This document shows, in pieces, positions 1-64,000 of a DNA stretch of 64,000 bases. The notes beneath the pieces were generated by a model. The model made no database searches. It was not told the origin of the DNA and saw only the letters and a list, made by a program, of their open reading frames with translations. This DNA is from Nereocystis luetkeana (Eukaryota > Sar > Phaeophyceae > Laminariales > Laminariaceae). Position 1 is the stretch's first letter, and each line of letters opens with the position of its first letter. The position numbers were made by a program, and so were the translations under genes. The stretch covers positions 248,001-312,000 of the forward strand of contig JARUPZ010000011.1 of the NCBI GenBank assembly GCA_031213475.1, written 5' to 3'.

Positions 1-1235
1 TTGTTGTCACGAGAATCTCGCGCAGCCGGTGATTGTTAACTCTCGACTGTTTGTGCGCGTTTGTGGATCGTGATCATTGGTTGCTGTTCGGTCATAAGAT
101 AGAAAATAGGATCCAGCACGTTACTGCCGTCGTCTACGAGTGCTGCTGTCGAGAGTTGAATTCAGGGGGAATCATAGTGGAACCAGGAATCATCATGCAA
201 AACAATGAATTTACACAACTAACTGCAGCTAGCCAACAGAAAAATAAACGGAAGTTAATCCAAGACAACAGGTAGCATCAACAGCATCTGGGGATGAAAT
301 ATATATGCCCACGGATCTGTTGTAGATGTGCACTCCACGCTCCATCCTCTGAGCATGCGGCGCCTGGAGCATTTGGGGGTTGTCAACAGCTTGGTGTGGC
401 AGCAGAAAGAGAGCGAGAGGGGGAGAGAGAGAAAGATAGGGAGAAAGATACATACCCTGCCAGCGTATCCGATGTGTACTGCACCTGGTGCCGGTGCTGG
501 TAGGTGGTTCAAAGGGTGGGTTCACACAGCAGTGAAACCACACGAGAAACCAGCAGAGCACGACCGGAAATATCAAGCCATCCGCTCGTGTCCGCGACAA
601 TGGACTGAAATAGTTTTCTCACCGCCATGTCAAAGCACCAAGAGGTCGAAAAACCCTACTCTTTTCTACACGATTCGCGGAGTGTTTGTTTGTTCTATTC
701 ATGTCCCCTTTTATCTGGGACGGGAGAGGGAAAGGATTGCGCACGTGCCTGCTCCCCGCACCCTGCGACCCCCGCAACATATACCTGGGCCAAAACCGAG
801 AGGTTTGCTAGACTCTCAAGCTACAACTGCGTGCTGCTTGGTGCCGTTTAGATGAATCCCGCTATGACCCTATGATCTGTGATATCTATGTGTTGATGCG
901 ACCAACGATCAACTAACTGTTGTTTGCATTGAAGTAAAGCTCTATAGACGGCTGTGGTGTGTGATGTGCTTTCGCTGCGAAGCTTTCATACACAACCGCG
1001 GCCGGCCGTAAGTACGACTGACACAGAAACACCGAAAGAGATCTCAATACTTGGAGCGAATCCCCCCACTTCCCGAAGGGCAGCCTTGTGTGTCTGGTAG
1101 TGTTTTTGTAAAATGGCGATCCAATCGATGGTCTCAAATTTGGCACAAGTAATGGCACCATCGATGATATCGAAATGTCTCGGAATTTGTTTCGCAACGA
1201 GGTCGGTTCTTGTTTTCGCCCCCAAAACCTCGTGA
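1..1235. other. No convincing gene; GA-rich tract
   Basis: Short overlapping open frames occur on both strands, but none shows a recognisable domain, a good start context or a consistent frame. A purine-rich GA tract lies at about 405-455. I see no gene here. Confidence 0.4.
1093..1225 (+). repeat. Copy of interspersed repeat family A
   Basis: The segment aligns in the same orientation with 14,281-14,420. Both carry an AATGG(C/T)GATCCAATCGA block, a CCATCGA(T/C)GATAT block and an AATGTCTCGGA block in the same order and spacing. Further copies lie at 14.5 kb and, inverted, at 37.5-38.0 kb. This looks like an old non-autonomous transposon; no coding capacity is visible. Confidence 0.6.
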
Positions 1236-1605
1236 GCTTTACGACTTGGTCGCGACTGCCACTATCACGTCGGCCCCGGCTGGCGCCTGCCTGCTGAACC
1301 GCGAGCTTGAAGCAACGCGGCTTTGGTCTGGCGCATTCTAGACCTCCGGTTCCATGCTACCCTCCGGGCGTTGGAGCACTGTGTTCTTCTCCTCGAAGCA
1401 TCCGAGGTGGAGGGGCTTGGAGAGGCGCTGCGAGTCCGTTAGATTACGGTGCAGGTGCTGCGGGAACGTAGGGACCGGCGTTACAAACCGAGACGGCCGA
1501 GATCGCCGGTGGGGCGAAAGCTGGTCCAAGTGGGGCCCGCACGTCCAGCCGCCGACCATGGAACCAAGGAGCAAAGATGATCAGGATCTGATCGGACTCA
1601 CTACA
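1236..1605 (+). other. GC-rich coding-like block, probably a decayed fragment
   Basis: Base composition rises sharply compared with the flanks. Two successive plus-strand frames look protein-like. One, ending near 1,440, is helical and rich in Leu, Glu and Ala (reads EHCVLLLEASEVEGLGEALR). The next, ending at about 1,580, is basic (includes LRERRDRRYKPRRP). They are in different frames and separated by a stop, so this is either a frameshifted relic or two exons. The basic, Arg/Pro-rich style recalls the tails of retroelement polyproteins, but I do not recognise a family. A longer 169-residue open frame over 1,354-1,863 runs into the minisatellite and is probably a shadow. Confidence 0.3.
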
Positions 1606-1715
1606 ACCACGTACCCCCCAGAGGTACGAGTGTGTGTGGCGCTTACTCGCGTGTACGAGCTTGGGTTGTATAGCGCCGCTGTGCCCGCTGGCCGTAGAGC
1701 CGACAACAATAAAAA

Positions 1716-4700
1716 ATATTGGTATCGGAGATTGGGTACATTGTTACACATATTGGTATTGGAGATTGTGTGGGGTGGAGCGTATTATGCTGCAGGGTTT
1801 GATACTCCTATGCCCTCTCACTCGCCGCTAATTGACATGCGTACGGGGAGGGTTCTGGAATGACCCGATACGACGGTATGTGCTCTCGCTGTTGTCAGTG
1901 AAGTCCAGTGCCGGATGGCAATGTTCCTGGCCCGGTGGTGCTCTCGCATTCACAGCTCTCTCTCGATACTGCTGAATTTTCACTCTCGTGTTAGGCACGA
2001 GGCCGCGGTTTGGCACGGCTCTCTGTCTCACTCACTGATATCTTCCCTCTCGTTTTGACTGCAGGGGAGTGTATCACGATATGATGTCGGATAAGACTGT
2101 GCCCGTTTACTCGCTGCCCACTCTCGATACTGGGGCATTCTCTCTCGTTTTGACGGGGAAGTGGGGGTATGAGGCTACGGGGTCGGATATGGCTGTGATT
2201 TTTCACTCACTGCTCTCTCTCGATACTGCTGTCACTTCCCTGCCGTTTTGAATGGGGAGCTACGGTCCGGTACGGTCTGGTACGGCTGCGGCCTCTTGCA
2301 CACTGCAACCTGACGAGTTGCTCGATGCCCTCTCGATACCGCTGTATGGTCCCTCGGGTTTGGTTGTGGAGGGGCGTGCGTGATGCTTCCGTTATAGGTA
2401 CGGGTGGGCCCTAGCACCCACTGCTATCTCTCGATACGGAGATTGTCCGGGGTGGAGCGTATTATGCTACAGTGTTCGATACTGCTATTTCCTTCCACTC
2501 GTTGCTTCGAGGCCGCGGTTTGGCACGGCTCTGCAGCACTGCTCTCCTCCCTCTCGCTTTGAATGCAGGGGAGTCTATCATGATATGGGGTCGGATAAGA
2601 CTGTGCCCGTTCACTCACTGCCCACTCTCGATACTGCGGTATTCTCTCTCGTTTTGACGGGGGAGTGGGGTGTATGATGTTACGGGGTCGGATACGGCTG
2701 TGAGTTTGTCACTCACTGCTCTCTGTCTATACTGCTGTATTCTCCCTGCCGTGTTAGCGGTGGAGTGGCCAATCTGAGGCTACGGTCGGGTACGGCCTTC
2801 ACGGCTCTCCTCCGATACTGCTGCATTTTCCATGTCGTACTGGGTACAGCACGAGGCCACGACTTGGCTTTAACGCAGGAGGGGAGCGTCTGGTACTGTT
2901 GTGTCTCGCTACTCCCTCCCGATACTGCCGTATTCTCTCGTACTGTAGGGCCGGCTCCTCTGTTGCTGGTTTCTTTCATTTGACGGTGGAGTGGTGGGTA
3001 TGATCCTACGGGATCGGGTATTGTTGTGCCCCCTCACTCCCCTTTGATACTGCTGTAGTCTCTTTCGATGCTGCTGTATTCACTGAGGGTATGATCCTAC
3101 GGGGTCTGGGGTTGCTGTGCTCCGTTCCTTCCTCTTGACGCGGCTGCACTCTCTCATCTTGACTTGACTGTGAAGTCCAGGGTATAGTCCTATGGGGTCT
3201 GGTACTCATGTGCCCCCTCACTTCCTCTTGCTGATACTGCTGATTTTTTTCGTTTTGACGTTGGAGTGGAGGATATGGTCCAAACGGGTCTGGTACTGCT
3301 GTGCCCCCTGCCTCCCTCTTGATACTGCTGTATTCTCTCTTTTTGACGGTGGAGTGGAGAGTATGGGCCTACGGGGTCAGGTACTGCTGTGCCCCCTCCC
3401 TCGCTAATGATACTTCTATATTCTCTCGTTCTGACCGTGGAGGGGAGGGTATGGTCCTTCCCTGTTGATACTGCTGCATTCCCAAGATTTGACGGTAGCG
3501 AGGAGGTACGGTCCTACGGGGTCTAGTACGGTCGTACCCCCTCATATCTCCTCGATATAACGGTATTCTCTCGTTGGACGGTCTAGCGGAGGGTATGGTC
3601 CTACGGGTTCTGGTACTGTTGTGCCCCCTCACTCCTTTTTGATACTGCTGTATTTTCTTGTTCCGGCGGTGGGGTGGAGGGAATGGTCTTGAGGGTCTAG
3701 TAGTGCTGTGCCCTCTCCCTCCCTCTTGATACTGCTGATTCACTCGATTTGACGGCAGAGGAGAGGGTATGATCCTACGGGGTCTGTTACAGCGGTGCCC
3801 CCTCCTCCTGCTCGACACCGCTGTACTTTCTCCACTTGACGGTACACTAAGGGTATGGTCCTACGGGGTCTGGTACTGCTGTGCCCCCTCACTCCCCCTT
3901 GATACTGCTGTATTCTCTCGTTTCAACGGTAGACTAAACGGTATGGTCCTACGGGGTCTGGTACTGATGTGCCCCCTCTTTCCCTCTTGACTCTGATGTA
4001 GTCACTCTTTTCAACGCTGGAGTAGAGTGTATGGTAGTACAGGGTCTGGTACTACTGTGCCCCCTCCTGCGCTCTTGACACTGCAGTATTTTATCGTTTT
4101 GACGGTGTAGGGGGAGGTATGATCCTACGGGGTCTGATATTATTGTGCTCTCTTCCTTCCTCGTGCTACGGCTGTATTCCTTTTGACGGTGGAGTCGAGG
4201 GTATGATCCTACGGGGTCTGGTGCTGCTGTGCCCCCTCCCTCCCTCTTGATACTGATGATCTAGCTCCTTGGACGGTGGAGTTGAGGGTATGGTCCTACG
4301 GGGTCTGGTACTCTTGTGCCCCATCGTTCCTCTTGATACTGTTGCATTTTTTCGTATTGACGGTGGAGACGAGGGTATAGTTCTACGGGGTCTGGTACTC
4401 CTGTGCCCCCTGTCTTCCTCTTGATACTGCTGATTCACTCGATTTGAAGGTGGAATAGAGAGTATGACCCTACGGGGTCTGGTACTATTGTGCCCCCTCA
4501 CTCTTCCTCGATACGGCTGTAATAACCTTTTCTTGTTCTGACTGTGGAGGGGAGGGAATGACCCTACGGGGTCTGGGGTTGCTGTGCTCCGTTCCTCCCT
4601 CTTGACGCGGCTGCACTCTCTCATCTTGACTTGACTGTGAAGTCCAGGGTATAGTCCTATGGGGTCTGGTACTCATGTGCCCCCTTACTTCCTCTTGCTG

Positions 4701-7700
4701 ATACTGCTGATTTTTTTCGTTTTGACGTTGGAGTGGAGGATATGGTCCAAACGGGTCTGGTACTGCTGTGCCCCCTGCCTCCCTCTTGATACTGCTGTAT
4801 TCTCTCTTTTTGACGGTGGAGTGGAGAGTATGGGCTTACGGGGTCAGGTACTGCTGTGCCCCCTCCCTCGCTAATGATACTTCTATATTCTCTCGTTCTG
4901 ACGGTGGAGGGGAGGGTATGGTCCTTCCCTGTTGATACTGCTGCATTCCCAAGATTTGACGGTAGCGAGGAGGTACGGTCCTACGGGGTCTAGTACGGTC
5001 GTACCCCCTCATATCTCCTCGATATAACGGTATTCTCTCGTTGGACGGTCTAGCGGAGGGTATGGTCCTACGGGTTCTGGTACTGTTGTGCCCCCTCACT
5101 CCTTTTTGATACTGCTGTATTTTCTTGTTCCGGCGGTGGGGTGGAGGGAATGGTCTTGAGGGTCTAGTAGTGCTGTGCCCTCTCCCTCCCTCTTGATACT
5201 GCTGATTCACTCGATTTGACGGCAGAGGAGAGGGTATGATCCTACGGGGTCTGTTACAGCGGTGCCCCCTCCTCCTGCTCGACACCGCTGTACTTTCTCC
5301 ACTTGACGGTACACTAAGGGTATGGTCCTACGGGGTCTGGTACTGCTGTGCCCCCTCACTCCCCCTTGATACTGCTGTATTCTCTCGTTTCAACGGTAGA
5401 CTAAACGGTATGGTCCTACGGGGTCTGGTACTGATGTGCCCCCTCTTTCCCTCTTGACTCTGATGTAGTCACTCTTTTCAACGCTGGAGTAGAGTGTATG
5501 GTAGTACAGGGTCTGGTACTACTGTGCCCCCTCCTGCGCTCTTGACACTGCAGTATTTTATCGTTTTGACGGTGTAGGGGGAGGTATGATCCTACGGGGT
5601 CTGATATTATTGTGCTCTCTTCCTTCCTCGTGCTACGGCTGTATTCCTTTTGACGGTGGAGTCGAGGGTATGATCCTACGGGGTCTGGTGCTGCTGTGCC
5701 CCCTCCCTCCCTCTTGATACTGATGATCTAGCTCCTTGGACGGTGGAGTTGAGGGTATGGTCCTACGGGGTCTGGTACTCTTGTGCCCCATCGTTCCTCT
5801 TGATACTGTTGCATTTTTTCGTATTGACGGTGGAGACGAGGGTATAGTTCTACGGGGTCTGGTACTCCTGTGCCCCCTGTCTTCCTCTTGATACTGCTGA
5901 TTCACTCGATTTGAAGGTGGAATAGAGAGTATGACCCTACGGGGTCTGGTACTGTTGTGCCCCCTCACTCTTCCTCGATACGGCTGTAATAACCTTTTCT
6001 TGTTCTGACTGTGGAGGGGAGGGAATGACCCTACGGGGTCTGGTACTCTTGTGCCCTCTCAATCCCTCTCTATACTTTTGTATTCGCTTGTTTTGACGGT
6101 GGGGGGGAGGGTATGTCTCTAAGAGACCTGGTACTAGTGTGCCCCCTCTCCCACTTTCGAAACAGCTCCATTCTCGTGTTTGTACGACGGAGTGAAGAGT
6201 TTGATGTCACCGGGTCTGGTACGGTTGTACCCCCTCACTCTTTCTCGGTAATGCTGTATTCTCGTGCTTTGACGTCGGGGTGAATCCGCTCTTCGCGTTT
6301 TGACGTAACAGTGGAGGGTGTGACCCTACGGGGTCTTGAAATCTTGTGCCCCCTCACTCCCTCTCGAGACTGCTGTACTCTTTCCTTTGGACGGTGACCT
6401 GGAGGGTAAGGCTCTATGCTGTCTATTACGGTACTGTTCGCTGACTTCCATTCGACACTGCTTTATTATTTTGTTCTGACGGTGGAAGGGAGGGTATGAC
6501 GCTGCGGGGTCCGATATTGTTGTGCCCCTTCACCCTCTCTCGTTTTGACGGTAGAGGGGAGAGTATGACCTTACGGAGTCTGGTATGGTAGTGCGCACTC
6601 ACTCTCCCCAGATACTACTGAATTTTCTCGTTCGACCGTGGAGTGGGGGGTATCACCCTACGGCATCTAGTACGGCTATGGCTCCTCACTGCATTTCGAT
6701 CCTGCTGTATTCTCTCGTATTGACGGTGGAATGGAGGGTATGTCGCTACGGGGTCCGGTACGGTTGTGCCCCCTCACTACCTCCTGAGACTGCTGTATTA
6801 TTTCCTTCGGACAGTGGCGTGGAGGGTATGGCCCTACACGGTCTGGTACGGTCGTGTTCCCTGACTTCCCCTCAATACTGCTGTATTCTCTCGGTCGGAC
6901 GGTGGAGGGGAGGGTATGACTCTGCGGTGTCCGGTATTGTTGTAGCCCTTCACCCTCTATCGTTTTGACGGTAGAGGGGAGAGTATGACCCTACGGGGTC
7001 TGGTTCGGTAGTCCACATTCACTCACCCCCGACACTACTGAATTTCTCGTTTGACGGTGGAGTCAAGGGTATCACCCAAAGGCGTCTGGTACGGTTGTGG
7101 CCGCTCACTGCCTTTCGATATCGCTATGTTCTCTCGCATTGACGGTGGAATGGAGGGTATGACGCTACGGGGTCTGGTACGGTTGTACTCCTTTAGTCTC
7201 TTGCAATACTGCTGTGTTCTCGCGTTTTGACGATGGAGTAGACGGTGGGACCCTAGGGTGTCTAGTACGGTGGTGCCCCTTCAGCGCCGCTCGATACTGC
7301 TGTACTCTCTTGTTTTAAGGTGGAGTAGAGGGTATGACCCTACGGGGTCTGGTACGTGTGTGCCCCTTTACTCCTCCATACCACCGTATTCTCTAATGTT
7401 GACGGTGGAATAGACGGTATGACCCTACGGCGTCTGGTATGGTTGTGCTCCCTCACTCTATTTCGATACTGCGGTGTTATCGCGTTTTGATTATAGGGTT
7501 ACTACTGCATTCTCTTGGTTTGACGATGGAGTGGACGGTACGACCTTAGGGGTTCTGGGACGGTGCTTCCGACTCACCCCCTTTCGATCCTGCTGTATTT
7601 TTTTGTTTTGAGGGTGTAGTGGAGGGTATGACCCTACGCAGTCTGGTACGGTTGTGCCCCCTCACCCCCTCTCGATACTGCCGTATTATCGCATTATGAC

Positions 7701-10380
7701 GTTGGGGTAACTGCTTGATTTTCACGTTTTAACGGTGGAGTGGAGGATATGACAGGTACGGGGTCTGGTACGGTTGGGCCCCCTTACTCTGTTTCGATAC
7801 TGCTGTGTTCTCGCGTTTGAACGATGGGGTGATTACAGTTTTATTTTGTTTAGACGGTGGAGTGGAGGGTGTGGCCCTTCACGGTCTGATACGATTGTCC
7901 CCCCTCACCCCCTCCCGATCTGCCCAATTATGTCGTTCTGAAGGTGGAGGGGAGGGTACGAAACCTACGGGGTCTGGTACTGTTGTTCCCCTTCCCTCCC
8001 ATTCGTTTTGACAGTCGAAGGGAGGGTATGACCCTACGAGATTTGGTACGGTGGTGTACCCTCGCTACTCCTCGATACTGCTTCTCATTTGACGGGGGAG
8101 TGGAGGGTATTAACCTACATGGTTTGGTACGGTTGTGCCCCCTCACTCCATCTCGATATTACTGTACTCTGTCGGGTTGACGAAGGAATGGAGGGTATGA
8201 TACTGCGGGGTCTGGTGCGGTTTTGCCTCTTCGCTCTCTTTCGATACTGCTGTGTTCTCGATTTTCAACGATGGCGTTACTGCTCTATCTTGTTCTGACG
8301 GTGGAGTGGACGGTATGACCCTAGGGGATCTGGTACGGTGGGGCTCCTTCACCCCCTATCGATATTGCTGTATCTTCTTGTTTTGACGGTGGAGTGGAGG
8401 GTATGACCCTGCAGGGTCTTGTACGGTTGTACCCCCTCACTGCTTCTCGATACTGTCGTACTCTCGCATTTTGACGTTGTGTTTACTACTCGATTTCCTC
8501 GTTTCGACGGTCGCGTGAAGGTTACGACCCTACTGAGCCTGGTACTGTTGTGTCCCCCCACTCCCTGTCGAAACTGCTGTATACTTTCCTTTGGACGGTG
8601 AAGGGGGAGGTATGACCCTACGCGGCCTGTTAGGGTTGTGCCGCCTCATACCCTCTCGATATCGCTGTATTCTTTTGTTTTGACGGTGGAGGAGAGGGTA
8701 TGACACGACGGGGTCTGGTACGGTAGTGCGCCCTCACTTCCCCTCGATACCGCTGTATGTTCTCGTTTGACGGTTGTGTGGTGGGTATCACCTTGCGGAA
8801 TCTGGTACGTTTGTGCCCCCCCACTCCCTCTCGCTACTGCTGTGTTCTCTCGTGTTGACGGCGGAATGGAGGGTATGACCCTACCGGGTCTGGTACGGTT
8901 GACCCCCTCACTCTGTTTCGATACTACTGCGGTCTCGCGTTTGACGATGACGTTACTCCTGTATTCCCTTGCTTTGACGGTGGAGTGGACGGGTTAACCT
9001 CAGGGGTCTGGTACGGTTGTGCCCCCTCACTTTCGTTCGATGCGGCAGTGTCCTCGCGTTTGGACGATGAGGTTACTCCCGTATTCTCTTGTTTTGATCG
9101 TGGAGGCGGGGGGATGATTTCAGGGCCTCTGGTACGGTGGTGCCCCCTCACCCCCTCTCGATACTGCTGTATTCTCTCGGTTTTTGATGGTGGAGTGGAG
9201 GGTATGACTCTAACCTTACGAGGTCAGGAACGGTAGCGCCCCCTCACTCCTTCTCGATACTGCCGCATTATCGCGTTTTGACTTTGTGGTTACTGCTCGA
9301 GTTTCTCATTTTGACGGTGGAGTGGAAGGTATGACCCTATGGGGTCTGGTACTGTTGTGCTCCCTCACATCCTCTCGAGACTGCTGTATTCCTTCGTTTG
9401 GACGGTGGCGTGGAGGGTATGCCCCTACGCGGTCTGGTACGGTTGTGCTCTCTCACTCCCTCGCGATTACTGATGGACTCTCTTGTTCTGCCGGCGGAGA
9501 GGAGGGTATGACCCTTCGGGGTCTGGTACGGTAGTGCGCCCTCACTCCCCCTCGATACTGCTGTATTCTCTCTTTTGCGAAGGAGTGGAGGGTATCGCCA
9601 TGCGGGGTCTGGTACGGTTGTGATTCCTCACCCCCTCTCGATACTGCTGTATTCTCTAGTGTTGACGGAGGGATGGAGGGGATGACCGCACGGGATCTGG
9701 TACGGTTGTGCCTCCTCACGCTCTTTCGATTTGCTGTGTTCTCACGTTTTTGACGATGGGGTTACTGCTATACCAGGTACTCGTTTTGACGGTGGAGTGG
9801 ACGGTATGACCCTAAGGGGTCTGGTACGGTGGTGCCCCCTCAGTCCCTCTCGCTAATACGATATTCTCTTCTTTTGACGGTGGAGTGGAGGGTATGCCCC
9901 TGTGAGGTCTGGTACGGGAGTGCCCCCTCACTCCGTCTCGATACCCTCCCTCTCGATACCGCTGCTTCTCCCCTTTAGACTGTCGAGTGGAGGGTATGAC
10001 AGCTGTTACTTGTTTACAGTGAGGTGGACTGTACAATGCTGCAGAGTCTGGTACTGCGGTGTCCCCTCACTCACGGCTCGCTGGATACGGGGGTACCCTC
10101 TCGTTTTGGTACTCGTATACGCGTCGATACTACGGTACCCCCTCTCATTGTGTATCTGAGCCGCGTGTATGACGGTTTGGTGATATATGGCAGAGCCATG
10201 GTTGTGTCATCGCCTTACCTCCCCTCCTCTTATACCGTGGTTGTGACCGTTATGCTACCTCGCTGCCACGATCGTTGCTTCGACTGTTGGGTTGAGGGTA
10301 TGATGTCGCGGCGCCTGGTACTGCGGTGTCCTTTCACTCTCGGCAACTATGGGTGCACCCGTGTCGATTCTTGTTCATAA
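1716..10380. repeat. Large minisatellite, about 87-90 bp unit, ~8.7 kb
   Basis: Degenerate tandem copies of one unit fill this interval. The recognisable core is GGTATGACCCTACGGGGTCT, followed by a TGCCCCCTCACTCC block, then CTCGATACTGCTGTATTCTC, then a TTGACGGTGGAGTGGAGG block. Unit starts at 4,201, 4,288, 4,375 and 4,462 are exactly 87 bp apart; later units run at about 88 bp. The first part (1.7-2.8 kb) is more diverged and shows a longer period of about 504 bp (compare 2,069 with 2,573). The last, weakest units run to about 10.38 kb and echo at 10,445-10,530. Because 87 is a multiple of three, long frames stay open on the minus strand. I treat these as by-products. Confidence 0.95.
3099..6033. 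repeat. Two near-identical 1,467-bp tandem copies inside the minisatellite
   Basis: Positions 3,099-4,566 are repeated at 4,567-6,033 with a constant offset of 1,467 bp. I noticed only about five single-base differences. Neighbouring 87-bp units within one copy differ far more than this. The duplication is therefore recent and spans about 17 units, as expected from unequal crossing-over, though an assembly artefact is also possible. Confidence 0.92.
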
Positions 10381-11840
10381 CCTTTCGTTTGTGTTCGGGC
10401 CGCGGGTTTGATGTTGCGCTGGGGTGTTGCATGGCCGCGGATGCGCTCACGCCTTACCTACCCCTTTCCCCGGGGTCATGACCGTCGTTTTCCCCGCTGC
10501 TACGATTGTTGATTTGGCATCTGTTCCAGCAAGTTATCGTGGGCATGTGGCGGACCTGGAGAACGTCTACAGGGGAGTATAATTGATACGATTTCGCGGA
10601 CACCTCGCGTGCGGCAGCCGCTCTCACCCACGACACGGGACTGTACTCCGAACGGGATATTTTGGAGCGGATGCTCACCCGGGAGCAGTTGTGCTCAGGC
10701 GCTTCGGCTGTCCTGCCATGACATTGGGGGTAACCTTGGGGGTGTTCACCGATAAACTTCCCAGCACGCGCGGCCTCACACTGAGACAAATCGATCAGGA
10801 CCTGACGGACGGACGTGCAATCTAGGACGCGCTGTGCGCTGGTTCTACTATTGGGACGGCGCCCCTCACGGCCGGCGCCCGGAGGCGGGGTTCCTGCGAC
10901 GCTCAATGCCAGTATTGACCTACAATCCTAAATTGATCTCTTCCTTCATGCCCGGCGTCGAAACAGCTGGTGTGAGACAGGGGCTACGATGTCCGTGTCG
11001 GTGCACGTAAATCAGGCGTTAGCGATCGTTTGGTGTGGCCGAAAACATGTCGTTTCTTGCGGTTATTTCATTTATGACTCCTTATTATATTCGGTACCCT
11101 GGTAGTTTTCATCGCACATCACTCAGGCGGTTGCGGCCACGGACTTGTCCTAGAAGCCCCGCCGTTTGACGGGTAGTTCGTGGGTTCAGGCCGGAGATTC
11201 TCGATCAGGCGGTGGCGACCGTTTGGGTTCGCCGCAAACGGGTAACGTTCTGGCATTCATTTAGCTCGACTCATGATTATATTTGTCTAATTTAGCACAT
11301 ATAAGTCAAGTCGCCGCGATTGAAAACTTCGGCATAGAAACTCCGTGGTCTGCCGGTTGATGCGCTGAACTCAAGGTAATATTCAGCTACGACGATATTT
11401 CGGACTTACGGTTGACTGTCGGCTCACCTGTGCCGAAAACGTCTCGAACAAGCGGTAGGCCTAGGCATATTTTCTGGGCCGGTACAGACGCAACTTTTTA
11501 TCCACAGTTTCGGTTACCGTACTAACGTACTCAGATTCCAAGGTAACTTTTTATCCACAGTTTCGGTGACTGTGTTAACATTCACGTAGATACGCACGGT
11601 TTTGCGTTGCCGGTGTCTGTGCAATCGTCATGTTTTCTCGACGTTCGTAAAGATACACAGCTTCGCCTCGACGCTTGCTCATATAGCATTACTTACGTTT
11701 CTCACAGGGTTGCCGAATTTTGCCCCCACGTTGAACCGATTACCTCAACAATGTATACACGCGCGTTTTGGCGGGTTCATAGAATGCGCTATACATTATT
11801 CCGTCTAGTTTAATATACGTATCCATACATCCTCTCCACC
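10381..11840. other. No supported gene between minisatellite and DIRS remnant
   Basis: The first 150 bp echo the end of the minisatellite: a GCCTTACCT-starting block at 10,205 recurs at about 10,452. Open frames of 80 (+) and 150 (-) residues overlap at 10,454-10,906. Neither matches a family I know, although this is where the missing 5' part of the DIRS element would be expected. The motif ATCCACAGTTTCGGT occurs twice, near 11,500 and 11,550. Otherwise I see nothing here. Confidence 0.35.
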
Positions 11841-11949
11841 ACGGTGAGCTGTAGGTGGTCGCCGAGGGTTGGCTCCAACGCCTCGATCGACGCAACGCAC
11901 ACGTGTCGCTTTCCACGGGCAGACTGTGCGCGAGCGTTGGCAGGCAGCG

Positions 11950-12960
11950 GGGGAGGCTACACACGTAGCGATATCGGTGACGTCCCTGTGCGGTCAGTTA
12001 CGATCGGCCAAGAAGTGCAACTTCCGGCCTACTGGGCAGCTGCAATATCCCGGGTTGTAGGGCGAATTTGACACCGCGACTTTCCGGGTTCCACAGAAGG
12101 AGCTAGATACGCTGCGGCAGCTCCTATAAGCAGCCCTATACGCGGGATGTCTGTCCTTCCGTACGCTTCAGCTCCACGCGAGCAAGCCCATGAGCATGAA
12201 CGTGGATCTTAGGCCGATATCGCTGTGGAAGCACTCTATGTTTGCGGTGCTCAGTGACTTAGAGATGTCAGGTTTGTGCATTGTCGACCTTACGCGAGAC
12301 TCCAGGGCTGATATGTTGGGGCAAATAAAAAAGTGTCGGAATTTGTCCGCTGCCTCAACAGATGGGCTGTGACAGCGTGCGCTACATTTCGCGGACGTCT
12401 CGACGCAAGGGTCGTCGAATGTGTCATCCGTCGTATGGCGTGGTGTCGTGAACACGACCTCGGGCACCTTCCCCGCGGGGGTGGGTGTTCCCGCTAGACT
12501 GGTTGTCGAAACGTATTTTCCAGAAGGAGATGTGGCCTCTACCATCTCCTTCGACAGTTTCGCACGCGACAACCCGGACGTGCTGCGACGAGACAAGTGC
12601 TCATACACGTGGACAACCCGCCAGTAGTGAGTGCTTTCAACCGTGGGCGTGCTAAGAACCGTGAGACGCACGCGTATCCGGTGCAGTTGTTCGAGCTATA
12701 AGTGGGGTACAGCGTTAGATTGCCGTCAAAGAGGTCGCCGACGTCCGAGGACGAGGTCATGGATGTCATCTCGCGGCCGTCTCTAAACGCTGTCACCTGT
12801 GTAGCCCCGGCATTGGTTCAAGCAGTTTGGGACGAAATATGCCCTTCTGAAGCAGACTTGGTGGCATGCATGGCGTCGATCCTGCGATCCCCATTCACGG
12901 GGAGACCAAGGTGTTGGCGCGCGACGTTTAGATCGTTCCGGGTACCATAGTCCCGGCCTT
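11950..12960 (+). pseudogene. DIRS-like reverse transcriptase 3' end and RNase H
   Basis: Recognisable pieces in order: VTSLCGQLRSAKKC (about 11,970-12,020); FRVPQKELDTLRQLL, then a stop, then LSFRTLQ (12,080-12,170); MSMNVDLRPISLWKHSMFAV (12,190-12,250); VVWRGVVNTTSG (about 12,430). The RNase H core follows, with HVDNPPVVSAFNRGRAKNRE at about 12,605-12,665. A further frame, 12,702-12,950, contains DVISRPS, the counterpart of the ADAISRPS end of RNase H. The HVDN aspartate is still present. At least three stops or frame changes interrupt the sequence. The protein would have copied the element's RNA and degraded the RNA-DNA hybrid. Confidence 0.78.
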
Positions 12961-12984
12961 CGGTTCTAGTTGGCCACCCCCAAT

Positions 12985-13125
12985 CATGGCAGGACACTGT
13001 GCAACATCTGGCGGAAGGCAAGGCCCGCGCGATTGTCCTCTTGCCTGATGTCAAGGCTTACTGGTTCCCTTTGGTGCGGCTCGCCACAGTAAAGCCGATC
13101 GAGGTGGCTGACGTGGCTGCATAAG
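12985..13125 (+). pseudogene. Conserved segment between RNase H and recombinase of the DIRS-like element
   Basis: A clean plus-strand frame reads LAEGKARAIVLLPDVKAYWF and then PLVRLATVKPIEVADVAA before a stop at about 13,123. This block follows RNase H in related oomycete and algal elements, and its position here is right. Its function is not known to me. A further block, with a TNWRYP-like motif, follows at about 13,150-13,180 in another frame. Confidence 0.7.
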
Positions 13126-13565
13126 GGTGCTTTCAGTCACGCAGGTCGGATGGTGGCTTCACGAATTGGCGGTACCCTTGCCGGGGGATGATAGCTCAAG
13201 AGTTACCCACGTTTTGGCGACCAACACGAAACGGCGTGAATCTATCGCATAATAGCGCGCACATACGTAGACGTTTTGGAATGCTCACCAGAGGTCGGGG
13301 GCTCCTTCCCCTTTAAGGTTGGTTTCAACCAGAGCGACGCCGACGAATTTGACGCGTATGCGTTCCGGTCGGGTCCCGCGGTTGGCAAACAACTATTTCG
13401 GGCGATGTCTTTTATTTCCTCCCTCTTCTTGACTCTCCAGGAATATGTATTAAGATGATTCATGAAACATCTTGCCCCGGCGTGGATCATGAGGGTGACG
13501 ATGGGGGCTTGAAGGGTTCTTCGTGCGCTTAATGGTATGCGGCCGAGTCTTTTTGAAAAGGTTTT

Positions 13566-14112
13566 GTGGACATGCGGTTAGCGCGCACAGGGGGACAGCG
13601 CGCACAGGTGGTCGGCGCTCTGGCTGAGCGTATTTCTCTGACGCAATGTATAGCCTTCTATTTTTCGGCCTTCTATTCGATGCGTAGGGGTTACGATCAT
13701 TCCTTTACAATGGGGTTGCACATCCTAAAGCTCCCAGCGTCTGAGGACTTGGTATTCAACCCTCACGCAGTATACTTCGGGCCTTTATAGCATGGCAGGG
13801 GTAGTGTTAGCAGACCAGGACTGCCTGGAGATTTGCGATTTTCGGTCGGTTATAGCGTACATCTCTGCCGCACACCGGATTGGGGGAGACGTAATGGCGG
13901 GGTGGCTCTTCCCCTTTGTCACGGCAGAAGGGGGCCGGGGTCGTCTCTCCCTCTCTGCAGCCCGTTTGACGGTGAGCCTGCAAAGCGATCTGTGGATCGC
14001 AGAGCCGCCGAACCACTTCAGGATGTGAGCCTTTTGAGTGAGAGGACGGACGCCAGCGCGCTACTACTGTCGCCAGAGTTCGAAAAAGGATTTTGCAGCG
14101 TGTACAGGTAAG
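13566..14112 (+). pseudogene. DIRS-like tyrosine recombinase, inactive
   Basis: Two adjoining plus-strand frames cover most of a tyrosine recombinase. 13,566-13,790 has the MRRGYDHSFTMG motif and a LRLPES-like LKLPASEDL stretch. 13,792-14,028 starts MAGVVLADQDCLEICDFRSV and continues through AYISAAHRIG, LFPFVTAEGGRG and LSAARLTVSLQSDL to PNHFRM. The expected HSFRVGG catalytic box should follow HFRM. Instead there is a stop and a degraded AF-stop-VRG remnant, so the enzyme would lack its second catalytic region. A conserved tail, LLLSPEFEKGF, is visible at about 14,065-14,095. The intact family integrates the cDNA circle of the element. Confidence 0.8.
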
Positions 14113-14225
14113 GACTCAGTCAATGCAAAGAAGTTTGGGTGAGACAACTCGGCCCCTGAAAATTGGTCAACTACGAGTCCAGTCCAAAAAAGGCGCAACG
14201 AAATATGGGAGGGACCACAGGCCGG

Positions 14226-14660
14226 CGCAGGAGGCCTCATCCACTCCAATACTTACATTAAATGATCCACGGTAGAGAGACAAAATACTACAGTAAAATG
14301 GTGATCCAATCGACGGGCTACACTTTATCACAAATAGTTGAACCATCGACGATATGGAAATGTCTCGGATTTATTTTAGCAACAAAGTCGCATTATTTCT
14401 TGAGACCATCCTCCCCACCCGGCAGTAAGATTAGTAGTCTCATGCTTGTATACCCAGATCATTTACAGTTACTAACCTTGGTCAGAATACGTGATACACT
14501 ATTCTACTCAGCGCGGGGGGAAATACTGGACGAGACCTCCTGCCCGGCACAGGAGGCCTCATCCAATCCTATACTTTAATCAAATGATCCACGGTAGAGA
14601 GACAGAATACAACATAAATATCTTCATAATTTTTCGAAGATATCTCGTTGTACGAACAGT
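14226..14660 (-). repeat. Two tandem copies of interspersed repeat family A
   Basis: Each copy begins on the plus strand with CAGGAGGCCTCATCCA and continues through a ATGATCCACGGTAGAGAGAC block (14,228 and 14,545, about 317 bp apart). The first copy extends to about 14,420 and matches 1,093-1,225. Inverted copies lie at 37.5-38.0 kb. The CCTCATCCA end is shared by all copies that reach it and may be a transposon terminus. Confidence 0.75.
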
Positions 14661-15587
14661 TTTGTGCCAAAACGCTACGTAGTCGACAAGCAAAACCCGG
14701 CCAGACACATTGATCGAGGCCGGGTGCGATCCGTGGATTATGAGGTGAGTGGCAAGCCCTTCGCTTAACGGGAGTGAATAAGAAGATTTCTCGTTTTTTT
14801 TTAGGAGGCCGCAGCATTTCATACGCACGTACCGGTCCTTTGTTTGGGGCCTGAACACAGCATAGACAACCGACAAATCGGCACAAGAGTAGCGGGCGTG
14901 CTTACGGCCAGCTAACTACAAGACAACAATCCTACCGTCCAGTATCGGCAGCAGCAGCAGGCAGTCACGTGCGCGCGGCGCAGGTCCACATGCGGGTGGG
15001 TCCCAGCTGTACACACTGCTGTGGCTATAATAGTTTATTTATCTTATCTCAAGACCGATCACCCCGCCACAGCACACATCACCTACCTCTTTCTCTGGCG
15101 CTTCGCGCGACCGTGTGATCGTACGAGATGTGAGCGCTGCTCTACACAGCAGTGAGACTGCGGTAACGGACATTAACACCAACAGTCAGTGCAGAAAGCG
15201 TGCCAACCCCCAGCCGACTACAGCATTAATTGCAGGCTGCACCATGCACTTGTGGTACACCCACGCTGTACGGCGGATGGTTATTCTATGTCGGAGCTTG
15301 TGCGAGCAATAAAATCACTGCGTTGTTCTGCTGCTGGTTCTTGTGTGTGACAAGTATGTCAGGAGACATAATTTTCACCTCTTGACAGACAGCACATTTT
15401 CCCTGACATGCCTTGACTCACACCAAATTGGTAGGTATTAGTGTGGAACACTCAGCTCTACACCCTCGACAAAGGGCGCTGTTGTTTGCTTGATATGTCT
15501 CGTGGCATATTTGGTTTGTGAAAGCACACGTTGATTTCAACTGCTGCTGCTGCTGCTATGCTATATTTATGCTTGCTACATACCGTT
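14661..15587. other. No supported gene
   Basis: Open frames of about 100 residues at 14,569-14,886 (-) and 65 residues at 15,115-15,312 (+) have no recognisable domain. A short GCT run is present at 15,541-15,556. I see nothing else here. Confidence 0.35.
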
Positions 15588-15835
15588 CAACGATAGAGGT
15601 TCACCCTAAAATTCGTGAGGCTCCTCGCTTAAGGAGCTCTATACCTCACCCGAAAACTGACTCCAGCAAAAATCAAAATGCATCTCGGCGAAACATCCCA
15701 TGGCCGAAGTCTAAGAAACGTTTTTTTTCCGAAATGAAGGTTGACATTCCGACGATTTGGGGTCAAGGAACCCCGTCTTTCAGAAACAAAATACCGGAAA
15801 TGTGCTACCTCTATCTATCGTAGAAAGGGTCATAG
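15588..15835 (+). repeat. Interspersed repeat family B, copy 1
   Basis: It aligns over about 250 bp with 21,822-22,060 in the same orientation. Shared landmarks are AGAGGTTCACCCTA, a GAAGGAGCT-like block followed by ATACCTCACC, a CCCATGG/CCTATGG block, ATTCCGACGATTT, CAAGGAAC and CTTTCAGAAACA. No coding capacity was seen. Confidence 0.75.
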
Positions 15836-17600
15836 ACAACAACTGTTAACAGCAGAGTATCGGCAAAAGCGAAGCAGTGCAGAGGCCAGCAGGCAGCATG
15901 CATGTACCTACGAGTACTTGCCTCGTTGTTTTTCCCATGTTGGCCGCTACGCACCAGGCACACTGCTACTTGCTCGGCTTTTTTCAGTATGCATGCATTT
16001 TTTGCACTGTCTGTCTCGGCCCTCAAGCGGAAGCGATCCTTTCCTCCCGTGTAGGCGTCTGCAGGACGTGTGCGTTGTTTGCAGCATCATCGTACGAAGC
16101 ACTGACTGTTGTTTGCCATACCTCTTCTGCTGCACACTACCGGGCGAGAGGAGTACCAATGTGACTTTTATAGTCAGCCGAAAGGGTGTCAGTAAACGTC
16201 TATGTTGTTGCGTGTAATCGTGTCAGCCTGTTTCCTATGCGGTTCCGACTCTGAGCTTCAGATTTGACCAGATCACGTTATCAGCTGTGACGTTCGCAAA
16301 CCGAATCAATCTTGCGCGAAGACATCGGCTTTATTGTGCGTGCAGAGACCCGAGCAAACACCGCGAAGAACTGTTGTTACCGTGATCTGGCGCGGCTAAA
16401 AGACGCGCAAGGTGCGCTGCGCTGCGTGTAGGACCCAAGCTTCCGAAACCACACGTGCTGCTTCTGATCTGGCGGTGTAGACTCGTGCGACTGCGTTGCG
16501 AGAGTCTACCTGCCTTGATATTTGGAATTTCATTATCTGACTACCCGCTGCAGCTGTAGTCTACGAGTACGTAGCCGCGGAAAAGTGTGCGCCGTGTACG
16601 CTTAGCTTGGTCTCTAGGCACGAGCGCCCACCAGCCGACTAAGGAGGGACGCGCCGCCCACTGAATGTGCGTCGGGCGCGAACCGACTCATTATACAGCC
16701 GCTGTGTGACCATCCAAGTCATCGATCGTTCTGCTGGTCATAGTTGCTACTAATATCTTGAATTGAGAGACCATGTTTTTTTTTCGATTCTAGAAAATGT
16801 GCCCAAGTCGTCGGATGTGGGGCCAAATCTGACCACTCGAACCACTGAATTTTCAAATCGATTTATTTCCGATCAGGTTTAGTACGTTCAGGAAGTTTAT
16901 ATAGCAGATGCTTCTAATCTTTGAGTTGAAATACACAAATCTGAAGCTCAAAATCGAACGCCACAGGAAACAGCCCAATCCAAAGCTTTTGCTATGCCGT
17001 TATATCACGATGATACGAGTACAGGTTCCATGGATATGCGTGCGTAAAGCGCGGGAAGAGGTTCGAAAATATTTGATTCGCCAACGGCGTATCAAATTAA
17101 TATGTGTAGCAATATACGCAGCTTTGTTGTGACGAAGTTGTCTGATCTTGAGCAATGACATTTTGAGTATCGTCTTCCGACGCTAACGTTCGATTCCATT
17201 TGTTTTTAGCCAACTCAAATTCGGTCCCTACTCTGAAATCAAGGAAATGTCGATCCCCCACAAAAAACATCCCGATCACACCTCAACCGCGATGTCTCTT
17301 TCCCGGCCAAGCTCGCATACAAACAATGGGCGTTGTTCGTAACGGTTCCAATGGTCATGGAATCTTCTCGCTATCCACCAAGGTATTTTCTATGATGTTC
17401 CTCTGTCATCTACAAGCGACCATTTAGTCTTGAACTTCGTAACCGAGGTCACTGCTCAAATAGTGGGGTACTCTTCGCAGTCTGCAACCACTGCCACACA
17501 CAAATCAACTGGAGATCTCAATCGAGAGATTGCCAGATCACGAATAAACTCGGTCAGTCCTTAGAAGGTACAAACGCGCAGGTCCCTAAAAAACAGAAAT
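15836..17600. other. No supported gene
   Basis: Several overlapping open frames up to 158 residues (15,741-16,217 +) lie on both strands and show no recognisable motif. One inspected GT site near 16,507 lacks a matching exon. I see nothing that I would call a gene here. Confidence 0.3.
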
Positions 17601-17615
17601 AACATTCGAACATAC

Positions 17616-17735
17616 CTAATGGTCGGAAACACGCTGGGGCAGCATTTGGAAACTGACGGTTTGCGTCGGGGAGGTTTTCAAAACCCAGGGAGATTCGACG
17701 AACACTAGCATCGTTGTCCGAGTGTGGATGCATTT
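17616..17735 (-). CDS. Candidate phase-1 exon, 120 bp, outside the repeat pattern
   Basis: The frame is open from an acceptor (GATCCGCAG) to a donor (GTATGT). It encodes MHPHSDNDASVRRISLGFEN and then LPDANRQFPNAAPACFRPL. The length is 40 codons, with phase 1 at both ends, the same phase as the neighbouring repeat exons. The sequence is not a beta-helix rung and could be a linker after the helix. An overlapping minus-strand frame is also open, so chance is possible. I do not recognise a domain. Confidence 0.3.
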   Translation of the reverse strand, partial: KCIHTRTTMLVFVESPWVLKTSPTQTVSFQMLPQRVSDH

Positions 17736-17945
17736 CTGCGGATCATTGCTTACAACACAAGCCGTTGGCCAACGCACTCTAGGTCTTTTAGGATATATAT
17801 ATCGTATCAGGGATACATTTCTCTTGATGGTGTGCAGACGTGCGCTGATCTGTGCCGTTAAACATCTGATAGTAGGACGACAGCCCAACTGCGAAAACCA
17901 TTGAGCACCATTTGAGTGTCTCCTACAAAACACCGCCATCCTCAC

Positions 17946-18029
17946 CTCCCAAACCACTAGCTGAGTTCCCTTCAAAATGTGTGACGCCATCAATGTCGAG
18001 GAAGGACCCGTCAACGATCACAATCGCAC
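17946..18029 (-). CDS. Beta-helix repeat exon (84 bp, one pmp-like rung)
   Basis: Acceptor CCAACCGGCAG is followed by exactly 84 bp, then donor GTGAGG. The first two bases complete a split glycine codon (phase 1). The product reads GAIVIVDGSFLDIDG then VTHFEGNSASGLG, ending in a new split glycine. It has the family pattern: Gly-Ala-aliphatic at the start, a central hydrophobic strand, F-x-x-N-x-A near residue 18-23, and Gly-Gly across the intron. It would form one coil of a right-handed beta-helix in a secreted or surface protein. No stop or frame break is seen. Confidence 0.75.
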
Positions 18030-19630
18030 CTGCCGGTTGGCAAACGAGATCGTGTGCGAGTGCGGGTATTCTGCGGAAACGAAAAGAAGGCCCGTGATAT
18101 ATTCTACAGCTAGCTAGATACTGGAGCTATTTTATCGTGGCACAGATCCTCTAGCACCGAGTGAAACAAACACCCCTTTCGTGCGACAATACTGGGGGGA
18201 CTACGATTTCGAAAATCGTTCCCGAGGGTGCGACTCTGCCAATAGGCTACACAATCACATCCACAGCTTTGCACGGAAATCATACATGAGAGTTCTATGG
18301 AGTGGAAGTTGAAGCAAGGCACCTTCTCGAGGGTAGAACTGGCGGCAGCGAGAGAAATAGTAGTACGTCAGGGTTCAAAACGGTCGCTGGCATTATTTTT
18401 TAACTCTGTAGGGAGGATACCGCCAGTAGTTCAACTAAATCAGCGTTCAAGGGTTTGCTGGTGCCCCGTGTTTTCTCTGTATGTTTCGCAGACACTGCAG
18501 GAGTGTGCGGCTCAAACCATTTCCCCACCCGCCATGATAACTCTTCCAACATACTTTAGGAATGGTGTGTCTACTATTGCAACACCACGATTAAACCACA
18601 TGCGAGATACGCTGCTCGTGTGTACGCCCACCTGCGTCATTGTACTATGCTGCACACTCGCCGCCGCCGTGTATGGCACACTCTAGGACTGACACTGAGT
18701 ATTGGTACGGGTGACTCCACCCTGGCGTCATCCACCTCTCGTCACTGTCATCTGAATGCCGGGCTCGAGTCTAGAGAAAACACTGGGAAACCGTACTAAA
18801 ATATATTTCGGCAGGACGAGAAACATCCTCTTTTTTTCCGGGCGGGCCATCTTTATCGTTGGATTGATGGTGTCACTCGTATGCATGAGGATATACTGCA
18901 GCTACACCTTAAAGTTGGCAATAGTTCAACTAAATGTATACATGATCTCTCCTGTGCCTCACGCATCTGGGGTCCGCACGACAGGCGGGCGTTGATTGTA
19001 CTCATGCCCTTGATATACATTGTAAGGACAGGGTACCACTATCCAGTAGGGTTAGGGGAGCACGAACATACAAGCATTTTTCTTAAATGTATATGCTGTG
19101 GAGTTTTTGTGAAGTAGCACACGTCGGCAGTAGCCAGCAGGATCGGTTCAAACAAAGCAGAGCGCCACAGAAGTAGTATGGGTTAGTAGTAGCAGCAGTA
19201 GAAGTAGTAGCAGTACTGCTAGTAGCAGATGCCGTATCAATAGTAGAATGAGAACCAGAAGTAGCGGACATACATACCTGGTACAGCGTGAAACTGCATC
19301 GATCTTCTCAGCCTGATGAATAGGTCTAATCACATGGGGTCGCCACCCTTGGGGCACTCGGGTCAGTCACACTTGGAACATATAGTATGCAAGTTTGGTA
19401 AGCCTTTGTAAGACTTCCGCAGCAGAAGCAAAGCCTAGCCCACTGGCGGACAGCACGCCATTACTGGTCATTGTTGCTGCATTTTGTACGGCAAGTGTGG
19501 TAGCATATCCGTCAAGGCATAGTCCTGCCTATTGCTACTATCACTAAATTATGAACAGCAACAGGTCGTACGTGACCAGCGTAACGAGGAAAAAGGAAAA
19601 ACAACATGGCGTAACAAATATGTTGCTCAC
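18030..19630. other. Intron or intergenic sequence; no supported gene
   Basis: Open frames of up to 129 residues (18,297-18,686 +) have no recognisable motif. A minus-strand frame at 19,148-19,357 ends in a poly-leucine stretch produced by a triplet repeat and is not convincing. If the beta-helix exons form one gene, this is an intron of about 1.6 kb. Confidence 0.4.
19172..19232. repeat. Imperfect GTA/GCA trinucleotide microsatellite
   Basis: About 60 bp are made of GTA, GCA and related triplets. On the minus strand this gives an artificial run of leucines. Confidence 0.85.
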
Positions 19631-19711
19631 CTCCTTTGCTCCCTGCCGAGTTGTTGCTAACATCGGTGACGCCGGAGAGGATAATTGAGCCTGCCCTACC
19701 GTGCATGGCAC
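19631..19711 (-). CDS. Beta-helix repeat exon (81 bp variant)
   Basis: The acceptor is CATCCGCAG and the donor is GTGAGC. The exon is 81 bp, one codon shorter than its siblings, but keeps phase 1 at both ends. It encodes GAMHGRAGSIILSGV then TDVSNNSAGSKG. The N-N-S-A box and the terminal split Gly-Gly are in place; the usual central phenylalanine is replaced by valine. The loss of one codon falls in a loop of the rung, so it should not disturb the fold. Confidence 0.72.
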
Positions 19712-20357
19712 CTGCGGATGTGGATAATGCATCTGTTAAATACTACACCCAGCGCAATGAGTCGCCTTTCAATTTCCCCCCGCCCTAACAATTGGTTAAC
19801 GGACCCCGATATCACCTGCTGCCGGTAATCATAATTAAAACTCGTGTGATTTTATTGCCGGGAACAATTTCCTTCGGTAAAGGCAGTTTAAATAACGTCG
19901 TCAAACTCAGTAATTTACATAGACGACTCGCTTGGCTCTATCATGGCCGCAATATCATGTTAAAAAAATACTGTCCAAGTCAATGGTGGTCAACACAATG
20001 GCAACTTCGAAGTACTGTAATGGTTAGCCGTTAACATCGATGACCAACAATCGACGGGCATTGTACACGTAAAAATATTTCCATTGACAACCGTCGGCAT
20101 TAACGATCTGGACAATATTTTTCTTAGACGATATCCGAAACCTGCATTCCGGACAATTGGTATTGCAGTAGTGATGTGCGTAAGGCCGAATAAAAATACG
20201 GCAGCCACTAAAGACATGGCGGTCAAGAACGGTTGTCATGGCTTGAAACCTGACGGGGACAGGTACCGCTCTGTAGAGAGCCGGGGCTTATTGTGTAGGG
20301 CGGATACGACCGTACTCACCCTATTTTTCCGCCCTAAAATCACTCCAAACACCTAGG

Positions 20358-20360
<3 letters not shown>

Positions 20361-20402
<42 letters not shown>
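20361..20402. repeat. TA dinucleotide microsatellite, 42 bp
   Basis: A perfect TA run of 21 units. It creates alternating Tyr-Ile open frames on the minus strand, which are artefacts. Confidence 0.97.
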
Positions 20403-20407
<5 letters not shown>

Positions 20408-20503
20408 ATACAGATATATACATACAAGTTTTCCCTTCGGAGTGGCATGAGCGTAGCGTGTAAGAAGACTCTTGCCGAAATACGTATTTGGTGGGTTGGT
20501 TTG

Positions 20504-20506
<3 letters not shown>

Positions 20507-20535
<29 letters not shown>
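20507..20535. repeat. TA dinucleotide microsatellite, 29 bp
   Basis: A perfect TA run, 105 bp from the longer TA tract at 20,361-20,402. Confidence 0.97.
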
Positions 20536-20539
<4 letters not shown>

Positions 20540-21057
20540 ACACATGAATATAGTCTACGAGGGGGGCCACGCCTCGACGCGCTGAAGCCCGCCTGCGGCT
20601 TCGCGTGTGCGCGGAATGGTGAATGATGTCACAGGCAAACAGAAGCAGTTAGCGCAACAAGAGTTGGTGCCAAGGGATTCAAAACTGTATATCGGTGCTG
20701 AGTCAAGGGTAGAAGAGGAAAATCGAAACCAACAAAAACGATACCACACTTACTTCTGGTCATGAACAGGGCCGAAGAAAAACACACTACTAGCGCGCGT
20801 TTCAAAACCTTTTGAGTACAGAGAATAACAGGTTTGGAGAGAGAGAAAATGAAACCACATTAATAAACACTCGGCTAGAGGAAGTCGTTGATCATTATAC
20901 GTTTAGTACCCAAACCGACAAAGTGCATAAACAGTACGTAAGTCAAACAAGCCGAATTATTAGTAAGGAGTTATTTACGTTTGGGTTTTTTGTTTTCGAA
21001 ATGTCAAATTTTGAACAGCTGGCGTCCTGGTCATCGCTCAGATCGTATCGATATTTC

Positions 21058-21333
21058 TTATGCAGTCGAAGAAAAGAATTGGGATTTGTTGTGTAGTATC
21101 GGCAGCATGTCTTGGTGTATGGAGGGCCGACCTTCGGGAGAAACACTGTCCATGCCGAAGCTCCGAATTCTTTCCAGGGCTAAACGAGCCGCCCCCGCCC
21201 TCCGCGCGTCGTCGCGCGTCGTTTCTTCATTCTGTTCATCCGACGCGTCGTCGCCGTCGTCGTCGAAGAGGAAGCGCCAAGTGCTCCGAGAAAAGAGGTG
21301 TGCTGTGCCGTGCTGCGGTTGTTGTGCGTGCGC
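21058..21333 (-). CDS. Candidate coding exon, acidic and Arg-rich, unassigned
   Basis: A GC-rich island with a minus-strand frame open for about 92 codons to a stop at 21,058. It begins at a plausible acceptor (GCCTTGACCTCAG); no ATG precedes it in frame. It encodes a Gln/His-rich start, WRFLFDDDGDDASDEQNEET, an Ala/Arg helix (RRAGAARLALERIRSF), then SPEGRPSIHQDMLP. High GC at third positions contrasts with the AT-rich flanks and resembles real coding sequence. The plus strand is also open over the same interval and holds a Ser/Lys-rich frame, so the strand is not certain. Function unknown; it may be a transposase or nuclear-protein fragment. Confidence 0.35.
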   Translation of the reverse strand, partial: AHAQQPQHGTAHLFSRSTWRFLFDDDGDDASDEQNEETTRDDARRAGAARLALERIRSFGMDSVSPEGRPSIHQDMLPILHNKSQFFSSTA

Positions 21334-21821
21334 CACTGAGGTCAAGGCCGACTAAACACTAAACGACAGCAAAAAAAGCAGTCACCCGCAAAATGCCATC
21401 AACACCCCCGACCTCATCAGGACCCATTTGTCCAACCAAGATGCGTAGTGATTACTGTCTGTGGTGATTCCCCGCACAACCCTGCGTCGGCGGTAGTACA
21501 GTTCCGGTAGTATAGGTCGGGTGCTGTTCCGTTGTGGCGGGGTTGTGCGGTTGGGGGGGGTTGAATTACGTGGAAAACCACCTGATTTCGTGTGATACCG
21601 CCTCCCATGTAATGGGTAACGTGCCATTCCCAATCGACATTTGCTCGGTTCGATGTGATAGGACTTCCGAAGCGAGACATTGTTTCAAAATTCTTCCGAT
21701 TGAAAAAAAAAAGATCTGAGCCGTTCGGATCCATTAATTTCGTACTGCGCAAGAAGCTTATCTGTTTTTTTCACTTCGAAATGAAGATCCTTTTTAAACA
21801 GCTACAGTGAGGCGTTCTACG

Positions 21822-22060
21822 ATACGTAGAGGTTCACCCTATATTTTCTGAGGCTCGCCACTGAAGGAGCTTCATACCTCACCGGAAGGCTTAAGGTTAA
21901 CCCAAAACTCGAAGAGCATCGCCACGAATAATCCTATGGCCCAATTATACCAAAGCGTTGCTTTTCGAAACAAGATTGGCATTCCGACGATTTTTGCTCA
22001 AGGAACTTCGTCCTTCAGAAACATTTCGGCGGAAATATGCTGCCTTTATCGTAAACACTG
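21822..22060 (+). repeat. Interspersed repeat family B, copy 2
   Basis: Direct-orientation partner of 15,588-15,835, with the same ordered landmarks (AGAGGTTCACCCTAT, ATACCTCACCGG, ATTCCGACGATTTT, CTTCAGAAACA). Divergence looks like 25-30% by eye. Confidence 0.75.
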
Positions 22061-22970
22061 TTTCTAATGGGTAGATAATCCGAGGCCGTACAAGGTCGAT
22101 GGTTGGGGGCAAAGAGTGTAGCATGTCAACCATGGAAGATGATTGTTTACAACACATTTTTGTCGTCGGTTCCGCGTTGCACACCATGCCCGAGATTGAT
22201 GGTCGATGTATATACTGGAAGGTAGCCCAACCAAGGAGTCCATACTTAACTGTGTACTACATATATGCACAGGCAACACTAATTATCAAAGTACACAAAC
22301 CTAGGCCGTGCGAAAAAGAAACAAAATTAGGTGGGACTCGAACCCATTTGTGATGTCGGAAGGTATGTTCACAAACTCCTCTGCTGAATGTCAGTAACGT
22401 GCGTCCTTCCTTACCGGTCAAAAACCTGCAGTATAAAAAGGTGCAAAACCAAACGTGAACAGCCTGAATTTGGAACCCCGACGGATCTGGTCGTCGTTCT
22501 AGTGATCCAACCGAAAAGTTACCAGGTGCTCGGCATTGTTGGAGATCGCCTCTGAAAATGATGGCGACCGATTTTCCGAACCGATCAGCACAAAAAAATG
22601 ATCTCGATCTTTTGGGCGATGCTTGGAAAAATTGGCGATGTGGATTGTGACGATCTGCACTGTCGATCATTGAGAAATTCGGGTGAACTGTACACCATTT
22701 TGTCGGTGGCGAGTGGCGAGCAGGAAGACATATTTTTGTTTTCTTATTCATCACCTTCACCTTCAAGCTTTACTGGTAGGAGGTTTCACCCTCAGCGGTC
22801 TTCTTCTGGACAAGCCGTGGTCACAGGTGTCGTCCCTTCTCCCCCCCGGTTCGTGCTGTCTTTTTGGTCGCGCATAGGGTTCGGCATTTCCACTGCTCGT
22901 CGACTTTAACCGAATGTAGCTCAGTCACGCTTTTGCGCTTTCCGCTACGGGATGGTTTTGTTCGGATGAA
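22061..22970. other. No supported gene; one tRNA-type B-box
   Basis: A 169-residue minus-strand frame (22,257-22,766) carries no recognisable domain. On the minus strand near 22,335-22,350 there is GGGTTCGAGTCCCACC, a near-perfect RNA polymerase III B-box. It is preceded by a weak A-box-like CAGCAGAGGAG about 45 bases upstream. It does not fold as a full tRNA. Confidence 0.35.
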
Positions 22971-23063
22971 GGCGTCCTTGCGAGTATGCACTCGTTAAGA
23001 CTTGAACCCGCGAAATTGACCTCAGTATGCACGCCGGACCACCTGCTAGGCCACCGGGGACGC
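22971..23063 (-). repeat. tRNA-like or SINE-like sequence
   Basis: The minus strand reads GGCGTCCCCGGTGGCCTAGC, containing a full A-box (TGGCCTAGCAGGTGG). This is followed about 45 bases later by a B-box-like GGGTTCAAGTCTT and, at the end, GGACGCC, which pairs perfectly with the first seven bases. The T-stem does not pair, so this is not a normal tRNA. A tRNA-derived SINE head or a decayed tRNA pseudogene is more likely. Confidence 0.4.
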
Positions 23064-24107
23064 CGACAGTGACCCAAAACAAATTCCATGTGTTTTCAAC
23101 ATATTTCTTCCATAATGGGTACCAGGGTATTTATTTTCGACTAAGCGTGGTGTGTGGTCTGATGTGCTGCTCTTTGTGCATGCTGGAGCAAGAAAATATG
23201 TGTTTTCCAGTGACATGGTAAGGCATTTTCGGGGCTGGGAGTGAAATAAATATCAAAATACTCGCGATCTTCGTTCTTTCTATCTCCATCTTGATTAATG
23301 ATCAACAATATGGGACAATATAAAGCGATTTCAATCTCCAGAAGAATAGATAACTCGCTATTCAGAATCGGTAATTCGGTCTCTCTATCACCAACACTAC
23401 ATTGACGCCATACTGTATCTAAACGAAGGCCAAAACAATATATCTCATGTGGTACGCACACATGTTTCTCGGGGGTCGTGGTCCTGGGAGTGAAGGGAAT
23501 CGAATCGAGGTCCTCTTATATTCTGATGTGTACGGATCTTTAGGGTGGCAGGCTGTTCAGATATTTTGCGTTTGTTGAGATCAAGGTACGAGCGAAGACC
23601 CAACTCAACCCCCAAGGGCCCGTCTTGTCGAGGACATTTTTTTCCCATTTGATTTATTTTTGTTCTCTATTTTAGTTCGCCTCTGATTGGCCGAAGTGTG
23701 AATCACCAAGCAAAGATTCTCAAGGAAAAAACAAAACAAAACAGCGCTATTGTCGGTTAGCCTTTGAACGTTTAACGGGCTTGAAGTTGCCAATTTCCAT
23801 TGCCGCTGCCGTTGATTTGTTTTCGATGCCTTCCGGAGATGACCACGATACATCCAAGGTCGTCGTTCATGGAGTACCTGAAGTCTTTGTCGTGCTGAGA
23901 AGCAACCGCTTGAACTCGTGTGTCTATGCTGTTGATGCTCACAAGCTTGGTTGAACTGGAGCCAATACAGGTGTCAGCACGGCCAACGTTGCTTCTGTTG
24001 ATTGTGGTCGGCATTGCAATATCGACGACTAAAGCTGCGGCGTTTGCCTGAACTGAATGCCCCTGGTCGAACGAAACATGTTGTGTTGCAAGCTACACTC
24101 AGGGCAC
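23064..24107. other. No supported gene; contains a dispersed 60-bp repeat
   Basis: Open frames up to 106 residues (23,141-23,461 -) show nothing recognisable. The segment 23,555-23,615 recurs at 48,167-48,223 and is annotated separately. Confidence 0.35.
23555..23615 (+). repeat. Dispersed repeat family C, copy 1
   Basis: The run GTTGAGATCAAGGTACGAGC and the following AAGACCCAACTCAACCCC align closely with 48,167-48,223. The sequence next to each copy is unrelated. Confidence 0.7.
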
Positions 24108-25332
24108 ATCTTATGAAGTCGGAAACTAGGATTGAAAAAAGCCGATTTCCGATCGGTTATTTTTCCGACTGGATTGTGAATAGCTACCTCTCTTATCGTC
24201 CATCGGATCGAAAACGCAGTTTTCGGATTTAACAGACAAATCGGAAAAATGGGAACGAAACGAAAAATGAGAACGGACATTGTTTTTTAGAAAGCAAACC
24301 AATTGTGTACAACTCCAAGCAAAAAAGTTGACAGTCCTGTGGGGCTGTACAGCAGCCTCCGAATGAGCTGTCGCTCAGGCTGGAAGTCCTCGGCATCGCC
24401 GCGGCAGCCAGCATCTAGAGAAATCACAATAGAGCCAGCGTATATCGCTTTTTGCGCCCACCCGAAGGCACGAGATGGAGCATGACCGTTCTGACGAGCT
24501 CCTCTAGGGGTTTCGCAGGATCATTTTGGATATCTGATACACCACATGGTTCAGGAGATACGGCTTGGTTCTCATTTTAGGCTTCGTTCCCATTTTTCCG
24601 ATTTGTCTGTTATTTTTCGGGGGACCGGAGACGCTTGGTGTAAAGGAGTGAGTGAAGGTTGACCACTCACTGCTGTAGCCCCAAGAAAAAAGAGCAAGGT
24701 AGACGGAAGTCGGTCCCAAACTGCATCGCCGTAATGCTCGTGTGGTCACAGAGGTCTTAATCTTACAGCAGCTGCGTCCAACCACACACACATGCTGATG
24801 TCTTGCTCCTTCATCGAGCAGCGTGCCAGCTTCAGACGCGAGACGTTCTCCTTCACCTCGTCCTGGAGGCCATCAACACTCTGGATTTCTTCGACAGTCG
24901 CAAAAGCTACAGCCAGCGCAACAGTTGGTGAAATGTCATCGATACCGCACACTGCGGCCATCGGGTTCGTACGTGCTGCTGACGGGCGTAGATGATAATG
25001 TATCCCGTTGACCCGAGTCGGGCAGCAGAAGTGACAGCAGCCAAGCCAGCGTCGCCGATGTCGTGGTGTGGGGTCGTGTCGCATGTCGTGTTGTGTGAGT
25101 GTGACACTCGTACGAATAAGCATCGGGACGTTTTAACATTTCCGATGCATTGATCCGAATGACGAGTTGGATCGAAAATATCAGTTTTTGTGATTGTCTG
25201 GTCCAGTTGGAAATCATAACCGGAAATTCTTGGGTTGAAAAGGCTCTTGTTGAACTGCATAGCATTGCCATTTTTTGTCTCCAATCGGAAACCGGGCTTT
25301 TCAATCCTTGTTTCCGATTGCATAAGAAATGG
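24108..25332. mobile_element. Inverted-repeat-bounded element, about 1.2 kb
   Basis: The left arm, about 24,110-24,155 (starts TCTTATGAAGTCGGAAAC), is matched in inverted orientation by about 25,283-25,330, at roughly 80% identity by eye. A second, inner inverted pair links 24,223-24,272 with 24,568-24,617 (AACAGACAAATCGGAAAAAT core). No target-site duplication was identified. The outer pair encloses a candidate two-exon gene on the minus strand. It may be a DNA transposon or simply nested inverted insertions. Confidence 0.5.
24287..24961 (-). CDS. Candidate two-exon gene, unassigned, 132 residues
   Basis: Exon 1 runs from ATG at 24,961 to 24,767 (65 codons, phase 0) and ends at a good donor, GTAAGA. 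It encodes MAAVCGIDDISPTVALAVAF then TVEEIQSVDGLQDEVKENVS and a basic Cys-containing stretch. The style is two amphipathic helices resembling a four-helix-bundle N-terminus. Exon 2 is 24,490-24,287, preceded by AGCTCGTCAG, and encodes NGHAPSRAFGWAQKAIYAGS, IVISLDAGCRGDAEDFQPER, then a hydrophobic end and stop. Both exons are phase 0 at the junction and the 276-bp intron is a plausible size. The ATG context (CCCGATGGCC) is favourable. I do not recognise the family. Inner inverted-repeat arms flank exon 2, which hints at a mobile origin. Confidence 0.42.
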
Positions 25333-26018
25333 CTTGTAAGAACTCTGGAGCGGTGATCAAATTGACTTTCTTTTCGACTCCTCTGAAATGTGTACTGGTG
25401 GGCTCGATAGCCGGACTTTGAAATGTATGCACATCGATGACTAGCATCCCTTCCGTATGCGCGCAAATCGGTTAGGTGCCGAGTCACCCCACGGTAGGGG
25501 TTGCACGTTTTGGGCCGAAGGTTTCTGACCGACTGAGTTCCCTAAATAAATGAGGAACCAGCAGTTGATATGAAAAAGTTACTCGTATATTCGTTCTATG
25601 ACTAGCGCATAGAAGTGCCGGTCGGTGGCGCGAATAATTTTCTTTCAAGTACTGTATCGGGTGAAATATTGAGCTCCTGATGTGGGGGGCTCAGGAGCTT
25701 CTGGTGCACCCCTACCGTGGAACAACAGGTTTGCTATTAATAGCAATTTTTGTTTGTACAATGTGCTCTTTTATATTAATAATGAGCCCTCGTACGCACG
25801 ATCCAAAACAAGGACGGCGTACATATCCGCCTCGCAGCGGATTGGGTGGGGTTTAACCGTCGGGCATCTTTTCCTACAGTATTCTCGCATCTACAATATA
25901 CTTTGTTCCATGAACATTGGTTCGCTTCTCCGTTGGTACAGTTTGGGTATTATATATATACAACGCTCATTTTGGTCATCATGACATTCTATCGTGACTG
26001 GTTCGTCCGTGGTATGTT
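25333..26018. other. No supported gene
   Basis: Only short open frames are present (up to 100 residues at 25,682-25,984 +), with no recognisable motif. Confidence 0.35.
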
Positions 26019-26663
26019 TTGATGCTCGCAATCGTGAACGGGTGGACGACAGGCATGGTGTCCCCAAACCATCCAACCCTGGCTTTGATGGTGATCCTTA
26101 TGGTAATTCGAAATTTGGTATACTCTGTATACGAAATTTGGAAGAACACTTTACCTCCGGTACCTCAATATCCGTGTAACCTATGTTTTGTTCAGACATA
26201 CATACATGTGTTGACGGCAACGCGTGGCTTCTCATACGATTCCAAAGACTTTCCAACCGATGTATTGCAACAAATACTTCTCAAAGTATCTCAACCAAGG
26301 TATACCTTACACCCACTACTTCGAATATTTTGGGAAGCGATGGCTACCAGACGACGTTATGTGAATCACCTCCTCTGGAATCTCGGGGCATCCAGAAAAG
26401 AGACCATAGTTTCCATGTTTTTATGTTTGACAGATTGTAAACCCTCACTCTTGACAGCCCGGTTTGAAAGAAAGTACACCAAAGACCAGTTGTTTGTGGA
26501 GTTGGTACATCAACATGCTCAGCTAAACTGGTACCCTAGTGCTGAAAACACGACAATGCATACTTGCCCCAGCTATGCATGGAGAATATTTTGCGTTAAA
26601 TATTTGCGTCAAAAATTTACCACCCCAGCACACCTGAATGCTTCCGAGCCAGTACTACTCTAA
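26019..26663 (+). CDS. Longest open frame in the window, 214 codons, unassigned
   Basis: A plus-strand frame is open for 643 bp and opens with TTG-ATG. The product has a hydrophobic start (LALMVILMVIRNLVYSVYEI) that could be a membrane segment, followed by a hydrophilic region with many Tyr, Cys and His and no recognisable domain. In random DNA of this composition and size, one frame of this length is not very surprising (my rough estimate is 0.2 expected). It lies opposite the strand of the beta-helix exons, inside what would be an intron. I keep it as a candidate only. Confidence 0.22.
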   Translation: MMLAIVNGWTTGMVSPNHPTLALMVILMVIRNLVYSVYEIWKNTLPPVPQYPCNLCFVQTYIHVLTATRGFSYDSKDFPTDVLQQILLKVSQPRYTLHPLLRIFWEAMATRRRYVNHLLWNLGASRKETIVSMFLCLTDCKPSLLTARFERKYTKDQLFVELVHQHAQLNWYPSAENTTMHTCPSYAWRIFCVKYLRQKFTTPAHLNASEPVLL

Positions 26664-26877
26664 AACTCTTGTCCATACAATGCTTCTTACGTAGAATACC
26701 AAATGAACATGATGGTCTCTCGTGAGATTGGGCCACACTAAAGGCTTCGTCTGTATACGCAAATATCTAACATGGCATGAGACAATATCAATTCGGAAAC
26801 AGATAATCTCTATACAGTGTCGGAGGTAGAACATTCTAAAACCCAGTGCACACATAATATTCGTAAGCGCCTCATAC

Positions 26878-26961
26878 CTCCGCATATTCCCGCATGGTTG
26901 TCGAAGAAAGAGAGGTGGCCATAGAGTCTTACGGTTGATCCTAATAGCGAACTTAAGGCAC
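26878..26961 (-). CDS. Beta-helix repeat exon (84 bp, one pmp-like rung)
   Basis: Acceptor GCTACCAGCAG, 84 bp, donor GTATGA; phase 1 at both ends. It encodes GALSSLLGSTVRLYG then HLSFFDNHAGICG and ends in the split Gly-Gly. The L-S-F-F-D-N-x-A box is the best-conserved part of the family. The frame is clean. It lies 1.1 kb below the 28,057 exon on the same strand, as expected of consecutive repeat exons. Confidence 0.75.
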
Positions 26962-28056
26962 CTGCTGGTAGCAATACGGGTTGTGCGGGTATTCAGTACC
27001 CTCGACGTAGCACGACGTCAGCACCCTATGCACGCGGTTACGGTTTGGAATATGCACTTCCTGACAGAGATGGGTGTGGCGAGCAATCTCAGGCACAATT
27101 AAAGTTGCCACCATGGTTTTAGCATGCGAGCTTGCGATAGAGGTTTGATTTGTAAAGTTCAAGGTTCCTATCTATTATGCGTATCGGGCACATTGCATCA
27201 AGCTACTCGTATTATCGTTAGTAAAGGGTGGCAAATTATGCCCACGACACATGGCCATCCACGCGCACCTCGCACCAATGGCATCAAAGTTCGAGCCTGA
27301 AAGTACCAGACGACGCTTGACACACTTGAGGCTACTCTCAACGGGGGGATAACTATCTGTCACCCAGAAACCAAATTTGGAACAAAATGTATCCGCAACC
27401 TGGCGCACGACGCAATTGGTCTAGAACGTGCCCACCAAAAAGCTTCACCCCTTACAATAGAAAAACTTTAACTACTTGGTACGGAATCGCAAACAAAACT
27501 GTGGTACCTGGTAAGTTCCGTTTTGCAACTGCGAAAACACACATGCATACCAGATAATTAAGCGGTTGAAGCAACAATGATGGGTACTATCGGTTGTCGA
27601 GGAGCCATGCTGGTCAGAACTATTTGAACAAGAGAAAATGCCACTGTTCCATGACATGGCTCGGACAACGGGTTATTTTAACCCATGGGTTGTGCCTCAT
27701 ATCTAGCGACAGTTATCTAACAGAGCTCTTTCTGTTGGCAAGGAGATAATCAGGTTCGTTCTCTTGATCAATGCAGTTACGAGTACCGGCACTATCGACA
27801 AGTGCATCGCTGGCAAGGGTCGGTTGGGGTTGAGCAAAACAGGAACACCGAGGAACTGGCGTCTTGAGTTGTACATTCCATCACGCTACAGACATTCCTT
27901 GAATACTCGAGCCTATAATAATAGAGAGTACCGAATGAGCTATGAAAACTCGATACCACACTCGTTGATATCATCGAAAGTGTTCATCGCTAAATATCTT
28001 GGGTGCGCCAGTCAACGGTACTACGATAGCATTTTATACCTCAACATGTCTCTCAC
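26962..28056. other. Putative intron; possible decayed repeat exon near 27.2 kb
   Basis: On the minus strand at about 27,185-27,265 an acceptor-like GGTGCGAG precedes a frame starting GARGW. A shifted frame then carries PPFTNDNTSS, reminiscent of the family F-x-N-D box, but the donor and the frame are lost. Other open frames here (27,472-27,657 and 27,764-28,063) have no recognisable motif. Confidence 0.3.
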
Positions 28057-28140
28057 CTCCTAGGCCTGTCGCTATATTGCTGAGGAAACTTATGTTGCCG
28101 TCGAAAACGGCTACGGAATCCCCAATCGCCTCGAAGGCAC
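28057..28140 (-). CDS. Beta-helix repeat exon (84 bp, one pmp-like rung)
   Basis: Acceptor CATATATTCAG, 84 bp, donor GTGAGA; phase 1 at both ends. It encodes GAFEAIGDSVAVFDGN then ISFLSNIATGLG, closing with the split Gly-Gly. All family positions are present: G-A-F at the start, V-x-V-F strand, N-I-S-F-L-x-N. Only about 620 bp of intron separate it from the 28,761 exon, the shortest spacing in the series, suggesting these two are true neighbours in one transcript. Confidence 0.77.
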
Positions 28141-28760
28141 CTGAATATATGCATTGGGTAAAACGTGTGTTATGATCCCATCGAATGTAGAGCAACGACT
28201 ACCCAGAAGGCCCTGCGAAACGTAGCCACCTTCTTTAATAAAAGTACCATACCACAGGGCAAGCGGACAATGGTCTGGCGTAAACCTCGTCTATATATAT
28301 ATGGTGCATTTTACGTACGCGAAATATGATGAGCCGATAAATTAGTTGAGTGAGAAACATTGACACAAACATCTGCTTCTGGACATTATTACGAGTTTGG
28401 TGTGTTACTACGCCGAGCCAGCCCGGAACCCAACAAAAGCAACGTTCAATCACGGTTCACTACTAACGGGCAATATGAGACAACCCCAAACCTCGCCGTG
28501 TCAGGCACGATCTCCAAGCGGTGGTAGTTGTCAACACCGCACAACGAAATCATGTGTCGGACGAATGGCCCTGGGAATATCGGCGTGATATACTTCATGT
28601 CACAGTTGGTACCCTAGCCGCTAGTGTCATTGACAATGCCTGGTCGCGCACATGACTGATACATTTGTACGACAAAGCCGGAGGCATACATATGCTTTGA
28701 GCTCGTCCAGCGCGACAAACACCACGGGTTTGTATAGGTAATTTCGGGGGCTATTCTCAC

Positions 28761-28844
28761 CTCCGTTTCCCATGGCTTCATTTTTTACAAACGACACGGT
28801 GCCCTCGATGTTGACCGACCCATTTGTGATCGTACTGATGGCAC
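28761..28844 (-). CDS. Beta-helix repeat exon (84 bp, one pmp-like rung)
   Basis: Acceptor ACACGCCCGCAG, 84 bp, donor GTGAGA; phase 1 at both ends. It encodes GAISTITNGSVNIEG then TVSFVKNEAMGNG and ends in the split Gly-Gly. The frame continues open beyond the donor for some codons, but the GGAG/GTGAGA junction is strong. The S-V-N-I strand and S-F-V-K-N-x-A box match the repeats at 40.9 and 47.4 kb. Confidence 0.78.
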
Positions 28845-31360
28845 CTGCGGGCGTGTATTGGTAGTTTGTAAGGTGCTCAGCATACGCAGCAACGGCAAAA
28901 AAACGGCAGCCTGCAGTACTGCGGTACTGAGAGGTTATTCGTGTTGATGAAAATTACCATGTATTTTAACTACAATACTACCGGGGAAGCTTTCATTTTT
29001 TGTCTGTGTACCTGGCGTTGATGCTTGAACATGGATTTTTCGAATCAAGTATTTTACCGCCAAGTGTTACAACCGTCTAACCGTGTGCGAGCCATTGCTC
29101 CCGAATCCATGTATGTACTTTACGATCCATAAGTAAGTCTAACTCACCCTTACTTAGTGCCCAACATACTCCAAACAGAAGAAACTCCATACCGCATCTA
29201 TTTTCGAACTGACAAGGCCGGGCTACGCGTAACCATCAAATACACCACCCTCAAAGAAAAACACAGGAGACGAACTTTGCAGCACCAGGGCACAAACTAA
29301 TGTCGAAATATGGTTCGCTAACGTACCTATTCTCTCTTGTCCGTTTTCATGCCAGCGACAATTGCCGAAATCTCCCCTGCAGTTTTATTTCAACTACACT
29401 CAGGGGGAACAGAAAGTCGAACCTAACTGAGCTCCCCTGCGCTACAAGGCTTACGGACTTCAAAAACACTCCTGTCGGTCGTCGTGTTATCTAGTAGGTT
29501 CCCACTGATATCCCTGCGGTATTTCATTTCGTAGCGTTTGTACGTCGCGGTCCTGCACTACTTCCTTTTCCGGGTTGAAAACAATCCACTGTGTCATGGT
29601 TTCCCCAAGACTTAGTATCTTCGGAAATACTTTTTTTTTTAAACAAGTTAGGGTCGATCTTAACGAGGACTGTTTTTCGGTCAGTATTTTCCCGAAATTT
29701 CGATACTTTCTCGAAATTATTTCGAGAAAAGACAAACAAAATCCGACCCCGAAAAATGACGTCTTGAAGTGCTTTGGGGTTTTCAAGAAACTTAAGTGCA
29801 CGGCTGTAGAGGATCGATCAGCCTCGCCGCTGGAGCTGTGCCACTTCTCGGGAGCGCACAAGGCTGACAGGAGTCGTTCCTGAGGTCATTCGCAAGTCAT
29901 GGCAGAAGGCGCAATAGCTTTCTGGGCCCTAGTGGCCGAGTTCACAAGGTGACCGCACCATGGTGGCCGATCGACTGAACTCGGTGAGGGCGATAGCTGA
30001 GACTTTGTCGCGTTGGGCAAGCTTCGGGCGTTTTTGCGTGACGAGTTGGTGATGGATTTCTGTCCCCAAGGCACCGACACCTGCCTACGAGTCAGACCGA
30101 TGACAGTGGGACCACCGAACGTATGGGTTCCGCGAGCGCTGCTGCTGCTGGGACGGTTTTATGCCGGGTGGGCGATTACTTCCCGAGCCAACTGAGGCAC
30201 TTACTCGATAAGATTCAACCCTCGCTGAATTTGGTGAAATGCCGAAATTTCAGCAAAAAACGAAACGTAATGCGCGTCCTTAAAATCGACCCATAGTTCA
30301 GTTCCTTGCATCGTGGTTCCGCACTGTACCATTTGCCGGTACGATTAACGAGCTCGCAAACAAAATAGTGTTGTCGTTGTAATTGCCCTGAGGTCGTCTT
30401 CAGGAAGTACTTCCTTCAGATACGAGTTGCGCAGTAGAGAGTACGTAGTACCACGGTACGACCTGCCGGGGCCTGAGACTAGAGCACATCGGGTGTCGTT
30501 GTCCTATGAACCTTAGGTATTTCATTCTTTGGGTGAGACGTATTCTGCCACAGTACGTGCTGGGAATGTTTTTGTTTTCAAGCTCACTCCTACGACCTTT
30601 TTTAGAATAAGATGTAGGAACGAAGTGCGGTAAAGGCAGTCTCTCCGACCGCCCCGGTGCCGGGGGGGGTGCACGTATTGACTCAGTTGTCAATGGATTC
30701 GGAGGGTAGTCGATATAATTCGAACCTGCTGCACTACCAAGTTAGGGGGCAATCGGAAGAGACGTAAATATACAGCGAGCGGCCAAGCTCCACGACAACC
30801 ACAGGCAGTCTAACGATGGGGTTGAGATCTCTGTTGTTGCTGTTGCTGCTGCTCCCCATGATGAACGTATGACGGCAAGAGCGCTTCCCTTACAATCGGG
30901 CAAACGTCGAACCCTAATAAGAAGGGGCGTCAAGTTCAATACTTGCATCTCATCGTCGTGTAATCCCAGCAAACGCTGCTTTCAGCCTACCAAAACGCAA
31001 GATCCTGTGCGCGGTGTAGGGGGGTCTCGGTAGGCTGCAGGATGTATGGTCTTTTATAAACCTTTTCTGGAAAAAGTTGAGTGCACCCCTTGGAAGTATT
31101 GTCAGACTTAAGGCCCCGACTTTCGTACATCCGCGACCACATCGGGCGTGGGCGGAGTCGCAGGCGAGTGCCAACTCACCGCAGCAAAGCCCGCCCTTAT
31201 ATCGTATATGTTGCTTTAGAACCAATAGTACGACATGCTCAACGTTCTATATGCTCCGTTGGCCTCCAAAGGTGGCACGTGCTACGACTGTGCACGAGTA
31301 TACAGCAGTAGTAGCCTACGTAACATAGTCCAGGATTATTTTCTGTTCGGTATATACAAT
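28845..31360. other. No firmly supported gene; a few weak exon candidates
   Basis: On the minus strand at about 29,090-29,215 a frame of about 45 codons includes RCGMEFLLFGVCWALSKG, with a GTGAGT donor directly after it. It could be a signal-peptide exon, but it is short. A decayed repeat-like stretch (GALSLTILPRGALNFF) lies on the minus strand near 31,040-31,115 with no good splice sites. A perfect 11-bp palindrome is at 29,707-29,729. Frames at 29,487-29,883 are open on both strands and unassigned. GCT/TTG triplet runs occur near 30,140 and 30,835. Confidence 0.3.
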
Positions 31361-31800
31361 ACTATATCCGGGGTATATTCCCGTCGATTACCCTGCAATA
31401 TAACTCGGTAAGCTATGAACGACATTCATTCATACCCATACCCAGAAGTTCTTGGTGTTGTTTATGACCTTCAAACTCATACTTAACATTATGTCAGTTC
31501 TGCAGGCCCATGACACACAGTTCCCGGGGGTATGGGTACGACTACCCGTATCAATACAAGGCCTTTGTGCAGGGTCAATACCCGGCATGTAGAGTGAATA
31601 CCGGGGAATACCCCCGGTACCCGACACCTTGTATAATATATATGTTGGGATGCTGGTAAGGGTACTGGTACAAATCTCATATGCCCGCCCGGAACGTCCG
31701 TGGGTTTTTGTAAGACATCCATACAATACCCGGAACTTCGGTAAGTTCTTTAAGGCTTTCATACCCGTACCCGGAACTTCTGTAAGTTAGTTGTGGAAAA
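31361..31800. repeat. Degenerate TACCCG-rich minisatellite
   Basis: Short motifs built on TACCCG/CCGGTAC recur. A roughly 45-bp unit (CCCGGAACTTC, then GTAAGTT) is seen at about 31,729 and 31,770, with a third weak copy near 31,440. Minus-strand open frames across it are by-products. Confidence 0.5.
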
Positions 31801-32089
31801 CGTTCGTACCCTTACAATGAAGCCATAATTAATTCCTACAGAAGACAAGTTTGTACCAATACTTGATCAACATACCCTGGAAATAGATATTTTAAATTTC
31901 ATAGCAGCTAGGAGATTACGGCATCTATGGCTCTTACCGTAGTCCAGGTACACGGTAATGGTATCGCTTAAAACTGATTAAGTGCTGCTTACAGCATTTT
32001 CACGCTCACATCATCATGCAGGCATCGTGATGCCTCAGAATAACCCCCCCTCCCGTTGGATATAGGTTGGTTAGCGTCTGTTGGCAACG

Positions 32090-32900
32090 ACGCGGTAAAA
32101 CATGCCGCCCACCATTTGAGATAGACAACCAGTGTACGAGTACCGCTTTCTTCTTTTTTTCTTGGTAGTCGGTCTAGTTCCATTATTTGTGCGAGGTGAA
32201 TAACCTTTACTTCGCACACGGCCAATCATTGTATCACAAGCGTTATTACCAGGACGCAGCTCACCCTTCATGCGACTCGCCCAAGACCTGATAGCGCGTC
32301 ACGCTTGGTCCAAGCAATGCCTGCCTGGCAGGTAAAAACCCGACGTGTTCCGTCTCGGCGTTGTGAGGATTCCAGAGGCCATGGTCGTATGACTACAGCA
32401 ATGCATGATATCGAGCACATATCTCCTATCGACTACACCCCCCCCCTATACTGACGAGATACAGAGAATTTATGGACCGCATGCGAACACGGGGGATGGT
32501 TGGCTATACCTATTCTCGCGTCGAGTCATCGCACACAGTTTGCTGTTTCGTTTGATCCATTGATTTAGTAAGTCCTTACGTACTAGTTTGGGGCTACGGT
32601 ATGTCACACCCCCAATTAATTGCCCATTAATTAGACGCGGTTATCCACATAGAGGAGATTCCGTCTTACAACCAATTCTTAGTAGGATACAGGTCACCCT
32701 TCATGTGGCTCGCCGAATGCCTCACGGCGCTTCGCGCTTGGTGCTAGTGACGTCTAATTGGTCGGTGGAATCCCGGGGTGCTCCGCTCTGGCAGTGTAGG
32801 GATGAGAGGGTCCATGGCCCTACGACTACGGTCATGAATGATACCGGGTATGCCCTCCCCCCCTCCACCCCCCCGATTGGAGACTGATGTGATGGATAAA
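32090..32900 (+). repeat. Repeat family D, paired copies 1 and 2
   Basis: Two copies of a roughly 240-bp sequence sit head to tail (about 32,240-32,465 and 32,650-32,890). Shared landmarks: CACCCTTCATG followed by CTCGCC, then a CACGGCGCT-type block, a TGCTCCG/TGTTCCG block, TATGACTACAGC-like, ATGCATGATA-like, a C-tract, and ATACTGACG-like. The same paired arrangement recurs at 42,165-42,900. The first copy also shares AAAACATGCCG and AGACAACCAG blocks upstream with the 42-kb pair. Confidence 0.7.
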
Positions 32901-33468
32901 TGCTCAGTTGGACAAAAAGTAACTCCTGCTGTAAACGACCTGTGTATCACACCGACGAGACTGCTGTCGGTGGTTTCGCCTGCCCCGATGAATAATGGGC
33001 GAATACTTTGCAAACACGTGTGGACATCCTGGAGCCTTGAACGGTGTTTATGTTGTTAGGGGTCTAAGCTTGCTGCCTGTTGCTATTTTTTGTGTGTTAT
33101 TTTGGTTATATAGTCTGTCTAGCCCCGCAGGAGGAGCGCGATATCGATACGACCAACGAATGTCGACACAGTATGGCGCCTGCGGGTTTCTCTTTATATC
33201 TATTTTTTTCTGGTTGGCATTATTTACGTGAATGATACTTTGAAGCGTACAACGATATCGGAGGCACATACATATCAACCATTTATTTTCCGACTGACGG
33301 GGTTCCCCACCTGAAGAACTAAGCAGCATGGTTAAATAGTGCAGTATATTTTGTCATATACCCCGGCCATGGGGCTGTTCATGAGTTCCCAATTATTACG
33401 CGTACGCGTTCCCCACTGCCAGGTTTGAATGATGTACATAAGTTTTCAAGCGAAGGGACCCAGCGTAA
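32901..33468. other. No supported gene
   Basis: Open frames of 73-93 residues overlap on both strands and lack recognisable motifs. Confidence 0.35.
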
Positions 33469-33702
33469 CTAGGGCATCGGTGCAACACGTCCTTTCAGCG
33501 TGTCCCGTACGTCGGCAAGGCCTGCCATTGTCCCACCGATTTCACGACGAATTTCCTCCACCAACTTTACTAAGACCACGTTCGGAAGAACACGCGCAAA
33601 ACGTTGTTCAACAAGAGTTGTTGTCAAGTATTGAGCCCGCAGCCACAGCACAGGGTCCGGGATGAAATAATATAGCATGTGTCGAGGCTCGAGGTTCTGT
33701 CT
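33469..33702 (-). CDS. Candidate terminal exon, unassigned, 77 residues
   Basis: A textbook acceptor (pyrimidine-rich CCATCTCTCTTCACAG) opens a frame of 78 codons ending in TAG at 33,469-33,471. The product reads RQNLEPRHMLYYFIPDPVLW, then LRAQYLTTTLVEQRFARVLP, NVVLVKLVEEIRREIGGTMA and GLADVRDTLKGRVAPMP. The regular helical composition and absence of rare-looking codons suggest real coding sequence. No upstream exon was identified and I do not recognise a family. It shares the strand with the beta-helix series but has phase 0 at its start, so it probably belongs to something else. Confidence 0.38.
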   Translation of the reverse strand, partial: RQNLEPRHMLYYFIPDPVLWLRAQYLTTTLVEQRFARVLPNVVLVKLVEEIRREIGGTMAGLADVRDTLKGRVAPMP

Positions 33703-33840
33703 CTGTGAAGAGAGATGGCAGAGGTGGTACCGATGTGTTATTATTGAAGATCACTTGTACGGAGAAAAAAAACAATGGTTTGAAATTGGCATTTTTTAAG
33801 TGGCCATTATTGAAGGAATCCGAATCTTGATATCAGAGAT

Positions 33841-33932
33841 CAACAGGAGAAGAGGAAAGGAGAGGAGAAAGCGAGAAAAGGAGAGAAGGAGGAGTGGAGC
33901 GGAATGAGTGGAGGAGAAAGAGGTGTGATCGA
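33841..33932. repeat. Polypurine GA-rich tract
   Basis: About 90 bp are almost entirely G and A on the plus strand, with irregular AGGAGA-type motifs. Confidence 0.85.
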
Positions 33933-33954
33933 GGTAGCGCTGACCTTCGTCTGG

Positions 33955-34048
33955 TCATCCTGGAACGATCCCCACTCTACGGGCAGTTGGAGTAGACCTG
34001 ATCATCATGGAACAATGCCCACTCTGCTGGCAGTTGAAGTTGACCTGA
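33955..34048. repeat. 47-bp unit, two tandem copies
   Basis: 33,955-34,001 and 34,002-34,048 align end to end with a few substitutions (TCATC(C/A)TGGAAC(G/A)AT start, TAGACCTGA/TTGACCTGA end). Confidence 0.88.
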
Positions 34049-35497
34049 TGTACTAGTTATTGTACTGTCTGACAGTCCGTCCTATACCAACATTCCTATA
34101 AGAACATTACTATGGTAAACTGGATCCCCTGCTATACGTATGTCAACGTCTCAACAGAGGTAGGCTGGACTTACAATAAACCGTACTACGAGTAAGACAG
34201 ACCCGCCATCTATCTGCATATTATGACATACCAGTATACCCGAATATCCATACTATTAATAAGATATTCGTATCCTCGCATCAGTGCGCATGAACTGCAC
34301 ATCAAGATAGATACGGACATGGATCTCAACGTCCATACCCTGACACGCCCCCGTGACGTCGGTCAGTAGCTAACCCTAACGGTGTAGAAACCTGATACTC
34401 GGTATATCAGAATGCAAAATGGTACAACATAGTGAGACCTGCGCGATGGCAGTGGTAACATGGAGAAACCGTGAACACAAAGGTGACACCATACGCAGGT
34501 CTGCGTAAGAACGGTCGCAATACGGGTACGTTCGTGTGAATATAGCTAACCGTGATTGATTGTGCATGACCACTGACTAATTCACTGAGACAAAAAACGT
34601 TAAAAAGTATGAGCTGTACTGTATCGCGCCGCCTCAATCGAATGCTACGATCTAGAGCGACGAGAGTATTACATTATACTTAAAGAATAACGAAAAATCG
34701 GTGGGTGTACATCCAAACAAGGCTAACGTTGCACTACTGTATAATACCAGAACCTAATAGCACTCATATGTTCAGCAACCTACAGCGGATAGTTGAACAG
34801 ACATTTGAGAAAACTGGAACTGGTGCCCAGTATGTACGTGTGTACGAACTAACTCGTATGACTACAGAGTAGTACCTAGTATAAGCAAAAGACACGAAAT
34901 CGTTAAGTTACTACCAGCGATGTATGCTAAAAAAAATAAAGCGCTAGCCCGTCTGCTGTGTGTACATCGCGCCCCCGGAATGGATACCTAGAGCCTAGTA
35001 GTGCAAAAAAGTAGAAAACTATTGTAGACGCTACATAGCCCAGTTCATTTAGCGAAAGGAAGAGGCGTATAATTAAATTCGTACATGTACGTACGTACTG
35101 GAAAGAAAAACAGATATTAATAGCACGGCAATAGACTACTACTGTGGGAATAACCCTGCCACAAAAGATACTCGTAGTGCTGTTTTGTTCATCAGCGAGT
35201 TATATCCCAAGAAAGACAGCGTAAGAAGCGGAGTATTATCGAGGTGCGAGAAAATATGTGTTTTGTGTGTACGGGAGAAGTTGACCAACTGGATCAACAC
35301 GGGTTGTTGTACCCGTATAGTCCAGAAAAGAAGTGTATCTGGGACCTGTTCAGCTGTAGCAGTTGAATCGCGATCGAGAGGACGAAGCCAAGCAGGGTCA
35401 TCAAGACAGGCCCAAGGTGCGGTAAAGCCTTCTTGCTGTAGCTTCTGGCTCCCCTGTATTGCTGTGGACAGCAGACAGCTGGGGGCTCCGTACTTCC
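34049..35497. other. No supported gene
   Basis: AT-rich sequence with many GTAC and CGTA motifs. A 115-residue plus frame (35,185-35,532) and 65-76 residue minus frames (34,376-34,637) carry no recognisable domain. Confidence 0.35.
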
Positions 35498-35640
35498 GAT
35501 ATAGCGGTGGGTATGCCGCTAAACCGGTATAGCGGTGAGGATGCCGCTATATATATCGGGGTGCAGTCGTGGTAAGCGATTTTGGCACCGCTATAGAGGG
35601 GCATTCCACTATTTATTGAGGCCACCGCTATATCGGGACC
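35498..35640. repeat. Palindromic minisatellite with CCGCTATA motif
   Basis: The motif TATAGCGGT and its complement ACCGCTATA alternate at least six times (for example TATAGCGGTG, GCCGCTAAACCGG, GCCGCTATATATATCGG, CACCGCTATAG, CACCGCTATATCGGG). Stretches of this kind can form hairpins. Confidence 0.75.
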
Positions 35641-35861
35641 ACTACTGTATCGACAAAAACTTTAGTGTCAACAAATGTTCATTGAGATAATATATACCTG
35701 GTAAAATATAGTGTGAAATATCACACATCGTGCAAAGACGAGATGTAGAGCATCGCAAGTAACAGAGGGCATCGCATATATATGCGGTTTCGCTGTCGAT
35801 TATCGATGCACAGGAAGTTTGGACCGTATCCGCACTGGAGTTTCTCGCTACTTGGTTTATT

Positions 35862-36340
35862 AAGTGTGGAAGCTTCCGCTCGACTTCCACTTGACTCCCA
35901 AACCTTCCATTCGACTACTATTTGACTTCCAACACATCCACTCAGCTTCGAAAATGGAAGTTCTCGAAGTCAAAAGGGAAGTTTTGGAAATTGAATGAAA
36001 GTCAAATAGAAGTTTTGGAAGTTGAATGGGTGTCAAGTAGTAGTTTTGTAAGTTTTGTACGTAAAATGGAAGTCGAATAGAAGTCTTGGAAGTAGATTGA
36101 AACGTCCGTGCACTTCCATGGAAACTTCCACTTTAGACGCTAGTGCAGGCCAGTGGAAGTTCCGAAAGTGGAATCGAAGTGGATTTAAAGTGGAAGTTTA
36201 GTAGACGCTTCCACGGCCATGCCCGGTGATAGCTTCAATGCACCTTGATATAATTGCACCCTGCCACCCACTTCCAACCACTTCCATTCAACTTCCAAAA
36301 CCTCGATAACTTCAATGGACTTAAAAAACTGCACTTGACT
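35862..36340. repeat. Inverted-unit minisatellite, GGAAGT/ACTTCC motif
   Basis: From about 35,865 to 35,950 the strand is rich in ACTTCCA-type motifs (CGACTTCCA, TTGACTTCCA). From 35,950 to 36,110 the complement dominates (GGAAGTTTTGGAAGTTGAAT units). Orientation then changes again towards 36,340. Long imperfect hairpins are therefore possible. No gene. Confidence 0.85.
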
Positions 36341-36624
36341 TCTACCCCCCTATTCGGCTCTTCTGAGTCCACCCGGACCTTATCTCATCCGGATGTAATC
36401 CCATTTGGCACCCTGGTCCCACCCACAAGATAGATGCAGAAATACCTGAGCTCGGAGCACGGACCCCAGACGGTCAGAAGTCGTCGAACGGTAAAAACTT
36501 GTCGGATGAGAGTGAATTAAAGTTTCTGCGTAAATATATATGTCGATGGAGCTTCTACGGACGGACGTAGATAGAATTTAGCGCAGGGATGCATGGACGT
36601 TTATCTTTCATGGAATTCCATTAT

Positions 36625-36860
36625 ACTTACACGGACGCTTCCATTTGGAAGCTCCCACTCGATTATCATTCCACTTCCTAAACATCGGTTTGACTTCCAT
36701 TCAACATCTGAAAATTCCACTTCAACATCCACAACTAACTATCATTTGGACTTCCAAAAAGGATGAGCTTTTTGGAAGTCGAATGGAACTTTCGAGAGTC
36801 AAACAGATATCGAATGAAAGTTTTGGAAGTTGAATAGAAGTCGAGTTGAAGCTCCCACCC
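36625..36860. repeat. Second block of the GGAAGT/ACTTCC minisatellite
   Basis: The same motif family as 35,862-36,340, again with ACTTCC-rich sequence first and GGAAGT-rich sequence after (TTTTGGAAGTCGAATGG and TTTTGGAAGTTGAATAG). It is separated from the first block by about 290 bp. Confidence 0.82.
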
Positions 36861-37489
36861 AATAACCAAATACTGAGGTGGACCCCGCAGCAGTTTTACC
36901 GGTGGCAACAGCTTCCTCGACTAGCTGCCCGTCTAACAATACGGTGCAATGTAAGTGTATTTGGGTTGAGGTTGGGGTCCAAAATGACCCGGGAACAAAT
37001 GGGCTCGTCGCGAAGAACGGTGTTAATCATTTTATCGGCATCCCAACGCCGCCTCAATAGGCACAAAGGTGGGTACTGAAGGGGGTAAATGAGTAACTGG
37101 CTTTTGTAACAGCGATCTCGCGAAGACTGGCGACTTCGTAGCTCTCAACTTGAGATGAAAACCACGCCTCCGATACAGCAGTAGACATTCGGTCGAGTAC
37201 GAGCTGCCACCAGGATGCAAGGTAGGCAATAATACCGGATACCGGTACCTGTTGAACACCAGGGAGACTACCAACGTACTGTACCGACCAGTAGTAATTG
37301 TACGTTCATACCTATACCATACCTGCTAGGCTGCAACAGCAGCCACAGAATATTCGTACACTTTGTATTTATGTACTGCTGCCGTATACTGTAGTTCACA
37401 GCAGGGATATTTTCATTACCTTGGCCGCAATTATTATACTCTCAGCCCCAAAACGCGACACCTGGTAAATTCGCACAATAGCGTCAGAA
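36861..37489. other. No supported gene
   Basis: Overlapping open frames (77 residues +, 80 residues -) with no recognisable motif. Confidence 0.35.
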
Positions 37490-38045
37490 CCGCAGTTAGA
37501 CGTAAAACCTGCTGGCTTAGGGTTGCTAAAATAATACTTGTTTGGCATGAATACGTCGACATCGACTGTGACAATGGGTGCACCGCGTATGTATGGTTCA
37601 GGCCAAACGTCTTTCCTACAGAAATCTTTCACGCTGCCAAAGATCATTCAATGTAGGTATTAGATGGGATGAGGCCCCCAGCTCCGGAGCAGGAGGGCCT
37701 CGCTCGGGATGAACCCCGCGGTAGGTGCGCTCTCAGAGCGGCGCCCATCCCTGGGATTGAAATGATTGGTTCGAAAGAAATACGGCTAAACCTGTAGGGT
37801 GGGTGGGAAAGTCTGATGTTTTCCTGTGTCTTGAACCATGTTCTCGTACGCTAAGCTTGGACCAACTGATCGCTTTGTGCGTTTAAACTCTAAGTGAATC
37901 CAACAAATCCTGGATTAATATCGTGGTACCAAATATTGCGTACTTGGATCGGGTTTCGATTTTACTACAGTAATAGGTCACGCTGCCATCGATCATTCAA
38001 TGTAAGTATTGGGTTGGATGAGGCATCCTACCCCGGTCGGTGGTC
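37490..38045 (+). repeat. Two copies of interspersed repeat family A, inverted relative to 14 kb
   Basis: About 37,500-37,700 and 37,860-38,045 both end in GATCATTCAATGTA(A/G)GTATT, then GGATGAGGC, the complement of the 14.2-kb copies. The second copy also carries the TTTTACT(A/G)(C/T)AGTA block. The two are about 360 bp apart, comparable to the 317-bp spacing of the 14-kb pair. Confidence 0.72.
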
Positions 38046-38208
38046 CTACTAAAACTTCCTTCTGTTAATGTTCGTGATTGGCCATCAGCCGGCCGCTGTG
38101 TTGTCTCACCCAGATTTGCTTCGCAATGGTATATTTTAGCCGTGCGTGGGCGCGCACGCTGAGAAAACTAGCATGACAGCTGGAGACAGTGGCAGATCGC
38201 TCGTCATC

Positions 38209-38399
38209 GGCTAATAGTGGTACCGTTTCGTCTTTGGCGGTTGGACCTGAGTGCAAGTGGTCGATTCAATGTGGTGATTGGCTTCGATCTCCGACTTCCA
38301 CCTCTCGATCTTCTCGACCTCGTCGACGGTCGTACTCGCCAATGACTTGTTCTCGGAACCGTAGAGAAAGGCTCGCTTGCCGTAGAGTATCCACACCAC
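38209..38399 (-). CDS. Candidate coding fragment, unassigned, 62 residues
   Basis: A GC-rich minus-strand frame reads VVWILYGKRAFLYGSENKSL then ASTTVDEVEKIERWKSEIEA and NHHIESTTCTQVQPPKTKRY before a stop at about 38,211. The charged, helical composition and GC-rich third positions look coding. A stop lies directly upstream, so the true start must be a splice junction or this is a fragment. The E-K-I-E-R-W-K stretch vaguely resembles retroelement gag domains; I would not press that. Confidence 0.33.
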
Positions 38400-39722
38400 T
38401 CACGGGTGGCCCTCAACTCTGGCTCGCTGTCCCTGTTGGTCAGTGCTTGCGCTCGTCTCAAGACACTGGGACGTCGCGTGTTAGTGCACCTTAGATATAG
38501 CGTGCGTTCTGTGATTTTCTCCTTTCATCATGGGGCATGCATGCTTCAATATACTGCGGCAGGAGTACCCGGCGAATGGATGGTTCGGGCCAAACGTATT
38601 ATTTCCTTTGCTCAATCTAAAAAACAATCCAGTATTTCTTGCTGTTTCCGTCTTTGTTTCGTCGCATTGTTGTTCCTTCGGGAGAATGATGATACCTGAA
38701 GTTTCCCAATAAAAGCCAAAGTTTTACTGGAGGGTCGTACTATCCCCCGAGAAACGTATATCCTGTTCGTTGTGGCCATTAGGAGGTATCGAGGCCCTTG
38801 CAGATGCAAAGGAGGGTACTTATTGAAATGCCTCCTCATCATTCCCCGGGCAACGTATACTCCGTTCTTTCAAGGCCGTTAAAAAATATTCCCATCTTTG
38901 GATGTGCGAAGCGGGGTATCCATTGCTGTGTCTGTATCACGAAACGAAATTGCTCTACGCGGGACCCTTGGTATTTCCTGAGCTCTTCTTCCGGGTCTAA
39001 ATTACATGTCGCGGGTGATGGACGCTATAAAGATCCAGATAGATTCACCTACAGTAGACTACTACCAGGTACTATATTTTAATAGACTCCGGCGTTGTCG
39101 GCTAAATCTGAATTAAAACATTATCAGCAGCATGAGATATACCCATTTTCTGCATTGGACCGAATGTAGCAGAGCTGTGAGGAACTGTTTTAAAGTGAAG
39201 GGTAACTTTGGTGATGGAAAAGACATCGATCCGGCGCCTAGCCTTCGCAAAGGACGCCAATAATCCGTGTTCAAAGTTCCAGAGTCTATCCCTAAACCAT
39301 GGCCTGGACATTTATAGTGTTGTGCCTGAAAAAAACAAAATATTTAGTATGACACTGCGTCGAATCTATTTACAGCAGTTCCAGCACAGAATATCAATTG
39401 CTGGCAATGTATTACGATCAATAATGCACATACAGGTCAGATGGTTCATTTTTTCGTAAATCTATGGGGAGACATGCCTTCAAGTACCTGGAACCGGATC
39501 TTTAGGAATAAAACAAAAAAACTGAAACAAGTTATTTCTATGGAAGCCCGTTCCTGATACAGGCCGTATGCAAGGCCTGTGGTTGTCGGGCACGTCTCGT
39601 TACTAGCGTCAGTTTTCAGACGTCAACTACCATAACGACCATGCCACCCTTTTCTGATGTTCATGGCGATCAGTATGGTACCAACTATGCCCCACTTGCG
39701 TAGAAGCTGCTGCCAGCATTCG
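38400..39722. other. No supported gene
   Basis: Short open frames on both strands (up to 101 residues) without recognisable motifs. Confidence 0.35.
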
Positions 39723-39869
39723 TTAGGGAGATACGTTCTGTCTTTCAACTTGAGCCTTGTTGTACTGATCCACAGTCTCTTCAACGGTATTGAGAGCGAT
39801 GCATTGAGCATTCTCGCTTTTGATATGACGCCGTACAAGGCCACAATAATATGCACAATATTGCTGCAC
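39723..39869 (-). CDS. Candidate terminal exon, unassigned, 48 residues
   Basis: A strong acceptor (CATTTTTTTGTTACAG on the minus strand) opens a frame in phase 0 that reads VQQYCAYYCGLVRRHIKSEN, AQCIALNTVEETVDQYNKAQ and VERQNVSP, then stops. The composition is coding-like. The same acceptor read in phase 1 gives G-A-A-I, superficially like a beta-helix exon, but that frame lacks the rest of the pattern. Function unknown. Confidence 0.3.
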   Translation of the reverse strand: MQQYCAYYCGLVRRHIKSENAQCIALNTVEETVDQYNKAQVERQNVSP

Positions 39870-40898
39870 CTGTAACAAAAAAATGAAACCTATCTGCCAC
39901 TACCATATCAGCGGTTTTGGTTGTCACGACCGGAGAAAATGTGTCTTGAGCTTCAGAGGGGGCACTATGTCCACACAATGTGTCCATCATGGCATCGGCG
40001 ACCCCAATCCGACGGAGCTGCTGTGGTACGTGATGCGATCTAATTGTATTAGAAGGGTATGTACGACACCCAGATACCATGTTGCATGTTCTTCCTAATA
40101 ATATAGAACTCTGCTACTTAGTGCCGCTCACTGTTCAAGTCTCGTATTTTCGTGGACCACATCACACCGTTTCGCCACCTACAACGCGATTATCCATTTC
40201 GGTTCTCAGGTTAAACATCAGTAACTTCACCCCACTCACATAAGGCTCTATCGCCGACTGTTTTCGTAACTGCACACCATCCCACGTATAGTACTTGCAC
40301 TTCATAGTTTTCTTAGTTCGTTCGGACGATCTGGTATATCCAAACGTTGGCCCATCTGCCACTGGAACGGAAAGGGGTGTTCCTATCCCCCGCATACATA
40401 CATACTAGGTATTTTTCGACGGTCTGTCGTAGCACTCTCGTGTTGCCCATGATGGTGGACGAGGGGACAACCGTTTGAATGGGGACTTGGAACAGGAAAC
40501 ACATGAATATCACTATATGATTCAGGGCATTTCACTTGTGCAAACGTTCAAACCGGACGTGTTCTCAAAATATTCCCATTAGTTATGTTCAGTGTCTGCA
40601 ATGTACCCAGACGCTGTTAGCTTCAATCGTCGAGTCTGTTTGTATCGTATACTCTATCCTCGAACAGCGTTCAAAAACAATTTCCAAACCTAACGTTGCG
40701 AAGTAGAAGACGGCATCACGCAACCGTATACGATGTCACGTCTACCATCATAATACCTGCGTGCGCCTACGATGCGATATCCGGGCGTGCAAGAGCACAA
40801 CAGCGGATACAAGGGCTGTATAAATTCATTATTTTCGAGGTTGCCCATTGGGATTATAAGCACGGCATCGAAACACCGCATTTCAATGATATTCTCAC
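39870..40898. other. No firmly supported gene; two open minus-strand frames
   Basis: Minus-strand frames 39,781-40,080 (99 residues) and 40,162-40,395 (77 residues) are protein-like in composition but carry no recognisable domain and no convincing splice context. They lie between candidate exons on the same strand. Confidence 0.3.
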
Positions 40899-40982
40899 CT
40901 GCATGTCCGCCGGCCATATTATTGACAAAACTGGTGTCGCCGGTGATGTTAATGGCAGTATTTGTCGTCGCGCTGACAGCAC
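40899..40982 (-). CDS. Beta-helix repeat exon (84 bp, one pmp-like rung)
   Basis: Acceptor CTGTCCCGCTTACAG, 84 bp, donor GTGAGA; phase 1 at both ends. It encodes GAVSATTNTAINITGD then TSFVNNMAGGHA and ends with the split glycine. It contains the classic T-x-F-V-N-N box. N-I-T is a potential N-glycosylation sequon, consistent with an extracellular protein. The frame is clean throughout. Confidence 0.8.
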
Positions 40983-41412
40983 CTGTAAGCGGGACAGAAT
41001 TGTTGAAGTCATTTTTGTCAGCATACGATGTTATTCCGACAGACTCAGCCGTCGTGCTCAGTCATTTCCTTGTTCAAGCACAGATAGTATTCAATGCAGA
41101 TAGTCTGTTCGGAATCACGGTCTCGCTATTAAACACACTTCGGCCCCGCCTTGCCACATGCGTTGTGAGGCTTGTTACCACAACCAGCAGAACACCAGGT
41201 CATATGCCGCGCCTAGGCTTGTTAGTTCCAAAATCAGGGACATTTCTGATCACCATTGAGCCAGCCTAGCTGCTTACATAGAATTATGAACTACCATTTT
41301 CGTAACTTATTGTCCGGTCAAACTCATGCCGGAGGCCGCTGCGCCTTTCAAGCATATTGGTTGTGAATAGAGCATTCGAGGTTTCACAACATCCGGGCTT
41401 GAGAGGGACCTA
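40983..41412. other. Putative intron sequence; no supported gene
   Basis: A 165-residue plus frame (40,772-41,269) overlaps the repeat exon on the opposite strand and is treated as its shadow. Nothing else is visible. Confidence 0.4.
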
Positions 41413-42130
41413 TCCCCATATCAGAACCGTCTCCATACATCTATAACGCCAACCAAACGGGGGCCAACACACCCGATCCCCAAGGTCAACACCAACCCGC
41501 GCGGTACCCCCATCGGCCGACAATTGTTTTGTTTAGGCTCATGAAACCAGCCAGCGACACCAGGGAGGATAAGAAAGGCCCCATCCCCGGACCAGAAATC
41601 CTTGATTACAATAAACGCTTCTAGAACCCGGGGCCCGAAACCGATTTCCCCTGGGTCGAAACTTCCCGGCAAAGTGTAGAAACCTCTCCTCTGACGGCTG
41701 ATTGCTTGTTTCGGTAGCGCTCATGGGCCCAAAGCACGGCGAGAGCTGCTCCCTCAGACAACGGCCAGATCCCGCCGCACCCTGAAACGATATGGTGCCC
41801 TACCCAGAACATATATACTTCGGTACATCTGCAACCCCAACAACACGTCGACGAAAACGAATACTCCCCGGTTAGACACCGCCGCGCAACGTGTGGAAAC
41901 CCGACTTTACTGCCCGCTTTAAGGGTACCTGGGACGTATGCTGCCAATTCAGAAAGAACTGCCCACCGGGGCGACGGCTAGGTCTTGCCGCACCTGGCGA
42001 GGACAAGGTCCCACCCTCCGACCATATATCATTCCGTACATCAACAACTCCAAAACCCCGGAGACGAAAGCGGAGTTTTCGCGTGTCGATACCGCCTCGT
42101 AAAATGTGGAATACTTCCCCCCCTTGAATA
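41413..42130 (+). repeat. Satellite block 1, about 207-223 bp unit
   Basis: Tandem copies carry the marker GTGTGGAAACCC (41,672, 41,895, 42,102; spacing 223 and 207 bp). Each is followed by a CGGCGAGAGCTGCT-type block, a CCCGCCGCACC block, a CCCATCCC block with a CATATAT block, and ACAACTCCAACAAC. Open frames across it repeat with the array and are not genes. Confidence 0.85.
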
Positions 42131-42164
42131 ACACTTATAGATCGGGTTGGTGTCGGTTTGCAAG

Positions 42165-42900
42165 GACACTAAAACATGCCGTTCGCTATGTGATCTAGAC
42201 AACCAGAGAATTGCTTACTTGTTCTTACTGGCGGTCGGTCGCAGCCTGCGATCAAGTCAGAGATATTGTGAAGGGTGGACAATGTCGCCCTCTCTCAAGG
42301 GCCACCTTATAAAAGGACAGAAAACACATCCACCCATCGAAGCCGTCATCCTTGTGCAAGTCCACCTCCCATTCCGTTCTTAGTAAAATGCAGCTGACCC
42401 TTCATGAGACTCGCCGAACACCCGACGGCGCTTTGCTCTTGGCGCAAGCAATGTTTACCTGTTCGGTGAAACCTCGATGTGCTCCGTTTCACCGCTAGAA
42501 GGATGTGACAGTCTAGAGTAATACGATCAAGGCTATGCATGATATATCGTACGCCCCCTCTAATCAAGAGACAGTTACACAGTACCTACATTGCTGTCTA
42601 TTTAAGTGGCCCCACCGGAACTACAAATAACGTCATCCATGTACAAGTCTGCATCACAAGCGGTTCTTAGTCAGATGCAGCTCACTCTTCATGCGACTCG
42701 CCGGACACCTCACGGCTTTCCGCATTTGGTGCAAGGGGTGCCTGCCTGGTCGTGGAAAACACGACGTGCTCCGTTCAGGCACTATAGGGATGTGAGAGTC
42801 TGTGCTTATATGACTACAGCTATGCCTGTGAATGAGTACACCTCCCCCCCCCCTCTCCGGCTAGATACTGACGTGGGTAGCGCTGAATGTACCTCGCGAT
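42165..42900 (+). repeat. Repeat family D, paired copies 3 and 4, inside the satellite
   Basis: Two copies (about 42,360-42,595 and 42,640-42,895) match the pair at 32,240-32,890, in the same orientation and order. They sit between two blocks of the 210-bp satellite. The upstream AAAACATGCCG and TAGACAACCAG blocks are shared with copy 1. Confidence 0.75.
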
Positions 42901-42949
42901 GACACACTCTCCGCAGGTCGACCTTGAGGTCCCGCCTCATTCGGGAATG

Positions 42950-43930
42950 ATGTACATCGCTATGTACATACACAACTCCAATGTCCCGAGGGAGAAAATG
43001 GAAACTCCCCCGGTAGATACCTCCCCGCTACGTATGAAACCCCGATCCCACTAGCTGGTCGAGCTCGCTGGGGCTCATGGAGCCAGCGAGCGGGGATGAC
43101 TGCCCTCCGGGGCAACGGTGAGGTCCAACTGCACCCAGGGACGACCAAGTCCCATCCCCTGAACCCTAATCCTGTCATAACGTGTATTAGCTCAACAACA
43201 CGGGAATGAACACAGAGTTCCCCTTGGTCGATACTGCCCGGCAAGGAGTGGAAACCCCACCCTCATCAGCTGATTCCTGTTTTGAGTGGAGTTCATAGGG
43301 CGAGCGCACGGCGAGGGGTTCCCTTCGGGAGAACGTTGAGGTCACGCGTCACCGGGGGGTGATGCGGTTCCATCCCTGGATCCCATATCCTATCATATAT
43401 CTACAACTGCAACAAACCAGGTACGAACATGGCCATTCCTCGGGTTGGTACCGCCCCGAAAGGTGTGGAAAACCCAACTCCACTGGCTGATATACGGTTG
43501 GCTGGCTCCCTTGGATCCAGCGCGAGGCGAGAGCTGCTCTACAGGACGGCGAGGCCCTGCCTCACACGGGAATGACAACATCCCATCCATGAACCTAAAT
43601 CGTTTGCGCACATGTGCAACTACGACAACCGGCGACGAAAACATCCTTCCCACGTTTCTAAAACTATATATATATCGCACCGCAAGATGTGGCAACAAAG
43701 CGTGGAAATTCCAATCCCAGTGCCTAATATACGAGTTGTCTGGAGCTCATCGTGGTGCCAGTGCGCGGCGAGACCTCTTCTTCAGGATGAAGCCGATGCC
43801 CGCGGCACCCGGAGATGGTTGGCTCCATCCCCGAGTCATATACCATTCCGTACATGTACAATTCCAGCAACCCGGACACAAAATCCGACATCCCCCTGGT
43901 CGATATCATCAAGCACCGTGGTGCTCACAT
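42950..43930 (+). repeat. Satellite block 2, about 210-236 bp unit
   Basis: The marker recurs near 43,035, 43,245, 43,462 and 43,698 (spacing 210, 217 and 236 bp), with the same downstream blocks as block 1. Units are diverged by point changes and small indels. Confidence 0.85.
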
Positions 43931-44805
43931 TTCTGTTCAGAATAGCACATCACAGGAAACTGCAAATACCGTTAGCACCATGCACTTACAACCTATTCTG
44001 GGCAGCGCAGGGCTAGCGCCACGAGCGAACCCGTGACCGTGTCATTAATCTGCAATAAATGACGTATAACGCAAAAGGTACTGAGTATAGCTCAGCGTAT
44101 CGCCTGCGCAGCGTTCATGCGCTGACAAACGCCTGACGCGGGTCATGTTTTGAACGATACTTGTGTCGATTGTTCAATGCATTTGTGAAGAAGGGTGACT
44201 ACATACAAATGTCGCTGTTGAAAAACGCTAGGACCACGCTTCAGCAGGAAGCAAATACTGTAGCGAAGCGATGGCACCATCCACAATAATACGTGCCAAT
44301 GCCCGACGCATAATACGTTGGAAACTCATGCTACCATAGGCAAGGTTATAAAAGCCCAGCTATTTCAGCTGATGGTGTTCCTCACCGGAGGCGTTGGGAA
44401 CCTCTTCGCACTGATATTTAGGTCCCAATCGCATACGGTTTGTTGTCATATGCCCAGTCCAGTCACTGTGATCCCCCGTCGGGCTCGGCTCGCAAATATT
44501 CTCAAGATGGGTTTAAGAGTGCGGTCCTAAGCTTGTTATGCGATAAACCTGGAAGTTTTAGGCACCTAACGCCTTGTTTAGAAGGGATGGAAAGGGCAGG
44601 GTTCCTGCAGGCAGCGCTATTATAACTGTGTTTTTGTCCTCATGAAGACCGAGCACGGATTGTATGACATCGTTGTTGCCATCGTTGGCCATGCGGACAA
44701 TTGTGCAGCAACTGTTCGCAGATGAGAAAGGGAAAATCCAGCTTTGTAAACGATCCCTTAGGTAGTGTCAAAATTCAACATCGTAGCCCAAGTCGCCCTT
44801 CTTAC
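43931..44805. other. No supported gene
   Basis: Short open frames only (70 and 61 residues on the plus strand), without recognisable motifs. On the minus strand this would be intron between repeat exons. Confidence 0.4.
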
Positions 44806-44889
44806 CTCCATCAGCCCCGGCTTCGTTGTCCCGAAAAGATATGTTACCTCCAAGCCGCAGGGAAGAGTAGGCACTCACATATACAGCTC
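44806..44889 (-). CDS. Beta-helix repeat exon (84 bp, one pmp-like rung)
   Basis: Acceptor TGTTTTCTGGCCACAG, 84 bp, donor GTAAGA; phase 1 at both ends. It encodes GAVYVSAYSSLRLGGN then ISFRDNEAGADG and ends in the split Gly-Gly. The S-L-R-L strand and N-I-S-F-R-D-N-x-A box are canonical, and G-A-V-Y-V is the commonest pmp repeat start. This is the clearest example of the one-repeat-per-exon design, with an excellent pyrimidine tract before the acceptor. Confidence 0.85.
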
Positions 44890-45095
44890 CTGTGGCCAGA
44901 AAACATTGGTCGTTAGGGCCTTCAGCTCACTTGAAGGAAGATGATACAACAAGCGGTCGGTCATGGCTCGACTACTGTGTTTGGATCATGCACTGGCCTG
45001 CAAGCCATGGGGGCCGAAATCCAGAGGCACCGAGACGTGTTTAGTATGTACGACAATTTGTAAATACTACACGCTGACAACACAACATTGGAGAC

Positions 45096-45190
45096 CTTCG
45101 ACTATTAAGTCCCCCCCCACATGCAGCTGGCATCATTCGCCGAACCTGTCAATACCAAACTCTCCTTCCCAAACGCGTAGTTGAAGGAAA
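45096..45190 (-). pseudogene. Possible decayed beta-helix repeat exon with deletion
   Basis: The minus strand reads NYAFGKESLVLTG directly followed by SANDASCMWGG. This resembles the start and end of a rung with the middle missing. The expected acceptor dinucleotide is absent (CTACGCG where CTACAGGTGCG would fit). The similarity is weak and could be chance. Confidence 0.28.
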
Positions 45191-45380
45191 TCCGATACTG
45201 CTGTGTTGTTTAATGGCGAGGGATTCGAGCCCATGGGCACGATATGTGCCACGTCGTGCTTGGGGTGGGAAACGTCCACAACGTCTACGGTATTCAGACG
45301 TCTGGGAGAACAGAAGCGGACAAAAAACGTTAAAGCTTATAAATAGAGCAACCTTTATCGAGGGGGTTTACACGCTGTCC

Positions 45381-45457
45381 CTCCCCATTGGTTGTTTTGG
45401 CGAAGAGGTGTTCCGGTTGAGCTTCATAGGTGCGTCCATGTTGAGCACCCACAGCAC
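45381..45457 (-). pseudogene. Decayed beta-helix repeat exon
   Basis: A 77-bp stretch begins GTGCTGTGGGTGCT after CCACCG, where an intact exon would have CAG. A shifted frame carries DAPMKLNRNTSS, like the M-K-L-x-x-N-T-S-F strand of the family. The end reads GGGGAG without a GT donor. With 7 bp missing and both splice sites lost, this is a dead copy. Confidence 0.4.
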
Positions 45458-46710
45458 CGGTGGGTACAACTCTCTCGTTGTCAACGCTTCTACCTCAGCA
45501 AATGCCCCCAAGACCGGATATATGCACTTCTCTCTTGCACTGGTGTACTTGCTTGAACTCATACACATGCCCAAATTGATATGCCAAATTAGGTAGTGTT
45601 GACGTTGCCAGTGGATTTGGGTTGAGTGTTTTTTGGAACAACAAAAGTGACCTTTTCACTATATACGAGGCATTTCGTGCGCAGCTGGGCCCACCCCAGA
45701 CGAAACATACTGTATCTGTTTGAGCTACAATCGAGGAGGTATCCACTCAAATACAAGCGACATGTACGCATATGGATCATTGTCGGACACTCTCCAGGGT
45801 GCAACAATACGCGTCAAGCGCTGCAAATCTAATTTCGGGGGTATTTAGAAACAACGTACCAGGTGCAAGGGTATCGCGGACGCCGGCATGATGGACAATT
45901 AACGAACGCACGACAAGAGCTGTAACAGATCTACGGTTTGTTGGTGTTTGTGGCGCCCCAAGCATGCAAGAAAACGGCTGCAACCTCAACTGTATCCGTC
46001 CTGTTTCTAGTCGTCGTTTACCTCATTCCTGCTCTGTCGTTGGGCCGTTCAAAGAATAGGCGATGCCCTCGATTAGCATTACGGGGTTAACATACAGGTA
46101 TATGGCAACTAACTACGAACCGGGATCACTACTCTTGAGGGTTTTGATCCCACACGACGGAGTACGACTCAAGCAACGTGTGCACAACGCAGTTACCTAT
46201 AACAGACAAACCCCATACGGGTTCGACATATATATGTTTCAAGAAGCAATCGACACCCCAAGGTGTCGGCGTGTATTTATTTCACATATTGAGGTTCTCC
46301 AAGTAAGGGTGTTACATTTGGGGTTTTGAACATAAACGATTTGGTTTTCGCGAGAGCGGTAACAATCATTTGGCCTGTCAATGCCGAACACCCTCTCGTA
46401 CGTGCCTTATACCCGAAGAGAGAAATACTGACTGCTACATCAGGTTTTCCAACTCAATGTACATAGTGTACACACAGGCTGGGTCAAGCACACGTCACAC
46501 ATTGTGCCAGTCACGATTACAACGTGAAAAAGATACTTGAATGTCACGCACTATATTTGGTATTACTGGCCCTAATGATCGGCGCAATATGATGAGGAAT
46601 CTCGTTCGTTCTTTGATAAGCTAGAGCTAGCCCTTGCGCGAACTTGTGTTGACCAGCCACAAACCTTGACAAAGGTTATCGACAGTCAGACGCTGCCTCC
46701 GGAAGAAGCC
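45458..46710. other. No supported gene
   Basis: Several 68-88 residue open frames on both strands (for example 46,063-46,329 +) have no recognisable motif. Putative intron sequence of the minus-strand series. Confidence 0.35.
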
Positions 46711-47235
46711 TTAATTGTAATTTGGTTTGAAATCACTGGTTTCATGTGCTCCAAGACATAGCTGCAAAATGTCGAATGCAAATATTCGTAGATCTAACTG
46801 TGTACAATCAACATCCACAATATTTGACGCGAAACGTTGTTTCGGAACTAACAACTGAAGTAAAGAAATCATGAGGCAGCGGCATTTATTTGTTCCAGTG
46901 TGATATGGTGCGAGCGTTCGGATGTCCCAGGGGTTTTCTGTACGTTGATTCGGCTCGTTCTCAAACGGGTGCTGAGAGTCCCGGCCAAGCCGTCGTCGAA
47001 TAAGTTCGCGCTTGGTTCGGCTGGAAAACTTGAATCTATGAAAAAGCAATGCCAAAACCACTGCCGGGTAGTAGTGAAAAACAAACCACAGACAGCATAA
47101 GTGTCGAGACAGAACATGCACAGCAAAAACAAACCTATTTGGCAATACGTCGGCATGACTTATAGAACACGTGTATCCAATTTCACAGTAACACAAGGAC
47201 GCTTCAGAAATTTCGTGACGGAAAGCTTGAAACAA
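46711..47235 (-). CDS. Long open frame, 174 codons, unassigned
   Basis: The minus-strand frame 46,711-47,235 is open but begins at TTG with no good ATG or acceptor seen. The C-terminal third (ASNIVDVDCTQLDLRIFAFD then a short hydrophobic tail) is protein-like; the N-terminal part is rich in Phe, Cys and His. No domain recognised. It lies just downstream of the 47,428 repeat exon and may be chance open sequence in an intron. Confidence 0.2.
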   Translation of the reverse strand: MFQAFRHEISEASLCYCEIGYTCSISHADVLPNRFVFAVHVLSRHLCCLWFVFHYYPAVVLALLFHRFKFSSRTKRELIRRRLGRDSQHPFENEPNQRTENPWDIRTLAPYHTGTNKCRCLMISLLQLLVPKQRFASNIVDVDCTQLDLRIFAFDILQLCLGAHETSDFKPNYN

Positions 47236-47427
47236 CTTGCATGTATGTACTCAAACCTAAGGGTTAGGGTTGACACCGGCTCCGCGGTCGTCGCATACAT
47301 TGCTACGATTAAAAACCGTTACAGCACACCATACGTAGCGAGGCACGTCTACTTCTCTGATGTTCGTGCAAGTGCAGCTTTCCAAACCACCCCTCTGCAA
47401 TACGACCTATTTGGCGACGTTTCGTAC

Positions 47428-47511
47428 CTCCTGCCTCCTCGGCTGTGTTGTTTAGAAAGGAGATGACGCCGTCTCCTTGCATGGTGGAGTTGTCGAACAA
47501 AGATATTGCAC
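47428..47511 (-). CDS. Beta-helix repeat exon (84 bp, one pmp-like rung)
   Basis: Acceptor GTGCCTACGCGCAG, 84 bp, donor GTACGA; phase 1 at both ends. It encodes GAISLFDNSTMQGDGV then ISFLNNTAEEAG and ends in the split Gly-Gly. F-L-N-N-T-A is the family consensus box, and N-S-T and N-N-T are potential N-glycosylation sites. This is the first intact repeat exon found downstream of exon 1 (57,545-58,019), 10 kb away. Others may exist in between that I missed. Confidence 0.82.
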
Positions 47512-48166
47512 CTGCGCGTAGGCACCATTTGTAGTGGAAGTTTTCAGACGGAATGTAACGAAGGCAGCCGGTGCACCACGGACTCGGCTATTCTAGCAAT
47601 ATTGCAGAACAACCTCAAAGTACCGATAGCGCATGACTCACATCGCGTGCCTCGGAGATGGAAAAAGTGCAACTTGACTCAGGTCATGCTGTTTTTGTTT
47701 TCATCCCACCCACCCATAGCGCCCGAATATCCTAGAAAAAAGCAATTGCGTACCTGGTTTAAATGTAGTGCGAGTGCTTCAGGTCGGTATGCGACCAGGG
47801 TTACCGTACCAGGTGAGAGCAAAGTGAAAGCACGTTGTACGTGTGTGTTGACCAATACATATATTAGTGAAACACCAGTAGTTGATCAACTAAAGGTTTG
47901 GGTTGATTAGGTTGTGAGCTCTACTAGCTCTAATATTACTCTATTATATTCGGAGTATAGGTTTACTATCCATAGACATGAATACTATGTATGGGTGTAT
48001 CTATCTGTGGGACGAGAAGGTATCCCATCGAAAGAGTGCACTTAGCATTCGAGAGTATCATACTATGTGTACTACAGTACGAAAATGAACATCAGCCGCA
48101 GACGCCCAAAGTACTCGAGGTCCTATTACAGTCTGGGAGAAGGGATATGTAGGTTTGTAGACTGTT
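47512..48166. other. No supported gene
   Basis: A 134-residue plus frame (47,506-47,910) has no recognisable motif and partly overlaps the repeat exon on the other strand. Confidence 0.35.
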
Positions 48167-48265
48167 CAGGTGTTTTGGTTCCTGTTGAGATCAAGGTACG
48201 GGTGAGGACTCAACCCGACCCCTAACTCTAGCCCTAACTCCAACCCTAACCCAAACCTCAAACCG
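48167..48265 (+). repeat. Repeat family C, copy 2, with degenerate telomere-like CCCTAA run
   Basis: 48,167-48,223 matches 23,555-23,615 (GTTGAGATCAAGGTACGGGT core). It is directly followed by CCCTAACTCTAGCCCTAACT, CCAACCCTAACCC and CAAACC, a degenerate array resembling telomere repeats of the CCCTAA type. Confidence 0.65.
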
Positions 48266-49372
48266 CACCCAAAACGGGTCAAACCTCGCCATAAACGCGG
48301 CTGCGCCGCGTTTGCATTAAACCAGGAAATTTCTCAACTGCGGATGACGATTCCGAAGTGTAGACCATGCTACGCATTTTTCCGGTCGAAAACTTCCCTG
48401 AAGATCCCTTCTCCCAGATTGCTAAAACTACTCGAGGAATCGAGCTATTAATATCTACACTCTATCATACTAATCGGGAAAATTTCTTAACCCTAAACCG
48501 TTCTCCGCCAAGAGGAGTACAACCGAGCCACCAACTGTCGAGATTGGGCAACCAAAGATGCCGACAATACAAGGAAGAAAATTAGCACGAAAAAGCTACT
48601 GGTCTACCGCTAGCGACTCGCCAGATCTCATCACCCCGGAATATATCCCCAAATTTTAACCTCGGGCGGATATTTGTGGCTAACAGGAGATGGGTGCTGA
48701 GTGAGTGCGGAAACAGTAAGAATCTGTAAACTACTTTTAAACTACACACCCTGTACTCATAGTACGCCCTGCCCAATATTCACACACAGCCCGCGAACAT
48801 GAGGTTCGAATAGTTATTCCTCTCATAGCCGATGATAATTTCAACTTTCTATCAAGGAAAGAGTATTGGTATATGATATCAGGTACTACTGTATATACAT
48901 ACGAGTACCACAGCAGGCGTATATATATATCAGATATAGTCTACGAGCACTCGTAACTCCAATAATAATAGTCCTAGTTTTTAAGTGTCGCGAAGACGCG
49001 GTGGCGCACTCGAAAGCTGTACTGCGATATCATACTACGATGTTTAATCCCTTGACTAACAGCTCCCCCCCGCAGCATTACGGGGGGCTATACAGTACCT
49101 GGTAGGTCAGAATCCACGGTTGACCCAAGCGTATTGTACCTTCCTATGTTCACACCCTATATTTATTTGTTTACACACTGTATCAATTTCTGATCGTCAT
49201 ACTCCCCCGTAGTTGGGATGGGAAAGGCTAAGGTCATGCGACTACGACCTCGCAGAACACGAGTTCACCCCCCTCCCTACATGTTTCACCAACGTAAACC
49301 ACTCTTATGGTATTCCATGGAATGTCCATACAAACGTGTGGGTGCCGTTGTGCAATAATAGAGGCCTTCACG
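48266..49372. other. No supported gene
   Basis: Open frames of 64-79 residues on both strands, with no recognisable motif. Confidence 0.35.
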
Positions 49373-49459
49373 CGCCGAACTTAACCCCTTTCTGTTTCGA
49401 GAGGGGAACATTGACACGTGGCGAAAGCAGCAACGGACACTGCGTGTTGAGGAATGCTC
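49373..49459 (-). pseudogene. Probable decayed beta-helix repeat exon
   Basis: The minus strand reads GAFLNTQCPLLLSPR then VNVPLSKQKGVKFG in the family phase, with the G-A-F start and a terminal glycine. The acceptor region (GTGTGGAG) and donor region (GGCGCGTGAAG) look like damaged versions of CAG/GT and GGAG/GTGAAG. The F-x-x-N-x-A box is lost. The length is 87 bp. Confidence 0.38.
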
Positions 49460-51805
49460 CACACCGGTACAAATTGGTGTCCGAGTGGCATGCAAGGAGG
49501 GGAGTCGCAATCACGGCGCAAACGCTGGGTGTTCACACTGTTCGTACACGGTCGGTACTGCTAACGGTATCATTGTCTCGGCCGCTATTCAATGATTTTC
49601 GCAACGAATAAGATGTGTACTCGTATCACCTTTATATACCGATACGCTTCGGACGATTGGCACTTAACCGGCATTAACCCCTTTGATAAGATGTAGGTGA
49701 GGGTCCCAATTTAGGATTATGATTATCTCGGCATTCCTCGAGATTTTTCCCGTGCGGTTAAATCCGGGATTTTATGCTGGATTCGGCTTAATCCAGTGAT
49801 CTCATGATTATTGTGAAACCCCTTGCCCGCACAAACCCCTGCCGGCCAACTGAAAATTTCCCGTTCCCGCATAAATACGTCTGGCACAAAGTGAGACAAA
49901 GAACAACCCCTAGCTGACTGTTTGCACTTCTTGTGCGGACTGCTACAACTCTCAAAAAAAATCCGCTTCGAACGATTTTGAGTCACGTTTCGAATGAGGT
50001 GTGTGAAGGCATCCGACGCACCACGTCGCAGTCGAAATCAGACGTCAGCCCAAAATGCCACTGTCTCGTGATAAATGTTGAATATCGTGCCCGTACAAAC
50101 GCGTCCCGCATTAATTATCACATCCTGCGCCCGTGCAACGGAAGAGTGTGAATCACACCGCCGCAAAAACACGTCCAGCGGTGACAACAGCCCATGCAAA
50201 CCGTCCTGTTTAGTCTCGGGGGAACTGAGTCACGTGGGATATCGTCCCAGAGTCGAAATTGCGTCTCGAAGAATGCCCAGATAGTTACCGATGTTATTTT
50301 TCAGCTATAACCGTCGAAGGTCCTAACACACTACGATACGAAGTCCCTACGGTGCCTCAAAGCCGAGTTGGCGCAATAAATTAACTCCCCATGACGAACT
50401 CCCCATGTACACCCACACACAAGCGTTATCCTGCTAATGTCATTCACCGCCGTTGTCGTAATAGTTATGATGTGTGCCTCTAGCTTAAAGGAAGTGGAAG
50501 CAACACCCCTGCGCTACGGCCGCGAAACGCTTTGAAGACGTTTACAGACGCCTGGAACACGATGGTTTAACTATCATTAAGAGGAGGACGGAGCAGTCAA
50601 GGCCCAGCAAAGCAATGTGATTGTCAACCTGTGTCAGTGTAATCCGTGGTTGGCACCGTAATACCTGTTTGCGCGAAGAAGGTTCACAACCGGCAGTTGA
50701 TGTACAGAATTCTAGATGAAATTGTTACGAGACCAAAATCGCCCGCGGGCTGTACTGAGAGCGCGAGGCTTCATGCGTGTTGCCGAAAACACGGTGAACA
50801 TGTTCACATAATAAGTTGGTCTATGATGTTGGGGAAGTAACTTGTGGATGTAGTTCGGCGTCTTGAACCGGCATCATACTCGTGGTCACTGACACCTCTT
50901 GCGTGACGCGAGATCCTCGATGGCGATCTCCAGACCAGAGTATTCCTGCCATGGCGTTGTCTTTTGCCGGCGTCGCAGATTCAGTACGCGCTTTCTACGT
51001 GTTGAGTAGACAGGAGGTAAACCAGGTTGTGAGTGGTCACGCAGAAGGCAACCTGATGACCCTGAATTCCTCATTACGCAAGCTTACGATGTTGAAGCGG
51101 TACGTGAGGTGTCGTTATCACCCCCCATAAGGCAATACGCATCAACACCGTGGTTTTCTTCACTCAAAGGATGATATCTGGATGTGGGAGGATGAGCGAG
51201 AAGCAAGCCTTTTATTACCAGTGGTCGAAGTGGTCGGGGTTTGTACCGCTAAAACCCGTGATTTAGATGACCATATTGGCAACGCTGCCTCATATTAGAA
51301 GAATACATTCAAAACATGTGTGCCTCTTGTACGCAGGAGAAGTGACATGTGGCCTCTAACCGGTTCGGATATATAGGTGGGACCTTTCAAGGCGAGGCAG
51401 TCATACCAGCTCTTTTAACCAGAAACGAACGTCTCAAACCAAGGCAAAAGCACAAAATACGGTATTATTTGTGCAAAACCTCGATCATCCGGGAGGCTTC
51501 AGAGCGATTTTTTGCTGGCCGAGAATGAGCGTTAAGTCCCTCGCCAAAGACCGATGTACATGATATTATATATACCCGGCCGTCATATCTTATCATTCGA
51601 AGTATGTTTTTCATGGCCCCAGCCATACACCTACCAAAACGCCGATGACGTCGTCCTGGCCTACCAACCGGATACATACATAACGTTGCATCCCCCTTTA
51701 AGTTAACCATACACTTGCACCACGTATTCCAAGGCCTTGAATAGTTGTCAAACAGTACGACCTCCATGGTGGGAGTTCTTGTGAACCCTTTGCAAACTTA
51801 CTTAC
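49460..51805. other. No firmly supported gene
   Basis: The plus frame 49,213-49,611 (132 residues) overlaps the decayed exon and is unassigned. The minus frame 51,465-51,767 (100 residues, starting MEVVLFDNYSRPW) has an ATG and an F-D-N-Y-S box slightly like a repeat rung, but no matching splice sites. The interval includes many small open frames and nothing I recognise. Confidence 0.3.
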
Positions 51806-52001
51806 GGCGCACCAAACCGCATTTCGTGCAAGACAGGCTTGCGGTATGGAGGCCACGCGCTACTTGCGTAATACGTGTCCTTTTGTCAGACCTCCCCAGA
51901 GTTTTTTCGTACTCAAAGTGCGAACATGCGTCAGGAAATGGTTGAACAACCGTGTCGTTAAGGTTTAGTACTCCGATGTGAAGCCACTGTTCAAGGCAGT
52001 A
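51806..52001 (-). CDS. Candidate internal exon, unassigned, about 65 residues
   Basis: The minus-strand frame runs from an acceptor (CTCCGTGTAG at 52,002, or TTGAACAG at 51,987) to a perfect donor, GTAAGT, in phase 1. It reads LEQWLHIGVLNLNDTVVQPF, PDACSHFEYEKTLGRSDKRT and RITQVARGLHTASLSCTKCG before the donor. The composition is convincingly protein-like and the frame is stop-free for 65 codons. It contains a C-x-x-C near the end. No family recognised. The donor phase equals that of the beta-helix exons, so it could belong to the same gene. Confidence 0.4.
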
Positions 52002-52582
52002 CTACACGGAGAGCTTGTTTATATGGGCGGAGGTTGAGCCGAGGTCTTGATTTTGTCGTGGTATCGGACAAGTTTCCCTGGTAGGATAAAACCTTACCGC
52101 GGGGAACGCCTTTATCGTCGCGTGCGCAACCACGAACAGGCGCAAACATGGCTGCATCTCACTTGAGTGTGTCTTCTGCACCTTAAATCATTCTTTCTAC
52201 TCGTCGGTATAAAGCACGAACAGTGTCCATGCCAAATCTTCAATCCTACAGTGAATACAAGCGCTGTGGTAACAAACCTACGACACGGAGATGCAAGATT
52301 GTTTTTCTGCAAGCAGCGAAAACAGTAGGATGACATATGTAATTGTACTCGATACGACAGGCACGGGATACACTGTAGATGAAAGATCAACAAATCGAAA
52401 AAAACCAAGGAAACAACTGGAACAACAACAAATTGAGAAGTTTCGTGCCCACTAGAAAAACGTGTGGCCGACAACAGACGAAAAAGCGAAATTACAAATA
52501 CCACCACATCACATCTAAACGAAGTAAGACTTAGAAGGTCAGGCAAAAACGGGAAACCGGAGCGCAACAAAAGAAAATATTA
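52002..52582. other. No supported gene
   Basis: A 152-residue minus frame (52,112-52,570) is rich in Phe, Ser and Cys and shows no domain. I see nothing else. Confidence 0.3.
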
Positions 52583-52882
52583 CTAGGCGATATGACAATA
52601 ATCTGCGGTTTGTTGTTGTAGAGAGAATGAGGCGTAATGGTTCATGTTCTTCGGCTGGACACATGTCAGTATAGCTTTCTTTGATAGCAGCAGCGGGCAC
52701 TGTCTGGTTGATCGCGCTTGCGGGACTACAAAGTAGATACCGCACGGCACGGTGCTGGCAGATTGGTTGAACACGCGAACAGACAGGGCCCGTGGCTTGC
52801 ACCTGGACAGCGGTCCCTCGCTGGGCCCCAGGTATTCGTGAGTTTTCCCGGCAGCCGCAGTAGTTTGTGGTACGAGTGGCAT
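52583..52882 (-). CDS. Open frame of 99 residues, unassigned
   Basis: The minus-strand frame starts at ATG (MPLVPQTTAAAGKTHEYLGP), continues SEGPLSRCKPRALSVRVFNQ and SASTVPCGIYFVVPQARSTR, and ends in a Gln-rich tail and TAG. The first 60 codons are GC-rich at third positions. Its start overlaps a 70-bp repeat that recurs at 53,405, next to the LINE remnant. It may therefore be part of a mobile element rather than a host gene. Confidence 0.3.
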   Translation of the reverse strand: MPLVPQTTAAAGKTHEYLGPSEGPLSRCKPRALSVRVFNQSASTVPCGIYFVVPQARSTRQCPLLLSKKAILTCVQPKNMNHYASFSLQQQTADYCHIA

Positions 52883-53475
52883 AGACAGGTTCTAGATACT
52901 AATCGGTCTGGTACCTTGCTCTTCTTTCTGCCCTCTCTATTCTTATTTTCTCAACCATGCCCCGCCCCCGGAAAAGGATGCGTCAGGTAATCAGGCAATA
53001 AAAGCCCCCAAAACAGGCTCTTCATTCAGCCACTAAATAAATACGACTTCCATTCACAAGGACAGGAAGGAAGACAGGTAAACAATACGTTACAAACAGT
53101 AGCAGCAAATATTACACACTATCAAAATTCGGGAAACAAATGAAACAAGGAACTTCACGTGCGGGAGAACAGCAAGCGAAGGCAAGAAGTAACCTCAACA
53201 AAGAGCTTGAAATTATTACAAAAGGTTGTAGCATGGGTTTCGTACCGCCATGGAGAAACTGCTCCGGATTGTACAATAAACAAAGACATCGAAATAATAA
53301 GAGAAAAAAAGAACCACCGAGACGAACATCAAGAACAACAAATAACAAGAATATCAACGTAAAGGGAAAATAATATCAAAACACAACAGCGTCGCATTCG
53401 AAAAAGCCGGGGAGGATTGCGGTACGAGTAGCCTAGACAGGTTCACCTTACTAGTCGGTCTGGTACGTCGCTCGC
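52855..53475. repeat. Direct repeats flanking about 480 bp
   Basis: 52,862-52,925 and 53,412-53,475 share GGTACGAGT, then TAGACAGGTTC, then CGGTCTGGTAC, at the same spacing (about 550 bp offset). The second copy lies just beyond the 3' end of the minus-strand LINE remnant and may be its tail. Confidence 0.6.
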
Positions 53476-53570
53476 TATCGGCTGTTTTTTTCCTGCTTTC
53501 GTCATTCCCGGTTGCCTTGGGATTGTTGACCTCCCCCTTTCCATTTCTTTCGGCACCACCCGCCTTCGAT

Positions 53571-54520
53571 CAATGTCGCTCTCTACTCAGCTCCGCCTTT
53601 ATAATTTTCCTTTTGACCATGAACCATTCGGTTGATTTGATAACCCCTCCGGTACCAATTAATTGCCCACCTCCTTTGTCGCGAGATCCACACCGCGATA
53701 TCTACTCCAACCATCAACGGGGTATGTACCGTCAACCCCTTGGTGGCTCGAACCACCTCGAGGTCTTCAATAAGGTAGCTGTGCCAAGTGTTCAACTGCT
53801 CGGCCTCCGGCCCTACCGCCAGTCATCATCTCCAACATCGCCCAATAGGGTAATCGCCCCTTGTGTTGCCGCAGCAATGCCCCCACACTAACGAGCCTCT
53901 TTTAAGGAGTGACCGTTACGATGATCTCGCAGCGTGTCTTCTCGAGGTCGTCCAGTACGAAAGGATCGTGCAGTCGCCATGCTATCGGCGCCGGACGCCA
54001 GATCCGTAGGAAATCTCACTGGTGCACCGATCGGAGCCTGGCGAAGTGTTGGGCACTGAACCTCCACGCCCCCGGCTGTGCAGTAGGGTCTCAATCATCT
54101 CAGCTTTCAACATGCGGGCGTTGAGACAAAGCGGGGGCGTCTTCATATTGTTCAGCTCCGTACCGATCCGTTGGAGGCATGACCACATAAGGCGGATACG
54201 CTATCCGATTTTGAGCGAAAGGTAAGCGCCATAGAGAAAAATGCCACCGATGTAAAGGAACTGGGTCGTCCGTCTCTACCTTTGGCCGGCTGTTTCGATC
54301 ACGAGCGGTAAAGCACTTGATTTCTGGTTCCGTGTTCGTAGGAGCATCGCCCTTGCCTTTCGTTCCGAAACAGTAAGGCTTGCTGCTTCGAAGACAGTCG
54401 TGCTGGCCTTTAAAACATTTTACCAAGCCTCGGCCGGGATCGATACCATTACTGCATACTCAGCGTACAACATGCACAACACTGCCCTTCGCACGCATGT
54501 CCATGGCACAATTTTCACGA
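53571..54520 (-). pseudogene. Decayed non-LTR (LINE) retrotransposon: 3' part of reverse transcriptase
   Basis: Minus-strand fragments follow the order of a common stramenopile LINE: MLYAEYAVMVSIPAEAW (about 54,425-54,473), the catalytic YADD region; SLTVSERKARAMLLRT, then PLVIETAGQR (54,300-54,390); TTQFLYIGGI (about 54,270); LCLNARMLKAEMIETLLH (54,070-54,125). In a new frame come HFARLRSVH and LEKTRCEIIVTV, then RQHKGRLPYWAMLEMM. Finally AEQLNTWHSYLIEDLEVVRA runs to the stop at 53,583. The catalytic aspartates are changed (YAEY), and there are three in-frame stops and at least two frameshifts. The copy is inactive. The 5' half was not found. Confidence 0.85.
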
Positions 54521-55004
54521 GCCCCACATCCTCATAAAAGTGGGCCAATTTTCTTGCTATGATTCCCCACTGTTGAGGCTAACTAGAACAACGTGTATCG
54601 CCTCACCAATGAACACGTTAAATAGCAACAGCGGCAGGACGCCTTAGTCGTAGAGTGGGTGACACCAAACGATTCTGAGTGATCTCGATCATCTGTACGC
54701 AAGCAAGCCAACATACTGTCATGATAATGGAAAATGTATGTATGCATTGAAGGCTGACACGCCAAAGCTTGTGGGTACCACGGCAGCTCTTGGTCCACAG
54801 AGTCTTACGTTTTCTGTGGGTCAATAAAACACATGCACAAGGAGATGCTTCTCGATCGAGTGTTTGCAATCTTCGCACGACAAACAGCATGTCGACTGCG
54901 ATTCGCGCCGGACAAAGACCGCACTGTTCCTTAGTTAGGGAGTATGCCTCGATCCTTGCACTATTTGCCAACGCGGGACGCTGAAATTTCCAACAACACT
55001 CTGC
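54521..55004. other. No supported gene
   Basis: The minus frame 54,618-54,971 (117 residues) and a plus frame of 71 residues overlap; neither has a recognisable motif. Confidence 0.3.
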
Positions 55005-55364
55005 CTACACCAACAAAAGTCGAATTGAATGCGTAGTTGTGGCAATCAGATCGATCCTTATTTTGGCGAAGGATGTGTTGTAATTTTTGTGGGACTTCTC
55101 CAAGTCGTAGGACGACCCCTGGCATAGTTCATGGATGAACCCATGGGGTAAGATACTTTCAACAACGGTGTGCGTAATCGGCAATCCCCCGGACTGGCTT
55201 GGTCGATTCCATACTTTTACAATGATACACATCACGGCCTGCCCTACGACTGGGGTCAGGTTCAGTCCATGGCTCTCCCAAAGGTCAACCCCACCGGTCG
55301 CACATATATGATATATTCGTAGGATAATACACCGTTGTATGGGATACATTTTGCAGCTTGCCAT
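55005..55364 (-). CDS. Open frame of 119 residues, unassigned
   Basis: The frame starts at ATG (MASCKMYPIQRCIILRIYHI) and continues through GGVDLWESHGLNLTPVVGQA and SGGLPITHTVVESILPHGFI to a stop at 55,005. Adjacent minus-strand frames (55,262-55,483; 55,414-55,623; 55,557-55,754) are also open, so the whole 55.0-55.75 kb interval could be coding with introns. No domain recognised. If the beta-helix exons form one gene, this lies in its first intron. Confidence 0.25.
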   Translation of the reverse strand: MASCKMYPIQRCIILRIYHICATGGVDLWESHGLNLTPVVGQAVMCIIVKVWNRPSQSGGLPITHTVVESILPHGFIHELCQGSSYDLEKSHKNYNTSFAKIRIDLIATTTHSIRLLLV

Positions 55365-56044
55365 GCGAAGGTTACTCCACTGTGTACACCTTGGAATGTC
55401 ACGATAGCTGCGATTATGTCGTGGTCTTCTCCAGTATATGATGAATGGTGATATTGCGCTCCCCGGGCTCTCCTATGGAACATGGTCCTAATGAATGGTC
55501 CGTGACACGTTTGATGAGGCTACCACGGATATATATTTCGCTTGTTAATTGTGTGTTCATCGAACAATGTTGTGGCGGCGGTGTTGGAGCGAAATAATAC
55601 AATGGATCGAGGCTGGCTCGCACGACGCATTGGGTGCAGATACGGGAAGGTGTTTTCTATGGGTTGAAGAAGGGGGTTTCATCCGACCGACGGTGTTACT
55701 CGACGAATCGTAACAACATTCCCAGGCAGTTGCGCGTGCTGTATGCTGCGACACCCTGGGAGATTCCAGTGGTATTCAACCCGAGGCCTGCGGAATAAAA
55801 AGGAAATTAGTCGCTACTAACAGGGCATTTAGCCCGCATACCCGTATTACGATCTCAATCGCGAGTCTCGTGAAGGTTGTGAATAACTTTCAATCTGGAT
55901 TCATGACCGGTTGCTCCCTATTGGTAGTACACCTGCACTGAAGCCAGAAATATTCTGGATGCCATCTGCCATATGCCATAACTCCAAGGAGCGCAAGCAA
56001 AGAACCCCTTAGTGGGGCAGATCGGACGCTTCCCGTAATTACCA

Positions 56045-56480
56045 TCCATGCGACTGGTCATGGGGCGTCATATAGACGCTTCCATATAAGCAAACCATGG
56101 TCCACCCTTTGGACGGAATCGATTCATGGAACGTACGATGGTGAATACGCCATGTAGCCAACCATGAGTCGCTTCATTGCATTGTACGTGCTACATTGCA
56201 TGTGCCAGGTACGCATTTTTCCGTGAGTCTACCCATGGACGAAATGCCCACGGTTCCAAGATCGATAACCATGGCAGAAACCTTGGCGTGATGCATGGGT
56301 TGCCATGCACTACACCATGGGTCACGTGCACCCTATGGAATGACCCATGGCGCCGTCCACAGGCCCATGGTTGGTGATATGGACCACAAAATGGGCCAAC
56401 ATGTCATGATCGCCCACGGTGGACCGTCAGCTTACTCATGATCGACTATGGGTTGGTCCATGAGCTGGCCCATGGAATAT
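56045..56480. repeat. Palindromic minisatellite rich in CCATGG
   Basis: CCATGG or CATGG/CCATG recurs more than fifteen times (for example ACCATGGTCCACC, ACCCATGGACG, AACCATGGCAG, CACCATGGGTCAC, GACCCATGGCG, GGCCCATGGTTGG, GGCCCATGGAAT) at irregular spacing of 15-40 bp. The core is self-complementary, so many alternative hairpins are possible. Confidence 0.8.
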
Positions 56481-56484
56481 CCAT

Positions 56485-56838
56485 TTAAGTTGAGCACTTT
56501 AGTGAGAAAGTTCGTGAGAAGTGGAATTGAACATATATAGTCATTTTGTAACCAATCGCGCCATCGCAAGTCCACACCAAAAACAAACGCCGTCGCGATA
56601 CGAAGCCTCTAGACTCGAACAAACTGCAGGAACGCAGGAATAGATCGAGGGTTAAATGGTGGTGTTGACAGTAAATGACTGTCGCGGATGGCACCGCTGC
56701 AGGGGTCGATGGCACGAGTGACGAACACCGTGTGAGGTTGGCACGGGCGCCTTTGGGGTTGGTGCTCAAGTCCACTCCAACCAAACCGACACCCCAGCCA
56801 TAGTACTCGTGACGACGGTCGGCCTGAAGGGCTGCCAA
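56485..56838 (-). CDS. Open frame of 117 residues, unassigned
   Basis: The minus-strand frame (56,485-56,838) and a second frame over the same DNA (reading QPHTVFVTRAIDPCSGAIRD) are both open. Ser, Pro, Leu and Cys are frequent. Neither has a domain I recognise. Treat as a candidate only. Confidence 0.2.
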   Translation of the reverse strand: MAALQADRRHEYYGWGVGLVGVDLSTNPKGARANLTRCSSLVPSTPAAVPSATVIYCQHHHLTLDLFLRSCSLFESRGFVSRRRLFLVWTCDGAIGYKMTIYVQFHFSRTFSLKCST

Positions 56839-56909
56839 CCTCAGAGGTCTACAAGCTGTGCCTTGATCAAATTGTTTGCTACTTTATATTGTTTGTTGAT
56901 ATCACGGTT

Positions 56910-57137
56910 TCAAGGTTTTCGTAAGGCTTTTAAAATGTTTGTGCTGTTAAAACCTGTCCTCAGCAAAAGCAGACCCTCAAGATGTTTACGACAATAATAG
57001 AGAAAATACAGCACACCTGCTCCAAAAAAACATATTCCAAACACAAAAATTGGTCTACGCGATATATCCAAAGTTGATGATAGTACAACAGACGCAAAGG
57101 CTAAGGTGACGCACAACAAGCATGGGATATTTGACAC
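56910..57137 (-). CDS. Candidate exon encoding a hydrophobic membrane segment
   Basis: The minus-strand frame has no ATG but follows a TCTAG acceptor-like site. It reads IPCLLCVTLAFASVVLSSTL, then DISRRPIFVFGICFFGAGVL and YFLYYCRKHLEGLLLL, ending at TGA near 56,910. Two clear hydrophobic segments are separated by a basic turn, the profile of a two-pass membrane protein or of a signal-anchor plus one helix. It lies 0.4 kb downstream of exon 1 of the beta-helix gene on the same strand. It could be an alternative C-terminal membrane exon of that gene, but the phase could not be fixed. Confidence 0.33.
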   Translation of the reverse strand: MSNIPCLLCVTLAFASVVLSSTLDISRRPIFVFGICFFGAGVLYFLYYCRKHLEGLLLLRTGFNSTNILKALRKP

Positions 57138-57544
57138 AACCAATCGAGAAAACTAGACTAGAATATTCTCAATATAGGGCAAGTATAGACATGCTGCGTC
57201 GAGATCTGGAAATATAACCGCACAACAACTTCATCTGCCAGGAATATCCCATAAATGAGGCCGCTTTGGATGACGCTGAACGATGGATTCAATTTTACCG
57301 GAGGCGCAGACTGCTTTGTTTGCATGTGGTGGCGAGTTCCCCTTTCCATGTGTGAGTACCATACAGTAGATCGGTATATGACGTAGGGTTGCTACAGCAA
57401 TATGGGCTGTCAACAAAGCATACATGCAATCAATCACCACGGCCTAGTATGAGTACTACGGGGACATGCGAACTGACCATCCCGAGATCTTGCTCACTTC
57501 CTGGTCTACACAGTAAGAAAACCATCTCTAATCTGATGTCTCAC

Positions 57545-58019
57545 CTCCGTTCGAAGCAGTGTTGTTGATGAAGATGCAGTCGAATACAAAGAGGGAGCTG
57601 GAAGAATACACGTTAACTGCACCCCCATTTTCGGCGCTCCCGCCCTCGAGCACCACGTCGATGAGGTAGAGAGAAGATCCGTTAGATACGGAGAATATAC
57701 CACTTCCAGCTCCAGCATTGACGGCACCGGCACCGGTATCGAGTAGCCCACCACGAATGCTAGGAAAGCCGACCCCAGTGACCGCGACGTCTTTCAAGTC
57801 AGACACTCTGATATTCTCAGTAATGTCCATGCTGGAGTACCAGGTGATGTCAAACGCACCCATACCATAGCAGGCTAGCGCGTCAGTCAGATTCTGGAGA
57901 TCGGCTGTGGAAGTGACGTTGACTTGAACAGTACTCGATGGGCACGGGGCTGAATCTGCTCCGAACAGGAAGGAGACGACCAACCCTACCATCACTAGCG
58001 CCATGACATCGGACGTCAT
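57545..58019 (-). CDS. Exon 1 of a secreted pmp-like beta-helix protein
   Basis: ATG at 58,019; 475 bp (158 codons plus one base, phase 1) to a strong donor, GGAG/GTGAGA. The protein starts MTSDVMALVMVGLVVSFLFG with ADSA before a PC pair, a clear signal peptide. A region with Asn/Thr-rich strands follows (VQVNVTSTADLQNLTDALAC; ITENIRVSDLKDVAVTGVGF). Then come beta-helix turns: GIFSVSNGSSLYLIDVVLEG, GSAENGGAVNVYSSS and FDCIFINNTASNG, which ends in the split glycine. The GG-A-V-N-V and I-F-I-N-N-T-A-S-N-GG patterns are those of polymorphic outer-membrane protein repeats, common in brown algae. The next exon must begin with two bases of a glycine codon, exactly as all the 84-bp exons do. An in-frame GTG at 58,115 is a less likely start. 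Confidence 0.82.
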
Positions 58020-58188
58020 CCTGTTGTAACATTTCACGGACAAATACGTGACGTTGTGGTCGAACCTTTCATCACAGTATTGAGGGTTATGCCGCACATC
58101 CAAGTTGCGGATCACCGGTCGAATAGCAAGTTGAAGGTCTACGTTGCCCGTGAGAGAGTGGTCGAACCAGGCGAACAGGGAACATACT

Positions 58189-58297
58189 TATTACGGGGGA
58201 CCATAGTTAATAGGACCTGTGGTACACATAAAAACCTATATATTTAACCATTTCTACTAACAATATTTGGTCCTATTAACTATGGTCCCCCGTAATA
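58189..58297. mobile_element. MITE with perfect 27-bp terminal inverted repeats and TA duplication
   Basis: The left end, 58,191-58,217 (starts TTACGGGGGACCATAG), is the exact reverse complement of the right end, 58,269-58,295. TA flanks both sides (58,189-58,190 and 58,296-58,297), the target duplication of Tc1/mariner-type insertions. The element is 105 bp, with about 50 bp of AT-rich interior and no coding capacity. Identical ends imply recent insertion. It lies 170 bp upstream of the exon 1 ATG, probably in the promoter or 5' UTR. Confidence 0.88.
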
Positions 58298-60339
58298 GCA
58301 GTTTTTGACTTTTGCGCTGCGGCGAGAACGGTAGCCGAGCCTAAGTGTCTACCAGATCGCGGTCGATGCATGCAGTGGGTAAAGCGAGCACTGAATGGCC
58401 TCGACGAGGCCTGCAATAAAATGGAAAAATGGGCGGAACGTTTTCTTGCATGCACTTGAATAATATAGACCACACCGAATACCGCCACATACATGCGCTG
58501 TTTCTTGAACTTGCCCATTCGAAGGCAAACGTCCGGTGTTTACGTTGCTGTGCTTGTTAGTTTGGAATAGCGTTACTGATAGAGCTGTATTGCTGCCTGA
58601 TGTTCTTACTGAGCCCATATGGCACGAGGACACTTCAAATCTGGAATGTCCTATGAAAATATTCACAGAAAGCACGGGAAGAAACACAACTGATATACAC
58701 TGATAGAGATGGTTTGCTGCGTGCTGGTGACACTGAGCCCAGGCGGCATAGTACCCCTTTGAAACTAAGAATGATATTTCGAACACCGTCCGCCAGATTT
58801 CAACCTACCAGCCTGGCGTCGTGTGGCTCTGCCTTGCCCGTCTCGAGTCGCGTTGATTTGCTGCCGCTGCGTGTGCCGTCCAAGGAGACATCAAATTGAG
58901 GTCGCTCCGTGAAACTTTGAATGTTGTGGTGGAAACAAATGTGTCAGCGTGGGACCGAGTACCAGATACCAGCTCGGCAGTAAGTATGTACCACATAAAT
59001 CACACCCGTATATGGTACCAGGTTCGAGTATACTGGGTTACTGTAGCAGTGATCGTACGAATCAAATGGGTTGATTTCGCCGTAAAAACGAACCTAAGTT
59101 TCGTTTTTCCTGATGATGCGTAGTATACGATTTAAACATCAGTAGCCGTGATAGACATTCCGGGAGTACCTGCGTTCAACTGGGGTCGATACCACCTGAG
59201 TGCAGCAGCCGCAATCACGTGGGATGCAGTGTGAATGTTTTTTTATTACCGCACCCAAGTGGAGTTCCGCACGCAGAGGTAACGCACGTGAGGGGGACTC
59301 CGACAGTATTGCCTGGGCATTTGAAATGTTTCACGCAAAAGGGGGTTATTCATGCCTTGGCAAGGAGGTGTGCTGTGATAGGAGTATGTCCGACTGGCGG
59401 GGCTCCATAACTCCATATCGGTGGAACGCCATCAGTACGTTTCAGTATTGTTTGTGATATACCAGGGTACCAAACAAACGCAAGATTTGAGATTGTTCAT
59501 CTTAGTCCACGTTCAGAACCCCTCTGAATCAATTAGAGTTAGGTATTGAGCTCCTCACGCGGCAACCTTGAGAAAAATTCAGGTGCGACCCTGCCGGAGC
59601 ATGCGTCCGAACGTTTCCACGAGATCATGGGGCAGTCATACGTTGTCGGTCGTGGGCGTTCCCGACACTATTGTTAGGTGCACTTGGGTAGTTTCCTATT
59701 TTGAAGAGGTGCGAGGCTAACTAACCCACCTAGGTATGAGGAGGGGTTCTACATAACCGTGAAGCAGACGTAGTCCCTCTCAATTCCTCTGGGTCAGTCA
59801 CCAGTCTACGTTGTTTCGCTAACCCTAACCCGAAAGCTGAAAATATCACGCGGCGACTGGAGGGGCTCAAGAAGGCCACGGGTTAGTCTGATGAGTAGCT
59901 GATGTGGCCTTTCTCGTGCTAAAATTGGAGAGTTTCTATGCTGTGGGTCCTTTGCATAGCCTCTACCGTACGAACCACATGTTAATTTTCTTAAAGTTAA
60001 GAATGTGAGTCTCATATACAGTTAAGCTTCACAATCTACCGGTAGTAAGCTTTTGTGTTGAACTCTTCGGAGCACTGATAATTTGAAATGGAGAAGTGCA
60101 AGAGGGTCGGCGAGTAAGAACCTGCCAGGATGCACTGCACGTTAGCTTCTTACGAGACACCCCAAAGCCTCCCAGGGCCACTTGAGGTCCTCAACGAAGC
60201 TGTCTGCTTGTCAACAACTGCATCCTCAGTGGTTTACGGGGTTTTCACAAAGAAAATAAGAATTTCGCCTGATTCACAACCCTCTCTCTGCAGAAGCATG
60301 CAAACAATAGTTTTCCTCTCAGTTGCATAGTGTTTTGCG
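58298..60339. other. No firmly supported gene
   Basis: A minus frame of 145 residues (58,349-58,786) covers two degenerate copies of a roughly 145-bp unit (about 58,565-58,640 and 58,706-58,775; shared CTGAGCCCA and GGCA blocks). Plus frames at 58,896-59,123 and 59,200-59,457 are unassigned. A short AACCCTAACCC occurs near 59,820. Confidence 0.3.
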
Positions 60340-60394
60340 AGGCTCTTCATGATTGAAGACGAGACGGTATAGACCGTAGCGGCGGGATAATGCG

Positions 60395-60690
60395 GTGAAA
60401 CCGTCGTCTAAACAGTACCCGTCGTTCCGTCCCGCCCACCAATCCACCTGCGGCTGACTTGTACCGTCGGGTGCCGCCAAGCACATCCCCTCTTTGGTAC
60501 TTTACTGTCACGTCCCGTAAAGAACGTCTGCCCGTACCGCCCTGTCCCGGAGTCAAATTCCGCCCCTGCCGTCCCGTGCCGCCGGTTAAACTTGCACCTA
60601 CCGTCCCTCCCCCCCGTCAAGACCTGCCCTTCCTGTCGCGTCCCAGCGTGAAACCGTTAGATTATGGTCCCGTCACGCTATCGCCGTCAC
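60395..60690. repeat. CCGTCCCGTC-type degenerate minisatellite, block 1
   Basis: Motifs such as CCGTCCCGT, CCGCCCTGTCCCG and CCGTCAAG recur throughout. They give an artefactual Arg/Gly-rich frame on the minus strand. Confidence 0.75.
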
Positions 60691-61054
60691 CCCTTCCCGC
60701 CAATATACCGCGAATACAATATTTTTCCCCTACGCGTCAACTGTGTCAGGAAGCGGTAGCTAAGGCCTGTAACAGACAGCCGTCCAGACTTTACAATAGT
60801 ACTACCTGGTAAAATTAAAGAACACTGTATATTAATGTTGAAAACCACTGAACGTAGGTGGTATTCTTTCAAGAAAAAAATATATAGATCAGATTTGGTA
60901 TATGGAAACATCAAGTATACACTACTGATAAATAAGTAAGGAGCCTAGAATGAAACGTTGATTTAATCGTGCCCGGGATAACTCAGGAATTATTGATAGA
61001 TTTTTGGAAACTCAGAACCTCACCAACTGTAGATTATTAATTGCACCAAAAAGT

Positions 61055-61290
61055 ACTATCCCGTCCCCTTGTCAAACGATTTCGTGCCGTCACGTCCCGT
61101 CAAGCAAAAAATAAATATTCGCGTCGCGTCCTAAACAGATTAACCTTTCCGTTCCCCCCCGCCACGATGGGATATATGTACCGGTTCGTCCCGTAATTTC
61201 AACCCTGACGTCGTTGTGCCGTCCCACCCGTTGCCGTCAAGAAATTAAGCTCCCGCTTTTCCGTCCCGTCCCGTCCAAAGGAGTAACTTT
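61055..61290. repeat. CCGTCCCGTC-type degenerate minisatellite, block 2
   Basis: The same motif family as block 1 (CGTCACGTCCCGTCAAG; TTCCGTCCCGTCCCGTCC). It is separated from block 1 by about 360 bp of AT-rich unique sequence, possibly an insertion. Confidence 0.75.
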
Positions 61291-61495
61291 TTCTCTATGC
61301 TATGTTGCCGTCCAGTCCAGCGTTCAGGTTGTTTCCCACTAAAACGGTCAAACTGAATCCCGTCCCATCTCGAACATCACTAGAAATGATAAGCCTTGGG
61401 TTCTTCACGTTGTGGATACAATCAGTGTGGCGGCGATTGGTGTATGGCTTGCTGCTGGAGTACCCGCAGACGCAGGATGGTAAGAACATGCTCCT

Positions 61496-61780
61496 CTACA
61501 GTCGCTCGAGACAAAAGTGGTGCAAAAAACGCCTTTGCAGTTGGTTGTTTACTGTGTAATAATTCAGCGGTGCACCTCCTCGCACGATACCAAGCTGGAT
61601 ACAAGCATTCCTGTTAACACCAGAAAGAAAACAGGACGCGAGTCTCAGCCAAAGTAGGAAATTATTCACCCTTGTCGCGAGTTGTACGTTTGTTCTAAGA
61701 ATCACATCTGCTGTTTGAGCGGTTTCGTTGGCCACCGTCGCGGTGGAAAGTTGGCACCAGGACGCTTGTGAGCTCGGCAA
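61496..61780 (-). CDS. Open frame of 94 residues, unassigned
   Basis: The minus-strand frame includes SSQASWCQLSTATVANETAQ, TADVILRTNVQLATRVNNFL and LWLRLASCFLSGVNRNACIQ. The composition is protein-like and the first two thirds look coding. An acceptor-like GTGTTAACAG lies inside at about 61,613, so part may be intron. No family recognised. Confidence 0.28.
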   Translation of the reverse strand: MPSSQASWCQLSTATVANETAQTADVILRTNVQLATRVNNFLLWLRLASCFLSGVNRNACIQLGIVRGGAPLNYYTVNNQLQRRFLHHFCLERL

Positions 61781-61965
61781 TAATCTATCAGATTAGATTC
61801 GAACAAGCGAGGCAGGGACTGTATATATGTGTACGCACCTAAAAGAACACCATGGTTACTCCAACATATGAATATTGGATATTGACCTCATCAGCATAAT
61901 ATATATATTCAAGATTGGCACAGTACATTCGTTCAAAATATTTGTTCAAATGCCTCTATCGACTC

Positions 61966-62531
61966 CTAGCGAGTAACACCCAGAGGAAAGTTATAAGCAC
62001 CTGAATAGTACGGTGGGATTGGAAGGGACAACAGCGACGAGCGAGCAGTTCATTAGGGGTGAGGATGGCATGCTGTTGTGGCATAAGGTGTGAACTCTTG
62101 AACGATGGCCGGACTTCTGTCACAAACATACGCTTGAAAGCGAAATCAATAATAAGCGATGAAAAAATTATCGACCTCTTGCCACCGCGATCGCTGATGC
62201 TGTTGCTCGGGGACGAACCACGCGTGAACGAAATGACGGAAGAAACCTTTCGAATGTCGAACTAAACTGCTGTTGAGCAAAATGGGCGTCCGGCCTATTT
62301 TCTAAACATCGAACAGTCCGCATTCATCCAAAGTTTCAAAACATCCTTGTCAATGTTGGGGTACCGGGAGACGTCACCCAGCAATGGCGTTATGGGATCA
62401 TCAAGGACTTCCCTGAATACCAACGTCCAAATTGATAGGAATATGTTGTTGCCCACGCCGGTGACGTGTTGCTCAAACTCGTCGCGTTCACCGTTAGTAA
62501 CTACTGCAATGATGAGGGAATACTCCTGGAC
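61966..62531 (-). CDS. Two adjoining minus-strand open segments, unassigned
   Basis: 62,295-62,531 (minus) is open without an ATG after an acceptor-like CACCGTTAG. It reads VQEYSLIIAVVTNGERDEFE, QHVTGVGNNIFLSIWTLVFR and EVLDDPITPLLGDVSRYPNI, then a stop; this is convincingly protein-like. 61,966-62,260 (minus) is also open for about 98 codons (includes ISDRGGKRSIIFSSLIIDFA), but a plus-strand frame at 62,059-62,265 is an equally good alternative there. I do not recognise the family and cannot join the two parts. Confidence 0.3.
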
Positions 62532-62856
62532 TAACGGTGAGGCTTACGTCCGTCACGATTAACGGCCTTCACGCTGTTTGACCTGCACCGGTTGCAAGAG
62601 CTCAGATGACAAAGAAATTCTGCCCTGTGCATGAGCTTTGTCGATCTGCGAGAGCGCATACAACTCAGTCGGTCAAGAGCTGCTGCGGGAGGTACTCACA
62701 CACTCTGGCGTACCAGCTATTAATAATATGCTTTAAAATGTTTCGTACTTTCGACAAAAGCATACGAGCTCGCGTCTGTACCGAAGACGGAGACCATTTG
62801 TGCTGATTTATTGACACGGAACGGAATCCCCAAGCGGCGTACTATCATCGCTACTG

Positions 62857-63087
62857 TTGAACGCTTTGTTCGCCGCTGCGCTAGGCGTCGTACAGGTAGA
62901 CTATAACTACGACGAAGTCATCGTTTGGGACTTGTTTCACCTCAACGAGGTTCAAGTAGTCGGAACGGAGGAACAGGAGCTATTGGTATGCGTGCAAAAA
63001 GGAGTGTTAGGCATGATCCACGCCGACACGGAGAAATTGGCTCGACGTCGGCCGCAGGACGCAGTGAAAGGATCGCAGTCATCGTGA
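62857..63087 (+). CDS. Open frame of 76 residues, unassigned
   Basis: The plus-strand frame begins at TTG and reads MNALFAAALGVVQVDYNYDE then VIVWDLFHLNEVQVVGTEEQ and ELLVCVQKGVLGMIHADTEK before a basic tail and stop at 63,087. The acidic, hydrophobic composition and GC-rich third positions look coding. A second plus frame (62,925-63,305) overlaps it. Function unknown; the true start may be a splice junction. Confidence 0.28.
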   Translation: MNALFAAALGVVQVDYNYDEVIVWDLFHLNEVQVVGTEEQELLVCVQKGVLGMIHADTEKLARRRPQDAVKGSQSS

Positions 63088-64000
63088 CTGTTTCGAAGCA
63101 GCAGACCCTTAGACCGGATCTTATGCAATTTGTTTTAGGTGATTATATGACTGTTTACGGAGGCTTCGGGGTATCTGGTCCCATATCTGATCAGATTTTA
63201 TCAAAATCACGTCTTATGGGGCCTGTTTGGTGGAAAAAATGTTCCTCCGAGATTTTATCACTCCTGAAATTCCATGAAATGATTTCTTTTGGCAGCCTTT
63301 TCTGATCAACTCTGAAAGTTACAAAATTTGGCTTTGCCCTAGACCTCGGTGGCATTATACAATTTTGTCTAGGTTTATAGACTGGGTTCATGACGGGTCA
63401 CGACGCTACATGCTTGGTTACGCTTGTACACAGCTGGGCTCCAACACTTGTGCATCGGCCACCACGGAGAGGGAGGGCATCAGTACCTTAACCACCATCG
63501 TGTCCCTACCGGCTGCCCAACTGCAGCTGCTTTATCTAGGCAAAACAACTTTAAAAACGAATAGGACGAGACTACAGCAGCAGTATCAAAACAACCAAAC
63601 GGTATTTTTCTGACTACGACCGCCACAAGCGGCTCATGCTCCGCGAAGGCGAGAGCTCCTTGCTGGTCCAGCCACTAGCAAACCCCTTACGCAGCTCCCC
63701 AGGGGGTTCCACATTCCGCTGCTTCCTTCGAGGAGCTGGTGGTGAAGGTTGATCGCCCAACCCGGCGTGAGCGACTCTCGTTCGTGTCGTGGTCCACGTG
63801 GAGTTCAAAAATGTCGGTTGTGTTCTGTTTTTTTAGTTCTCCCATGAAATAAAACCAAAATCACGATAAGACGGCACATGGCGCACCGATCTGGTGTGGC
63901 TTTTTGCCGGTGCAAAATTCGACTTCCTGCCTTTTTCAATCACTCAAAAAAAAATGCATAAGGCCCAGCCTTACGGTATGGGAAATGAAGACAGACACGA
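63088..64000. other. No firmly supported gene; a GC-rich block near 63.62-63.80 kb
   Basis: The block 63,614-63,808 is open on both strands. The minus frame (64 residues) is Arg/Ser/Pro-rich. The plus frame reads DYDRHKRLMLREGESSLLVQ and then a Ser/Gly-rich stretch. Both are plausible and neither is recognised. The rest of the interval shows nothing. Confidence 0.3.

Follow-up and report, generated by a model that had tools for sequence, protein, structure and literature searches.

One-coil-per-exon arrays coding for a putative secreted beta-helix protein in Nereocystis luetkeana

Symmetric exons that each encode one protein repeat allow repeats to be exchanged, duplicated or skipped without loss of frame. 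Does the brown alga Nereocystis luetkeana carry a beta-helix gene of this kind? A preliminary description proposed such a gene on the minus strand of a 64,000-nucleotide stretch of contig JARUPZ010000011.1 (positions 248,001 to 312,000, assembly GCA_031213475.1). The whole stretch is here called the window and its contig C11; the other contigs are numbered likewise.

Exon structure and its recurrence

The eight short exons proposed are present at the expected place and strand, seven of 84 bp and one of 81 bp, all phase 1. Exon 1 (57545-58019, minus strand, 475 bp) contains the start codon, a hydrophobic leader (assessed by eye), the N-terminal part and the first beta-helix rungs; a GTGAG donor follows its phase-1 end, and both its leader and its matching phase agree with the proposal. 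The rung exons, all on the minus strand and phase 1-1, are rung exon 1 (47428-47511), rung exon 2 (44806-44889), rung exon 3 (40899-40982), rung exon 4 (28761-28844), rung exon 5 (28057-28140) and rung exon 6 (26878-26961), each of 84 bp, rung exon 7 (19631-19711, 81 bp) and rung exon 8 (17946-18029, 84 bp). The last of these is the final rung exon within the window and probably not that of the gene. Each is preceded by AG and followed by GT, completes a glycine codon at its start and opens another at its end, and is free of stop codons (8/8 in every respect). GTGAG donors, said to occur in most cases, are found in five of the eight, the remainder being GTACG, GTAAG and GTATG. The introns reach 12 kb. 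Intron 1 contains an insert of about 9 kb (48001-56856) that is missing at the matching site of contig C19, where its flanks (56857 and 48000) adjoin each other at C19:10642432.

The exon calls were compared with 50 dinucleotide shuffles of the window, using a rung profile trained on 38 exons from other loci. Seven of the eight rung exons score above the shuffle maximum of 1.4 bits (rung exon 6 slightly, at 1.9 bits), a result that is independent in sequence and not in discovery, because the training exons were found with a profile started from the window exons. Rung exon 7 alone scores -1.7 bits, under the shuffle maximum, and is supported otherwise, by an intact C19 counterpart and pattern matches in C4 and C13.

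Across the genome, all 77 profile matches of at least 9 bits have the same orientation as the exon-1 match nearest to them. AG and GT borders flank 75 of the 77, with lengths of 84 (63 matches), 81 (6) and 78 bp (6), GT having been sought only at the three in-frame sites that give these lengths. When exon length is left free (69-99), the border pattern has 151 matches vs 12 in the control, and 88 of the 100 matches listed imply 84, 81 or 78 bp. The 76 tabulated exons mostly have a CAG acceptor (71/76) and a GTRAG donor (59/76); a single one, over all loci, contains a stop. One relative has an in-frame stop at C13:11173865. The protein of exon 1 has 102 genome matches at E up to 10, with 87-88% identity in three close paralogues. 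The symmetric phase-1 design with one rung per exon is supported by the exon borders, the tabulated exons and the genome-wide pattern. Recurrence of the 84-bp pattern in other Pmp-like genes had been set beforehand as a refutation test, and the pattern is found in many of them genome-wide. One symmetric phase-1 exon corresponds to each structural repeat, the property that marks one-repeat-per-exon modular genes. A chance or compositional artefact is ruled out by the shuffle test, the agreement of strand and borders, and the genome-wide border pattern.

Fold family and uninterrupted relatives

Joined, the exons encode 381 amino acids that correspond to the 5′ part of the gene. With PF02415 the joined protein reaches 60 bits (cut-off 20.6; 5 stretches), and with TIGR01376 49.9 bits (cut-off 15). 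None of the nine single exons passes the PF02415 cut-off, and the Pmp repeat match appears only once the exons are joined. PF02415 is the sole Pfam match in this part, where Pfam detects neither LRR nor TPR repeats. Sequence comparison with solved structures (PDB) gives six matches with E values of 0.12-0.6, which is chance level. A PF02415 search of the unspliced genome, considered as a negative control, was dropped as uninformative: its zero matches say nothing, since relatives with uninterrupted frames were missed too.

The coil motif is well preserved. Among 59 distinct 84-bp exons, position 2 is A in 54, position 3 is I, L or V in 50, position 19 is F in 56, position 22 is N in 59 and the final residue is Gly in 59, the border glycine counts being partly built in by exon selection. 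Chlamydial Pmps (PF02415, TIGR01376) have coils with the same GGA(I,L,V) and FxxN motifs, which border turn T3 (PMC11166332), and this turn is where the introns fall in the algal genes. In contrast to the chlamydial proteins, those described here are eukaryotic and divided into one-coil exons, and neither a Pmp middle domain nor an autotransporter C-terminal beta-barrel is seen in the 381-aa 5′ part. The two profile scores, together with the leader (by eye), support the earlier reading as a secreted beta-helix, secretion itself being predicted from the sequence.

The same repeat also occurs in Pmp-like genes with long uninterrupted frames, several coils per frame, which are known from alignments on C22 (2.2-2.5 Mb), C30, C3, C2, C28 and C10 (2.2 Mb). 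Five joined rungs from C20 (query residues 1-139) align with an uninterrupted frame of 807 aa at 45% identity (E 3.8e-19) and with no net gap; the ten best uninterrupted frames matched by this query span 580-1220 aa. The uninterrupted relatives on C22 and C10 are more than 2 Mb from the contig end, and one on C30 is at 36-109 kb. Being in the same genome, these relatives are a natural comparison for the origin of the introns.

Paralogues, exon turnover and chromosome ends

All eight rung exons have counterparts in C19, in the order of C11. Six are seen in C4 (2, 3, 4, 5, 7 and 8) and four in C13 (2, 4, 5 and 7, the last intact in all three paralogues), both again in C11 order. The shared order implies that exon exchange is rare here over an intron divergence of about 14%. 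C11 and C19 both retain all nine exons with undamaged splice sites. Relative to C19, the rung exons have no indels and exon 1 has one 3-base indel; the other aligned C11-C19 sequence, some 32 kb, has 287 gap openings. In the rung exons pN is 0.04-0.09 at core positions vs 0.16-0.25 at variable positions, and each rung position retains its own identity across paralogues. The overall pairwise dN/dS of the rung exons (0.37-1.49) fits relaxed constraint as well.

C41 and C20 have unequal numbers of exons, and C10 contains near-identical three-exon blocks in repeated copies. The repeated DNA within C41 and C20 is mostly exon-bounded: coil exons are paired by 20 of the 22 matches listed for C41 and by 12 of the 15 listed for C20. 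The proposal that the exons can be shuffled, duplicated or skipped therefore stands for in-frame gain and loss between paralogues (C41 vs C20; the C10 modules) and finds no support for shuffling at the window locus, where the closest paralogues (C19, C4, C13) are collinear.

Of 18 close relatives left after collapsing, 17 are no more than 0.5 Mb away from a contig end (null ~8%). This placement is limited to matches with E up to 2e-28; among the next eight, weaker ones, seven are internal. TTAGGG, given as the Ectocarpus telomere repeat in PMC11541908, is found at contig ends. The genome has at least 150 EsV-1-7 motifs and the 14 control genomes have none; both features point to a brown alga. 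In other eukaryotes, var, VSG and FLO are subtelomeric families of large repetitive surface or secreted proteins. The algal family resembles them in combining such predicted proteins with proximity to telomeres. It differs in that it is not known to have switching or expression control, and in that its variety sits in an intron-separated exon array.

Origin, role and extent of the gene

The window probably holds the 5′ portion of a long gene whose product would be secreted and fold as a right-handed parallel beta-helix with Pmp-type coils, one coil per exon. Exon 1 would encode the signal peptide and the beginning of the helix with its first rungs, and every later exon would add exactly one coil. 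With transcription and splicing as predicted, the introns would lie at the inter-coil glycine turn (FxxNxA..GG|A), always following the first base of a codon, so that any coil exon could follow any other. Recombination between introns may then add or remove whole exons or exon blocks with no change of frame. Exchange between chromosome ends, near which the close family lies, is the probable driver of whole-gene copying (C11, C19, C4, C13) and of exon-block copying (C41/C20, C10). The coil core is kept and other residues drift at a roughly neutral rate or faster, which points to a fast-diversifying extracellular protein with a likely role in adhesion or recognition.

It is quite conceivable, if short of probable, that the product is instead a constitutive adhesin of the extracellular matrix or cell wall, the exon design being a relic of rung-plus-intron duplication with no role in variety. 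Such a protein would agree with the collinear exons of the closest paralogues and with the long uninterrupted frames, whose existence indicates that the fold does not need introns; it is harder to reconcile with the unequal exon numbers of C41 and C20, the repeated three-exon blocks of C10 and variable positions that change at a near-neutral rate or faster. A repertoire made by alternative splicing, with coil exons of one gene included or skipped in many combinations, is possible and rather doubtful. Symmetric exons would make skipping frame-neutral, and splice variants are documented for brown-algal ROCO LRR exons (PMC11378527), but strong and uniform donors and acceptors do not favour skipping, and the identity of each rung position is kept across paralogues. 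Decaying, unexpressed subtelomeric copies are a very improbable explanation: the intact exons and splice sites of C11 and C19 at ~14% intron divergence, the indel-free rung exons, the one stop among 76 tabulated exons and the conserved core all oppose it, against the long introns, the insertion in intron 1, a dN/dS of up to 1.49 and the in-frame stop of the C13 relative.

The beta-helix gene has a parallel in the brown-algal LRR-ROCO genes, reportedly treated by Zambounis et al. in 2012. In both, one structural repeat occupies one symmetric exon, and repeat number can vary without a frame shift. The parallel, drawn in the preliminary description, is supported by the 72-bp, phase 2 LRR exons of the ROCO genes, for which rapid change at exposed positions is proposed (Teng et al., 2024, PMC11378527). 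Unlike these, the present family has a beta-helix, exons of 84, 81 or 78 bp and phase 1, and the window gene a leader peptide. The ROC-COR GTPase module of ROCO proteins is not found in the 381-aa part; this part likewise lacks the combination typical of LRR-ROCO and NB-TPR receptors (LRR or TPR with ROC-COR or NB-ARC). Top-ranked open-licence titles and abstract openings contain no one-coil-per-exon beta-helix genes, a weak indication that such genes have not been described. That a separate family near telomeres shares this gene design in another, probably secreted, fold suggests that the lineage has arrived at symmetric repeat exons repeatedly, and adds a second system where exon-based variety can be tested. 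An unlikely extension is that the telomere-proximal arrays form a second brown-algal modular repertoire, in which exchange between ends would alter the coil sets and splicing would pick among them. Every lineage or individual would then have a distinct set of secreted beta-helix adhesins with which to recognise self and non-self, mates or microbes.

Instead of stopping at 17946, the gene probably continues about 27 kb beyond the window. Between 18.1 and 10.7 kb, a search of phase-1 open frames common to C11 and C19 gave no convincing last exon, C-terminal domain or membrane anchor. An extra 81-bp coil exon lies on the same strand 27 kb outside the window (C11:220977-221065) and has counterparts in all three close paralogues. 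If it is part of the gene, the gene would be about 85 kb or longer, and an 88-bp minisatellite array at 2979-9755 would be intronic in it.

Structure and extent of the C11 gene

A scan of the window (C11:248001-312000 of the 465-Mb assembly G000) for phase-1 AG|...|GT segments, which also returns many chance segments, recovers on the minus strand the eight exons of the preliminary description, from 47511 down to 17946, with the positions and lengths claimed: 84, 84, 84, 84, 84, 84, 81 and 84 bp. Their translations are 28-29 residues long, and on alignment G1, A2, G15, N22, A24 and G29 are invariant in all eight. Exon 1 (58019-57545, 475 bp), to which a signal peptide and a matching phase had been assigned, indeed ends in phase 1 and encodes a leader judged hydrophobic by eye; joined to the eight rungs, it gives 381 residues without a stop. 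The leader and the Pmp-like helix point to a probably extracellular protein. Just upstream of exon 1 (58189-58299) lies a MITE-like element of ~110 bp that matches several places on C19 in both orientations.

The span first given, 17946..58019, holds for these exons, but probably not for the end of the gene at 17946: a border-pattern search finds a further 81-bp exon outside the window (C11:220977-221065), on the same strand and 85 kb from exon 1. Similar exons occur at C19:10693450, C4:15357431, C13:11023261, C14:17742 and C20:10526122. Strand and the same arrangement in the paralogues suggest that this exon belongs to the same gene, which probably extends past the window; the stretch searched for a last exon (18.1-10.7 kb of the window) contains no convincing one. 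A long, diverged minisatellite (unit ~88 bp) occupies 2979-9755, and a similar one lies at C19:10678.5-10681.5 kb, so the two arrays probably occupy corresponding introns of the C11 and C19 genes.

The test profile was trained on 38 exons from C41, C20, C14 and C13:11.157-11.185 Mb, none of them from the C11 gene or its close paralogues (on C19, C4 and, at another locus, C13), although they had been picked up through a profile seeded with exons of the window. When the window is read in six frames, seven of the eight exons take the first seven ranks (1.9-24.4 bits) and a rung within exon 1 the eighth, while the 81-bp exon ranks lower, at -1.7 bits. Fifty dinucleotide shuffles reach at most 1.4 bits. 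Against the Pmp-repeat profile PF02415 the joined protein scores 60 bits in five stretches, in agreement with TIGR01376, whereas the nine exons taken singly all stay below the cut-off of 20.6 (best, 14.8). Exon joining creates the known Pmp motif, the gain in score being partly built in by the choice of borders at GG|A, in which neither profile was used. PF02415 has no match in the unspliced genome (150 of 234 candidates scored), a result not counted because the same search missed uninterrupted relatives.

Recurrence and growth of the coil-exon family

A search with a single rung gives 32 matches at E up to 10, counting the rung's own; E is below 1e-5 in four. The fetched stretches contain 77 profile matches of at least 9 bits, every one oriented like the exon-1 match closest to it and 75 of them bordered by AG and GT. 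With the search for GT confined to the three in-frame positions that yield 84, 81 or 78 bp, 63 measure 84 bp, six 81 bp (plus one without AG) and six 78 bp, and one has no GT. The coil-exon matches comprise 72 different sequences. Of the 76 exons tabulated, a single one, at C13:11173865, has an in-frame stop; its borders are intact, and it is possibly decaying. A length-free pattern, CAGGTGC-N61..91-GGAGGTRAG, has 151 matches in the whole genome against 12 for its reverse. Among the 100 listed, which are not all independent (17 on C10, many near-copies), the implied length is 84 bp in 49, 81 bp in 30 and 78 bp in nine, two of which read like chance (C17:3993691, C20:6558187); the other 12 take ten different lengths between 72 and 98. 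The 84-bp pattern thus recurs in other Pmp-like genes, as the preliminary description had expected.

In C41 and C20, three exon sequence types succeed each other in order, by our reading, and the best within-gene match lies three or four exons away for 8 of 15 and 5 of 11 exons, respectively, the others mostly further off. Repeated DNA within these genes pairs coil exons in 20 of 22 listed matches (C41) and 12 of 15 (C20), the rest being intron repeats; the coil-exon matches usually overrun the exon by 5-30 bases, at most ~60. C41 has 15 exons against 13 in C20 (11 tabulated, a weaker one at 10546671 and one at 10536453), the extra ones, matched by order, being 376419 and 375719. In C10, an 81-84-84 set, nearly identical in the bases shown, lies at 40.6, 48.0, 53.8 and 61.3 kb, with two of its three exons also at 68.7 kb. 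Every step in exon content in C41, C20 and C10 is a multiple of three.

The coil repeat also occurs in single long frames of the same genome, since five neighboring C20 rungs, joined into a 139-residue query, align to uninterrupted frames; this alignment serves as an independent check on the splicing. At E up to 1 there are 195 matches (150 of 391 candidates scored); the ten best lie in such frames of 580-1220 residues, and the top one, in an 807-residue C22 frame, covers residues 1-139 at 45% identity without net gap (E 3.8e-19). Such frames, known from the alignments, lie on C2, C3, C5, C10, C22, C28 and C30, among others. At C3:15.80-16.79 Mb, 17 Pmp-like exon-1 matches cluster on both strands, in open frames of 295-494 aa with room for several coils. 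A Pmp-like frame, mostly of 1098 aa, is found at C2:7931913 and in equal-scoring copies on eleven small contigs (C809, C872, C1099, C1275, C1378, C1420, C1432, C1542, C1547, C1666, C1766), representing either a mobile element or assembly duplicates.

One coil per exon and rates of change

Turn T3 of chlamydial Pmps lies between two motifs: FxxN ends strand PB3 ahead of the turn, and GGA(I,L,V) begins PB1 behind it (PMC11166332). The introns of the coil-exon genes would then fall inside T3, so that each exon would carry one coil, turn to turn, with glycine always at the junction; gain, loss or skipping of an exon would change the helix by one coil and leave the core untouched. The parallel drawn earlier with brown-algal LRR genes is borne out: ROCO genes have the same one-repeat-per-exon design, with LRR exons of 72 bp in phase 2 and splice variants (PMC11378527), but differ in fold, exon length and phase and, within the part of the gene read, in domain set. 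Among the titles and abstract openings listed in literature searches, none concerns one-coil-per-exon beta-helix genes.

The exon-1 proteins of C19, C13 and C4 are 87-88% identical to that of C11. C19 has a counterpart of each of the eight rung exons, in unchanged order, and its introns also align; in the loci fetched in part, six of eight (C4) and four of eight (C13) are seen, in C11 order. Over 14 aligned C11-C19 blocks, the rung exons contain no indel and exon 1 a single 3-base one, whereas ~32 kb outside the exons has 287 gap openings; 9.2% of positions are substituted in the nine exons, compared with 13.8% elsewhere. Rung dN/dS ranges from 0.37 to 1.49 in six pairs. With sites classed by how well they are conserved across 59 different 84-bp rungs, those of the close paralogues included, pN is 0.04-0.09 at core and 0.16-0.25 at variable positions, which shows that the coil core is under constraint. 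At variable sites dN is 0.18-0.30 and dS 0.08-0.27, with dN the higher in five of six pairs (exception, C11 vs C4); the pairs overlap, carry no significance value and omit the 81-bp rung, C4 contributing only four rungs and C13 two. These rates are compatible with diversifying selection but no proof of it. Together with Pmp biology, they suggest that the protein may serve in adhesion or recognition.

Position near telomeres

Of 26 exon-1 matches at an E of 2e-28 or lower, a limit set after inspection of the list, 22 are no more than 0.5 Mb from a contig end, or 17 of 18 once eight C22 and two C14 copies are collapsed (exception, C13:5776444). With a null of 8.4%, assuming 39 chromosome-sized contigs, the binomial probability is 8e-18, or ~1e-14 with the four close paralogues counted once; C41 (416 kb) qualifies trivially, but its near end, 36 kb off, is telomeric. 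Seven of the next eight matches (C9 x4, C24, C25, C26) are at least 2.6 Mb from an end, and one lies 21 kb from the end of C6. For comparison, of the 105 EsV-1-7 matches (of 150) placed on contigs whose length is known, 14 are no more than 0.5 Mb from an end. This genome has at least 150 EsV-1-7 motifs (150 of 1710 first-look candidates scored) and 14 control genomes none. Brown algae have large EsV-1-7 families, and the motif count, taken with the TTAGGG contig ends described next, indicates that the genome is that of a brown alga.

Fourteen contig ends, chosen for adjoining family members, were read: C4, C13 and C20 lack telomere repeats, C10 reads N, and the other ten (C6, C8, C11, C14, C19, C22, C27, C32, C37, C41) carry TTAGGG, which is also the reported telomere repeat of Ectocarpus (PMC11541908). 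On C14, the same coil-exon gene occurs twice in opposite orientations (38.6-48.8 and 76.2-84.4 kb); the two copies match exactly in some exons and have diverged in others, and the pair is an inverted duplication near the telomere. On C22, eight equal-scoring exon-1 matches (171541-660483) are spaced 61-63 kb apart, with one gap of 117 kb, and represent either whole gene regions in tandem or an assembly effect.
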